Shown one piece after another: positions 1 through 45,250 of a DNA stretch of 45,250 nt; the stretch's first letter is position 1, and the number at the start of each line of letters is the position of its first letter. Location: contig NZ_BBPO01000055.1 in NCBI RefSeq assembly GCF_000787815.1, forward strand, positions 1 through 45,250. The letters run 5' to 3'. The DNA comes from Streptacidiphilus neutrinimicus (GTDB lineage: Bacteria; Actinomycetota; Actinomycetes; Streptomycetales; Streptomycetaceae). The notes under the pieces were generated by a model, which did not search any database, was not told where the DNA came from, and saw only the letters and a list, made by a program, of their open reading frames with translations. The position numbers were made by a program, and so were the translations under genes.

Positions 1-17
1 GGTGACCTTCGAACTGG

Positions 18-746
18 TCAGTGCGGGAGAGCGAACGCCTCGCCGGGGCGGTAGGAGCGGAGTGCGACGCCTCCCGGGGCGTCCTGCGCCCGTACGAGGT
101 GCACCCGGCCCAGGCCGGAGACGCGGGCTCGGCCGCCGTCCACCGTGAGCAGGGTGTCCTCGTCGATCGCCACGCCGTACGGAGCCGCGCCGAGCGAGAC
201 AGCCTCGATCAGGCGCGGCAGCGTGCCCCACTGGGCGGCGTGAACGTCGACGGCGAACGGTACGAGATCCAGGCCCGGCCGCACCTCGATCTCGTCCAGG
301 TCCTCGCCCGTCTCCTCCGCGCAGACCTGGACGCCCCGGGAGCACCAGCCCCCGACCACTGCCGTGCGGGCGGCGACCGCGGCACCGGCGGAGAAGCCCG
401 CGTAGGTCATCCCCCCGGTGCCGAGGCGAGAGTTCACCTCGGAAAGGACCGGCGCCAGCGCCTCCTGGTAGGCGGGGGTCAGCCCACCGCAGACCAGCAG
501 CGCAGCGTGACCGTCCAACGAAGCCGGATCGAAGCGGCCGCCGAGCGGCACCAGGAGGGGAACCGGCCGGCACGGAGCCACCTTGCCCAGCGCGGCCTCG
601 AAGCGCGCGAACTGTGCGGCGCCCTCGCCTTCGTCGACCAGCAGGCAGGCCACCACGGGCTCAGAACCTGCCGCCGCGAGGAAGGGCCCGTACACCAGAG
701 GCGCCGCCTCGTCGTTCCAGCCGCCGCCGATCAGGTACGTGGTCAC
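18..746 (-). CDS. Peptidase S51 / dipeptidase E-like protein
   Basis: 242-residue cytoplasmic protein of the class I glutamine-amidotransferase-like fold used by peptidase family S51 (dipeptidase E, cyanophycinase). Visible features are an N-terminal glycine loop (LIGGGWND, residues 5-12), a CGGLTPAY segment near 86-93, and the nucleophile elbow AGFSAGAAV with Ser119. FAVDVHAAQWG near 164-174 carries a candidate catalytic His169. Length is typical for the family. The GTG start at 746 is preceded by a GAGGAG-type ribosome site. The substrate cannot be read from sequence; S51 enzymes cleave Asp-containing dipeptides or cyanophycin, and actinomycete members are mostly uncharacterised. It stands alone, and the next gene on this strand is a fragment. 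Confidence 0.75.
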   Translation of the reverse strand: MTTYLIGGGWNDEAAPLVYGPFLAAAGSEPVVACLLVDEGEGAAQFARFEAALGKVAPCRPVPLLVPLGGRFDPASLDGHAALLVCGGLTPAYQEALAPVLSEVNSRLGTGGMTYAGFSAGAAVAARTAVVGGWCSRGVQVCAEETGEDLDEIEVRPGLDLVPFAVDVHAAQWGTLPRLIEAVSLGAAPYGVAIDEDTLLTVDGGRARVSGLGRVHLVRAQDAPGGVALRSYRPGEAFALPH

Positions 747-898
747 AGCTCTTCTCTCCTCGTCATCCGCACAGCCGACTCTCCGGCGCGGCTTGGGAAC
801 CTAGCAAGCCACCGACGGTGCGGGCGAGAGCATTTGTTCCACGCGGACCCCGCCCTGATCGCAAGTGGCACGGCGAGCGGGAGCGCAGGGGTGGCGCG

Positions 899-1096
899 CT
901 ACCTGATGACCGGAAGCACGGCGTCCTCGGTCCGCCCGGCCGCCGCCTCGATGAAGACGATCGGATCCACCACGTCCACCAGCCGCGTCGGCGTGCTCCA
1001 CCCGGCCGGTTCCAGTGCGGTCCCGCGCTCCGCCCAGGAGCGCCACAACTCAGTCAGCAGCGCCGAGCTCGCATCGATGTGATCTCCCCTCACCAC
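899..1096 (-). pseudogene. Short remnant resembling a DinB/mycothiol-dependent maleylpyruvate isomerase N-terminus
   Basis: 65-codon frame with actinomycete codon bias. Residues 10-37 (ALLTELWRSW ... GWSTPTRL) resemble the first helix and the WxxPTR segment of DinB-2/MDMPI_N proteins. The metal-binding histidines and the rest of the four-helix bundle are missing; the frame instead runs into a short unrelated tail and stops. A GGAGG lies directly in front of the GTG start, so it may still be translated. I read it as a decayed gene, but a genuine small protein cannot be excluded. Confidence 0.4.
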
Positions 1097-1143
1097 CTCC
1101 TTCGCATGCCACCCTACGAGGCCGCCGAGCGGAAACAGCCGCA

Positions 1144-1187
1144 GCAGGGCCCCGCGCTCCTGGGGAAGGTGGAGCGCGGGGCCCTGC
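1144..1187. terminator. Strong hairpin terminator downstream of betA
   Basis: Perfect 17-bp inverted repeat (arms 1144-1160 and 1171-1187) with a 10-base loop, 13 bases beyond the betA stop codon. There is no clear U-tract, as is usual for actinomycete terminators. It separates betA from the small fragment downstream on the same strand. Confidence 0.85.
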
Positions 1188-1200
1188 GCCGGTGGCGGGG

Positions 1201-2862
1201 TCAGCCGGTGGGGGTGCGGTGGCGGTAGAACTCCGTGTGGTCCGGGTCGAGGGGGGTGTTGCCGAGGATGAGGTCCGCGGACTTCTCCGCGAGCATCATG
1301 ACCGGGGCGTAGATGTTGCCGTTGGTCACGTACGGCATCGCCGAGGCGTCCACCACGTGCAGGCCCTCCAGGCCGTGCACCTGCATCGTGGACGGGTCGA
1401 CGACGGACATCTCGTCCGTGCCCATCCTGCAGGTGCAGGAGGGGTGCAAGGCGGTCTCGCCGTCGCGGGCGACCCAGTCGAGGATCTGCTCGTCGGTCTC
1501 CACGGAGGGGCCGGGGGAGATCTCACCGTCGCTGAACGGGGCGAACGCGTCCTGGCCGAGGATCGAGCGGGTGATCCGGATGGCCTCCACCCACTCGCGC
1601 CGGTCCTGCTCCGTCGAGAGGTAGTTGAACCGCAGCGCCGGATGGACCTGCGGATCACGCGACTTGATCTTCACCGAGCCCCGCGCGTCCGAGTACATCG
1701 GGCCGATGTGCACCTGGTAGCCGTGCCCGCCGGCCGGTGCGGAGCCGTCGTAGCGGACGGCGATCGGGAGGAAGTGGAACATCAGGTTGGGGTAGTCCAC
1801 CTCCTCGTTGCTGCGGACGAAGCCGCCGCCCTCGAAGTGGTTGGTCGCGCCGGGTCCGCTGCGCAGGAAGAGCCACTGTGCGCCGATGAAGGGCCGCCGC
1901 CACATCTTGAGCTGCGGCTGCACGGACACCGGCTGCTTGCAGGCGTGTTGGACGTAGACCTCCAGGTGGTCCTGGAGGTTCTCGCCGACGCCCGGCAGGT
2001 GGTGCACCGGCTCGATGCCCAGCGCGGCGAGCTCGTCCGCGTTGCCGACGCCCGAGAGCTGCAGCAGTTGCGGGGAGTTGATCGAGCCGCCGGACAGGAT
2101 GACCTTCCCGGCCGCGACCTGCTGCGGCGCGCCGCCGTGCGGGGTGTACTCGACGCCGACGGCGCGCCTGCCCTCGAACAGGACCCGCGTCACGAGGGCC
2201 CGCGTCCGCACCTCGAGGTTGGGGCGGCTCTTGACGGGATGCAGGTAGGCGCGCGCCGCGCTCAGCCGCCGTCCGCGGCGCAGGTTGCGGTCGAACGGGG
2301 CGAAGCCCTCCTGCCGGTAGCCGTTGACGTCGTCCGTCAGCGGGTAGCCGGCCTGCTGCACCGCCTCGAAGAAGGCGCCGAACAGCGGGTTGGTGGCGGG
2401 CCCGCGCTCCATGGCGAGGGGGCCGTCGTGCCCGCGCCAGCCGGTGCCGGGGTCGGCGAGGCAGTTCTCCATCTTCCTGAAGTAGGGCAGGCAGTGGGCG
2501 TAGTCCCAGCTCTTCATACCGGGATCGGCGCCCCAGCGCTCGTAGTCGAGCGGGTTGCCGCGCTGGAAGATCATGCCGTTGATGCTGCTGGAGCCGCCCA
2601 GCACCTTGCCCCGGGCGTGGTAGATGCGCCGGCCGTGCATGAACGGCTCCGGCTCGGACTCGTACTTCCAGTCGTAGAAGCGGCTCCCGATGGGGAAGGT
2701 GAGCGCCGCGGGCATGTGGATGAAGACGTCCCAGGGATAGTCGGGACGACCCGCCTCCAGGACCAGCACCCGGTTGCCCGGATCGGCGCTCAGGCGGGCG
2801 GCGAGCGCGCAACCAGCCGATCCTCCACCGACGATGACGAAGTCGTAGTTCTGCAGGGTCAT
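1201..2862 (-). CDS. betA: GMC oxidoreductase, choline dehydrogenase-like
   Basis: 553-residue FAD enzyme of the glucose-methanol-choline family. Residues 9-25 hold the dinucleotide-binding motif [17 protein letters not shown], followed by the GMC signature [13 protein letters not shown] and, near the C-terminus, [14 protein letters not shown] and [12 protein letters not shown]. The last two are very close to the active-site His and Asn segments of BetA. The expected reaction is oxidation of choline (possibly via betaine aldehyde) to glycine betaine. The ATG at 2862 is chosen because the FAD motif normally begins within 10 residues of the start; an upstream extension to 2979 is open but has a non-family N-terminus. 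It is divergent from sox genes that degrade sarcosine, a downstream product of betaine demethylation, which supports a role in choline catabolism. Another alcohol substrate remains possible. Confidence 0.85.
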
Positions 2863-2914
2863 GGGGTTCCTGCCGTATCTCTCGGCAACCGGGTAACCGT
2901 GACGTCGACGGCGA

Positions 2915-2931
2915 GTTTCACCAAATGAAAC
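2915..2931. promoter_or_regulatory. Candidate operator, GTTTC-N7-GAAAC palindrome
   Basis: Inverted repeat GTTTC-N7-GAAAC in the 247-bp region between divergent betA and soxB. A related GAAAC half site occurs at 3046-3050. Spacing fits a dimeric repressor, possibly IclR- or GntR-type, but no regulator gene is adjacent. Confidence 0.35.
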
Positions 2932-3022
2932 GCAATCCGTATGGCGCAACAGTCTCCGGCTGCTCCGACGGAGCGTCAAGAGAGCTCGTCACGGAACAAT
3001 CTCCCCCCCGGGGTGTTGTGGG

Positions 3023-3042
3023 TTACGCAACAGCGTGCGTAA
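3023..3042. promoter_or_regulatory. Candidate operator, TTACGC-N8-GCGTAA palindrome
   Basis: Perfect 6-bp arms (3023-3028 and 3037-3042) separated by 8 bases, about 70 bases upstream of the soxB start. This position suits control of the sox operon. Seen directly; the binding factor is unknown. Confidence 0.4.
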
Positions 3043-3109
3043 TCTGAAACAAGTTCGCCGCCTCCGCATGTCAGCCTCCGCAGGTCACACGTCAGGGAGG
3101 AACCCGCCG

Positions 3110-4330
3110 ATGCCCGACCAACTGCCGGAGCACCCCGACTGGCTGTGGCGCACACCCGATCCGAAGCCGTCCTACGACGTGGTCGTGGTCGGCGCCGGCG
3201 GCCACGGCCTGGCCACCGCCTACTACCTGGCCCGCAACCACGGCATCAGCAACGTCGCCGTGCTGGAGCGCGGTTGGCTGGCCGGCGGGAACATGGCCCG
3301 GAACACCACGATCATCCGCTCCAACTACCTGTGCGAAGAGAGCGCCGCGATCTACGAGCACGCCCTGAAGCTCTGGGAGGGCCTGCCGGAGGAGCTGGAG
3401 TACGACTTCCTCTTCAGCCAGCGCGGCGTGCTCAACCTCGCCCACACGCTCCAGGACGTACGCGAGGGGACGCGCCGGGTGGGGGCCAACCGGCTCGGCG
3501 GCGTCGACGCCGAGTGGCTCGACCCGGACGAGGTCCGCGCCTTCTGCCCCATCGTCAACACCTCGCCCGACGTGCGCTACCCCGTGCTCGGCGCGACGCT
3601 GCAGCCCCGTGCCGGGATCGCCAAGCACGACCACGTCGCCTGGGCGCTGGCCCGCAAGGCGGACGAGCACGGCGTCGACCTGATCCAGAACTGCGAGGTC
3701 ACCGGCTTCGTCCGGGACGGCGGCGGCCGGGTCGTCGGCGTCGAGACCACGCGCGGCCGGATCGGCGCGGGCCGCGTCGCCCTCGCCGCCGCCGGACACA
3801 CCAGCACCCTCACCGACCTGCTCGGCCTGCGCCTGCCGATCCAGAGCCACCCGCTCCAGGCGCTCGTCTCCGAGCTGCTGGAGCCCGTGCACCCGACCGT
3901 CGTCATGTCCAACCACGTGCACGTCTACGTGAGCCAGGCGCACAAGGGCGAGCTGGTCATGGGCGCGGGCATCGACTCCTACAACGGCTACGGCCAGCGC
4001 GGCTCGTTCCACCAGATCGAGCACCAGATGGCCGCCGCGCTCGAGCTGTTCCCGATCTTCGCCCGGGCCCACGTGCTGCGGACCTGGGGCGGCATCGTCG
4101 ACGTCACCCCGGACGCCTCTCCGATCATCGGGCTGACGCCGGTCGAGAACCTGTACCTCAACTGCGGTTGGGGCACCGGCGGTTTCAAGGCGACGCCCGC
4201 CTCCGGCTGGGTCTACGCCGACACCATCGCCCACGGGCGGCCCCACCAGCTGGCCGCGCCCTTCGCGCTGGAGCGGTTCGCCACCGGCGCACTCATCGAC
4301 GAGCACGGCGCCGCCGCCGTGGCGCACTGA
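3110..4330 (+). CDS. soxB: Sarcosine oxidase beta subunit
   Basis: 406-residue FAD/FMN-binding subunit of heterotetrameric sarcosine oxidase, which oxidatively demethylates sarcosine to glycine, passing the one-carbon unit to tetrahydrofolate and making H2O2. The DAO-type Rossmann motif [18 protein letters not shown] lies at residues 23-40, followed by [10 protein letters not shown], typical of SoxB. The C-terminal segment [16 protein letters not shown] and [15 protein letters not shown] are conserved in the family. ATG at 3110 has AGGGAGG about 10 bases upstream, which decides this start over earlier in-frame codons. It is the first gene of soxBDAG. Confidence 0.95.
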
Positions 4331-4348
4331 CGGCTTCCGGGAGGACGC

Positions 4349-4654
4349 ATGCTGCTCATCGCCTGCCCCTGGTGCGGGGAGCGCGACGAGACCGAGTACC
4401 ACTACGGCGGACAGGCCCACGTCGCCCACCCCGCCGACCCCCACGCCCTGAGCGACGCCGAGTGGGGCGCCTACCTCTTCGTCCGCGACAACCCCAAGGG
4501 CGAGTTCGCGGAACGCTGGATGCACGCCGCCGGCTGCCGCCGCTGGTTCAACGTGGTCCGGCACACCGTCACGCACGACATCTCGGCCGTCTACCCGGCC
4601 GGGCAGCCGCGGCCCGTGCCCCCGTCCGACGAGCACAGCGAGGTGACCGCATGA
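4349..4654 (+). CDS. soxD: Sarcosine oxidase delta subunit
   Basis: 101-residue zinc-binding subunit that packs against SoxA/SoxB in the tetramer. The N-terminal ACPWCG (Cys6, Cys9) together with His59 and Cys63 (WMHAAGCRRWFN) form the expected zinc site. VVRHTVTHDISAVY is the conserved C-terminal signature. Good GGGAGG ribosome site; 18 bases after soxB and overlapping soxA by ATGA, so translationally coupled. Confidence 0.95.
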   Translation: MLLIACPWCGERDETEYHYGGQAHVAHPADPHALSDAEWGAYLFVRDNPKGEFAERWMHAAGCRRWFNVVRHTVTHDISAVYPAGQPRPVPPSDEHSEVTA

Positions 4655-7515
4655 GCAACCGTCCGGGCAACCGTCTGGCCGCGGGCGGCCGGGTGGACCG
4701 CTCCGCGCCGCTGCGCTTCACCTTCGACGGCGTCGAGTACACCGGACTGCGCGGGGACACCCTCGCCTCCGCGCTGCTCGCGAACGGCGTCCTCGCCGTC
4801 GGCCCGAGCCTGTACCGGGAGCGTCCGCGCGGGATCGTCACCGCCGGGGTCGACGACCCGCACGCGCTCGTCCAACTGGAGCGCCCGTGCTCCGATCCGA
4901 TGCAGCTCGCCACCACCGTCGAGCTCTCCGACGGGCTGGCCGCGACCGGCCTTCAGGGCCGCGGACGGCTCGACGACGCGCCTGACGAGACCAGGTACGA
5001 CAAGACCTACCTGCACACCGACGTGCTCGTGGTCGGCGCGGGCCCGGCAGGGCTCGCCGCCGCCCTCGCGGCCGGGCGCTCCGGCGCGCGGGTCGTCCTC
5101 GTCGACGACCAGCCCGAACCCGGCGGCGCGCTGCTCTCCGGCCGGGAGCGGATCGACGGGCGGCCCGCCCTCGCCTGGGTGGCCGAGGCGCGCGCCGAGC
5201 TGGAGGCGCAGCCGGAGACGCGGCTGCTGACCCGGGCCACCGCGATCGGCCACCACGACCAGAACTACGTGCTGGTCGCCGAGCGCCGCCCCGACCGGCC
5301 GGGAGGCGGCGGACGGCTGTGGCACTTCCGTGCCCGCCAGGTCGTGCTGGCCACCGGCGCGCACGAGCGCCCCCTGGTCTTCGCGGGCAACGACCGGCCC
5401 GGCGTCATGTCGGCCGCCGCGGTCCGCAGCTACCTGAACCGCTACGCGGTCCTTACCGGGCGGCGCGCGGTGGTGTTCACCACCGGCGACAGCGCCTACG
5501 CCACCGCGCTGGAGCTGGCCGCGGCCGGCGCGGAGGTCCCGGCGCTGGTGGACACGCGCCCCGAGCCGCCCGCCGCCCTCGTCAAGGCCGCGCGGGCCGC
5601 CGGGATCGAGGTGCTGGCCGGAGCCGCCGTGGTCGGCACCGAGGGCGGGGCACGGCTGACCGGCGTGCGGATCTCGGCGCTCACGGCGGAGGAACAACTG
5701 ACCGGCCCCGTGCGCGAGGTGGCCTGCGACCTGCTCGCCGTCTCGGGCGGCTGGAGTCCGGCGGTCCACCTGTGGAGCATGGCCCGCGGCACCGTCCGCT
5801 ACGACGCGACACTCGCGGCCTTCGTCCCGGACCGGGCGGCCCAGGAGGTCCGCGCCTGCGGCTCCGGCCGCGGCCGTCACGACCTCGCGGGCTGTCTCAC
5901 CGAGGGGTTCACCGCCGGGGCCGAGGCGGCGACGGCCGCCGGGTTCCCCTTCGCCGCCCCCATCGCGCCGCCGTGCGAGGGCGACACGCCGCCCGCGCCG
6001 CCGCGCCCCGTCTGGCTCGTCCCCGGCGAGGAGGGCGACCCGTCGACCTGGCGCGACCACTTCGTCGACGCCCAGCGCGACGCGACCGTCGCCGACGTGC
6101 ACCGGGCGGTCCGGGCAGGGATGCGCTCCGTCGAGCACATCAAGCGGTACACCACCATCGGCACCGCCCATGACCAGGGCAAGTCCTGCGGTGTGGCGGC
6201 GATCGGCGTGATCGCCCGGCTGCTCGGGGCGCGCTCGCCCGGCGAGGTCGGCACCACCACGTTCCGCGGGCCCTACGTCCCGGTCTCCTTCGCGCTGCTC
6301 GCCGGACGCGAGCGCGGGCCGCTGTTCGACCCGGTGCGCACGACCGCCGTCCACCCCTGGCACGTGCGGCGCGGCGCGGTGTTCGAGAACGTCGGCCAGT
6401 GGCACCGTCCGCGCTACTACCCGCGCCCCGGCGAGGACATGGACGCCGCCGTGCTGCGCGAGTGCCGGGCGGCCCGCGAGGCCGTGGCCGTGATGGACGC
6501 CTCCACCCTCGGCAAGATCGATGTGATCGGCCCCGACGCCGCCGTGTTCCTCGACCGGCTCTACACCAACGGCTTCGCCAAGCTGCCGGTGGGCTCCGCC
6601 CGCTACGGCGTCATGTGCCGGGCCGACGGCATGGTCTTCGACGACGGCGTCACCGTGCGGCTCGCGCCCGACCACTACTACCTCACCACGACCACCGGCA
6701 ACGCGGCGGCCGTCCTGGACTGGATGGAGGAGTGGCTCCAGACCGAGTGGCCCGAACTTCGGGTGCGCTGCACCTCCGTCACCGAGCAGTGGTCCACGGC
6801 CGCCGTCGTCGGCCCCCGCTCCCGCGAGGTGGTCGCCGCCCTCGCCCCCGGGCTGGACGTCTCCAACGACGCCTTCCCCTTCATGACGGTCCGGGACGCC
6901 GTGCTGGCGAACGGCGTCCCGGCCAGGATCTGCCGGATCTCCTTCTCCGGCGAGCTGGCCTACGAGATCAACGTGTCGTCCTGGTACGGGCTCGCGGTCT
7001 GGGAGGCCGTGCTCGCCTACGGCGCGCACGCCGGGATCACCCCCTACGGCACCGAGACCATGCACGTGCTGCGCGCCGAGAAGGGCTACCCGATCGTCGG
7101 CCAGGACACCGACGGCACGGTCACCCCGCAGGACCTCGGCATGACGTGGGTCGTCGCCCGGCACAAGGACTTCGTCGGCAAGCGCTCCTTCGCCCGCGCG
7201 GACACCTCCCGCGCCGACCGCAGGCACCTGGTCGGGCTGCTGCCGGTCGACGGCGGTGAACTGCTGCCGGAGGGAGCCCAGTTGGTGGCCCCCGGCGCCG
7301 ACCTCACGGCGGTTCCCGTGGACTCGCTCGGCCACGTGACCTCCAGCTACCGAAGCGCCGCCCTCGACCGCACCTTCGCCCTCGCGCTGGTGCGCGGCGG
7401 CCGGGACCGCATCGGCGAGACGGTGCTGGCCCCACTCCCGGACGGCCGCACGGTCGCGGCCACCGTCACCGAACCCGTCCTCTTCGACCCGAAGGGAGGC
7501 CGCCGTGACGGTTGA
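4651..7515 (+). CDS. soxA: Sarcosine oxidase alpha subunit
   Basis: 954-residue large subunit. Residues 20-100 form the 2Fe-2S-ferredoxin-like fold without iron (FTFDGVEYTGLRGDTLA). Next comes an NAD-binding pyridine-nucleotide oxidoreductase domain with VVGAGPAGLAAALA near residue 127 and a second region TTGDSAYATALELA. The last roughly 380 residues are an aminomethyltransferase (GcvT-like) domain that binds folate (VMDASTLGKIDVIGPDA; FSGELAYEINV). The ATG at 4651 overlaps the soxD stop and is the family start; an open frame extending back into soxB is a shadow. All domains are present and intact, so the enzyme should be able to make 5,10-methylene-THF. Confidence 0.95.
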   Translation: MSNRPGNRLAAGGRVDRSAPLRFTFDGVEYTGLRGDTLASALLANGVLAVGPSLYRERPRGIVTAGVDDPHALVQLERPCSDPMQLATTVELSDGLAATGLQGRGRLDDAPDETRYDKTYLHTDVLVVGAGPAGLAAALAAGRSGARVVLVDDQPEPGGALLSGRERIDGRPALAWVAEARAELEAQPETRLLTRATAIGHHDQNYVLVAERRPDRPGGGGRLWHFRARQVVLATGAHERPLVFAGNDRPGVMSAAAVRSYLNRYAVLTGRRAVVFTTGDSAYATALELAAAGAEVPALVDTRPEPPAALVKAARAAGIEVLAGAAVVGTEGGARLTGVRISALTAEEQLTGPVREVACDLLAVSGGWSPAVHLWSMARGTVRYDATLAAFVPDRAAQEVRACGSGRGRHDLAGCLTEGFTAGAEAATAAGFPFAAPIAPPCEGDTPPAPPRPVWLVPGEEGDPSTWRDHFVDAQRDATVADVHRAVRAGMRSVEHIKRYTTIGTAHDQGKSCGVAAIGVIARLLGARSPGEVGTTTFRGPYVPVSFALLAGRERGPLFDPVRTTAVHPWHVRRGAVFENVGQWHRPRYYPRPGEDMDAAVLRECRAAREAVAVMDASTLGKIDVIGPDAAVFLDRLYTNGFAKLPVGSARYGVMCRADGMVFDDGVTVRLAPDHYYLTTTTGNAAAVLDWMEEWLQTEWPELRVRCTSVTEQWSTAAVVGPRSREVVAALAPGLDVSNDAFPFMTVRDAVLANGVPARICRISFSGELAYEINVSSWYGLAVWEAVLAYGAHAGITPYGTETMHVLRAEKGYPIVGQDTDGTVTPQDLGMTWVVARHKDFVGKRSFARADTSRADRRHLVGLLPVDGGELLPEGAQLVAPGADLTAVPVDSLGHVTSSYRSAALDRTFALALVRGGRDRIGETVLAPLPDGRTVAATVTEPVLFDPKGGRRDG

Positions 7516-8104
7516 CGGCTTCGCCCTCGCCCACCTGCGGCGCAGCCCGCTCGGCCACCTCGCCGACCGGTTGGCGGCCGCGGAGGCCACCGGCCCGGGC
7601 GGGGTGCGGCTGCGGGAGATCCCCTTCCTCGCCCAGTTGAACCTCCGACTCGATCCCGCCGGCCCCGCGGCCGCCCGCGCCGCCGAGGCCCTGGGCGCGC
7701 CGCTGCCCACCCTCGCCGGCTCGGTGGTGGCGACGGCAGACCTGCGGGTGCTCTGGCTCGGGCCGGACGAGTGGCTCGTCGTCGGCGCGGACGGCGCGGC
7801 CCCCACGATCGAGCACGCGCTGCGTCGAGCGCTCGGCGACGAGCCGGGCTCCGTCGTCGACGTCTCCGCCAACCGGACCACCCTGGAGCTCTCCGGCCCC
7901 TCGGCCCGCTCGGTGCTGGAACAGGGCTGCTCCCTGGATCTCCACCCGCGCGCCTTCGGTCCGGGCCGCTGCGCCCAGACGACGGTCGCCAAGGTCCAGC
8001 TGGTCCTCGACCAGATCGACGCCGAACCCAGCTACCGCCTCCTCGTGCGCGGCTCCTTCGCCCAGTACCTCGCCGACTGGCTGCTCGACGCGACGGGGGA
8101 GTGA
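7505..8104 (+). CDS. soxG: Sarcosine oxidase gamma subunit
   Basis: 199-residue accessory subunit, GcvT-like in fold but without catalytic residues. It overlaps soxA by 11 bases with a GTG start at 7505 and closes the operon in the standard B-D-A-G order. Recognisable segments are LRVLWLGPDEWLVV (residues 79-92), SVVDVSANRTTLELSGP and YRLLVRGSFAQYLADWLLDA. The gene ends 7 bases before the convergent flavoprotein gene, leaving no room for a separate terminator. Confidence 0.9.
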   Translation: MTVDGFALAHLRRSPLGHLADRLAAAEATGPGGVRLREIPFLAQLNLRLDPAGPAAARAAEALGAPLPTLAGSVVATADLRVLWLGPDEWLVVGADGAAPTIEHALRRALGDEPGSVVDVSANRTTLELSGPSARSVLEQGCSLDLHPRAFGPGRCAQTTVAKVQLVLDQIDAEPSYRLLVRGSFAQYLADWLLDATGE

Positions 8105-8111
8105 AGGACCC

Positions 8112-9713
8112 TCAGACGGCCTGGGGATAGTCGAAGAAGCGCGTCGGGTCGTACTGGTGCTTGGCACGGACCAGGCGGGGGTAGTTGGCGCCGTAGTAGG
8201 CCGAGCGCCAGTCCTTCAACTCGGGGTCGGGGAAGTTCTGGTAGGACTGCGCGGGCGGCGCGGCCGGGAAGAGCGCGGCGTAGAACTCGTCCAGCCACCG
8301 AAGGTTGGCGTGGACGGTGGCCGGGTGGTCGTGGTCCGCCCAGGAGGTCTCGGCGGCGAGGACGAAGACGCCGTCGCGGTGGACGAACGCGGTCGCGCCC
8401 GGCGGGACCTCGTTGATCTCGCCGCCGAGTCCGAACATGGCGAACCCGGCGCCGTCGTCGTTGCCGCTGCCCGGCCAGGCGAGCAGGCGCTCCGCCGCCG
8501 CCGCGACCTGCCGCTCGGAGAGAAGCTCCCGCCGGCCGAGGATCGCCGACTTGGCCGCGAACTTGTCCACCGGCGTGGTGGCGCTGAGGAGTCCGGCCGC
8601 CTCCGCCGGGGTGACCTCGCGGATGGCCGCACGGTTGCGGGCGCGTTCCTCCGGCGTGCCGATGGCCAGCAGCGGGGCGAGGATGCTCTCCAACTCCGCG
8701 ACCGTGCCGTAGTGCTGTCCGATCACGTTGACGTTGGCGTTGCGGGCGATCTCCTGCCAGGTCCGGCCCTTGGTGCCGATGCCCAGGCGGCAGTGGAACC
8801 GCTTGTCGTCCGCGGTCTCCAGGCCGGTCCGCTGCATGGCCGCCATCACCGGCAGGACCGAGTCCAGGCTCCAACGCATTTGGTAGAAGCCGACGTTGCC
8901 GTGGAACTGCTCGTACCGGAAGGTGAACGAGGTGTGCACGCCGAAGTTGTTGCCCGCCCCGCCGCGGCAAGCCCAGAACAGCTCGGGCTCGCTGTGGTCG
9001 TCGGCCGTGACCACCCGGCCGTCGGCCAGCACTACGGTGGTGGAGACGAGCCGGTCGCAGGTCAGCCCGAACATCTTGTCGCTGAACCCGATGCCGCCGC
9101 CCAGCACCAGACCGGCCACGCCGACGGAGGGGCAGCGGCCCGTCGGTACGAACATGCCCTGGTTCTCCAGCAGCGGGTGCAGGTCGCCGTTGGTGACGCC
9201 GGCCCCGACGGTGACCGTGCCCGCCTCGTGAACGACCTCGATCGGCCCGTAGCGGCGGGTGCGGGCGGTGCTCGGACGGGGGTGGGCGGTGATGGTCTTC
9301 ATCCGGCTCATGTTGAGCAGCAGCCCGGTGGTCGTGGAGTAGCCCGCGTAGTTGTGGCCGAGCCCGGAGCGCGGCACCGCGGGCAGCCCGACCTCGCGGG
9401 CCCAGCGGATCGCCGCGCTCACGTCGCGCGTGGTCGCGCAGGCGACGATCCCCTGCGGGCGGATCCCGGCATACCGGTGGTTGAAGGGGAGCGCCAGCGG
9501 CGGATACGCCGGGTCGTGCGGCCGGTACAGGGAGGCGCCCGGGGAGAGGGCGGCGGCCAGCCGTCGCCACGCGTGATCGGGCACCTGCTCGACGAGCCCC
9601 GGCGCGGCGGCGACCGCGGCGGGGAGCCCGCCCAGGGCCGCCGAGCCCACCGCGCCCGCCGTGCCGAGGGTCCCCACGGCAGCCGCCCGCAACACGTCCC
9701 GCCTGTCGATCAC
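8112..9713 (-). CDS. Exported FAD-linked oxidase, berberine bridge enzyme type
   Basis: 533-residue oxidase with an N-terminal FAD_binding_4 domain and a C-terminal BBE segment (YDPTRFFDYPQAV). The N-terminus (RRDVLRAAAVGTLG, then an Ala-rich stretch to AVAAAP) looks like a Tat signal, so the enzyme is probably exported folded. His120 in RSGLGHNYAGYS and Cys194 in GRCPSVGVAG sit where bicovalently flavinylated BBE enzymes carry the 8-alpha-histidyl and 6-S-cysteinyl links. The usual SGGH of the first site is SGLGHN here. The substrate is unknown; bacterial members oxidise oligosaccharides or secondary metabolites. GTG start with GGAAGG upstream. Confidence 0.85.
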   Translation of the reverse strand: MIDRRDVLRAAAVGTLGTAGAVGSAALGGLPAAVAAAPGLVEQVPDHAWRRLAAALSPGASLYRPHDPAYPPLALPFNHRYAGIRPQGIVACATTRDVSAAIRWAREVGLPAVPRSGLGHNYAGYSTTTGLLLNMSRMKTITAHPRPSTARTRRYGPIEVVHEAGTVTVGAGVTNGDLHPLLENQGMFVPTGRCPSVGVAGLVLGGGIGFSDKMFGLTCDRLVSTTVVLADGRVVTADDHSEPELFWACRGGAGNNFGVHTSFTFRYEQFHGNVGFYQMRWSLDSVLPVMAAMQRTGLETADDKRFHCRLGIGTKGRTWQEIARNANVNVIGQHYGTVAELESILAPLLAIGTPEERARNRAAIREVTPAEAAGLLSATTPVDKFAAKSAILGRRELLSERQVAAAAERLLAWPGSGNDDGAGFAMFGLGGEINEVPPGATAFVHRDGVFVLAAETSWADHDHPATVHANLRWLDEFYAALFPAAPPAQSYQNFPDPELKDWRSAYYGANYPRLVRAKHQYDPTRFFDYPQAV

Positions 9714-9866
9714 TGTGGCCGCCTTCCGTACCGCTCGGAGACCCCGACGCCTCCGGCATCCACTTCAGACCGTGTACGGACAAACGGCCGCGTGTCCACG
9801 CGCCGCACGGCCTCACCTGCGAAAGTTCACCCGCGCGCCCCCGCGTCCGCCCCGCCTCCGCCCGGG

Positions 9867-9898
9867 CTCTGCCCTCGGCGAATCTGCGGCGGGCAGAG
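9867..9898. promoter_or_regulatory. Tandem PopR-type operators upstream of clpP3
   Basis: Two overlapping imperfect palindromes, CTCTGCC-N3-GGCGAAT (9867-9883) and ATCTGCG-N3-GGCAGAG (9882-9898), end 71 bases before clpP3. As I recall, the PopR site of Streptomyces lividans is TTCTGCC-N3-GGCAGAA, in tandem upstream of clpP3. Match and position together support an activator site. Confidence 0.65.
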
Positions 9899-9969
9899 AA
9901 GCGGTCCTCCGAGGGCAGGGCGGGTCAAGAGTGGAGAGGACGGCATTCCCGCCTCGACCAGGAGACCTG

Positions 9970-10614
9970 ATGACTCCACCCACCACGCTCCCGTTCCCGC
10001 CGCGCGCGGAGCAGGGCGACACTCCGCCCAGCCGGTTCGACGACCACCTCGCGGCGCAGCTGCTGGACCAGCGGATCATCGTGCTCGGCACGCAGGTCGA
10101 CGACGTGTCCGTGAACCGTGTGTGCGCGCAGTTGCTGCTGCTGTCCGCGGAGGACGCGCGGACCGACATCAGCCTGTACATCAACAGTCCCGGCGGGTCG
10201 GTGACCGCGGGTCTGGCCATCTACGACACCATGCGGCTCATCCCGAACGACGTCTCGACGCTGGCGATGGGGTTCGCGGCCAGCATGGGCCAGTTCCTGC
10301 TGACCGTGGGGGCGTCCGGCAAGCGCTTCGCACTGCCGAACGCGCGGATCATGATGCACCAGCCCTCGGCGGGCATCGGCGGCACCGCCTCGGACATCGA
10401 GATCCAGGCGGAGAACCTCCAGTTCACCAAGAAGGCCATCGAGCGGATCACCGCCGAGCACACCGGGCAGAGCGAGGAGACGATCGCGCGGGACGGCGAC
10501 CGGGACCGCTGGTTCACAGCCGAGCAGGCCAGGGAGTACGGGATCGTGGACCAGGTGGTGGAGTCGCTCGCCGACATCCGTCCGGCCGCCTCGCGTCCGA
10601 GGATGGGGTTGTGA
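9970..10614 (+). CDS. clpP3: ATP-dependent Clp protease proteolytic subunit ClpP3
   Basis: 214-residue serine peptidase subunit that would form a tetradecamer with Clp ATPases. The catalytic triad is intact: Ser105 in GFAASMGQF, His130 in MMHQPSAG, and Asp in the DGDRDRWF motif near 177-179. The oligomerisation/handle region [19 protein letters not shown] is typical. ATG at 9970 is preceded by CAGGAG; a longer upstream open frame has no family similarity. clpP4 begins one base after its stop. With popR nearby this is the conditional clpP3-clpP4 operon of streptomycetes, which in S. lividans is switched on when ClpP1/ClpP2 activity is lost. Confidence 0.95.
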
Positions 10615-10615
10615 C

Positions 10616-11218
10616 ATGGGGTCGTACACGGTTCCCTACGTCGTCGAGCGCACCGCGCAGGGCGAGCGCTCCTTCGACGTGTTCAGCCGACTGCTGAACG
10701 AGCGCATCATCTTCCTCGGCACCGAGATCGACGACGGCGTGGCCAACGTCGTCATCGCGCAGCTCCTGCACCTGGAGTCGGCGAACCCGGAGCGCGAGAT
10801 CTCGATCTACCTCAACTCGCCCGGCGGATCGTTCACCTCGCTGATGGCCATCTACGACACCATGACCTTCGTCCAGGCGCCGATCTCCACGTTCTGCGTG
10901 GGCCAGGCGGCGTCGACGGCGGCGGTGCTGCTGGCCGGCGGGGATCCCGGTCGGCGGTTCATGCTCCAGCACGCCCGGGTGCTGCTCGGCCAGCCGGCCA
11001 GCGGCGGGCGGCAGGGGACGGTCTCCGACCTCAGCCTCGCCGCCAAGGAGATGGTCCGCATCCGCTCGCAGGTCGAGGAGGTCCTGTCCCGGCACACCCA
11101 CCACGACGTGGCGACGCTGCGGGCGGACATGGACCGCGACAAGGTGTTCACCGCGGAGGAGGCCGTCGGCTACGGGCTCGCCGACGAGGTGCTGAACCGG
11201 CGGCTCGCCTTCGCCTGA
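10616..11218 (+). CDS. clpP4: Clp protease subunit ClpP4, catalytic His replaced
   Basis: 200-residue partner of ClpP3. The nucleophile Ser100 is present ([12 protein letters not shown]) and so is the acidic DMDRD motif (171-175). The catalytic histidine segment, normally HQPLGG, reads GQPASGG, with Gly125 in place of His. By family logic this subunit should be unable to cleave peptides alone and would act as a structural or regulatory ring, like other degenerate Clp subunits. I believe the replacement may be general in streptomycete ClpP4, but I could not check. Directly follows clpP3 and is clearly co-transcribed. Confidence 0.93.
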
Positions 11219-11338
11219 CCGCGCGTTCGTCCGACCCGAGCGGGCGCGGCCTGGTCGCGGCCGCGTCGGAGCGGCCTCCAGCGACGGCCGGTCCGACGGC
11301 CGGCGGGTCCGACGGTCGGTTTGGAGCAGCCGGTACGG

Positions 11339-11797
11339 TCAGGCGGCCAGACAGAGACCGCCGTGCCGAGTCGTGGACGCCGTCGGCGCCGTGCGGCCGC
11401 GGCCGACCAGGCCGGCCCGGCTGCCGGCGTGCCGGACCAGGCCGTCCTGGGCGAGCGAGAGCAGATCCCCGAGCCCGAGACCCAGGGCGCGGGCGGCCGC
11501 AGCGAGCACCTCGGAGGAGGCCTCCTTGCGTCCGCGCTCCAGCTCCGACAGGTACGGCACCGAGATCCGCGCCGCGTCCGCGACGTCCTTCAACGTGCGC
11601 TCCTGGGCGCGCCGCTCGCGCCGCAGCGCGTCGCCGACGAGATCCCGCCACAGGGGCTCCCTCGGGGCCGGGGTCCGCTGGGGGCCCGTCGGCCGTTGCG
11701 AGGCGCGGGGCGCCTCGCGGGAGCCGGCCTCGCGGGAGCCGGGCGGGGAGGTCTGCGGGCGCAGGGGGATGACGCGGCGTTCGTTCGGCGCAGGCAT
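11339..11797 (-). CDS. popR: PopR-like XRE transcriptional activator of clpP3-clpP4
   Basis: 152-residue regulator with a Pro/Arg-rich N-terminus and an XRE helix-turn-helix at about residues 55-105 (ERTLKDVADAARISVPYLSE, then LERGRKEAS), as in ClgR/PopR. It lies convergent to clpP3-clpP4. The C-terminus is CLAA; in S. lividans PopR the terminal alanines mark the protein for ClpP1/P2 degradation, giving a feedback switch. The start is ATG 11797 because AAGGAG stands five bases upstream; the earlier GTG at 11803 overlaps that ribosome site. A PopR-like site lies about 50 bases upstream, suggesting autoregulation. Confidence 0.88.
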   Translation of the reverse strand: MPAPNERRVIPLRPQTSPPGSREAGSREAPRASQRPTGPQRTPAPREPLWRDLVGDALRRERRAQERTLKDVADAARISVPYLSELERGRKEASSEVLAAAARALGLGLGDLLSLAQDGLVRHAGSRAGLVGRGRTAPTASTTRHGGLCLAA

Positions 11798-11847
11798 GCT
11801 CACTCCTTCAGCGTAGGCAGCCGCGGCGCCAGGGGAAGGGAGCGGCG

Positions 11848-11864
11848 TTCTGCCCTGGGTGAAG
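11848..11864. promoter_or_regulatory. PopR-type operator upstream of popR
   Basis: TTCTGCC-N3-GGTGAAG: the first arm is a perfect match to the recalled PopR consensus and the second matches at four of seven positions. It lies between popR and the divergent exported-protein gene at 12025, so either or both could be controlled. Confidence 0.5.
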
Positions 11865-12024
11865 TCGCCTCGCCGAACCGGAGAAGCCGCCGGTCAACGT
11901 GCGAAAACCCTCCGTCTCTCGCGTCCCGGGACGCATTACGCGTCTCTTACACCCCCTTGCGTACCGGCGACCGCGGGCCCTCGCGGCGGCAGTCTGTTCC
12001 CCACCCGAGCGGATTGGAGCAGAC

Positions 12025-13524
12025 ATGCCGGGCATGCGACTCACAGCAAGCAGGGCTCGTTCCGGGCGGCGCAGGCGCCGTCTCGTGTTGGGTCTGCCGT
12101 TAGCGCTGGCGGTGGTCGTCGGCGGAGGCCTGGCCTTCGCCGACGTCACCCCGACGACCCCTCCGGTCACTGGCGCGGCGGCCGCGCCGACGAACTGGGG
12201 CGCGGTCCCCAGCCAGCCGGCCACGAACGCCTCGACGATGATGAGCGGCAACGTCATCGCGGCGAACATATCCCTGTCCACCATCAAGCTGAGCAGCGCG
12301 TTCAGTTATCTCTCCCCGGGCGGCGACGGGATGCCCCAGTGGACGCGGACCGTCACCGCCGTCGCCCCCGATGGCAGGCTGGAGGTGGCCTGGCAGGCGG
12401 CGAACGCCGTCCACGTCACCCCCGTCGACCAGTGGCTGCGCCGCACCGGACCGGACGCCGTGATCACCGGCGCCCACGAGATCGGCGGCCTGGTCGCCTT
12501 CAACGACGGCTTCGCGCTGCTCACCCGCTTCGCGGACCACAACCGCTGGGGCGAGACCGCCGCCGAGCTGATCCGGGTGCGCAACGGCCATGTCGCCTTC
12601 GCCGTCAAGCTGACCGGCGCCGCCAGCCACGACACCTCCCCGATGCTCGACGGCCAGCTCAGCTGGAACGGCAGCCGCTACGCCGCCGTCTTCACCGTGC
12701 ACGGGGCCGGCGGCTCCGAGAACGGCCGGTGGGGCGACAAGATGGTCTACGTCAGCGACTCCGGGCGGATGCTCTCCGGCGGTCGCGCGTGGGGGTGTCG
12801 GGGTGACGCCGGGCGCACCCTCGGCTGGTCGGGCTCGTCGGCGGCGTACAACTGCTACGACGACATGACCGCCGCCGGTTCGGCGCTGACCACCGGAGAC
12901 GACATGGTGCAGGCAGGAAACGGGAGTTGGGTGACCGCCCTGTCCTCGCTCGGGCCGGTCTCCACTCGGAAGAACGCCCTCACCTGGAAGATCGCCCCGC
13001 GCTGGAGCACTCCCCAGGCCGTGCTGTTCTTCGTCAACTCCAACTCCCACAGCGCGCGTTCGGTCATCCTGACCAGCACGCGGGGAACGACGAACGTCAA
13101 CGTCCATGTGGCCCCCTACGGGAGGACGGCCCTGCTGGTCAGTTGGGAGTCGTTCCTGCACGGCGCCTTCACCGGCACGCACTTCCGGCTGATCGACCTG
13201 AACGGCCGGTTCCTCACCCCGGACCTCGTGCTGAACATCCACATCTCCGGCACCATCACCGTGCTGGCCAACGGGGACCTGGTCTGGGCCTTCGTCCGGC
13301 AGACCCCCGTCTACGGCCACCGCATGCACAGTTGGCCGACCGTCACCTCGCTGTTCCTGGCCCGTCTGCACGTGAGCCTCACCGTGACCGGCTCGCCCTC
13401 CCCGATGCCCACCCCCACGATGACACCCACCCCGACCACGACGCCCATGCCCACCACCATGCCGCCGACCTCCGCGCCCAGCGTCCCCGCAGCGCCGAGC
13501 ACGGTCGCGGGCACGCACTTCTGA
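12025..13524 (+). CDS. Exported protein of unknown function with Pro/Thr-rich tail
   Basis: 499 residues. An Arg-rich n-region (GRRRRRL), a hydrophobic core (VLGLPLALAVVVGGGLAFA) and a cleavable-looking AFA site indicate export. The middle is beta-rich with many Trp, Tyr and Asn residues and two Cys close together (WGCRGDAG ... YNCYDD), possibly a disulfide; I do not recognise a family. Residues about 462-490 are a Pro/Thr/Met linker (PTPTMTPTPTTTPMPTT), typical of cell-wall spacers, yet no LPXTG follows. The signal peptide contains a TTA leucine codon at 12100-12102, so translation may depend on bldA tRNA. ATG 12025 has GGAG upstream in the block CGGATTGGAG, which also precedes the next gene. 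Confidence 0.75.
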   Translation: MPGMRLTASRARSGRRRRRLVLGLPLALAVVVGGGLAFADVTPTTPPVTGAAAAPTNWGAVPSQPATNASTMMSGNVIAANISLSTIKLSSAFSYLSPGGDGMPQWTRTVTAVAPDGRLEVAWQAANAVHVTPVDQWLRRTGPDAVITGAHEIGGLVAFNDGFALLTRFADHNRWGETAAELIRVRNGHVAFAVKLTGAASHDTSPMLDGQLSWNGSRYAAVFTVHGAGGSENGRWGDKMVYVSDSGRMLSGGRAWGCRGDAGRTLGWSGSSAAYNCYDDMTAAGSALTTGDDMVQAGNGSWVTALSSLGPVSTRKNALTWKIAPRWSTPQAVLFFVNSNSHSARSVILTSTRGTTNVNVHVAPYGRTALLVSWESFLHGAFTGTHFRLIDLNGRFLTPDLVLNIHISGTITVLANGDLVWAFVRQTPVYGHRMHSWPTVTSLFLARLHVSLTVTGSPSPMPTPTMTPTPTTTPMPTTMPPTSAPSVPAAPSTVAGTHF

Positions 13525-13539
13525 CCATCCCGCCCGACA

Positions 13540-13567
13540 GCGGCCCCCGTACCCCCGCGGGGGCCGC
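13540..13567. terminator. Hairpin terminator after exported protein gene
   Basis: Perfect 10-bp GC arms (13540-13549 and 13558-13567) with an 8-base loop, starting 16 bases after the stop codon. The rest of the 276-bp spacer to the next gene shows no other feature beyond its ribosome site. Confidence 0.7.
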
Positions 13568-13800
13568 CCCCCTTGATGACGGCCGGTCAGCAGGCTTTTT
13601 CCGCAGTCCAAGTGGTCGCGTGGGATCGATTACCGATTCCTAACGTGAGGGCTCCGGAACGGGGTGACCCGTGGTTGGTCTGCGAGGCTCGGCGCCGGGG
13701 GGAACGCATACGGCACACAAGGCTCTGGCGCCACACCGGTCACAGGAGCCATGTGGATCGCGGCCCACAGTCGTTGGGCCGGATTGGAGTTGAGTCGCAC

Positions 13801-15555
13801 ATGCGCCATTCGGACAAGCCCCGACACTCACGCTTCACGCCGGACCGACGGCGACGACGCCCCGGCAGGAAGCTCAGCTGGATCGCTCTGCTGGTCGGGC
13901 TGCCACTGGTCGCCGGCGGTCTGGCCACCGCGCTGGCGGCGAACAACCAGCAGGCGGCCGCGCCGGCGGCGGCGGTCAACCCCAACTGCACGCTGGTCGT
14001 CCCGCCGAACCCGCTCAGCGCCAAGGGCCTGGCCACCCCGTACCAGCTGGTGGCCACTGACGCGGCCGCGGGCCCCTGCAACGAGGCCAACGCCAACCAG
14101 TCCGCGTTCGTCGAGGCCGCGATCGCCGCCCCGGGCGGACAGGTGACCCTGTACGACCCGCTGGTGATCGACCAGGGCACCCAGCCCGCCGCGCCGACCA
14201 CGCCCGCCACCGTCCCCGCGGGGTCGACGGTCGGGATCTGGTTCGGCTTCAACGGAACCAACCTGACCCTGAAGAACACGGCCGGCACCAACGCGTTGGG
14301 CCAGGGACGGTGTGTGAACGGAGCGGGTGCCTCGATCTTCGGCCAGTTCGCCTACTGCAACGCCCCCGCGTTCTTCCGCAACGCGAACCGGCAGATAGCG
14401 GCCAACCAGCTGCAGGTCCCGGCGGTCGGCACCGCCAAGGACGGCCTGCCCTGTCCGACCACCCGCGACTTCTCCGTGGTGGACCAGGACCAGAGCGACA
14501 ACGTGGTCACCCACTACCTGGCCACCGCGAACGGCCAGACCGCGCAGAACAACGCCGCCAGCAAGGCCGCGCTGCAGAACCAGCAGTTGGTGGACCTGGC
14601 CAACGGCAGCGACAACCTGCTGCTGAACCAGTTCGTCGACCCGACCCTGGGCTGCACCCCCTTCACCCGGCCCGACCAGTCCAGCGACGGCATGGCCTCC
14701 GGCGCCCTGCCCCTGGACGAGCTCTCCGCGGCGGCGAACCAGCAGGCCCCGATCGCGCTGGTCCCGCTGACCGACCCGATGACGCTGAACAACAAGAAGG
14801 GCAGCAACACCAAGACCAACCTCTACCGCGCCGGCGTCGACATGAGGACGACCGCTGCGGGCGACAACGGCAACGGCGCCACCTACTGCCAGAACTTCTT
14901 CGGCAGCGCGATGGGGATCCAACGCGTCTTCAAGGACCAGGCCATCTTCATGAACGGGCCCTCGGTCGACGCGGCCATGGCCAACAACCTCTTCACCTTC
15001 CTGGCCATGCGCGCCAACCAGTCCTTCACCAACCTCAACTGCGGCGGTCTGCTCAACGTGGCCAACCCGATCACGCTGACCACGGACGGCAACGGCGTGG
15101 TGATCAACGCGACGTTCACCCCGCTCGGCCAGGCGCCGGCCGCACCCGCGCCCGGCGCGGCGACCCCGACCGCGACGCCCACGGCGACCTGCACCGCCGC
15201 TTCCCCGACCACGATGGGCGGCATGTCGGCTTCTCCGAGTGCGATGGGCGGCATGTCGGCCTCTCCGAGCGCGATGGGCGGGATGTCCGCTTCCCCGACC
15301 ACGACGGGCGGCATGACCGTTTCCCCCACCACGACGGGCGGCACGTCGGCCGCTCCGAGCGCCATGGGCGGTATGACCGTCTCCCCGAGCGCGATGGGCG
15401 GTGCGACCGCCTCTCCGAGCGCGTCCGCGTCCTCCCCGGCGGCGGCCTGCGCCTCGCCGATGCCCGTCGCGACCAACACCGCCGCGAACGGCTCGCCCAT
15501 CCCCACCGCGTCCGCCACCACGGGCGGGCGGCACCATCACCACATGAGGTGGTGA
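13801..15555 (+). CDS. Exported protein with Met-rich decapeptide repeats and C-terminal His4
   Basis: 584 residues. A basic n-region (DRRRRRPGRKL) and a hydrophobic core (SWIALLVGLPLVAGGLATALA) form the export signal. Residues about 55-435 are an unrecognised Asn/Gln/Thr-rich domain with at least eight cysteines (PNCTLVV, GPCNEAN, GRCVNGAG, FAYCNAPAF, LPCPTTR, LGCTPFT, TYCQNFF, LNCGGLL), suggesting disulfides outside the cell. After a Pro/Ala/Thr linker come about seven 10-residue units (ASPSAMGGMS type) and the tail GGRHHHHMRW. Met-rich MGGM and His clusters recall copper-binding tails, but that is inference. Shares an upstream CGGATTGGAG block with the preceding exported protein gene, so the two may work together. 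Confidence 0.75.
   Translation: MRHSDKPRHSRFTPDRRRRRPGRKLSWIALLVGLPLVAGGLATALAANNQQAAAPAAAVNPNCTLVVPPNPLSAKGLATPYQLVATDAAAGPCNEANANQSAFVEAAIAAPGGQVTLYDPLVIDQGTQPAAPTTPATVPAGSTVGIWFGFNGTNLTLKNTAGTNALGQGRCVNGAGASIFGQFAYCNAPAFFRNANRQIAANQLQVPAVGTAKDGLPCPTTRDFSVVDQDQSDNVVTHYLATANGQTAQNNAASKAALQNQQLVDLANGSDNLLLNQFVDPTLGCTPFTRPDQSSDGMASGALPLDELSAAANQQAPIALVPLTDPMTLNNKKGSNTKTNLYRAGVDMRTTAAGDNGNGATYCQNFFGSAMGIQRVFKDQAIFMNGPSVDAAMANNLFTFLAMRANQSFTNLNCGGLLNVANPITLTTDGNGVVINATFTPLGQAPAAPAPGAATPTATPTATCTAASPTTMGGMSASPSAMGGMSASPSAMGGMSASPTTTGGMTVSPTTTGGTSAAPSAMGGMTVSPSAMGGATASPSASASSPAAACASPMPVATNTAANGSPIPTASATTGGRHHHHMRW
15199..15438 (+). repeat. 30-bp in-frame tandem repeat coding for MGGMS-type decapeptides
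   Basis: Seven 30-bp units from 15199 to 15408 encode variants of ASPSAMGGMS, and a degenerate eighth runs to 15438. The second and third units are identical in protein; later units drift (TTTGGMT, SAMGGAT), as expected of slippage or recombination followed by divergence. Confidence 0.9.
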
Positions 15556-15559
15556 CCTG

Positions 15560-15589
15560 GGCGGGGCCGCCCCGCACGGCGGCCCCGCC
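15560..15589. terminator. First of two tandem hairpin terminators
   Basis: Perfect 12-bp arms (15560-15571 and 15578-15589) with a 6-base loop, four bases past the stop of the exported Met-rich protein. Confidence 0.8.
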
Positions 15590-15594
15590 GTCCC

Positions 15595-15625
15595 GCGTGC
15601 GGGCGTCCAGGAGACGCCCGCACGC
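15595..15625. terminator. Second tandem hairpin terminator, facing the convergent gene
   Basis: Perfect 13-bp arms (15595-15607 and 15613-15625) with a 5-base loop, ten bases from the stop of the convergent gene at 15636. The pair gives each gene its own terminator. Confidence 0.8.
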
Positions 15626-15635
15626 CGGGCATACC

Positions 15636-16703
15636 CTACGGCTCGACCGTGTACGGGTGGGAGGGGCGGCCCGCGTCGAGCGGCGTGAACCAGTCCGCGA
15701 CGTCCGGGATGTCGTCCATGGCCGGAGCGGAGGGCCACGCATGGCCGATCTCGTCGCAGAGGCTGTCGCGCACGGCGTCGAGCGCTTCGTGAACGCCGCG
15801 GTGCAGGAGTCCGTGGAGGTCGAGGGTGGCCTCGGCGGTCTCCAGCAGGAGGCGAAGCAGGAGCTCCTCGGCGACGCAGCCGAGCCGGGCGAATCCGGGG
15901 CGGCAGAGCCGGTCGGTGAGCGTGACGGCGGCGACCAGGAGCCTGCGGGCGAACAGCGGGGTGTAAAGGTGGGCGAACCCCCACGGGAGACCTTCGAGTT
16001 GGAGTAGCCCGTCGGTGCACTCCGCCGCGCTGGGGCTTCCGTCGAGGGCGGCGACGTCCTCGAAGAGCTCGTCGATGAGGACGTCGATGCTGTAGACCAG
16101 CGCGCCCGCGGCCAGCTCGGCCTCGGCGGTCGCCGGCCCGAAGGACGCGAGGGCGACTCCGGCCAACCGGGGCGCGAGCGCGGAGATCGCGGCACGCATG
16201 TCCTCCTCGTGCGCCTCGACGTCCGTCACCCCGGAGGCAGCACCAGCCCCGGCGTCGGCCCCCGCCCCGGTCCCGGTGCCGCCTGGGGCGCGATGGGCGC
16301 GGGCGCGGGCGCGGGCCTCCGGCTTCGCGGCGGCGGCGTCCGGGCTGCCGGCCGAGCGAAAGCTCTCCTCTGCCAGGTCGAGGTGGAGTTCGACCTCGCA
16401 CCGGTCGACGGTCCACTGCGCGAGCAACTCGGTGTGCCGCAGGACCTCGCCCATCACCGCCTCGACCGCTGCCTCGGCGTCCTCCAGCCTGGGCGCGTCG
16501 ACGAAGACCCTCAGCAGCGCCCCGTCCGGGTGGACGCCGATGAAGTGGTCGGTGATCTCGACGACCTGCCCGGTCTCGTCCTCGATCGACTCGACCGCGT
16601 CGAGCCCCTCCCGCAGGAGGTGGACGACGCCCGCCCGCTGGAGCGGGTCGAGCGCGGGGGAGTCCTCGGGCTGGCTGGTGTCCACGGTGACCGCGTAGCT
16701 CAT
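15636..16703 (-). CDS. Hypothetical two-domain protein
   Basis: 355 residues, no signal peptide or membrane span. Residues 1-112 look alpha/beta (VVEITDHFIGVHPDGALLRV). Residues about 112-160 are an Ala/Gly/Arg linker (GGTGTGAGADAGAGAASG). The rest is helical, Leu/Ala/Glu-rich, with repeated pairs of acidic residues. I do not recognise a family. The start is uncertain: ATG 16703 has GGAGG only one base away, and upstream GTG/TTG codons (to 16757) are in frame without a ribosome site. It is divergent from the DUF2079 gene across an 83-bp spacer. Confidence 0.6.
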   Translation of the reverse strand: MSYAVTVDTSQPEDSPALDPLQRAGVVHLLREGLDAVESIEDETGQVVEITDHFIGVHPDGALLRVFVDAPRLEDAEAAVEAVMGEVLRHTELLAQWTVDRCEVELHLDLAEESFRSAGSPDAAAAKPEARARARAHRAPGGTGTGAGADAGAGAASGVTDVEAHEEDMRAAISALAPRLAGVALASFGPATAEAELAAGALVYSIDVLIDELFEDVAALDGSPSAAECTDGLLQLEGLPWGFAHLYTPLFARRLLVAAVTLTDRLCRPGFARLGCVAEELLLRLLLETAEATLDLHGLLHRGVHEALDAVRDSLCDEIGHAWPSAPAMDDIPDVADWFTPLDAGRPSHPYTVEP

Positions 16704-16786
16704 GCCTCCAGGCTGCCCCGGAGACACCCCTGATAAGAGGAGAGTCGCTTGCCGCAATAGGTCGGCGAGCTATATATGTAAGTGAC

Positions 16787-18322
16787 ATGAGTATGCTCGG
16801 GGGGCCTGCCGCCCCGTCCGTCCTGCGGCCCGGCGCGACCGGGGCCGGCGCGACCGGGGCCGGCGTACAGGCGGCACCAGACGGAATCCCCACACGAGCC
16901 CGGACGCCGCTGACCGCCCTGCCGTGGGCGCTGACCGCGCTGTTCGCGGTGCTGTACACCGTGGTCTCGGTCCGCCGGAACGACCGGATGCTCAGCATGG
17001 GGTACGACCTCGGCATCTTCGAGCAGGCCGTCAAGGCCTACGCCCACCTCCGTGCGCCCGTCGTGCCGTTGAAGGGGCCCGGCTACAACCTGCTCGGCGA
17101 CCACTTCCACCCCGTCCTGATGCTGCTGGCGCCGGCCTACCGGCTCCTCCCCACGCCGGTCACCCTGCTGGTCGCGCAGGCCCTGCTCATGGCCCTGGCC
17201 GTCCTGCCGCTCGCCCGCTGGGCGCTGGCCCAACACGGCCCGAGGGCGGCCGTGTTGGTGGGGTGCGCGGTCGGCAGCTCGTGGGGGATCGTGAAGGCGG
17301 TCTCCTTCGACTTCCACGAGATCGCGTTCGCCGTCCCGCTGCTGGCGTTCACGGTCGAGGCCCTCGGCCGCAGGCGCTGGCACGCGGCGCTGTGGTGGAG
17401 CCTGCCGCTGGTGCTGGTGAAGGAGGACCTGGGCCTGACCGTCGCGGCGGTCGGCGTGTACGTCGCCTGGTACGGACGCCGTCCCCGCCTCGGACTGCCG
17501 CTCGCGGGCTTCGGGCTGTCGGCCACCGCCCTGGAAGTCCTGGTGGTGATCCCGTCGTTCAACCCGCACGGCGCCTTCGACTACCTGCCGCAGCTCTCCG
17601 CCTCGGGCGCGGGCCCGGCGCACCTGGCGACGCACCTGCTGTGGCCGCCGCTCAAGTGGCTCACACTGCTGATGCTCGTCGCGCCCACCGGGTTCCTCTG
17701 CCTACGTGCCCCGCTGCTGTGGCTCACCGTTCCGACGCTGCTGTGGCGCTTCGCCTCCGACAACCCGAACTACTGGGGCGTCAGCTACCACTACAGCGCG
17801 GTCCTCATGCCGGTCGTCTTCGCCGCGATGCTGCAGCGGACGCCGCACGTCACCCCACGACTGCTGCGGGCGGGACGGCGCGGCGTCGCCGCCTTCGCCT
17901 GCCTGATGATCCCGGTCTACCCGCTGCACGAGGTGATGATGCCCGAGGTCTGGCAGACCTCGGCCCACGTCCGCACGGCCGGGCAGGTCCTGGCGCTCAT
18001 ACCCGACGGCGCGACCGTCGCCGCCTCCGACCACCTCGCCGCCCAGCTCGTCAGCCGCACCACCGTCAGCCTCTACTGCGCCGCCCCCACCGCCGCCGGG
18101 CCCCAGTGGGTCGTCGTCGACCGCACCGACCCCACCGTCAAGGCCCCCTGCCCGGCGAACCGGACGCGGTACTGGCTCGACACCTACCGACGCGACGGCT
18201 ATCGGGTCCGCGCCGACCGCGACAGCGTGATCCTCCTCGAACGGGGTGAACGCCGGCGCGCGCCGGTGAACGTCGCCGCGCTCCGGCCGACGGCTACAGC
18301 CAGCCGCGCTGGGCCGCCTTGA
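16787..18322 (+). CDS. DUF2079 polytopic membrane protein
   Basis: 511-residue integral membrane protein. After a Gly/Ala/Thr-rich N-terminus it has a hydrophobic helix at about 44-61, then the DUF2079 signature MGYDLGIFEQAV and GYNLLGDHFHPVL, followed by several further membrane helices (LLVAQALLMALAVLPLA; WLTLLMLVAPTGFLCL; GVAAFACLMIPVYPL). A soluble C-terminal part of about 110 residues follows (PDGATVAASDHLAAQLVSR). The family is distantly similar to GT-C-type glycosyltransferases, with unproven function. There is no convincing ribosome site upstream and the local DNA is unusually AT-rich (TATATATG), so the mRNA may be leaderless. Its 3' end overlaps the convergent LuxR-type gene by 29 bases. 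Confidence 0.82.
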   Translation: MSMLGGPAAPSVLRPGATGAGATGAGVQAAPDGIPTRARTPLTALPWALTALFAVLYTVVSVRRNDRMLSMGYDLGIFEQAVKAYAHLRAPVVPLKGPGYNLLGDHFHPVLMLLAPAYRLLPTPVTLLVAQALLMALAVLPLARWALAQHGPRAAVLVGCAVGSSWGIVKAVSFDFHEIAFAVPLLAFTVEALGRRRWHAALWWSLPLVLVKEDLGLTVAAVGVYVAWYGRRPRLGLPLAGFGLSATALEVLVVIPSFNPHGAFDYLPQLSASGAGPAHLATHLLWPPLKWLTLLMLVAPTGFLCLRAPLLWLTVPTLLWRFASDNPNYWGVSYHYSAVLMPVVFAAMLQRTPHVTPRLLRAGRRGVAAFACLMIPVYPLHEVMMPEVWQTSAHVRTAGQVLALIPDGATVAASDHLAAQLVSRTTVSLYCAAPTAAGPQWVVVDRTDPTVKAPCPANRTRYWLDTYRRDGYRVRADRDSVILLERGERRRAPVNVAALRPTATASRAGPP

Positions 18323-19283
18323 GGCCGGCCTCGAAGCGGCTGCTGGCGCCCAGGCGTTCCATCAGGGCCGCCATCTGACGGCGGACCGTGCGCAGCCCGA
18401 TGCCGAGGCGCTTGGCGGCGGCCTCGTCCGTCATGCCGGTGGCCAGGAGGGTCAGCAGTTCGCGCTCCGCGGCGGTCAGGCCGCTGCCCGTGTCACGGGT
18501 GGTCGCCGCGCCGAGCGGCACGGCCGTCGCCCAGGCCTGCTCGTAGACGGCGACGAGGGAGGCGACGATCCCCGGTTCGCGGGTGCACAGGGCACCGGCC
18601 TTGGTGTTCGTGGGATCGACGGGGACCACCGCGACCTCGCGGTCGAAGATGAGCATGCGCGGCGGCAGCAGGGGCGCGGTGCGGACCTCGCCGCCGTTGT
18701 CTGTCAGCCAGTGCGCGTAGGCGTGGGTGGCCAGGTCGTTGCGGACGCTGTCCTGGTAGAGCGTGAGGACGGTGACCCCGCGGCCGAGGGCGTCGGCGTC
18801 CAGCGGGCGCGAGGCGTCCAGGCTGGCCTGGGACTGGGCGCCGCCCGGCATCACCGACAGGCATTCGTCGCGCAGTTCCTTGGCGAGGAGCTCGAGCTTG
18901 GCCGCTATGGCGTCCAGGCCCACCAGGCGCTCCGCTCCGTTCACGGCCGTGTTGGGGGCGAGCGAGCCGAAGGCGGCGACGGCCTCGGCGGCCGCAGCCT
19001 TGCTCGCGGCGAGCTCCTGGGCCCTGCGCGCCAGCTCCGCCTCCTGCCGGCGGACCATCAGATCCAGGGCGATCTGCGGGCTGACGACCCGAAGCCCGCC
19101 CGGGGTGTCCCGGGACGGCCGCACGAAGGCGAGGTCGGCGAGATCGTCCAGGGCCGCGCGGACCGCCGCCTCGGGCAGCCGGGTCGCGGCGAGGAGCTCG
19201 GACAGGTCCGCCTGGGGGTGCTGGAGCAGCGCCCCGTACACCGCTTCGGCCACCGGTTCGAGGCCCAGGAAACCGAGCACCAT
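18294..19283 (-). CDS. TrmB/LuxR-type transcriptional regulator
   Basis: 329 residues. The N-terminus (GLEPVAEAVYGALLQHPQAD, then LSELLAATRLPEAAVRAAL) is a TrmB-like winged helix. The middle resembles a phospholipase-D-like/ligand region with LLAKELRDECLSVMPGG and VPVDPTNTKAGALCTREPGI. The C-terminal 65 residues are a LuxR/GerE HTH (LTAAERELLTLLATGMTDEA, then RLGIGLRTVRRQMAALMERL). Streptomycetes carry many such regulators, often beside small peptide genes. The ATG at 19283 is chosen because the winged helix starts there. It is divergent from an exported GIGWD peptide gene across 274 bases with two inverted repeats, so it is a good candidate to sense or control that peptide. No phospho-acceptor domain is present. 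Confidence 0.85.
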   Translation of the reverse strand: MVLGFLGLEPVAEAVYGALLQHPQADLSELLAATRLPEAAVRAALDDLADLAFVRPSRDTPGGLRVVSPQIALDLMVRRQEAELARRAQELAASKAAAAEAVAAFGSLAPNTAVNGAERLVGLDAIAAKLELLAKELRDECLSVMPGGAQSQASLDASRPLDADALGRGVTVLTLYQDSVRNDLATHAYAHWLTDNGGEVRTAPLLPPRMLIFDREVAVVPVDPTNTKAGALCTREPGIVASLVAVYEQAWATAVPLGAATTRDTGSGLTAAERELLTLLATGMTDEAAAKRLGIGLRTVRRQMAALMERLGASSRFEAGLKAAQRGWL

Positions 19284-19391
19284 GATTGCCGCACCCCCGT
19301 GCGCGTCGTCACGCCAGCGAACCAACTCGTGCAGGCGTGATCCTGTCAGTACCCGACCCGTCGCGCAACGGCCTCCCTGCGCGGGGCGGCC

Positions 19392-19426
19392 CCTGGCACC
19401 AAGGTGCCGGGCAGCTTGGTGCCAGG
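19392..19426. promoter_or_regulatory. Inverted repeat in the regulator/peptide intergenic region
   Basis: Perfect 12-bp arms (19392-19403 and 19415-19426) of CCTGGCACCAAG separated by 11 bases. The left arm also forms its own near-palindrome with the next bases (GGCACC-AA-GGTGCC), so three GGTGCC half sites are packed in 35 bp, two of them 15 bp apart. The position about 130 bases upstream of the peptide gene and 110 bases upstream of the regulator suits an operator for the regulator. A transcription-blocking hairpin is the alternative. Confidence 0.55.
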
Positions 19427-19517
19427 CGGACCCCGTTCCCGTGCCGACGACCCCGGTGGATGCTCTTCCCAGAACGCCGGACGGAAAGGGAATCCGGCGG
19501 CTGACTCATCACATCCG

Positions 19518-19536
19518 GAAAGCACGAGGTGCTTTC
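19518..19536. promoter_or_regulatory. Hairpin or operator just upstream of the GIGWD peptide gene
   Basis: GAAAGCAC-GAG-GTGCTTTC: perfect 8-bp arms with a 3-base loop, ending 21 bases before the peptide ATG. It may be an RNA hairpin in the leader or a dimer binding site. Confidence 0.5.
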
Positions 19537-19557
19537 GCCAACGATTCGGGGGCCGTC

Positions 19558-19773
19558 ATGTGGAAATTCGTTCGTGCCGCGGTGGTCGCCGTCCTGCTCG
19601 CCGCCGTCCCCGCAGGCGCGGCGGCAGCCACCGCCCCGACGACGGCCCTCGGCGACGGGATCGGCTGGGACCAGGCCCCCACGGCCACGGCGACGGTCTT
19701 CGCTCCGGCCGCGGCCGCCCAGGTCGCCCAGGCCGTGACGCCGAACCAGACGAACGGCATCGGCTGGGACTAG
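19558..19773 (+). CDS. Small exported peptide with duplicated GIGWD motif
   Basis: 71 residues. Residues 1-24 (MWKFVRAAVVAVLLAAVPAG, then AAAA) form a classical signal peptide with an AAA-type cleavage site. The roughly 47-residue mature part is Ala/Thr/Pro-rich and carries the motif twice: LGDGIGWDQ near the middle and TNGIGWD as the very C-terminus. No cysteines, no known bacteriocin or lanthipeptide features. The gene sits between a divergent TrmB/LuxR regulator and, 17 bases downstream, an 87-residue protein. I infer a pheromone precursor or exported signal peptide; a structural or surface peptide is the alternative. The ATG was chosen because it begins directly at the signal peptide; a longer upstream frame is not signal-like. 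Confidence 0.75.
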   Translation: MWKFVRAAVVAVLLAAVPAGAAAATAPTTALGDGIGWDQAPTATATVFAPAAAAQVAQAVTPNQTNGIGWD

Positions 19774-19790
19774 GAGGGACAAGAAGAGCC

Positions 19791-20054
19791 ATGCACCTCG
19801 TGCACATCGTCCTCACCCACCCCGACCTGCCGCAGCCCAGCTCCGCGGACGCCGAGCGCGTCCTGGACATCCTGTGGGCGCACGTCGACCACCGGTCCGG
19901 CATCGAGCACATCCGGACCCGCCCGGGACCCGGGGCCGTCGACCTCGGCCTCTTCTTCAGCGGCGACGGAAGCCACGGCGCGTCGCACGCCGCGGCCGCG
20001 CTCGCGGGCCTGCTCGCCGCCCTCCCCGGGTGGGCCGCCACCGCTCCGCGCTGA
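19791..20054 (+). CDS. Small protein downstream of GIGWD peptide
   Basis: 87 residues, soluble, starting MHLVHIVLTHPDLP and containing a beta-strand/helix pattern (ADAERVLDILWAHVD, then GAVDLGLFFSG). A final helix follows (SHAAAALAGLLAALPGW). No family recognised. ATG 19791 lies 17 bases after the peptide stop, with GGAGGG partly overlapping that stop; this implies co-transcription and translational coupling. It could assist peptide maturation or immunity, which is only inferred from position. Confidence 0.65.
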   Translation: MHLVHIVLTHPDLPQPSSADAERVLDILWAHVDHRSGIEHIRTRPGPGAVDLGLFFSGDGSHGASHAAAALAGLLAALPGWAATAPR

Positions 20055-20219
20055 ACGCGGACCCGCGGAGGAATTCCGTTCGTCCCTGCCGGAGCAACGC
20101 ACCGATGGGGCCGAACGGGCGAATTCGCGGCTCCTCCGGGGTGTTTCCCGAGTTCGAACGGGCGAGGTACGCAGTTGGCTGGCACCTGCAGACACCCCCA
20201 GAGACTGAGAGGCACCGCC

Positions 20220-21029
20220 ATGACGCCCTCGACCCCTGTCGTCTTCATCCACGGGCTGTGGCTGCACAGCAGCTCGTGGCAGCCGTGGATCGACCTCTTC
20301 CGCGGCGAGGGCTACGACCCCTCGGCCCCGGGCTGGCCGGGCGACCCCGGCACGGTCGAGGAGGCCAGGAAGAATCCGGAGAGCATCGCCGACCACGGGA
20401 TCGACGACGTGGTCGAGCACTACGCGGCGCTGATCGCCGAACTGCCGGCACCGCCGATCCTGGTCGGGCACTCCTTCGGCGGCATGATCGCCCAGAAGCT
20501 CCTCGGCCAGGACCGTGCCGCCGCTGCGGTCGCGATCGACGCGGCGCAGATCAAGGGGGACCTGCCGCTCCCGCTGTCCGCGCTCCGGTCCACCCTGCCG
20601 GTGTTCAAGAACCCCGCCAACCGGCACCGTTCCGTCTCGCTGACCGCGGAGCAGTTCCGCTTCGCGTTCGGCAACGCGATCTCGGAGGAGGAGTCCGCGG
20701 AGCTCTACGAGCGGTGGACCATCCCGGCTCCGGGCAAGCCGTTGTTCGAGGCCGCCGGAGCCAACTTCAACCCGCACTCGGCGGCCAAGGTCGACACGGA
20801 GAACTCCGGCCGCGGCCCGCTGCTGCTGATGTCCGGCGGGAAGGACCACACCGTCCCGGAGTCCGTCACCCGCGCCACCCTCAAGCAGTACCGCCACTCC
20901 GACGCCGTGACGGAGTTCATGACCTTCCCGACCCGCGGTCACTCGCTGATCATCGACAGCGGCTGGCGCGAGGTCGCGGACGCCGCGCTGACCTGGCTGC
21001 GGCAGCAGGACTTGGCGGCGGCGCGGTGA
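20220..21029 (+). CDS. Alpha/beta hydrolase
   Basis: 269-residue hydrolase. The oxyanion-hole segment FIHGLWLHSSSW (about residues 9-20), nucleophile elbow VGHSFGGM (Ser near 84), acid in GGKDHTVPE and final RGHSLI histidine give a complete triad. ATG 20220 has GAGAGG upstream. It overlaps the SDR gene by GTGA, so the two are co-translated. Closest in pattern to small esterase/lipase-like enzymes that accept lipophilic esters or lactones; the substrate is not predictable. The 165-bp spacer upstream holds a CGAACGGGCGA direct repeat (20112-20122 and 20155-20165), a possible regulator site. Confidence 0.88.
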   Translation: MTPSTPVVFIHGLWLHSSSWQPWIDLFRGEGYDPSAPGWPGDPGTVEEARKNPESIADHGIDDVVEHYAALIAELPAPPILVGHSFGGMIAQKLLGQDRAAAAVAIDAAQIKGDLPLPLSALRSTLPVFKNPANRHRSVSLTAEQFRFAFGNAISEEESAELYERWTIPAPGKPLFEAAGANFNPHSAAKVDTENSGRGPLLLMSGGKDHTVPESVTRATLKQYRHSDAVTEFMTFPTRGHSLIIDSGWREVADAALTWLRQQDLAAAR

Positions 21030-21832
21030 CGGTCGCCCCGTTCGACCTGGGGCTCGCCGGGCAGACCGTCGTGGTCACCGGCGCGGGCCGCGGCATCGGA
21101 CTGGCCGTCACCGCGGGTTTCCTGGCCGCGGGATGCCGGGTCGTGGCCGGGAGCAGGCAGCGGACCGAGGAGCTGGACCGGCTGGTCGAGCAGGGCGCCG
21201 ACCTCACCGTGGTCGAGGTCGACCTCGCCACCGCCGAGGGTCCGGCCGCGCTCGTCGGAGCCGCGGTCGCCGCACACGGGCGTCTCGACGTGCTGGTCAA
21301 CAACGTCGGCGCGGTCCGGCCGCGCGTCGACGGCTTCCTCGCCACCACCGACGCGGACTGGGAGTGGACCTTCGCGGTCAACTTCACCGCGGCCGTGCGC
21401 GCCACGCGCGCCGCGCTGCCCCACCTGATCGCCGCCGGCGACGGCCGGATCGTGACCGTCTCCTCTGTCAACGCCCGGCTGCCCGATCCCCTCGTCATCG
21501 ACTACTGCGCCGCCAAGGCGGCGCTGTCGAACTTCTGCAAGGCGCTCTCCAAGCAGGTCGGACCCCAGGGCGTGCGCGTCAACTGCGTGAGCCCCGGCCC
21601 GGTGGAGACGGCGCTGTGGAACGGCGGCGACGGCATGGCCGAGACCCTCGGCAAGAGCCTCGGCGTCGATCCCGCCTCCGTCGCCGGGAACGTCGCGGCG
21701 CAGGCGGCCACGGGCCGGTTCACCACCCCGGCCGAGGTCGCCGACCTCGTGCTCTTCCTCGCCAGCCCGCGCTCGGGTAACACCACCGGCGCGGACTACC
21801 TGGTCGACGGGGGCATGATCGACGCGCTGTGA
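21026..21832 (+). CDS. Short-chain dehydrogenase/reductase
   Basis: 268-residue classical SDR. TGAGRGIG (residues 19-26) binds the nucleotide, NNVG lies near residue 93, the catalytic Ser is in TVSSVN and Tyr-x3-Lys is YCAAK. The C-terminal PAEVADLVLFLAS and TGADYLVDGGM are canonical. The GTG start overlaps the hydrolase stop. Likely acts with the neighbouring hydrolase, and perhaps the convergent P450, on one hydrophobic substrate; this is inferred from position only. Confidence 0.9.
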   Translation: MTVAPFDLGLAGQTVVVTGAGRGIGLAVTAGFLAAGCRVVAGSRQRTEELDRLVEQGADLTVVEVDLATAEGPAALVGAAVAAHGRLDVLVNNVGAVRPRVDGFLATTDADWEWTFAVNFTAAVRATRAALPHLIAAGDGRIVTVSSVNARLPDPLVIDYCAAKAALSNFCKALSKQVGPQGVRVNCVSPGPVETALWNGGDGMAETLGKSLGVDPASVAGNVAAQAATGRFTTPAEVADLVLFLASPRSGNTTGADYLVDGGMIDAL

Positions 21833-21848
21833 GACCGCAGCGCTGCGC

Positions 21849-23048
21849 TCACCAGGCGACGGGCAGCTCCTCGACGCCGTAGACGACAGTGTCCGTGCGG
21901 TACCGCAGCTGCTCGACCGGGACCGCGAGCCGCAGCCCCGGCAGCCGCCGGATCAGCGTCTCGAGCGCGATCTGCAGCTCCAGCCTGGCCAGCGGCTGGC
22001 CCAGGCACTGGTGGACGCCGAACCCGAAGGCGACGTGCCGCCTGGCGTCCCGCCCCACGTCCAGCTCGTCGGGCGAGGCGAAGACGGAGCCGTCCCGGTT
22101 GGCGGTGGAGAGCATGCAGACCACGCCCTCCCCGGCCTCGATGGTGGTGCCGCCGACCTCCGCGGTCTCGACCGCGACCCGGACCGTGCCGCTCTGGACG
22201 ATGCTCAGGAAGCGCAGCAACTCCTCGACCGCGCCCTTGATCAGCGTCGGATCCTCGCGGAGCCTGGCCAGCTGGACGGGATCGCGCAGCAGCGCCAGCG
22301 TGGACAGGGCGGTCATGTTGGCCGTGGTCTCGTGCCCGGCGACGAGCAGCAGCAGGCTCATGCCGGCCACCTCCGCGCGGGTGAGATCCCCGCGCGCGAC
22401 CAGCCGGCTGATGATCCGCTCGTCCGGCTCGTTGGCCTTGCGCTCCGCCAGCTCCTCGATGTAGCCGGAGAGTTCGTCGCGCGCCCGGCGGACCTGCTCG
22501 GCGGTGCTGTGGTTGCGCAGCAGGATCCGGCTGCGCTCCTGGAAGTAGTCGTGGTCCTCATAGGGCACGCCCAACAGCATGCAGATCACCAGCGAGGGCA
22601 CCGGCAGGGCGAACTCGGCGACCAGGTCGGCCGGGGGGTGGTGCGCGGTCATCTCGTCGAGGAAGCCGTCGACGATCCGCTGGACCTCGGGCCGCAGCGC
22701 CTCCACCCGCTTGATGATGAAGTCTCCGGTCAGCATGCGCCGGAACCTGGCGTGCTCGGGGTCGTCCATCCGGATGAAGGACGGGTTCTCCACCGCCAGT
22801 TCCCGGCGTCCGTCGCTGAGGAAGGGGAATCCCGCGTTGCGCGCGTCGGCGCTGAACCGGCGGTCGCCCATGACGGCGCGGACGTCCTCGTGCCGGGTCA
22901 CCAGCCAGGCGCGGGAACCGTCCCAGAGTGAGACGGGAGTGACCGGTCGCTGCTCCAGGGCCTCCTGGTACGCGGGCGGCGGCGCGAACGGGCAGCCGCC
23001 GCGGGCGGCCGGGAAGGTGATGGCGTCGATCGGCTCCACGGTGGTCAC
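21849..23048 (-). CDS. Cytochrome P450, CYP105-like
   Basis: 399-residue soluble monooxygenase. The I-helix motif AGHETT is at 237-242, ExxR at 276-279 (EELLR) and the heme loop FGFGVHQCLG has Cys348 as axial ligand. FIRMDDPEHARFRRML is typical of CYP105-type actinomycete enzymes. The GTG at 23048 has GGAGGAG nine bases upstream; the longer frame reaching back across the ferredoxin is a shadow. It lies 62 bases downstream of a ferredoxin that probably supplies electrons. Such pairs hydroxylate secondary metabolites or xenobiotics. Convergent with the SDR gene, 16 bases apart. Confidence 0.93.
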   Translation of the reverse strand: MTTVEPIDAITFPAARGGCPFAPPPAYQEALEQRPVTPVSLWDGSRAWLVTRHEDVRAVMGDRRFSADARNAGFPFLSDGRRELAVENPSFIRMDDPEHARFRRMLTGDFIIKRVEALRPEVQRIVDGFLDEMTAHHPPADLVAEFALPVPSLVICMLLGVPYEDHDYFQERSRILLRNHSTAEQVRRARDELSGYIEELAERKANEPDERIISRLVARGDLTRAEVAGMSLLLLVAGHETTANMTALSTLALLRDPVQLARLREDPTLIKGAVEELLRFLSIVQSGTVRVAVETAEVGGTTIEAGEGVVCMLSTANRDGSVFASPDELDVGRDARRHVAFGFGVHQCLGQPLARLELQIALETLIRRLPGLRLAVPVEQLRYRTDTVVYGVEELPVAW

Positions 23049-23110
23049 GAGTGGTTCTCCTCCACGCTTCCGCGGCCCGGCGGCCCGGATGGCGGGCGCC
23101 GCCGAGCCGC

Positions 23111-23308
23111 TCAGGACTCCTGTACGGAGATGGCCCGCCCCGGGCAGATCCCGGCCGCCGTGCGGACGGCGGACCGCAGTTCCGCCGGGGGCGACGGCTG
23201 GACCAGCAGGACGACCCCGTCGTCCTCGGACTGGTCGAACACCTCCGGGACGGCCGCCACGCACTGCCCCGAACTGCAGCAACGGTCCGGGTCGACACTG
23301 ACACGCAT
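23111..23308 (-). CDS. [3Fe-4S] ferredoxin
   Basis: 65 residues. Cysteines in DRCCSSGQCV (C-x5-C) and ICPGR form the three-cysteine site of a [3Fe-4S] ferredoxin of the type found beside CYP105 P450s; an additional Cys11 is adjacent to the first ligand. AGGGAGG lies seven bases before ATG 23308. Same strand and just upstream of the P450, so the pair is an operon; a reductase is not present in the window. Confidence 0.92.
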   Translation of the reverse strand: MRVSVDPDRCCSSGQCVAAVPEVFDQSEDDGVVLLVQPSPPAELRSAVRTAAGICPGRAISVQES

Positions 23309-23345
23309 GACGGGCCTCCCTGTAGATGGCATGACCATGCTTCCA

Positions 23346-23364
23346 ACTACGCCGCCAACGTAGT
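23346..23364. promoter_or_regulatory. Candidate operator upstream of ferredoxin-P450
   Basis: ACTACG-N7-CGTAGT with perfect 6-bp arms, 38 bases before the ferredoxin start, and further CGTAG/GTAG half sites up to 23390. Fits a TetR-type dimer site; no regulator gene is adjacent. Confidence 0.35.
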
Positions 23365-23500
23365 CCACGTCCCGCCGTAGGTGTAGTACGCAACGGCATC
23401 CGGAGGCACAATGGCCGGAAACATTCCGTACCCGTCCCATCGTCGAGCCGAGGGAGCACCGGTGGTGGTCGCCGGTGCCGCCGCTGGGACGGCGCCCGTT

Positions 23501-23552
23501 CGAGCGTGCTTGAGGGCCCGTCGGTCTGCTGACGGGCCCTCAAGCACGCTCG
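23501..23552. terminator. Very strong hairpin terminator
   Basis: Perfect 22-bp arms (23501-23522 and 23531-23552) with an 8-base loop, three bases beyond the stop of the frameshifted exported gene. It insulates the ferredoxin-P450 operon on the same strand. Confidence 0.9.
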
Positions 23553-23555
23553 AGA

Positions 23556-24342
23556 CTAGGAGCAGCCGGCTACCGTGCTGGGGGTGCCGCAGTTGTCGGG
23601 CTGGTTGCCGACGACGGGACTGGCGGTCCGCGTCACCGTGCCGCTGGCGTTGAAGACGCCGCCGCCGTTCGCGCCCGCTCCCAGTGCCTGGTTCTTGGTC
23701 ACCGGGGTGCGGGTGAGCATCGCCGAGCCGCCGCCCGTGTTGAAGATGCCGCCGCCGCGGGAGTTCTGGCCGTTGGCGGTGTTTCCGGCCACCAGGCCGT
23801 CGGTGATCTTCACTGAGCCGCCCGTGTTGAAGACGCCGCCGCCCTGCGCGTTGTTGCTTGCTCAGGGTCAGCGTGTCGAGAGTGAGGCTCCCGCTCGGCC
23901 CGTCGACCTCGAAGAAACGGAAACCGGCCGCGGTCGCGGCCCGGGTGATGGTGTCGTCGCATCCGTTGATCGTGACGCTGTTCTTGATGACCGGAAGTCC
24001 GTTGTCGCCCCCGTTGGGCGGTGCGGCGTCGGTCAGGGTGTACGTGCAGCGGGGCTTCAGGTCGACCACGCCGCCCACCGTGGCGACGGCGCCGATCGCG
24101 GCTTGGAGGTCGCTCTCGCTGCAGGTGGTCACCCGCACGATCAGGGCCCGGCTGGCGGCGTGGGCGGGTCTGTTCGCCTCGGCCGAGGGGGTGGGCTTGA
24201 CCGGTGCCGTGACCGGCTGCGACCCCCCGAGTGGGTCCGGGGCCGGCGCGGCGTTGTGTGCGGCGGCGGGCACCGTGACGGCGCCGAGAGCGGCGAGGAG
24301 GCCGGTGAGAATGGGGGCGGTGCGCGAGATGCTCGGACGCAT
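23556..24342 (-). pseudogene. Frameshifted exported beta-helix-like protein gene
   Basis: The N-terminal part (ATG 24342, GAAGGAG upstream) encodes a signal peptide (ILTGLLAALGAVTVPAAAHN), a linker and a domain starting VTTCSESDLQAAIGA, like exported right-handed beta-helix or POMP-like proteins. At 23855-23862 the coding strand reads AGCAAGCA, a 4-bp tandem duplication; removing one copy joins the frame to a second open segment with repeated GGGVFNTGG / GGGIFNTGG / GGGVFNASG turns that ends in AGCS at 23556. The combined protein would be about 260 residues. In the given sequence translation runs out of frame for about 500 bases. It could be a true pseudogene, a phase-variable tract or a sequencing error. 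Confidence 0.75.
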
Positions 24343-24652
24343 CGGGCTCCTTCGGGCGGATCGCGGGTGTGGTTTCCGTACGTGCTATCGGAGCACTGAC
24401 GGCAATGATTGATGGCGGATCATTTGACAAGACGACGCCATGCCAGGCCCTGATCGAGATTCAGCCGCGTGCCCCCCGCGGGAATGGCCGAAAGTGACAC
24501 ACCGTGTACGCCTGCGGGAACCAGGGCTGTTCAGCTCCTGTCCCTGCAGGTGACCTTGTACGGACACCTTGCCTGGTGGCGGGCCCTACAGGGGGAGTTA
24601 ACAAACCCAACAGTGTCCGACTACGCTCGGCCCTCGACTGCAAGGAGTGAAT
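24343..24652. other. Intergenic region with dispersed inverted repeat
   Basis: About 310 bases without a convincing gene, between the divergent frameshifted gene and the small open frame at 24653. CGGACAC (24561-24567) and GTGTCCG (24613-24619) are 7-bp inverted copies flanking a GGGCCC-containing stretch, perhaps regulator half sites. TTGACA at 24424 might be a -35 element, but no clear -10 pairs with it. Confidence 0.4.
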
Positions 24653-24784
24653 GTGGCCGTCACGCACACCAGCCCAGCCCTTGGCAACGGAGCCGCCTCC
24701 CGGAGATCACGGCTCGCCCCCGGGGCGGCGCTCACCGGCGGGCTGCCAGGACGGGTGCCGTGCGGCCGGGGCGGGAGGGGGTAG
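24653..24784 (+). CDS. Possible 43-residue leader ORF upstream of XRE regulator
   Basis: GTG 24653 is preceded by an excellent AAGGAG site six bases away and opens a 43-codon frame (MAVTHTSPALGNGAASRRSR, then LAPGAAL and a Gly/Arg-rich end) stopping two bases before the regulator start. It may be a translated leader coupling to the regulator, or the stub of a lost gene, since the N-terminus resembles those of actinomycete transporters. Weak evidence beyond the ribosome site. Confidence 0.35.
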   Translation: MAVTHTSPALGNGAASRRSRLAPGAALTGGLPGRVPCGRGGRG

Positions 24785-24786
24785 GC

Positions 24787-25695
24787 GTGCGGGAGAACAG
24801 CGAGTCGACCACGCGCGAGGCGCTGGCTGACTTCCTGCGGCGTCGACGTGACGCGTTGTCACCGACCGCCGTCGGGCTGGAGGCCGGTCGGCGGCGTCGG
24901 ACGCCGGGCCTGCGGCGGGACGAGGTGGCGCGCCTGGCCAACATCTCGACGACCTACTACGAACGGCTGGAGCAGGGCCGCGGGCCGCAGCCCTCCACGG
25001 CCATACTCGCCGGGCTGGCCCGGGCGCTGCGGCTGGACGCGGACGAGCGCGGCTACCTGTTCCTGCTGGCCGGGCGTGCGGAGCGGGCGGTCGCCGGGCC
25101 CGATGGGGCGGTGGATCCGGAGTTGCTTTCGGTCATGCACGCCGTGACCGGGACGTCCCCCGCCTTCGTGGTGGACGACCTCGCCACGGTCGTGGCGCAG
25201 AACGCCCTGCACACCACGCTGTTCGGCCGGGTCGCCGGCCTGCCCGGCTGGGAGGGCAACATGCTGTGGTGCTGGTTCTGTTCGGGCCGCTGGCGGCGGT
25301 CGGTGCTCAACCCGGCGGAGCAGCAGGAGGCCATCGGCCGCAACTTCGTCGCCTACCTGCGCGTCATCGTGGCCGAGCGCGGCTACGACGCGGCCGCGTC
25401 GGCGCTGGTGGCCGATCTGTGCGCGGCGAGCGACGAGTTCTCGCGGGTGTGGGGCGACCATCAGATCTCCCGGGCGCCCGCTCCCGTCGTGAGCGTGCTG
25501 GACGAGCGCGTCGGCAGCCTGGACTTCGACTACGCACCCATGATGATGAGTTCGCGATCGCGGCAGCGGCTGTTCCTGCTGCAGGCGCTCCCGGGCACGC
25601 CCACCCAGCAGCGGCTGACCAGCCTCTCAAACGCGCCGGGCGCTCCCGTATCCACGTATGGATCGTGCGTGGCTGAGTCCGCCGATCGAACGTAG
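24787..25695 (+). CDS. XRE-family regulator with MmyB-like ligand domain
   Basis: 302 residues. An N-terminal XRE helix-turn-helix spans about 10-75 (LADFLRRRRDALSPTAVGL, then TPGLRRDEVARLANISTTYY). It is followed by a MmyB-like ligand-binding domain (VVDDLATVVAQNALHTTLFG; RNFVAYLRVIVAERGYDAAA; FSRVWGDHQISR). MmyB-type regulators bind fatty-acid-like or small lipophilic ligands and often repress a neighbouring dehydrogenase or transporter; none is adjacent here. The GTG 24787 has GGAGGGG upstream. The C-terminal 20 residues (SNAPGAPVSTYGSCVAESAD) depart from the family and may be a read-through after a lost stop. Confidence 0.85.
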   Translation: MRENSESTTREALADFLRRRRDALSPTAVGLEAGRRRRTPGLRRDEVARLANISTTYYERLEQGRGPQPSTAILAGLARALRLDADERGYLFLLAGRAERAVAGPDGAVDPELLSVMHAVTGTSPAFVVDDLATVVAQNALHTTLFGRVAGLPGWEGNMLWCWFCSGRWRRSVLNPAEQQEAIGRNFVAYLRVIVAERGYDAAASALVADLCAASDEFSRVWGDHQISRAPAPVVSVLDERVGSLDFDYAPMMMSSRSRQRLFLLQALPGTPTQQRLTSLSNAPGAPVSTYGSCVAESADRT

Positions 25696-25827
25696 CGTTT
25701 GGCCTGGAAGCCGGACCAATCCGATCCGGTTCGATTTCGCCGACCGCAGACACCTTGTTCTCTTGTTTGTCATGGCGAAGCCATCTCCGCATTCGACCAG
25801 GATGACAATCTCAGATTGGTTCGAGTA

Positions 25828-26112
25828 GTGCACCACGATTTCGAGCAAGCGCACCCCCAGAACCGCGACGACATACTGATCGCCCTGCTGGCCGCAGGCC
25901 ACACCGATGCCAGCGCGGCCCGGCGCCTGGGCGTCAGCCGTCGCACCGTGACCAACATGCTCCGTTCCATGATGGACGGGTTAGGCATCAACAACCGCTT
26001 CCAGCTCGGCATCGCCGTCGGTGCCCGCAGCCGCTCCTGCGCCAGGTGCCCGGCGCCGCGACATCCCGTCCGGCCCGTGGACCTGCGCGAACCCGTCCTT
26101 CGTGAAAGCTAG
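25828..26112 (+). CDS. Stand-alone LuxR-type DNA-binding domain with a TTA codon
   Basis: About 94 residues from GTG 25828 (in-frame TTG codons occur at 25816 and 25699). Core: RDDILIALLAAGHTDASAAR, then RLGVSRRTVTNMLRSMMDGL and NNRFQLGIAVGA, a complete GerE/LuxR HTH such as normally ends a larger regulator. No sensor domain is present upstream in this frame, so it is either a single-domain regulator or the 3' remnant of a longer one. The codon at 25981-25983 is TTA (Leu), making translation potentially bldA-dependent. Position just before the LysR gene and the biosynthetic cluster suggests a developmental input, by inference. Confidence 0.5.
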   Translation: MHHDFEQAHPQNRDDILIALLAAGHTDASAARRLGVSRRTVTNMLRSMMDGLGINNRFQLGIAVGARSRSCARCPAPRHPVRPVDLREPVLRES

Positions 26113-26169
26113 TTCTGGGGTTTCGGGGGATGTTCCAGGCTGCCTTGCCGCACGCGAAAGTGAAAACGT

Positions 26170-27090
26170 ATGACTACAGAACGAACCATCATCTCCCGCA
26201 ACCTCGACGTGAACCAGCTGCGAACGCTCAGCACGATCGTGGAGACCGGTAGCTTCCGACGGGCCGCGGACGTGCTGGCGCTGACCCAGCCCGCCGTGAG
26301 TTACCACATTCGCCGACTCGAAGCGGTGCTGCGCGGCCCGGTCTTCGTCCGGACCAGGGGCCGCCTCGAACTCAGCGACGCCGGAGAGGAACTGCTCTTC
26401 TACGCCCGCAAGATCCTCACCGTCAACGACGAGGCGATGGCCCGGCTGACGGCCCCGAGGGACAACCTCCGGCTCACGATCGGCGCCTCGGAGCAGTTGG
26501 AGGACGTCCTCCAGGACCTGCTCGTCGGCCTCACCCGGGCGCTGCCCCGGGTCACCCTGACCGCGCGGATCGGGGCCAGCGAGCAGATCGCCGCGCGGAC
26601 GGCCGAGCAGGAGACCGACGTCGCCGTCATCATCGGCCGCCCCCGCGGCGAACGCAGCCGCCCGCTCGGCTCGCTCCAACTGGCCTGGTACGCGCACGAC
26701 GCCGCTCGCCTGGCCGCGAGCCGGTCCATTCCGATGGTGCTGCCCACCGGACCGTGCAACACGCGCGCGCACATCGTGTCCGCCCTCGACCGTCAGGGCG
26801 TCCCCTGGCACGTCGCCTACGAGGGCCCCGACCTCGCCGGGCTGCGGGCGGCCACCCGAGCGGGGCTCGGCGTCATCGGTCTGCTCGCCAACAGCGGCGA
26901 GAAGTGGAACCTGACCCCGGTCCCCGGCGGCATGCTGCCGTTCCATCCCGGCCTGGTGCCGGTCTCCTTCGTCCACGCGCCGGGCACGCCGGCGCACGTG
27001 GTGGAGGCGGCCTTCTCCGTCGCCCAAGCGGCCCTCCGTCAGTTCCCTTTGGTCGATGAGCCCGACACGGCCACCCCTGAGGCGGCCTGA
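26170..27090 (+). CDS. LysR-family transcriptional regulator
   Basis: 306 residues. The N-terminal winged HTH (DVNQLRTLSTIVETGSFRRA, then ALTQPAVSYHIRRLE) is followed by a two-lobed effector-binding domain (LRLTIGASEQLEDVL; RIGASEQIAARTAEQETDVA; LAGLRAATRAGLGVIGLL). It is transcribed toward the cluster and lies at its left edge, convergent with the M24 gene 59 bases away, so it is the best candidate for cluster-specific control. LysR proteins usually bind T-N11-A dyads; no perfect site is obvious at its own promoter. ATG start with a weak GAAAGTG ribosome site. Confidence 0.9.
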   Translation: MTTERTIISRNLDVNQLRTLSTIVETGSFRRAADVLALTQPAVSYHIRRLEAVLRGPVFVRTRGRLELSDAGEELLFYARKILTVNDEAMARLTAPRDNLRLTIGASEQLEDVLQDLLVGLTRALPRVTLTARIGASEQIAARTAEQETDVAVIIGRPRGERSRPLGSLQLAWYAHDAARLAASRSIPMVLPTGPCNTRAHIVSALDRQGVPWHVAYEGPDLAGLRAATRAGLGVIGLLANSGEKWNLTPVPGGMLPFHPGLVPVSFVHAPGTPAHVVEAAFSVAQAALRQFPLVDEPDTATPEAA

Positions 27091-27149
27091 GCGGACGAGC
27101 CTGACGCCGTGTCGGACGGCCGCCGCGCGAACCGTGCGGCGGCCGTGCC

Positions 27150-27842
27150 TCAGCCCAGATCCAGCAGCTGCTCGTGGAAGCCGCCGAACCCCCGGGACCG
27201 GTCCACCAGATGGATCTCCAGGATCCAGTGGCAGAGCCGCCCGACGCGGTCGGGGCGGCGCATCGGTTCGTCGCTCCCGGTGGTGATGTAGTACTCGAGC
27301 TCGTCCCCGTTGATGCGTTCGTGCGGGAACTCCCCGACCAGGTGCCCGGCGTGGGTGGCGCCGACCTCCCAGCCCGCCTCGGCCGCCAGTCGCCGGATCT
27401 CGCCGAACAGCTCCGCGCCGGTGACGTCCGGCCGGGCCCGGAAGTAGCGCCGCCCGGCCTCGAAGACGACGGCCAGATCGTCGCGGAGGCGGTGCTTGAC
27501 CGGATCGTCCCCGAGCACGTAGGTGCGGCCGAAGTCGGCCTCCCACTGTTCGAGCAGCGGTCCGAAGTCGCAGAAGACGATGTCGTCCTCGGCGATCAGC
27601 CGGTCCGGCGGGTTCGCCCGGTAGGGGTGCAGGGTGTTCGGGCCCGAGCGCACGATGCGCTTGTGCCAGTAGTTCTCGATGCCGAACATCTCGCGCGCCA
27701 GGTCTCGGATCTCGTCGCTGAGTTCCCGTTCACCCTTGCCTGCGGCGACCAGCCGCCTACGCCCGATCTCCTCGAACAGCTCCTCCGCCGTGGCCTGCGC
27801 ATGGAGGAGGAGCGCCACGCGCCGTGCCTCGTTGTCGTCCAT
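27150..27842 (-). CDS. M24 metallopeptidase-like protein (pita-bread fold)
   Basis: 230-residue protein of the M24 creatinase/Xaa-Pro aminopeptidase fold, lacking the N-terminal creatinase domain of full-length homologues. Metal ligands appear conserved: Asp in VFCDFGP, Asp in EADFGRTY, His in AGHLVGEFPHE, Glu in WILEIHLV and Glu in FHEQLLDL. The molybdoenzyme gene ends 11 bases upstream, so this is the last gene of the left operon of the biosynthetic cluster. It might trim a peptide (removing a protecting residue), open or hydrolyse an intermediate, or be a non-proteolytic relative. Role not predictable. Confidence 0.8.
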   Translation of the reverse strand: MDDNEARRVALLLHAQATAEELFEEIGRRRLVAAGKGERELSDEIRDLAREMFGIENYWHKRIVRSGPNTLHPYRANPPDRLIAEDDIVFCDFGPLLEQWEADFGRTYVLGDDPVKHRLRDDLAVVFEAGRRYFRARPDVTGAELFGEIRRLAAEAGWEVGATHAGHLVGEFPHERINGDELEYYITTGSDEPMRRPDRVGRLCHWILEIHLVDRSRGFGGFHEQLLDLG

Positions 27843-27853
27843 CCTCGTCCTCG

Positions 27854-29917
27854 CTACTCGGTCGCCGACACCTCGACGCGGTTGTCGTGGTAGACGGCGC
27901 CGCCGCCCATGTCGGAGTCCCGCTCGTCCACGGTGGCGTTGACGCCCGCCCGGTGTCCGGTGAGCTTCGACCACCAGCCCTTGCCCGTGCGGGCCACCCC
28001 TGGCCGCACGGCGTCGCTCACCTTCAACTGCGCGGTGAAGGCGCCCCGGTCGTTGAAGATCCGCACCTGCTCTCCCTCGACCAGCCCCCGGGACGCGGCG
28101 TCGTCGGGGTGCAACTCCACGAAAGGCGCTCCGGCCCGCCGCACCAGCGACTCCTTGTTCGCGAACGTCGTGTTGAGAAAGAAGTGCGAGGCCGACGAGA
28201 TCAGCACCAGCGGCAGCCGGCGGGCCAGCTCCGGATCGGCGGACTCCTTGGGAGGCGTGTATCCGGTGAGCGGGTCGTACCCGTCGGCGGCCGCCGTCTC
28301 GGAGACGAACTCGAGCTTCCCCGAGGGTGTGGGAAAGCCGTCCGCGAACGGCACGAAGGGACTGGGGTAGTTGAGCCGGACGTAGCCCTCCCGGCGCAGC
28401 CGGTCCAGGTCGACGCCGTCCAGCGACGGGTGGCCGCTGGACAGCAGTTGCCGGGCGAGCTCCTCGTCGGAGTCGAACAGGCTCGGCTCGGTGAGGCCCA
28501 GCCGGGCCGCGAGCCGGCGGAACGTCTCCGTGGTCGACAGGCACTCGCCGGGAGGGGCCGTGGCGGGCTCGTTCCAGGTGAGGTACATGTGCCCGTACCC
28601 GTCGAGCAGGTCCGCGTGCTCGGTCTGCATCGTGGCGGGCAGCACGATGTCCGCGTAGTCCACCGTGTCGGTGCGGAAGTGCTCCAGGACGACGGTGAAC
28701 AGGTCCTCGCGCAGCAGACCGGCACGCACCTGGCTCTGGCCGCCCACCGCCGTGGCCGGGTTGGCCCCGTAGACGAACAGCGCCTTGACGGGCGGGTCGT
28801 CGGCCGTGGTGAGCGCCTCGCCGAGGCGGGTCATCGAGAGGCTGCGGACCGGCCCGGCCAGCAGGTCGTCACGGAACAGGGCTTCGCGGTCCCCGCCGAA
28901 GTAGCCGTCTGTCGAGTAGGCCAGCCCGCCGCCCGGGAGCTTCCAGTCGCCCGTCACCCCCGGCAGCGCCGCCAGCGTGCGCAGCGCCATCCCGCCGCCG
29001 GCGTGCCGCTGGATCCCCTGCGCCGCCTTCATCCCGGTGGGCCGGGTGACGGCCAGCCGCTGTCCGAGCCGCTCGACCGTCTCCACCGGCAGCCCGCAGA
29101 TCTCCGCGGTGCGTTCCGGCGTGAACTGCTCGATGCGTGCGCGGAACTCGGGCCAGCCCACCGTCCGCTCGGCCAGATACGCGCGGTCCTCGGCGCCGAG
29201 CGAGAGCACGACGTTGAGCAGCCCGAGGGCGAGCGCCGCGTCCGTGCCGGGGTTGAGCGGCAGGTGCTCGTCCGCGAGCCGGGCCGTCCTGGTCAGGACC
29301 GGGTCGATGGCCACGACGTAGGCCCCGGAGCGCTGCGCCTCCGAGAGGACCTTCCACAGGTGGTGGCTGGTGGTGAGCGTGTTGCACCCCCACAGCAGGA
29401 TCAGCCGGGAGTGGCGCAGGTCCTCGGGGTCGATGCCCCGGCTGGTGCCGAGCGTGTAGCCGGTGCCCACCAGGCCGGCGATCGAGCAGATCGTCATGTC
29501 GTGACGGGAGGCGCCCAGGCTGTTCCACAGCCGGCTGCCGGCGCGCCCCTGGAGGCCTTGCAGGTAGCCCAGGTTCCCGGTGCCCTGGTAGGGCCAGACG
29601 GCCTGCCCGCCGTAGCGGTCGATCACGTCCGTGAGGCGGTCGGCGATCTCGTCGAGCGCCTCGTCCCAGCTGATCCGCTCGAACCGGCCCTCGCCCTTGG
29701 GGCCGGTCCTGCGCAGGGGGTGGGTCAGCCGGTCGGGCGCGCGCGTGTGCTCCAGGTACTGGTTCACCTTCACGCACAGGGTCCCGCGCGTGTAGGGGTG
29801 GTCCGGTGTCCCGCGCAACCCCACCGCGACGCCGTCCTCCACCTCGACCTGCCAGGAACACGCGTCCGGGCAGTCCAGCGGGCAGCCCCCGGGCAGGATC
29901 TTCAGCGCACGGTTCAC
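27854..29917 (-). CDS. belN-like: Molybdopterin oxidoreductase, putative nitro-group reductase of the pathway
   Basis: 687-residue enzyme of the DMSO-reductase/formate-dehydrogenase family. Cys12, Cys16, Cys20 (GGCPLDCPDACS) and Cys48 (GTLCVK) bind an N-terminal [4Fe-4S] cluster. Bis-MGD-binding regions follow (VWPYQGTGNLGYLQGLQGRA; FVYGANPATAVGGQ; C-terminal molydop-binding domain with DAASRGLVEGEQVRIFNDRG). There is no Tat signal, so it should be cytoplasmic. The GTG start overlaps the upstream gene by GTGA. In belactosin biosynthesis a molybdopterin enzyme (BelN, as I recall) is proposed to reduce the nitrocyclopropane to the amine; the context here, next to a putative N-oxygenase and cyclopropanase, fits that role. 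The alternative is another oxotransferase reaction. Confidence 0.85.
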   Translation of the reverse strand: MNRALKILPGGCPLDCPDACSWQVEVEDGVAVGLRGTPDHPYTRGTLCVKVNQYLEHTRAPDRLTHPLRRTGPKGEGRFERISWDEALDEIADRLTDVIDRYGGQAVWPYQGTGNLGYLQGLQGRAGSRLWNSLGASRHDMTICSIAGLVGTGYTLGTSRGIDPEDLRHSRLILLWGCNTLTTSHHLWKVLSEAQRSGAYVVAIDPVLTRTARLADEHLPLNPGTDAALALGLLNVVLSLGAEDRAYLAERTVGWPEFRARIEQFTPERTAEICGLPVETVERLGQRLAVTRPTGMKAAQGIQRHAGGGMALRTLAALPGVTGDWKLPGGGLAYSTDGYFGGDREALFRDDLLAGPVRSLSMTRLGEALTTADDPPVKALFVYGANPATAVGGQSQVRAGLLREDLFTVVLEHFRTDTVDYADIVLPATMQTEHADLLDGYGHMYLTWNEPATAPPGECLSTTETFRRLAARLGLTEPSLFDSDEELARQLLSSGHPSLDGVDLDRLRREGYVRLNYPSPFVPFADGFPTPSGKLEFVSETAAADGYDPLTGYTPPKESADPELARRLPLVLISSASHFFLNTTFANKESLVRRAGAPFVELHPDDAASRGLVEGEQVRIFNDRGAFTAQLKVSDAVRPGVARTGKGWWSKLTGHRAGVNATVDERDSDMGGGAVYHDNRVEVSATE

Positions 29918-30792
29918 GTCGTCCGCTCCGCGTGCAGGCGCGTCAGGAACTCGTCGGCCAAGGTCACCCGGCCGACGAGGGAACTGGCGCCGGAGAGCAG
30001 CGCCCGCCCGTCCCGCGTGATCTCCACGGTCACGGTGCCTCCGGGCATGACGACGGTCACCGAGGGATCGGTGAGGCCAAGCCGATAGGCGGCGCAGGCA
30101 GCGGCGCAGGCCCCGCTGCCGGAGGCGGGGGCGTAGCCGACACCCCGCTCCCAGATCTGGATCCGCAGGGTGCGCCGGTCCTCGACGGTCAGCAGCTCGG
30201 CGTTGGGCCGCTCCGCGAAGCCGGAGTGGCCGACGATGGCCGGGCCGAGCCGGGTGGCCAGCTCGGCGGTGGCGTCGTCGACCAGCGCGACCAGGTGCGG
30301 CACGCCGTTGTGGACCGCCGTCGCGTGCACCGTGGTGCCCGGCTCGACCTCGACCGGCACGCCGACCAGCTCCGCGCCGTCGGCCAGGGCGGGACTGCGG
30401 TGGGTCCACGGGCCCAGGTCGACGGTGCTGGGGGCGGTGACCGAGCTGCCGAGCAGCACCGTGACCGGACCGCCGGGCGTCCGCAGCGTGATCTCGTCGT
30501 GGTGCGCGCGGCCGTGCTCGCGCAGGTAGCGGGCGAAGATCCGCAGGCCGTTCGCGTTTCGCGCGCACTCGGAGCCGTCGGCGTTGAAGACCCGTACGTC
30601 GAAGGCGTCCTGCGCGTCGACCGGGTGATCCGCGGCCGGGAGGGGACCGTAGAGGACCCCGTCCGCCCCGACGCCGGTGCGCCGGTCGCACAGCGCCCGG
30701 GCGGTCCCGGCGTCCGGCGCGAGCGCGCCGAGCGCCGGGTCGGCGACGAGGTAGTCGTTGCCGAGGGTGTGGTACTTCAGGAGTGTGGTCAT
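29914..30792 (-). CDS. DapF-fold epimerase homologue lacking both catalytic cysteines
   Basis: 292 residues with the full two-domain diaminopimelate-epimerase fold: KYHTLGNDYLVAD at the N-terminus, FNADGSECARNANGLRIFAR (69-88), HNGVPHLV, and ERGVGYAPASGSGACAA (215-231). In true DapF the segments read CGNG and ACGSGA; here they are NANG (Asn79) and ASGSGA (Ser224). Cys76 lies three residues before the first site but cannot take its geometric place in an obvious way. The two-base cysteine racemisation mechanism is therefore unlikely. It may be a one-base isomerase or use other residues, as PhzF and PrpF do. Overlaps both neighbours by 4 bases, so it is made together with the dioxygenase-like and molybdoenzyme proteins. 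A pathway isomerase or dehydratase is my inference. Confidence 0.85.
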   Translation of the reverse strand: MTTLLKYHTLGNDYLVADPALGALAPDAGTARALCDRRTGVGADGVLYGPLPAADHPVDAQDAFDVRVFNADGSECARNANGLRIFARYLREHGRAHHDEITLRTPGGPVTVLLGSSVTAPSTVDLGPWTHRSPALADGAELVGVPVEVEPGTTVHATAVHNGVPHLVALVDDATAELATRLGPAIVGHSGFAERPNAELLTVEDRRTLRIQIWERGVGYAPASGSGACAAACAAYRLGLTDPSVTVVMPGGTVTVEITRDGRALLSGASSLVGRVTLADEFLTRLHAERTT

Positions 30793-31478
30793 CCGCGACC
30801 CTCACCGATGGCGTCCTCCTCGAAGGCGTCGCCGTACCAGCGCTCGCTCCAGCGCGAGAAGGACACCACCGTGATGTCGCGATGGCCCTCCTCCTCGACC
30901 GGCACGATATCGGTCACGTAGTGCCACAGCGCCCGGTCGTCGAAGGCGATGGCCTGCCCGGCCGGCAGGGTCGCGGTGAAGATCGGCGTCTCCTTGTCGT
31001 CCGCGCTGCGCAGGGTCAGCTCGGCGCCGGTGATGCCGACGCGGTTGTAGACGGAGATCACCACGAACTCGTGGCCGTCCTGGTGCACGCCCTCCGGGAC
31101 GACGACGCCCTGCAGCTCCTTGTTGGCGATGACCCGGTACTGGTGGACGTTGATCTGCCAGACGTCGTCCTCGGGCAGCGGGATTTGCTCGCAGGCCTCC
31201 CGGATGTGCTCGACCAGGTCGACCTGGATCGGCTGGTAGTGCCGCCGGATGCCGCCCGCGATCGGGTTGAACTTGGAGTAGGTGACGTACGGGCGGTGCG
31301 GCAGTCGCTCGAACTCCCAAGCCCCGTCGCGGTGTTCGAGCCGGTACTGGGAGAAGCGGCGCCAGCGGTTGCCGTTGCCGATGTACTCGTCGAAGGCGAG
31401 GTCGTCGAAGCTCTTCAGCACGTCCTCGCCGGTCTCGGGGAGGTCGAAGATCTGGAAGCCCTGCGCGTTGAGCGTCAC
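30789..31478 (-). CDS. belL-like: Nonheme iron enzyme (2OG-Fe dioxygenase family), putative nitrocyclopropane synthase
   Basis: 229 residues of the PF10014-type 2OG-Fe family. His132 and Asp134 (EGVHQDGHEF) plus His186 (ALWHYVTD) make the iron facial triad; Arg200 (GHRDITVVSFSR) is placed to bind the 2-oxoglutarate carboxylate. Start GTG 31478 with AAAGG upstream; its stop overlaps the DapF-like ATG. BelL and HrmJ, reported to close the nitrocyclopropane ring of 6-nitronorleucine in belactosin and hormaomycin biosynthesis, are nonheme iron enzymes, and this gene sits directly after a BelK/HrmI-type oxygenase gene. An amino-acid hydroxylase role (as in isoleucine dioxygenase) is the alternative. 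Confidence 0.8.
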   Translation of the reverse strand: MTLNAQGFQIFDLPETGEDVLKSFDDLAFDEYIGNGNRWRRFSQYRLEHRDGAWEFERLPHRPYVTYSKFNPIAGGIRRHYQPIQVDLVEHIREACEQIPLPEDDVWQINVHQYRVIANKELQGVVVPEGVHQDGHEFVVISVYNRVGITGAELTLRSADDKETPIFTATLPAGQAIAFDDRALWHYVTDIVPVEEEGHRDITVVSFSRWSERWYGDAFEEDAIGEGRG

Positions 31479-31509
31479 GGTCGTGCCTTTCGGGGAGACG
31501 GGTAAGGGG

Positions 31510-32562
31510 TCAGGCGGGCACGGGCTGCTTGAGACACACCTCGAGGACCCGGTCGAGGTAGCGCGCCGAGGTGTTGAGCCGCACGATCGTGCCGAGGGCG
31601 ACCTCGCGGCCGGCGGCCGGATCGCGTTCGACGACCGGTCCGATGACGTTCTTGTACCAACCGGCCGCGTGCTGCGCGTCGACGCCGATGTGGATGTCGT
31701 GGTAGATCTTGCCCTCGGGCGGGAGCCCGAGGCGGTCCCATGCGGTGACCAACTGGCGGAAGCGCCGGGGGGCCAGGAACTCCGTGACGCCGTAGTAGCC
31801 GATCGCACGCAGGTAGTGCCGGCGGCTGAGGGCGAGCCCCGCCGAGATGTTGCCGCACTCCCTGGAGTCGGGCAGCAGGTTCGACTCGACGTAGTCCTGG
31901 TCGACCCCGACCGAGGCGAGGCACTGGGAGAACAGCGTCGTGTGGACGTCGGCGAAGGCGCCGTCGCCCATCTCGTCCCAGTAGTTGGACGCGATCTCCA
32001 TCTTCTCGGCGCCGGTGGCGCCGAGCTGCATGACGGCGAGGATGTCGTCGAACCGCGGGTCCAGGGAGGTCTCCTGGGCGAGCAGCAGCCGTATGTCCTC
32101 CACCGTCGCGGAGTTGGCCAGGTGCTCGGAGTACAGCGGGTGGGCGCTCGCCGGGTGGTCCTGGATCAGGGCCTTCAGCCAGCGCACGTACTCCTTCTCG
32201 CCGGTGGGGTAGCCGCCCAGCGACTCCTCCGGCACCTGGCGGAACTCGTGCTCCAGCATGGCGTTCTCAAGGACGCTGGTGACGTCCCGCAGGATCGGCT
32301 GGAGGTCCTGGTCGGGCTTGCGCGCCGCCGACTGGCTGAACTCGTGGGCGTACACGACCGCGAGCACCTCGTGCAGGTGTGCGCGCGCCGCGGCGTCGCG
32401 GCCGTGGAAGGCCAGGTCCGCAAGCCGCCGACACTCCCCGGCCAGCTCGGCGCGGTGGGCGTAGTCGTCGACCAGCTCCTGCCATTTCTCGAAGGTCACC
32501 GAGGTGAGGGCCTCCGTGAAACCAGCGAGGAGCGGAAAGGCTTTCTGCTGCGGATCAGGCAT
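31510..32562 (-). CDS. belK-like: Heme-oxygenase-like diiron oxidase, putative lysine N-oxygenase
   Basis: 350-residue helical protein of the iron-containing redox enzyme (HDO) family. Likely iron ligands: Glu164 (AQETSLDPRFDD), Glu189 and Glu197 (EIASNYWDEMGDG), His207 (DVHTTLF), then His291, Asp295 and His298 (HIGVDAQHAAGW). The related enzymes BelK and HrmI oxidise the lysine side-chain amine to 6-nitronorleucine. The gene order N-oxygenase, nonheme iron enzyme, epimerase-like, molybdoenzyme on one strand supports the same job here. ATG 32562 with GAGAGGAAT upstream; the 2OG-type gene starts 31 bases after its stop. Other HDOs cleave C-C bonds of amino acids, which is the main alternative. 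Confidence 0.82.
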   Translation of the reverse strand: MPDPQQKAFPLLAGFTEALTSVTFEKWQELVDDYAHRAELAGECRRLADLAFHGRDAAARAHLHEVLAVVYAHEFSQSAARKPDQDLQPILRDVTSVLENAMLEHEFRQVPEESLGGYPTGEKEYVRWLKALIQDHPASAHPLYSEHLANSATVEDIRLLLAQETSLDPRFDDILAVMQLGATGAEKMEIASNYWDEMGDGAFADVHTTLFSQCLASVGVDQDYVESNLLPDSRECGNISAGLALSRRHYLRAIGYYGVTEFLAPRRFRQLVTAWDRLGLPPEGKIYHDIHIGVDAQHAAGWYKNVIGPVVERDPAAGREVALGTIVRLNTSARYLDRVLEVCLKQPVPA

Positions 32563-32672
32563 GTCGGGATTCCTCTCGGTGGCTGTTTTCCCGCCCGCCG
32601 AAACGCCGAACGATTTTTCGGCTTCGATTGACGTCAGCCTATCCAGAGGCGGCGGACGCGGTCCAAGTCCAG

Positions 32673-34373
32673 TTATTTATCGTGGCCATAAACAGAATTG
32701 ATGACGCCGACGGCGGCGGCGAGTTCCGCCGCGGCCGCGTCCTCGCCGGTTCCGACGGACCAGACGGCGCCGCTGCTCAGGTAGGCGATCGCCCCGCCGC
32801 CGGGAAGTTCGTGTGCCGTGGCCGACGTGACGGTGAGTTCCAGGCCGACCTGGCCGAGCGCGTCGGCGAACGCGGCCAGCGGCGTGGCCCCGTTCATGGG
32901 GAGCTCCTTGTCGATGCCGTCGAGGCAGACCGTCACGGAGGTCTGCGTACGCTCGAGGAGCCGTAGCCGGCCGGACGCGGGCGCGTACGCGGCGTCGAAG
33001 AGCTCGCGCAGCCGTTCCGGGCCCAGCTCGCCGCCCTCGCGGTCCGCGACCTGCTGGACCAGGACGGCGAAGTCGGCGCGAAGCCGCAGCGGCAGGTGCA
33101 GGCCGTGGGAGTCGCTGAGCACGAACGCCACGCCGCCCTTGCCCGACTGCGAGTTGACCCGGACGACCGGCTCGTAGGCGCGGCCGACGTCACCCGGGTC
33201 GATGGGCAGGTAGGGGACCTGCCAGTGCTCCTCGCGCAGTTCGTGGCCGCCCCCGTGGGCCTCGTCGGCGAGCGCCGAGATTCCCTTGCTGATGGCGTCC
33301 TGGTGACCGCCGGAGAAGGCGGTGAAGACGAGCTCGCCCCCCCACGGATGGCGTTCGTGCACGGGCAGGGCCGTGCACTCCTCCACCACCCGGCGCACCT
33401 CGGCCAGGTCGGAGAAGTCGATCTCGGGGTCGACGCCGCGGCTGAACAGGTTCATCCCCAGCGTGACCAGGCAGACGTTGCCCGTGCGTTCGCCGTTGCC
33501 GAACAGGCAGCCCTCGATGCGGTCCGCGCCGGCCGCGAGGCCGAGCTCGGCGGCGGCGACCGCGGTGCCGCGGTCGTTGTGCGGGTGCAGCGAGAGGATG
33601 ACCGAGTCGCGCCGCTCCAGGTTGCGGCTCATCCACTCGATCGAGTCGGCGTAGGTGTTCGGCGTGGTCATCTCCACCGTGGCGGGCAGGCAGATCGTGG
33701 CCGGACGCTGCGGGGTGGGCTGCCAGACGTCGAGGACGGCGTTGCAGACCTCGGCCGCGAAGCCCGGCTCGGTGCCGGTGAACGACTCCGGTGAGTACTG
33801 GAGGCGCACGTCCGCGCCGGTCAGCGACTCGGCCGCGGCGGCGAGGCGGCGGGCCGACGCGACGGCCAGCTCGCGGATCTGGGCCCGGTCCTGACGGAAG
33901 ACCACCCGGCGCTGCAGCTCGGAGGTCGGGTTGTAGATGTGCAGGGTCACCTTGCGCACCCCGGCGACGGCCTCGACCGTCCGGTCGATGAGCTCCGGGC
34001 GGCACGGCGAGAGGACCTGGATGCGCACGTCGTCCGGGACCGCGTCCCGCTCGATGAGCTCCCGGACGAAGGCGAGGTCCGCCGCGCTGGCCGAGGGGAA
34101 GCCGACCTCGATCTCCTTGTAGCCCATCCCCACCAGCAGGCGGAAGAAGCGGTGCTTCCGCTCCGGGTCCATCGGTACGGCGAGGGCCTGGTTGCCGTCG
34201 CGCAGGTCGACCGAGCACCACAGCGGGGCACGGGTGATCGTCCGGTCGGGCCAGGTCCGGTCCGGCAGCAGGACCGGTTCCACCTCCTCGGCGTACGAGC
34301 GGTAGCGGTGAGCCGGCATCGGGCTCCGGCGCTGCTCGTTCCAGACCGGACGGGCCGCGATTTCGTTCGTCAT
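32673..34373 (-). CDS. leuA: 2-Isopropylmalate synthase (leuA family), cluster copy
   Basis: 566-residue type-2 LeuA. The DRE-TIM metallolyase active site is seen in CSVDLRDGNQALAVPMDPER and the LHPHNDRGTAVA segment; the C-terminal LeuA dimer/allosteric domain is retained (SVTVCLDGIDKELPMNGA; VGVINSVYG). It condenses acetyl-CoA with a branched 2-oxo acid. In cystargolide/belactosin chemistry such homologues start the beta-lactone warhead from ketoisovalerate or 3-methyl-2-oxovalerate. ATG 34373 has GAGGAG upstream; an open frame further upstream is a shadow of the divergent methyltransferase. Housekeeping LeuA would normally not sit beside a methyltransferase and AMP ligases, so this is probably a pathway paralogue. 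Confidence 0.92.
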   Translation of the reverse strand: MTNEIAARPVWNEQRRSPMPAHRYRSYAEEVEPVLLPDRTWPDRTITRAPLWCSVDLRDGNQALAVPMDPERKHRFFRLLVGMGYKEIEVGFPSASAADLAFVRELIERDAVPDDVRIQVLSPCRPELIDRTVEAVAGVRKVTLHIYNPTSELQRRVVFRQDRAQIRELAVASARRLAAAAESLTGADVRLQYSPESFTGTEPGFAAEVCNAVLDVWQPTPQRPATICLPATVEMTTPNTYADSIEWMSRNLERRDSVILSLHPHNDRGTAVAAAELGLAAGADRIEGCLFGNGERTGNVCLVTLGMNLFSRGVDPEIDFSDLAEVRRVVEECTALPVHERHPWGGELVFTAFSGGHQDAISKGISALADEAHGGGHELREEHWQVPYLPIDPGDVGRAYEPVVRVNSQSGKGGVAFVLSDSHGLHLPLRLRADFAVLVQQVADREGGELGPERLRELFDAAYAPASGRLRLLERTQTSVTVCLDGIDKELPMNGATPLAAFADALGQVGLELTVTSATAHELPGGGAIAYLSSGAVWSVGTGEDAAAAELAAAVGVINSVYGHDK

Positions 34374-34475
34374 GGGGACTCCTCGCGCATAAATTGCGAA
34401 CCACGCTAGCCAGCGGTCCGACGGCCGACCAGAAAACTGCGCAGAAGCGAAACGGAAGCGACGCCGATAAAAGGG

Positions 34476-34491
34476 ATTGCTCTTGCGCAAT
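34476..34491. promoter_or_regulatory. Candidate operator in the divergent leuA/methyltransferase promoter
   Basis: ATTGC-N6-GCAAT, a perfect 5-bp dyad in an AT-richer 207-bp spacer between the two biosynthetic operons. Another ATTGCG lies near the leuA start. It suits a LysR-type or other dimer and would control both arms at once. Confidence 0.4.
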
Positions 34492-34580
34492 ACGGCAACG
34501 GACGTTGACGCCCGTTCTTGTACGCCGCAAGACTCGCCCCGGTTCCGCATCGGCGGACCGTGGACGAACGGAGAGAAGAC

Positions 34581-35270
34581 GTGGTGCAAGCGTTTGAGAT
34601 CAAGGGGAACGACCTCTGGGACCCGACGACGTTCGACGCGCTGCGTCGCCAGCTGATTCCGTCGTTCGACCTCATCTACGAGGCCGCGGTGCGGACCGTC
34701 GCGGCGACCGTGCCGGCGACGCCGCGGGTGCTCGACCTGGGCGCCGGCACCGGACTGCTCAGCGCGGCGATCCTGACCGAACTCCCCGCGGCGAACGTGG
34801 TGCTCGTCGACCGCTCGGAACTGATGCTGGCTCAGGCCCGCAGCCGGTTCGCCAGCCAGGAGGGCGTGACGGTGCAGACCGGGGACCTGACCGACCCGCT
34901 GCCCGAAGGGCGGTTCGACGCGGTCGTCTCCGGTCTGGCGATCCACCACCTGAGCCACACCGACAAGCGGGACCTGTTCCGGCGCATCCGCGAGGCGCTG
35001 CGCCCCGGCGGCGTCTTCGTCAACGTCGAGCAGGTGCAGGGCCCGCTGCCGCACCTGGAGTCCCTCTACGACAGCCAGCACGAACTGCACGTGGCCCGCG
35101 AGCAGGCGCCGGCGCACGAGTGGGCGGCCGGCCGCGAGCGGATGAAGTTCGACAACTGCATCGACCTGGAGACCCAGCTGCAGTGGCTGCGCGACGCCGG
35201 GTTCCGCAGCGTCGACTGCCTCGCCAAGGACTTCCGCTTCGCCACCTACGCCGGGTGGGTCTCCGCGTGA
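34581..35270 (+). CDS. Class I SAM methyltransferase, putative 3-isopropylmalate carboxyl methyltransferase
   Basis: 229 residues. SAM motif I is VLDLGAGTGLLSAA (about residues 51-64), motif II VVLVDRSELML, and motif post-II GRFDAVVSGLAIHHLSH. GTG 34581 is chosen for GGAGAG upstream; GTG 34584 is equally possible. Its stop overlaps the AMP-ligase start by GTGA, so the two are coupled. In cystargolide biosynthesis a methyltransferase esterifies an isopropylmalate intermediate to protect one carboxylate; linkage here to leuA, leuC and leuD supports the same reaction. Other O-methyl acceptors cannot be excluded. Confidence 0.85.
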   Translation: MVQAFEIKGNDLWDPTTFDALRRQLIPSFDLIYEAAVRTVAATVPATPRVLDLGAGTGLLSAAILTELPAANVVLVDRSELMLAQARSRFASQEGVTVQTGDLTDPLPEGRFDAVVSGLAIHHLSHTDKRDLFRRIREALRPGGVFVNVEQVQGPLPHLESLYDSQHELHVAREQAPAHEWAAGRERMKFDNCIDLETQLQWLRDAGFRSVDCLAKDFRFATYAGWVSA

Positions 35271-36817
35271 CAGCCCTCTACGAAGCGGTCGCGTCGGTCG
35301 CGCGGCTCCGGCCGGACGCGATCGCGGTCGAGACCACCGCCGGCGAGCTCACCACCTACGCCGAACTCGTCGCGCAGGCCGACCGGATCACGGTCGGCCT
35401 GCGGGCCCGCGGTGTCACCGAGGGCCGCGTCGTGGTCTGCTCCGGCCTGCCCAACGACGCCTCCTACATGGCCTTCCTGCTCGGGGTCTGCGCGGCCGGG
35501 GCCGCGTACGTCCCGCTGCTCGCCGACTTCGACGCCGCCGCCGTGTCCCGGGCCCTGAGGATGACCGAGCCGGTGCTCTGGGTCGGCCCCGAGAACCACC
35601 ACCGGCCCGGCGTCACGCTGCCCCGCGTGGAACTCGCCGCGCTGCAGGCCCCGCACGCCGACTTCGCCGCCGCCTCCGTCACCGCCGCCCCCGACGCCGC
35701 CGCCGACGCCGCGACAGGCGCGGAGCTCGGCGCGGCGTCAGGCGCGGGGCCGCAGGAGCGGGCGACCGCCCCGGGGACCTTCCGCATGCTGTGGACCTCC
35801 GGCTCGACGAAGGCGCCCAAACTCGTCACCTGGCGTCAGGAGCCCTTCGTCCGCGAGCGGCGGCGCTGGATCGCGCACATCGAGGCGACCGAGCGCGACG
35901 CGTTCTTCTGCCGGCACACCCTCGACGTGGCGCACGCGACCGATCTCCACGCCTTCGCGGCGCTGCTCGCCGGCGCCCGGCTGATCCTCGCGGACCCGCG
36001 TGCCGAGCCCGCGACGCTGCTGGCGCAACTGGCCGCGACCGGCGCCACCTTCACCAGCATGCTGCCCAACCACTACGAGGACCTGGTCGCCGCCGCCGGG
36101 CGGGCGCCCGACGCCGATCTCTCCCGGCTGCGCCGCCCGATGTGCGGCGGCGCCTACGCGAGCCCGGCCCTGATCGCCACCGCCGCCGAGGTGCTCGGCA
36201 TCCGCATCCGCCACGTCTACGGCTCGACCGAGTTCGGCCTCGCCCTGGGCAACATGGCGGACGAGGTGCAGACCGGCGGTGGCATGCACGAGGTCGCGGG
36301 CGTCCGGGCACGGCTGGAGGCGCTCCCCGGGTACGAGAGGGACGACCTCGGCCAGCTGGTGCTCACCTCCGACTGCACCAGCGACGGCTACCTGGGCGAC
36401 GACGAGGCCAACGCGGCCACGTTCCGCGGCCCCGACTTCTGGACCGGTGACGTCGCCCAGCGCCTGGACGACGGCCGCCTCCGCCTGCTGGGACGCGTCA
36501 CCGACCTGGTGCTGGCCGCCGACGGCCCGCTGGCCGTTCCCCAGCTCGACGACCTGATCGCGCAGCGCTGCCCCGTCGCCGAGTCCGTCAGCCTCGCCGT
36601 CGACGCGGACACCCTGACCGACCGCGTGCTCGTGGTGCTGCGCGCCGCGGAGGGAACCCCCGCGGACGACGCCGTGGCCGCCGTCGACGCGCTCCTCGCC
36701 GCCCGCGGGCTGACCAGCGCGGTCCTGGCCTTCGACCGGATCCCGCGCACCGTCGTCGGCAAGGCCGACCGCGCGCTGATCCGCCGCCGCTACATCCCGG
36801 CCGCGGCCTCCTCCTGA
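35267..36817 (+). CDS. AMP-forming ligase (ANL superfamily), putative beta-lactone-forming enzyme
   Basis: 516 residues. Core motifs: A3 WTSGSTKAPKLVTW (near 176-189), A5 HVYGSTEFG, A7/A8 DFWTGDVAQRL and RLLGRVTDLVLAADG, and A10 GKADRALIRRR with the catalytic Lys. The P-loop has Lys where TSGSTGxPK has Gly, an unusual change. There is no carrier-protein gene nearby, so activation probably leads directly to attack by a hydroxyl or amine. With a coupled methyltransferase it is the best candidate to activate the free carboxylate of methylated alkylmalate and allow beta-lactone closure. An Ala-rich insert lies at about 133-165. Confidence 0.82.
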   Translation: MTALYEAVASVARLRPDAIAVETTAGELTTYAELVAQADRITVGLRARGVTEGRVVVCSGLPNDASYMAFLLGVCAAGAAYVPLLADFDAAAVSRALRMTEPVLWVGPENHHRPGVTLPRVELAALQAPHADFAAASVTAAPDAAADAATGAELGAASGAGPQERATAPGTFRMLWTSGSTKAPKLVTWRQEPFVRERRRWIAHIEATERDAFFCRHTLDVAHATDLHAFAALLAGARLILADPRAEPATLLAQLAATGATFTSMLPNHYEDLVAAAGRAPDADLSRLRRPMCGGAYASPALIATAAEVLGIRIRHVYGSTEFGLALGNMADEVQTGGGMHEVAGVRARLEALPGYERDDLGQLVLTSDCTSDGYLGDDEANAATFRGPDFWTGDVAQRLDDGRLRLLGRVTDLVLAADGPLAVPQLDDLIAQRCPVAESVSLAVDADTLTDRVLVVLRAAEGTPADDAVAAVDALLAARGLTSAVLAFDRIPRTVVGKADRALIRRRYIPAAASS

Positions 36818-36856
36818 CGTCGCCGGCGTCAGCGACCTGTTCGGAAAGGGCGAGTC

Positions 36857-38248
36857 TTGACCCCCAAGACCCTGGTAGACAAGATCTGGGACCTGCACGT
36901 CGTGGAGCCCGGAGCGTCCGACCTCCTCTACATCGACCTGCACCTGCTGCACGAGGTCAGTTCGCCCCAGGCGTTCGCCGGGCTGCGCGAGGCTGGCCGC
37001 GCCGTGCGCCGCCCCTCGCACGCGGTCGCCACCACCGACCACGACGTCCCGACCGACGGCCGGGAGCTGCCCGCGGACGCGGGCGCTGCACAGCAGTTGC
37101 GGGTGCTCGCCGACAACTGCCGCGACAACGACATCGAGCTGCACCCGGTCGGAAGCCCGGGACAGGGCATCGTGCACGTGATCGGCCCCCAGATGGGGCT
37201 CACCCGGCCCGGCGCCACCATCGTCTGCGGCGACAGCCACACCGCCACCCACGGCGCCTTCGGCGCCATCGCGTTCGGCATCGGCACCAGCGAGATCGAG
37301 CACGTCCTGGCCACGCAGACGCTGCGGGCCCGGCGGCCGCAGTCCATGGCCGTCACGGTGACCGGCGAGCTTCCGCCGGACGTCACGGCCAAGGACCTCG
37401 CGCTCGGCATCCTCGCCGAGGGCGGCACCGACGCGGGCACGGGGACGCTCATCGAGTTCCGCGGCCCGGCCGTGCGCGCGCTGTCCATGGAGGGGCGGAT
37501 GACGCTCTGCAACATGGCCGTCGAGATGGGCGCCCGCAGCGGCCTGGTCGCGCCCGACGAGACCACGTTCGCGTACCTGAAGGGCCGCCCGCGCGCCCCG
37601 CGCGGCGACCTGTGGGACGAGGCCGTCGCCGCGTGGCGGACGCTGCGCAGCGACGCGGACGCCGTCTTCGACCGCGAACTGGTCGTCGACGCGGGCTCCA
37701 TGGCGCCGCGGGTGACCTGGGGCACCAACCCCGGGCAGAGCGTCGCGGTCGACGGCGCGGTCCCCGACCCGGACGGCATCGCGCACCCCGGAGAGCGGGC
37801 GGCGGCCGAGCGCGCCCTCGCCTACATGGGCCTGCGCCCGGGCACCGCGATGCGTGACGTCGGCGTCGACGTCGTCTTCATCGGGTCCTGCACCAACAGC
37901 CGGATCGAGGACCTGCGCGCGGCCGCCGACGTGGTGCGCGGGCGGCGCGTCGCCGACGGCGTCCGCGGCCTGGTCGTCCCCGGCTCGATGCTGGTGCGTC
38001 AGCTGGCCGAACGGGAAGGCCTGGACCGGGTCTTCACCGCCGCGGGTTTCGAGTGGCGCATGCCGGGCTGCTCGATGTGCGTCGGCATCAACGGCGACAC
38101 CGTCGAGCCGGGGCAGCGCTGCGCGTCGACCTCGAACCGCAACTTCGAAGGCCGGCAGGGTCCCGGGGCGCGGACGCATCTCGTGTCTCCCGCCACGGCC
38201 GCCGCCACCGCCGTCGCCGGGCGTTTCGTCACGCCGGCCGACCTGTAG
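36857..38248 (+). CDS. leuC: 3-Isopropylmalate dehydratase large subunit homologue
   Basis: 463 residues of the aconitase family. The [4Fe-4S] ligands are in [11 protein letters not shown] and [30 protein letters not shown] and the [17 protein letters not shown]-terminus are LeuC signatures. TTG start at 36857 with GGAAAGGG upstream. Follows the AMP-ligase gene by 39 bases and precedes leuD by 11. With LeuD it would convert 2-alkylmalate to 3-alkylmalate. No leuB (dehydrogenase) is present, in accord with diversion of 3-alkylmalate away from leucine. Confidence 0.93.
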
Positions 38249-38259
38249 GGAGAAGCCGT

Positions 38260-38868
38260 ATGGGAAGCCGCATGGAACCGCTCGTCCACGTCACCGGCCG
38301 CGGGGTGCCCCTGGACCGGCCCAACGTCGACACCGACCAGATCATCCCCGCCGCGTGGCTGAAGAAGACCACCCGCACCGGCTACGCCGACGGCCTCTTC
38401 GAGCAGTGGCGCCAGGACCCGGACTTCGTCCTCAACCGGCCCGAACGGGCCGGCGCGAGGATCCTGGTGGCCGGCCCGAACTTCGGCTGCGGCTCGTCGC
38501 GCGAACACGCCCCGTGGGCGCTGCACGAGTGGGGATTCCGGGCGGTGATCGCGCCCGGGTTCGCGGATATCTTCCGCAACAACATGCCGAACGCCGGACT
38601 GGTCCCCGTGCGCTGCGAGCCTGCGGTGGCCGCCGCCGTGATGGCCGCCGTCACGGCCGACCCCGCCGCCGAGATCGCCGTCGACGTGGCCGCGCGGACG
38701 GTCGCCTGCGAGGCCGCGGGGGTCCGGGCGGAGCCGTTCCAGCTCGACGACGAGGCCCGTGACCGGCTCGTTTCCGGGCTGACGCAACTGGAGGTGACGC
38801 TGCGCGCCGCCGACCGGATCGCGGCGTACGAGGCGGCTCGCGCCCCCTGGCTGGACGTCACCGCGTGA
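38260..38868 (+). CDS. leuD: 3-Isopropylmalate dehydratase small subunit homologue
   Basis: 202 residues. The swivelling-domain signatures are VPLDRPNVDTDQIIPA, NFGCGSSREHAPWAL and APGFADIFRNNMPNAGL. Two candidate ATGs (38260, 38272); the first has AGGGAGAAG at good spacing. Completes the LeuCD isomerase and ends the right-hand operon. Confidence 0.93.
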   Translation: MGSRMEPLVHVTGRGVPLDRPNVDTDQIIPAAWLKKTTRTGYADGLFEQWRQDPDFVLNRPERAGARILVAGPNFGCGSSREHAPWALHEWGFRAVIAPGFADIFRNNMPNAGLVPVRCEPAVAAAVMAAVTADPAAEIAVDVAARTVACEAAGVRAEPFQLDDEARDRLVSGLTQLEVTLRAADRIAAYEAARAPWLDVTA

Positions 38869-38893
38869 GGCGCTGAGAAGCGGCGGACAGCAG

Positions 38894-38927
38894 CAGCCCC
38901 GGCAGGTCGTCCGACCTGCCGGGGCTG
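38894..38927. terminator. Hairpin terminator after leuD
   Basis: Perfect 16-bp self-complementary arms (38894-38909 and 38912-38927), effectively a 14-15-bp stem with a 4-base loop, 25 bases after leuD. It separates leuD from the convergent ligase gene. Confidence 0.85.
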
Positions 38928-38942
38928 ATCTGTGCGGGGAGC

Positions 38943-38998
38943 CAGGACCGCGGGGGATCAGGACCGCGGGGGAGCCAGGACCGCGGGGGAGTCAGGAC
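38943..38998. repeat. Short tandem repeat, 15-mer in three copies
   Basis: CAGGACCGCGGGGGA occurs at 38943, 38959 and 38976, with a partial CAGGAC at 38993 that overlaps the stop of the convergent ligase gene. Period 16-17 bp, non-coding; probably slippage expansion. Confidence 0.85.
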
Positions 38999-40161
38999 GC
39001 GCTGTCCAGCGGGTCCTGCCACACCGCGCCCGGCGTCTTGTTGGTCCTGGCGATGCGGCGCAGGCGGTCGACCCGCCGGGCGGAGATCGCCTCGGGGTGC
39101 TGGCTGTCGGTGGTGCCGAGCCGCACGTGGCCGCCGGTCAGCCAGCTCCGCACGGCCTCCGGGGCAGCGGTCCCGGTGTACTCGACGGTCATCGAACGTG
39201 CCGCATCTGCCGTGTCGGGGTCCCGGACCAGCACGAGCTGGGCGTCCACCACGCCGGGGCACTGCCGGGCGCGGTCGACGATGTCCGCGGTGTTGACGTA
39301 GTTGCCGAGCAGGCTGAAGCCGTCGTCGGCACGCCCCAGGACCCGGAAGGCGTCGCCGCGTCCGCAGCGGCACTGCGCCGCCTCGACGCGGTCGCCGAGG
39401 CGGTAGCGGACGACGGGCACGGTCCACCCCTCGCCGACCCGCGTCAGCAGGGCGCCGGAGTCCTCCAACTCGAAGATCTCGTCGGCCAGCAGATGGAGCG
39501 TCGTCTCGTCGCAGTCCGGCCCGTTGGACCCCATCGCCCAGGTCTCGACCGAGCCGTAGATGCCCCACAGGCGCACGTCGGGAAAGGCCTGCCGGACCAG
39601 CTCCCGCTTGGCCTCCGTCCAGGCCTCGCCCATCCAGATGATGTTCTTGACCGGCGGCTTGACCCCGGTCTTGAGCACGATCTCCGCGAAGTCGGCCAGC
39701 CCGGACGGGACGCTGGCCAGCACGCTGACGCCGACGTCGCGGAGCATCGGGAGCCGCAGCTCGAGCTCCTCGGCCGTCATCGGCCCCGAGGGGATGACCG
39801 TCGACTCCGTGCGCTCGGCGAGCTTCTGGACGAAGTAGTGGGTGCCCCACATGCGGCCTGCGTCGTACAGGTTGAGCACGACGTCGCCGACGCCCAGCGG
39901 GCGCCAGACCGGCAGGAGCCGGTCGAAGGCCATGTGGTGCGGCAGGTAGGTGAGCTTCGGGGTGCCGGTGGTGCCGCCGCTGGAGACCAGCACGCTGCCG
40001 TCGCGTTCGGCCGCCGCCCTGGTCATGGCCGTGATCTCGGCGGGGCCGCAGACCTCCAGGTCGCAGAGGTCCTTCGCGCCGTCGGGCACCGCCTTGCCGC
40101 CACGTGAGGCGATCGTCCGGGCGTGGGCGAGCAGGATCTCCCGGTCGATGGTTCCGATCAT
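38992..40161 (-). CDS. AMP-forming ligase, phenylacetate-CoA-ligase-like
   Basis: 389 residues. The P-loop VSSGGTTGTPKLTYLP lies near residues 58-73, YGSVETWAMG is the A5 region, and VPVVRYRLGDRVEAAQCRCG with RVLGRADDGFSLLG is PaaK-like. The C-terminal domain is present but short (SARRVDRLRRIARTNKTPGA). ATG 40161 with AGGAG seven bases before. Transcribed alone, opposite to leuD. In a two-ligase beta-lactone pathway, one enzyme would form the lactone and the other would activate the second carboxylate for amide bond formation with the dipeptide amine; which is which cannot be decided by sequence. Confidence 0.82.
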   Translation of the reverse strand: MIGTIDREILLAHARTIASRGGKAVPDGAKDLCDLEVCGPAEITAMTRAAAERDGSVLVSSGGTTGTPKLTYLPHHMAFDRLLPVWRPLGVGDVVLNLYDAGRMWGTHYFVQKLAERTESTVIPSGPMTAEELELRLPMLRDVGVSVLASVPSGLADFAEIVLKTGVKPPVKNIIWMGEAWTEAKRELVRQAFPDVRLWGIYGSVETWAMGSNGPDCDETTLHLLADEIFELEDSGALLTRVGEGWTVPVVRYRLGDRVEAAQCRCGRGDAFRVLGRADDGFSLLGNYVNTADIVDRARQCPGVVDAQLVLVRDPDTADAARSMTVEYTGTAAPEAVRSWLTGGHVRLGTTDSQHPEAISARRVDRLRRIARTNKTPGAVWQDPLDSAS

Positions 40162-40272
40162 GATTCTCCTGGACGATCGATGAATTCAGGTGGAATAGTT
40201 CGCATGCCGCACGGCAGTGGGCCGGAAAAATCCTATGCAGCCCGTCGCCGGGCGGTCCAATAATGATCCTTG

Positions 40273-40282
40273 ATCGGCCGAT
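40273..40282. promoter_or_regulatory. Palindrome in ligase/ATP-grasp divergent promoter
   Basis: ATCGGCCGAT within TTG-ATCGGCCGAT-AA, in the AT-richer 180-bp spacer between the divergent PaaK-like ligase and ATP-grasp genes. A possible dimer site; short, so chance occurrence is possible. Confidence 0.25.
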
Positions 40283-40341
40283 AACAATTTCTGCGCCGGT
40301 CCGGCATTGTCGCGCGCCCGGCGTCCGAAGAAAATGGCGGA

Positions 40342-41619
40342 ATGAATACTCAGACCGTCGTGCTCGTCGGAGTCCCGTGGAGCGTCCACGAGCTGAACAA
40401 CGCGATCCGTGACGCGGCCTCACTCGGCGCCTCGATCGTCGTCGTCGACACACCCGAGTCCCTGGCGCAGATCGGCGACCTCACCAGTGTGCGGACCCGC
40501 GCGGTCGAGGCGCTCGACCCGTCGGTGATCGCCGACTGCGTGCGCGACATCGAGCCGGCGACCGTCCTCGCCATCACCGAGTTCTCCATGGAGCTGGCCG
40601 CGGCCGTGCGCGAGCGGCTCGGCATCCCGGGCACGCCGTCCACCGTCGAGGCCCGGGTCCTGGACAAGTCCGAGACCCGCGAGGTGCTGCGCGACCACGG
40701 GCTCACCAAGGTCGGCTTCCACCGGGCGTCGCTGCTCTCCCCCGGGGAGGACCTGCTCGGCGGCCTCGAGCCGCCGGTGGTGGTCAAGCCGCGGGCGTTC
40801 AGCGGCAGCCACGGCGTGCAGTTCGTCGCCGACCGCTCCGAGCTGGCCCGCGTCTTCGAGCCGTACAACCTGGCCGAGACCGACCGTGACGAGCGTGACG
40901 GCCGGGTGGCCCACCTGTCCGGCGACCGCCGCACCCACGAGGTCCTCGTCGAGGAGTACATCCCCGGCACCGAGATCAGCGCCGAGGGGCTCGTCGTCGA
41001 CGGCCGGCTCACGCTGTTCACCCTGACCGACAAGTTCAACACCGGCACGCCGCACTTCGAAGAGGTCGGCCAGATGGTGCCCAGCCGGCACACCGAGGAG
41101 CGGTGGGCGCAGGTCGAGGAGTACCTCCAGGCGGTCGTCTCGGCGCTGGGCTTCGTCACCTCGCCGATGCACGCCGAGATCAAGCTGCTCGACGACCGTG
41201 TCGAGCTCGTCGAGATCCACACCCGTTATGCCGGCGGCCGGATGATCGAACTGCTCGAAGCGGCGTACGAAATGCGCCCCTACCAGGCGTATTTCGACGC
41301 GATGCTCAACGGCCGCACCCCGAGCCGTCCCCAGTTGGCCGGCGACCACTACGGCGTGGGCTTCTTCACCGGTCGGACCGACGCTCCGCTGGTCTGGCCG
41401 ACCTACGACTTCCCCCACCCCGAGGCCGTCGTCTCGATCGACCTCGACCGGCGCCGGGCTCCCAAGGTCTTCACGTACGAAGGCCTGCGCATCCGCTGGT
41501 GGTTCGCGGGCCACGCCCTGTTCGCGGCGAAGGACCACGCGGTCGTCCACGAGAACATCAGCTTCCTCCAGCGGCACACGCCGGGCACGCCGGGACAGAA
41601 CGGCTCCGGCGGCGAGTAG
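40342..41619 (+). CDS. ATP-grasp amino-acid ligase
   Basis: 425 residues. The ATP-grasp fold is seen from VARVLDKSETREVLRDHGL-type N-terminal lid residues (actual RVLDKSETREVLRDHGL near 108-124), VVVKPRAFSGSHGVQFV (phosphate loop), EVLVEEYIPGTEISAEGLV, and the Mg-binding MHAEIKLLDDRVELVEIHTR with YAGGRM. Such single-enzyme ligases join two amino acids through an acyl phosphate. In belactosin and cystargolide the dipeptide backbone is assembled by this class, so here it is the likely peptide-bond former. ATG 40342; the ribosome site is weak. Confidence 0.88.
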   Translation: MNTQTVVLVGVPWSVHELNNAIRDAASLGASIVVVDTPESLAQIGDLTSVRTRAVEALDPSVIADCVRDIEPATVLAITEFSMELAAAVRERLGIPGTPSTVEARVLDKSETREVLRDHGLTKVGFHRASLLSPGEDLLGGLEPPVVVKPRAFSGSHGVQFVADRSELARVFEPYNLAETDRDERDGRVAHLSGDRRTHEVLVEEYIPGTEISAEGLVVDGRLTLFTLTDKFNTGTPHFEEVGQMVPSRHTEERWAQVEEYLQAVVSALGFVTSPMHAEIKLLDDRVELVEIHTRYAGGRMIELLEAAYEMRPYQAYFDAMLNGRTPSRPQLAGDHYGVGFFTGRTDAPLVWPTYDFPHPEAVVSIDLDRRRAPKVFTYEGLRIRWWFAGHALFAAKDHAVVHENISFLQRHTPGTPGQNGSGGE

Positions 41620-41642
41620 CCGGGCCCCGAGCGAGAGCAGCA

Positions 41643-41673
41643 CTGCCGGGCCGGGGCGTCCCCGGCCCGGCAG
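41643..41673. terminator. Bidirectional hairpin terminator
   Basis: Perfect 14-bp arms (41643-41656 and 41660-41673) with a 3-base loop, between the convergent ATP-grasp and MFS genes. Confidence 0.88.
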
Positions 41674-41692
41674 CATGCAGGCCGGCCGCCCG

Positions 41693-43153
41693 TCAGTCCG
41701 AGGCGAGCGGCTGCGCCGGCGCGCCCGCTTCCGCCTCCTGCGCTTCCTGCGCCTTCTGCGCCTTCTGCGCCGCATCGGTCGGCTCGGCCGCCTCGCGTGC
41801 GAGCGCCAGGCAGGCGACGGCGCCGAGCACCAGCGCCGCGATCGGCAGGAGGGTGGCCGCGCGCATGGCCGGACCGACGCCGCCCGTCACCGACCGCAGG
41901 CCCTGCGCCAGCGCCACGACGCCCGCGGTGAAGACCAGCGCCCCCGCCTGACGCACCGTCTCCAGGACCCCGGAGGCCGCGCCCGTCAGCTCCTGGGGCA
42001 CCTCGCGCATGGCGACCGTGGTCCTCGGCGCGATCGAGCAGCCGTTGCCGACGCCGATCACCGCCATGGGGGCCAGGAAGGCCGTCCACGAGGCCGAGCC
42101 CGTCATCAGCAGCGCCGTCCACAGGATGCCCGCGGCCTGGACGAGCATGCCGGTCAGCAGGATGTGACGCCCCTCCATCCGGTCGGCCAGCCTGCCCGCG
42201 TAGAAGGCCACCAGCATGGACGTCGCCGACGCGGGCGCCAGGATCAGCCCCGCCCGAAAGGGGCTCAGGCCGAGCACCGACTGGGAGTACAGCACGGCCA
42301 GCACCGTGATGCCGAAGGTCGCGCCGGTGATCGCCGCGGCCACCCCGAGCATCACGGTGAAGCTGCGGATCCGCAGCAGGGCGAAGGGCACCAGCGGGTC
42401 CCGGTCCTGACGCTGCCGCTGGCGGACGGCGAAGCCGACGCCGAGCAGCGCGGCCGCCACCAGCAGCGCCCAGACGACGGGGCCCCAGTGCTGATCGGCG
42501 CCGTTGGTCACGGCGTAGGCGAAGCAGCCGAGGGCCGTCGAGGCGAGGACGACGCCGAGCACGTCCAGGCGGTGCTGCCGGCCCGTCCGCAGGTCCGGAA
42601 CGACCGTCAGGCCCGCCGCCACGACCAGCATGCCGATCGGCAGGTTGATCAGGAAGATCCAGCGCCAGCCGACCGCGTCGATCAGCAGACCGCCGAGGGA
42701 CGGGCCGAGCACCGAGGCCACCCCGCCGATCGCGCCCCACACCCCGAGCGCGGTGCCGCGTCGCTCGCGCGGGAAGGTGGCCACGATCAACGTGAGGCTC
42801 TGCGGCATGAGCAGCGCCGCGCCGACGCCCTGCAGCACGCGGGCGCCCACGAGGACACCGGGCGCCGTCGCGAGCCCGCACAGCAGGCTCGCGACGGTGA
42901 AGAACGCGATGCCCACGACGAACAGCTGTCGCGGGCCGTACCGGTCGCCCAGCCGGCCCGCCGTGATGAGCAGGACGGTGACGGTGATGATGTAGCCGTT
43001 CAAGGCCCACAGCGCCACGGGCAGCGTGGTGTGCAGGGAGCCGATGATGCCGGGGATCGCGATGGTGACCATCGTGGAGTCCAGCAGGGTCATGAAGTAG
43101 CCCAGGGACAACACGACCAGCGTCGCCCACGGGTTGTCGCGCAGCCGGCTCAC
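41693..43153 (-). CDS. MFS drug exporter, DHA2 (14-helix) type
   Basis: 486-residue integral membrane transporter. Motif A GRLGDRYGPRQ follows helix 2, and motif C is in GVASVLGPSLGGLLIDAVGW-RWIF. Helix 1 carries FMTLLDSTMVTIAIP, the Asp signature of DHA2 drug:H+ antiporters. The C-terminal tail is Ala/Gln/Lys-rich and likely cytoplasmic. The GTG start overlaps the hydrolase stop by GTGA. The natural role is export of, and self-protection from, the cluster product. Confidence 0.92.
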   Translation of the reverse strand: MSRLRDNPWATLVVLSLGYFMTLLDSTMVTIAIPGIIGSLHTTLPVALWALNGYIITVTVLLITAGRLGDRYGPRQLFVVGIAFFTVASLLCGLATAPGVLVGARVLQGVGAALLMPQSLTLIVATFPRERRGTALGVWGAIGGVASVLGPSLGGLLIDAVGWRWIFLINLPIGMLVVAAGLTVVPDLRTGRQHRLDVLGVVLASTALGCFAYAVTNGADQHWGPVVWALLVAAALLGVGFAVRQRQRQDRDPLVPFALLRIRSFTVMLGVAAAITGATFGITVLAVLYSQSVLGLSPFRAGLILAPASATSMLVAFYAGRLADRMEGRHILLTGMLVQAAGILWTALLMTGSASWTAFLAPMAVIGVGNGCSIAPRTTVAMREVPQELTGAASGVLETVRQAGALVFTAGVVALAQGLRSVTGGVGPAMRAATLLPIAALVLGAVACLALAREAAEPTDAAQKAQKAQEAQEAEAGAPAQPLASD

Positions 43154-43959
43154 GCGCCCGCCGTCCCGTCGACGAAGTCGCGGAGCACCCGGACGAACCG
43201 GTCCGGCTCCTCCAGGAAGGGGGCGTGGCCACTGTCAGGGAACATCTCCAGCCGGGCGTCCGGGAGCGCGGTCAGCAGCCACTTGCCGACCTCCGTGGGG
43301 AAGATCCGGCTCTTGGCGCCGTGCAGCAGCAGCGTCGGGAGCGCCAGCCCACTGATCCGCTCGCGCCAGTCCTGGCCGAGAACCCCGCTCCACAGCGCCA
43401 GCAGCGCGAGCCGCGAGGTCGGCAGCGACTCCGTCAACAGCTCTCGCAGCACGCCGGGTTCGGGCTCGCTCCCGGAGGCGAAGCAGTTCTCGGTCACGGC
43501 GGTCAGGTACCCCTGCGGGTCGGTCCACTGCTGCCGGGTCGCCTGCAGCGCGCCGACGGCGTCCAGGCCGCCGAACGCCGCGTGCTCCCAGCCGTCCTCG
43601 CGCAGCAGGTAGGGCGACATCTCCACCGAGACCAGCCGCGAGACCCGGTCCGTCCCATGCTGTTCCAGGTAGTTGTAGGCGACCGTCGCGCCGAGCGACC
43701 ATCCGACGAGCGTGACGTCACGCAGGTCGAGCCGCTCGACGACCTGCGCCAGATCGGCTGCGGCGTCCTCGACGGTCCACCCCGGTGGCGGCTCCGGGCT
43801 GGCCCCGTGCCCGCGCAGGTCCACGGTGACGACGTCGTACTCCGGCCCGAGCGCGGCCACCACCGGCGCGAAACACCCCGAGGTCATTCCGAGGCCCGGT
43901 ACGAACAACACGGTGGGCCCGGTACCGGGGCGCCGGGCATGGTGAATCATTTCGAGCAT
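43150..43959 (-). CDS. Alpha/beta hydrolase, putative methyl-ester hydrolase of the pathway
   Basis: 269 residues. VPGLGMTSGCF is the oxyanion loop, VGWSLGATVAYNY holds nucleophile Ser88, and DSGHAPFLEEPDRF the catalytic His. The usual acid after strand 6 is absent: the segment reads LLHGAKSRIFP with Ser where Asp is common, so the acid must come from elsewhere. ATG 43959 has TTGGAGC upstream; a frame extending to 44022 lacks a ribosome site. First gene of a two-gene operon with the exporter. If a methyl ester protects the warhead, this enzyme could remove it; opening of the beta-lactone as resistance is another possibility. Confidence 0.85.
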   Translation of the reverse strand: MLEMIHHARRPGTGPTVLFVPGLGMTSGCFAPVVAALGPEYDVVTVDLRGHGASPEPPPGWTVEDAAADLAQVVERLDLRDVTLVGWSLGATVAYNYLEQHGTDRVSRLVSVEMSPYLLREDGWEHAAFGGLDAVGALQATRQQWTDPQGYLTAVTENCFASGSEPEPGVLRELLTESLPTSRLALLALWSGVLGQDWRERISGLALPTLLLHGAKSRIFPTEVGKWLLTALPDARLEMFPDSGHAPFLEEPDRFVRVLRDFVDGTAGA

Positions 43960-44049
43960 GGGAGAGCTCCAATCGGTCCCCGGGTGCGATGAGCAAAATA
44001 TACGGCGGGCCTGCGAAATCACGCCCGGGGGGAGTGATCAGACCTCTTT

Positions 44050-44442
44050 ATGCCCGGCCGTCGCCCGATCACGAATTTCAAAGGGTCGATCAATTGGTTT
44101 TATCAACTCGACTTGACTGGACTCGGCGTGTTCCTGAGGGTGGACTTGGACGGCGCTCGGCCGCCTCGGCGAGCCCTCGACCGCGTCGCCGACGGCCTGG
44201 GCCGCCGCGGGCGCGGCCGTCAGGGCCTTGCGCCGCCGCCGGGGTCCTGTGGGCGTTGGACGCCTCCGGCGTCCCCCCTCCGACCCAACCTCGACGAGAA
44301 CGGCGGGGACCTGGTGTTCCGCACCCTCAAGGAGCGGACGGCGGGCCGGGGCCTCCTGGTTGTCCACCATGGCGACGGGCGCCTCGACGGCAGCATCTAC
44401 CGGGTGGTGACCCTCGCGAGGGCCACCGTGGCTCCCCGATGA
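44050..44442 (+). pseudogene. Doubtful 130-codon frame, possible gene remnant
   Basis: The last 50 codons (PNLDENGGDLVFRTLKERTA, then GLLVVHHGDGRLDGSIYRVV) read like a real protein with strong third-position GC. The first 80 codons are Arg/Pro/Gly-rich and look non-coding, as if the 5' part has decayed or shifted frame. No ribosome site is evident at 44050. It ends one base before the convergent membrane protein gene. The rest of the 484-bp interval 43960-44443 holds the hydrolase promoter region and nothing else I can name. Confidence 0.3.
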
Positions 44443-44443
44443 C

Positions 44444-44896
44444 TCACCGTCGGGGCGCGAGGCGCCACAGAAGGACGCTCATGGCCAGAGTCAGCAGGTT
44501 GATCACGGCCTCGACGACGCCCGCGCCCCCGCCGGTGAACCAGACGCGGTGTTCGAGGTCGTAGAGGACGTCCATGCTGAACAGGTACACACCGCTGCCG
44601 GCGGCGACGGTGAGCCAGAGCCGGGCGGTGGCGGCGCGTTCGCTCAGGCAGGCGGCCGCGGCCAGCAGCAGGGCTGCCGTCAGCCAGGCGTCGGCGAGCG
44701 GGAAGGCGTTCTCGAAGTCGAGGTAGCCGCGCGTGGTCGAGCTGGCCAGGAGCGGTCGATCGGTGAACCACACCGCCCAGTACGCCACGATCACGGCCGC
44801 CGCCGTCAGACAGAGGGCCGCCGCCGCGCGGGCGCGCCCACGGCTCCAGTCGGCGGGAGCCGGCGAGGGTGCCAGAGTCGGTGCACGGTGCTCCAC
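44444..44896 (-). CDS. Small membrane protein, four predicted helices
   Basis: 150 residues with hydrophobic segments at about 25-44 (AAAALCLTAAAVIVAYWAVW), 70-84 (AWLTAALLLAAAACL), 91-108 (ARLWLTVAAGSGVYLFSM) and 125-146 (VVEAVINLLTLAMSVLLW). DVLYDLEHRVWFTGG lies between helices 3 and 4. No family assigned with confidence. GTG start at 44896; no clear ribosome site. Unrelated by position to the cluster operons. Confidence 0.75.
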   Translation of the reverse strand: MEHRAPTLAPSPAPADWSRGRARAAAALCLTAAAVIVAYWAVWFTDRPLLASSTTRGYLDFENAFPLADAWLTAALLLAAAACLSERAATARLWLTVAAGSGVYLFSMDVLYDLEHRVWFTGGGAGVVEAVINLLTLAMSVLLWRLAPRR

Positions 44897-45080
44897 AGGC
44901 GGTCAGGTTAGTTGCCCGCTCCATGACGGGCAATCAGGTCGACGACCAAGAACCGATCCGAGGACTTTGCCATTTCTTTGCAGCAGGACCACCGCGTGCG
45001 TCGTCTCTTCGGCCGATCTGGAACGAAACCGCCGGCATCCCCGCCCGGGAGCCGGTGGACCGAGCAGAGAGAAGCTGTTG

Positions 45081-45250
45081 ATGCGTACGAGTGTTGCCAC
45101 TGCCGTCGCCCTGACCTTCGCCGCCGTGCTGGCCACAGCCGCACCCGCCGTCGCCGCCGGCGGCTCCGGGGCAGGAGCGTCGAGCGCCGCGCCGACCGCG
45201 ACGCCCGCGCCGACGCAGGCCGGCGGCTCCGGGACGGCGGAGCCCAGCGC
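45081..45250 (+). CDS. Exported protein, 5' end only
   Basis: Partial gene cut by the window edge. ATG 45081 with GAGAGAAG upstream; a signal peptide at residues 1-27 (SVATAVALTFAAVLATAAPA then VAA) is followed by a Gly/Ser/Ala/Thr/Pro low-complexity stretch. Family not determinable from the 56 residues seen. Confidence 0.7.
   Translation, partial: MRTSVATAVALTFAAVLATAAPAVAAGGSGAGASSAAPTATPAPTQAGGSGTAEPS

Follow-up and report, generated by a model that had tools for sequence, protein, structure and literature searches.

We found that a 45,250-nucleotide stretch of Streptacidiphilus neutrinimicus DNA (hereafter the window) carries, at 26170 to 43959, a gene set that, judged from its sequence, is very probably an apparently complete belactosin (bel) cluster, with belactosin A/C as the presumed and predicted product. 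This is a known kind of cluster in a further host genome, and there is no sign of a new product. What is new here is that its DapF-fold protein, BelM, has lost both catalytic cysteines of diaminopimelate (DAP) epimerase and occurs together with the BelK/BelL pair; a bel/hrm cyclopropane-pathway enzyme for which the review consulted offers only a suggested role, in lysine supply, thus lacks the DAP epimerase active site.

Gene content and extent of the cluster

Pfam scans and searches against solved relatives recovered LysR, M24, molybdoenzyme, DapF-like, PF10014 2OG oxygenase, PF14518 HDO, LeuA, OMT, AMP ligase, LeuC, LeuD, second AMP ligase, ATP-grasp, MFS and alpha/beta hydrolase families (Table 1), with matches to solved relatives that are much too strong to be due to chance (E 1e-71 to 1e-208). 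The gene families named in the initial annotation, including LeuA/LeuC/LeuD, the ligases, the exporter and the hydrolase, were all found in this way. Its description of the block as free of NRPS and PKS genes agrees with the domain scan, in which the 16 predicted proteins between 26170 and 44794 gave no listed match to a condensation, carrier or ketosynthase domain (the OMT, outside that set, was scanned separately).

Table 1. Features of the bel cluster and its left flank, in window coordinates.
Feature	Position	Strand	Evidence
MmyB-type HTH regulator (MLTR_LBD)	24787..25695	+	Pfam; copies with 69-92% identity adjacent to LysR in S. anmyonensis, S. coacervatus, S. misionensis
Small LuxR-type HTH protein	25828..26112	+	weak NCBIfam HTH matches, all below cut-off; 67-93% copies in the same three genomes
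LysR-type regulator	26170..27090	+	Pfam; 86-92% in S. coacervatus, S. misionensis, S. anmyonensis
M24 metallopeptidase-fold protein	27150..27842	-	Pfam
BelN-type molybdopterin oxidoreductase, presumed nitro reductase	27854..29917	-	Pfam
BelM, DapF-fold protein	29914..30792	-	Pfam, TIGR00652, AF2 model
BelL, Fe/2OG nitrocyclopropanase	30789..31478	-	iron ligands H132, D134, H186, and His136 present; solved relatives
BelK, HDO lysine N-oxygenase	31510..32562	-	HrmI 9N1A, E 1.6e-108
BelJ, second LeuA-type synthase for alkylmalate	32673..34373	-	1SR9, E 4e-208
BelI, alkylmalate C1 O-methyltransferase	about 34581..35270	+	crystallised BelI 9FCE, 212/227 residues identical; His-His-Asp site (His122-His123-Asp191) present
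BelH, beta-lactone-forming AMP ligase (CysF homologue)	35267..36817	+	8RA0, E 1.9e-141
LeuC-type isomerase subunit, second copy	36857..38248	+	Pfam
LeuD-type isomerase subunit, second copy	38260..38868	+	Pfam
BelV-type amide-bond synthetase (AMP-binding, 389 aa)	38992..40161	-	Pfam; 83-95% in four related genomes
BelU-type ATP-grasp ligase	40342..41619	+	Pfam; 79-92% in 4/4 genomes searched
MFS exporter	41693..43153	-	Pfam; 80-82% in S. anmyonensis, S. misionensis, S. coacervatus
BelR-type alpha/beta hydrolase (methyl esterase)	43150..43959	-	Pfam; GWSLG at residue 86; 83-89% in S. anmyonensis, S. misionensis, S. coacervatus

The same bel gene set is present in S. anmyonensis, S. coacervatus and S. 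misionensis. Two regulators conserved beside LysR in these three genomes move the left edge of the cluster to 24787, and the remaining 9 of the 11 flanking ORFs of the window that were searched alongside them gave no match at E 1e-4. The V-U-MFS-R block lies to the right of LeuD here, whereas in S. coacervatus and S. misionensis it sits on the left side of the regulator genes. One more genome with an apparently complete belactosin pathway is thereby added, with cluster edges and a block rearrangement now visible. A target-duplication resistance gene was looked for and none is present in the cluster; the search of the genome gave only two proteasome-family genes, next to each other on contig C182.

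On the warhead side, the BelI homologue scores 473 bits against BelI (9FCE) and 304 bits against the cystargolide enzyme CysG (9FCD), which places it closer to the former, and the best solved match of BelH is CysF, the next entry lying at E 7.6e-21; the BelH start overlaps the OMT stop. An 814-aa ORF (32673-35117, minus strand), which could be taken for a methyltransferase-LeuA fusion, was rejected as such: the LeuA part is BelJ and the remainder runs antisense to the OMT on the plus strand. The leu genes of the cluster are not the only ones in the genome, with a separate LeuA on contig C162 (53%) and a separate LeuC on contig C112 (64%), the latter adjoined by a LeuD-like gene (57%). The Asn250-equivalent of BelJ is Cys in 5/5 bel-type copies. 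BelR, BelV and BelU belong to the expected protein families and are conserved with related gene sets, the comparison being with these relatives rather than with the Streptomyces sp. UCK14 cluster.

On the cyclopropane side, the best solved relative of BelK is HrmI (366 bits), the sole other match being a BesC-type enzyme (7TWA, 22 bits). The best solved relatives of BelL are 9DQ0 and 8JMS (244 and 243 bits; next entries 65 and 49 bits). Both carry no title beyond 'BsmA domain containing protein' and are probably BelL-type cyclopropanases. His136 is the BelL residue at a position held by Arg in HrmJ (PMC10764440). It was considered as a marker of trans ring geometry and dropped, being found in all 23 homologue rows (20 distinct loci) as well as in 9DQ0/8JMS; a residue common to every aligned homologue does not by itself fix the geometry and argues only against the HrmJ residue. 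BelN has 93-96% copies in the three other bel loci (S. coacervatus, S. misionensis and S. anmyonensis) and 67-71% copies in five further genomes; two of these copies adjoin K-L genes and two lie within a phosphonate-type cluster.

Predicted pathway and product

By homology, we infer the following route for this strain. BelJ, LeuC and LeuD would convert an isoleucine-derived keto acid to 3-sec-butylmalate, the C1 carboxylate of which would be methylated by BelI and the other carboxylate adenylated by BelH, followed by closure of the beta-lactone and removal of the cryptic methyl ester by BelR. In a parallel arm, lysine would be oxidized to 6-nitronorleucine by BelK, the nitrocyclopropane ring closed by BelL and the nitro group reduced by BelN to give 3-(2-aminocyclopropyl)alanine. 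The lactone acid would then be joined to the side-chain amine by BelV and alanine added by BelU, with the MFS protein as the likely exporter. The BelI, BelH, BelR, BelV (with ornithine), BelU, BelK and BelL steps have been shown in known producers and the BelN step has been predicted in print (PMC11427300, PMC10764440). Both halves of the initial assignment, a beta-lactone warhead and a lysine-nitronorleucine-nitrocyclopropane-aminocyclopropane arm, are thus borne out by the genes present, the first by BelI and BelH with their nearest relatives 9FCE and CysF, and the second by the match of BelK to HrmI and the retained BelL motif.

We weighed two other products. A cystargolide-type compound might be considered in view of the homologous warhead genes and of CysF as the nearest solved relative of BelH, yet the OMT is nearer to BelI than to CysG and the aminocyclopropane genes K-L-M-N are present with open frames, which makes such a product extremely improbable. 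A new congener, with some specificity unlike that of UCK14, had been floated in the initial annotation. It could be prompted by a host genus that differs from the one named for UCK14, by the extra M24 gene and by a BelI that is 93% identical, but the window and the other bel loci differ little or not at all in the HHD motif, the BelL motif stretches and the BelJ pocket stretches, and V and U are 79-95% identical among relatives; with nothing found in its support, we regard it as unlikely. A belactosin of the A/C type remains the preferred prediction.

Two genes had initially been left without a place in the route. Of these, the DapF-like gene corresponds to belM, which is already known from the bel and hormaomycin clusters (PMC10764440). 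The other, encoding the M24 protein, still falls outside it and looks like an accessory gene from a widespread family. A role in the pathway, e.g., in trimming or self-protection, would fit its position directly beside belN in three of the four full bel loci (window, S. coacervatus and S. anmyonensis) and the conservation of D92, D103, H167, E209 and E224, presumably metal ligands, in 20/20 homologues. Such a role is nonetheless doubtful: the S. misionensis cluster has no M24 gene between LysR and belN, and 18 of 20 fetched M24 loci have no bel gene within flanks of about 1.5 kb, save a weak LysR match in one. Moreover, M24 matches occur in 76/394 family genomes as against 32/394 for BelK (both at E 1e-20), so that most M24 copies lack a bel context.

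BelM, a DapF-fold protein lacking both catalytic thiols

The AF2 model of BelM (pLDDT 90.4) has DapF 9MRO as its best fold match (TM 0.85/0.89), and TIGR00652 scores the protein at 180.5 bits, over the DapF cut-off of 114.65. The catalytic residues of DapF are Cys73, His159, Glu208 and Cys217 (PMC3581254). In BelM, N79 and S224 replace the two cysteines, and both are likewise gone in 18/18 aligned relatives encoded beside BelK/BelL homologues (19/19 with BelM; none keeps either), whereas 27/27 ordinary DapF controls keep both (34 matches gave 30 loci, 4 weaker ones being left out, from which 2 bel copies and 1 unparsed locus were removed). The equivalents of His159 and Glu208 are retained, as are most of the positions that we take to bind substrate in DapF. 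Its sequence thus sets BelM apart from classical diaminopimelate epimerases: the DapF fold is there, but both catalytic thiols are missing.

The gene also keeps particular company. A search with the BelM alignment, in the same 394 family genomes as the BelK search, gave matches in 19 (17 already in the query alignment and 2 new), all 19 with K and L homologues within about 1.5 kb. Conversely, among the 34 places with BelK matches, M lies beside 16/17 K+L loci and 0/11 K-only loci (Fisher p 5.6e-7), a count that covers 28 places (all but the window, the bel locus of S. anmyonensis and the 4 that lack a locus) and in which the M-positive genomes are related members of one sample rather than independent events. 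The single K+L cluster without an adjoining BelM (L071) is from a genome that has BelM beside a second K-L pair.

The published suggestion that BelM is a spare diaminopimelate epimerase boosting lysine supply (PMC10764440) accords with the fold, the TIGR00652 score, the retained His/Glu and substrate-binding positions, and the use of lysine as the BelK substrate (PMC10764440). The loss of the cysteines in every aligned BelM-like protein and their retention in the controls make it improbable, and it is further countered by an ordinary DapF already encoded on contig C100 and by the occurrence of M with K and L together rather than with K alone. A related idea, that BelM and a neighbouring aminotransferase form a lysine branch of the DAP-aminotransferase type, was rejected: the six PLP enzymes scanned (four beside M in other clusters and two from loci L071 and L086) match VioD or GntC models best, at 193-252 bits, all below cut-off, and far above the DAP aminotransferase models, which score 63 and 85 bits where listed.

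Most likely, BelM instead acts on the nitro-amino acid during or close to the cyclopropanation step, perhaps forming by acid-base catalysis the nitronate that BelL needs. More broadly, and tentatively, we posit that BelM and its relatives could be former diaminopimelate epimerases turned nitroalkane carbon-acid enzymes that supply a nitronate to the cyclopropanase, a possibility that we do not favor outright. 6-Nitronorleucine can be viewed as DAP bearing a nitro group in place of the reacting carboxylate, so that the ancestral pocket might bind its L-amino acid end. With the cysteine pair gone, a weaker base might then abstract the proton at C6, which is far more acidic, or equilibrate the nitro-bearing carbon, and BelM would pass the nitronate on to the cyclopropanase. 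We know of no DapF-fold enzyme with a dedicated nitronate tautomerase role. BelK- and BelL-type enzymes are active in vitro, and the portion of PMC10764440 consulted makes no mention of BelM there, so it may be dispensable; binding or scaffolding is no less plausible for it than catalysis. The tie to the cyclopropanase, together with the missing epimerase site, makes a concrete enzyme assay worthwhile.

Comparison with known systems

The bel cluster of Streptomyces sp. UCK14 has in common with the one described here the warhead genes (LeuA-, LeuC- and LeuD-type, BelI, BelH and BelR-type) along with BelV- and BelU-type ligases, BelK, BelL, BelM and BelN. It differs in its host, which here is a Streptacidiphilus, and in the extra M24 gene that stands beside belN here and in S. 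coacervatus and S. anmyonensis; the sequence comparison covers BelI, which is 93.4% identical. The cystargolide cluster of Kitasatospora cystarginea likewise proceeds from a LeuA-like start through methylation, adenylation and ester hydrolysis to a beta-lactone, with two further ligases (PMC11427300, PMC11408123). Its product is of the Val-Val type without aminocyclopropylalanine, unlike belactosin, and its CysG is clearly farther than BelI from the OMT found here. In the hormaomycin cluster, HrmI, HrmJ and HrmT are the homologues of BelK, BelL and BelM, but the product is made by an NRPS, HrmJ has Arg136, the ring is (1'R,2'R) and the nitro group is retained (PMC10764440); among the papers that a literature search listed, that one alone has the names HrmT and BelM along with hormaomycin. 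For BelM itself, the nearest known systems are DapF and O-ureidoserine racemase, the residue comparison being with the DapF controls only. Set against these, BelM has Asn and Ser for the Cys pair, Tyr where they have the Glu that follows ERG-G, and Val at the position of H. influenzae DapF Asn157, presumably a substrate-binding one, which is Asn in only 12 of the 19 BelM-like proteins.

Extent and gene content of the belactosin-type cluster

The initial annotation was correct in reading a belactosin (bel)-type cluster, a known kind, in this window (45,250 bases, 72% G+C), and gene prediction with Pfam scans bears out every gene family that it named. Its gene models stood as to family, but the coordinates of the LeuA and methyltransferase genes required revision (see table). 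A model placing the methyltransferase inside one long ORF with LeuA was rejected; it sits on the strand opposite LeuA. The bel cluster spans 24787-43959, because the MmyB-type and small LuxR-type regulators left of the LysR gene are conserved in S. coacervatus, S. misionensis and Streptacidiphilus anmyonensis.

Selected genes of the cluster, in window coordinates
Feature	Position	Strand	Remark
M24 gene	27150-27842	-	
BelM (DapF-like)	29914-30792	-	
LeuA-type	32673-34373	-	revised coordinates
Methyltransferase (BelI-type)	about 34581-35270	+	revised coordinates

A single scan of genome contigs with BelH, whose reach is limited to close relatives, recovered four loci, namely those of the three named species and a short contig whose assembly bears the label Melainabacteria. 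All three named genomes have the full gene set, except for the M24 gene, which is missing between LysR and belN in S. misionensis. Relative to LeuD, the V-U-exporter-R block is on the right in the window and S. anmyonensis; S. coacervatus and S. misionensis have it to the left of the regulators. In S. misionensis the belU and exporter homologues are separated by a gene of GH11 xylanase type that includes a cellulose-binding domain (L070:12126-13178). The Melainabacteria-labelled locus (L035/L082, a whole 8,751-base contig) codes for U, V, J, I, H and LeuC homologues that are 77-89% identical, with J directly adjoining V; the label appears doubtful, since these genes are actinomycete-like. No K-L-M-N genes were found on this contig, and a BelK search of its assembly was empty; as that search had no positive control, they may lie on missing sequence.

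The M24 gene, left unexplained by the initial annotation, retains five residues, presumably the metal ligands of the family, in all 20 homologues. We regard it as accessory: it is missing from one of the four complete bel loci, and matches to its family occur in 76 of the 394 family genomes, far more than the 32 of 394 with BelK homologues. A genome search for extra proteasome genes recovered one adjacent pair (G000:C182:12917-14287) and no further match, which gives no sign of self-protection through an additional beta subunit.

BelM, a DapF-like protein without the catalytic cysteines

The part of the result deserving follow-up is the loss of the active site in BelM. The genes belM and hrmT, the latter from the hormaomycin cluster, have been suggested to encode DAP epimerases, possibly for lysine supply (PMC10764440). 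The catalytic residues of DapF are Cys73, His159, Glu208 and Cys217 (PMC3581254); the window BelM has Asn79 and Ser224 at the two cysteine positions. Across 19 aligned BelM-like proteins (that of the window, those of three bel loci and 15 encoded at other K-L loci), both cysteines are absent without exception (first site Ser in 17, Asn in 2; second site Ser in 19), the catalytic His and Glu positions are always kept, and a new Cys invariably lies three residues ahead of the first site. Four Asn/Arg positions, which we take to be substrate-binding, are likewise kept in all 19, and the equivalent of Asn157, presumably of the same function, varies: 12 proteins have Asn, 5 have Val (bel among them) and 2 have Ser. 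The residue following ERG-G is Tyr (16), His (2) or Ala (1) in these proteins and Glu in all 27 ordinary DapF controls. These controls (34 matches in 26 genomes gave 30 loci, from which two bel copies and one unparsed locus were removed) also keep both cysteines in 27/27, including the genome's own DapF on contig C100. A confident AlphaFold model of BelM (pLDDT 90.4, pTM 0.88) matches the folds of DapF (TM 0.85/0.89) and O-ureidoserine racemase; its matches to hydroxyproline epimerases and PhzF are weaker.

The BelM gene keeps company with that of the cyclopropanase. At 28 of the 34 places from the BelK search, viewed with about 1.5 kb of flank, M accompanies the HDO at 16 of 17 loci with L and none of 11 without it (Fisher p 5.6e-7, a value that exaggerates the independence of the loci). 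A search with the BelM alignment matched 19 of the 394 family genomes at E <= 1e-50 (weakest 7e-123); in each of the 19, K and L lie within about 1.5 kb and neither cysteine is present, and no BelM-like gene away from K and L was found among the 394. This is not an independent sample, as the genomes are the same and 17 of the 19 matches were already in the query alignment, two loci being added.

The C-H bonds of nitroalkanes are far more acidic than those at the alpha carbon of amino acids. A DapF pocket still holding an L-amino acid, with the thiol pair no longer needed, would suit a nitronate-forming step, and BelM may thus function in nitronate formation. BelL-type cyclisation depends on C6 deprotonation and is favoured at pH 9-11; BelL is itself reported to speed up C6 deprotonation (PMC10764440), and there is therefore less need for a partner such as BelM. 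BelM could alternatively be a binding partner or serve another isomerase step.

Related loci with K, L, M or N homologues

A compact non-belactosin cluster common to two family genomes (L071, 6096-14438; L086, 3435-12501) codes for an EamA transporter, an HDO, a 2OG cyclopropanase-like enzyme, a BelN-like molybdoenzyme (69-70%), an aldo/keto reductase, a PLP aminotransferase-fold enzyme and an ornithine-cyclodeaminase-like protein; a DapF-like gene is present only in L086. We guess that the product could be a 4,5-methanoproline: should the pathway make the cyclopropylamine and lose the alpha-amine, ring closure with reduction of the imine could lead to it.

A BelN-like molybdoenzyme (67%) also features in a gene block common to L083 (6310-16811) and L085 (1601-11909), within which there is no HDO match. 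This is a phosphonate-type cluster with a PEP mutase, a TPP enzyme, an FAD/NAD-binding protein, DUF6002, a weak saccharopine-dehydrogenase-like protein and an MFS protein; these assignments come from Pfam for L083 and from similarity for L085. In all 14 K-L-M loci L087-L100, the DapF-like gene is immediately followed by one for a PLP enzyme 28-33% identical to the L071 enzyme; for the four scanned, VioD/GntC models give the best scores, which are below cut-off. Of two loci scanned further, NRPS and SHMT genes come next in L097, and MFS, PIG-L and ATP-grasp genes in L087.

Warhead and nitrocyclopropane enzymes compared with known systems

The methyltransferase is identical to BelI (PDB 9FCE) at 212 of 227 residues (472.6 bits; CysG entries <=304 bits) and has the His122-His123-Asp191 metal site of BelI and CysG (PMC11408123). 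For the AMP ligase, the best solved match is CysF (8RA0, E 1.9e-141), and the next structure stands at E 7.6e-21. The initial annotation had raised the case of the leuA/C/D copies being the only ones in the genome; the LeuA of the window is a second copy, the other being on contig C162 (53%), and another LeuC, adjoined by a LeuD-like gene, is on C112 (64%). The position of M. tuberculosis LeuA Asn250, presumably a side-chain pocket residue, is Cys in all five bel-type copies examined and Asn in the genome's other LeuA.

The HDO protein matches HrmI (9N1A) at E 1.6e-108, with 4-chloro-allylglycine synthase (7TWA, E 7.7e-4) as the sole further match. The 2OG enzyme scores 244 and 243 bits with 9DQ0/8JMS (next entries 65 and 49 bits), which are titled only 'BsmA domain containing protein' and which we infer to be BelL-type. 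It carries the expected iron ligands and His136, the BelL residue that governs ring stereochemistry and is Arg in HrmJ (PMC10764440). Since His136 is present in all 23 homologue rows aligned (20 distinct loci) and in 9DQ0/8JMS, and some BelL homologues make cis rings (PMC10764440), this residue argues against an HrmJ-like outcome without fixing the ring geometry. The overall cluster match to bel predicts a (1'S,2'S) ring.

In vitro, CysGFE/BelIHR turn the alkylmalate into the lactone acid via a cryptic methyl ester, BelV joins this acid to ornithine at the side-chain amine, and BelU adds alanine (PMC11427300). BelK/HrmI form 6-nitronorleucine and BelL/HrmJ the nitrocyclopropane; for BelN, reduction of the nitro group is predicted (PMC10764440). 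By homology, the window cluster would follow the same route as BelIHR, BelV, BelU, BelK, BelL and BelN.
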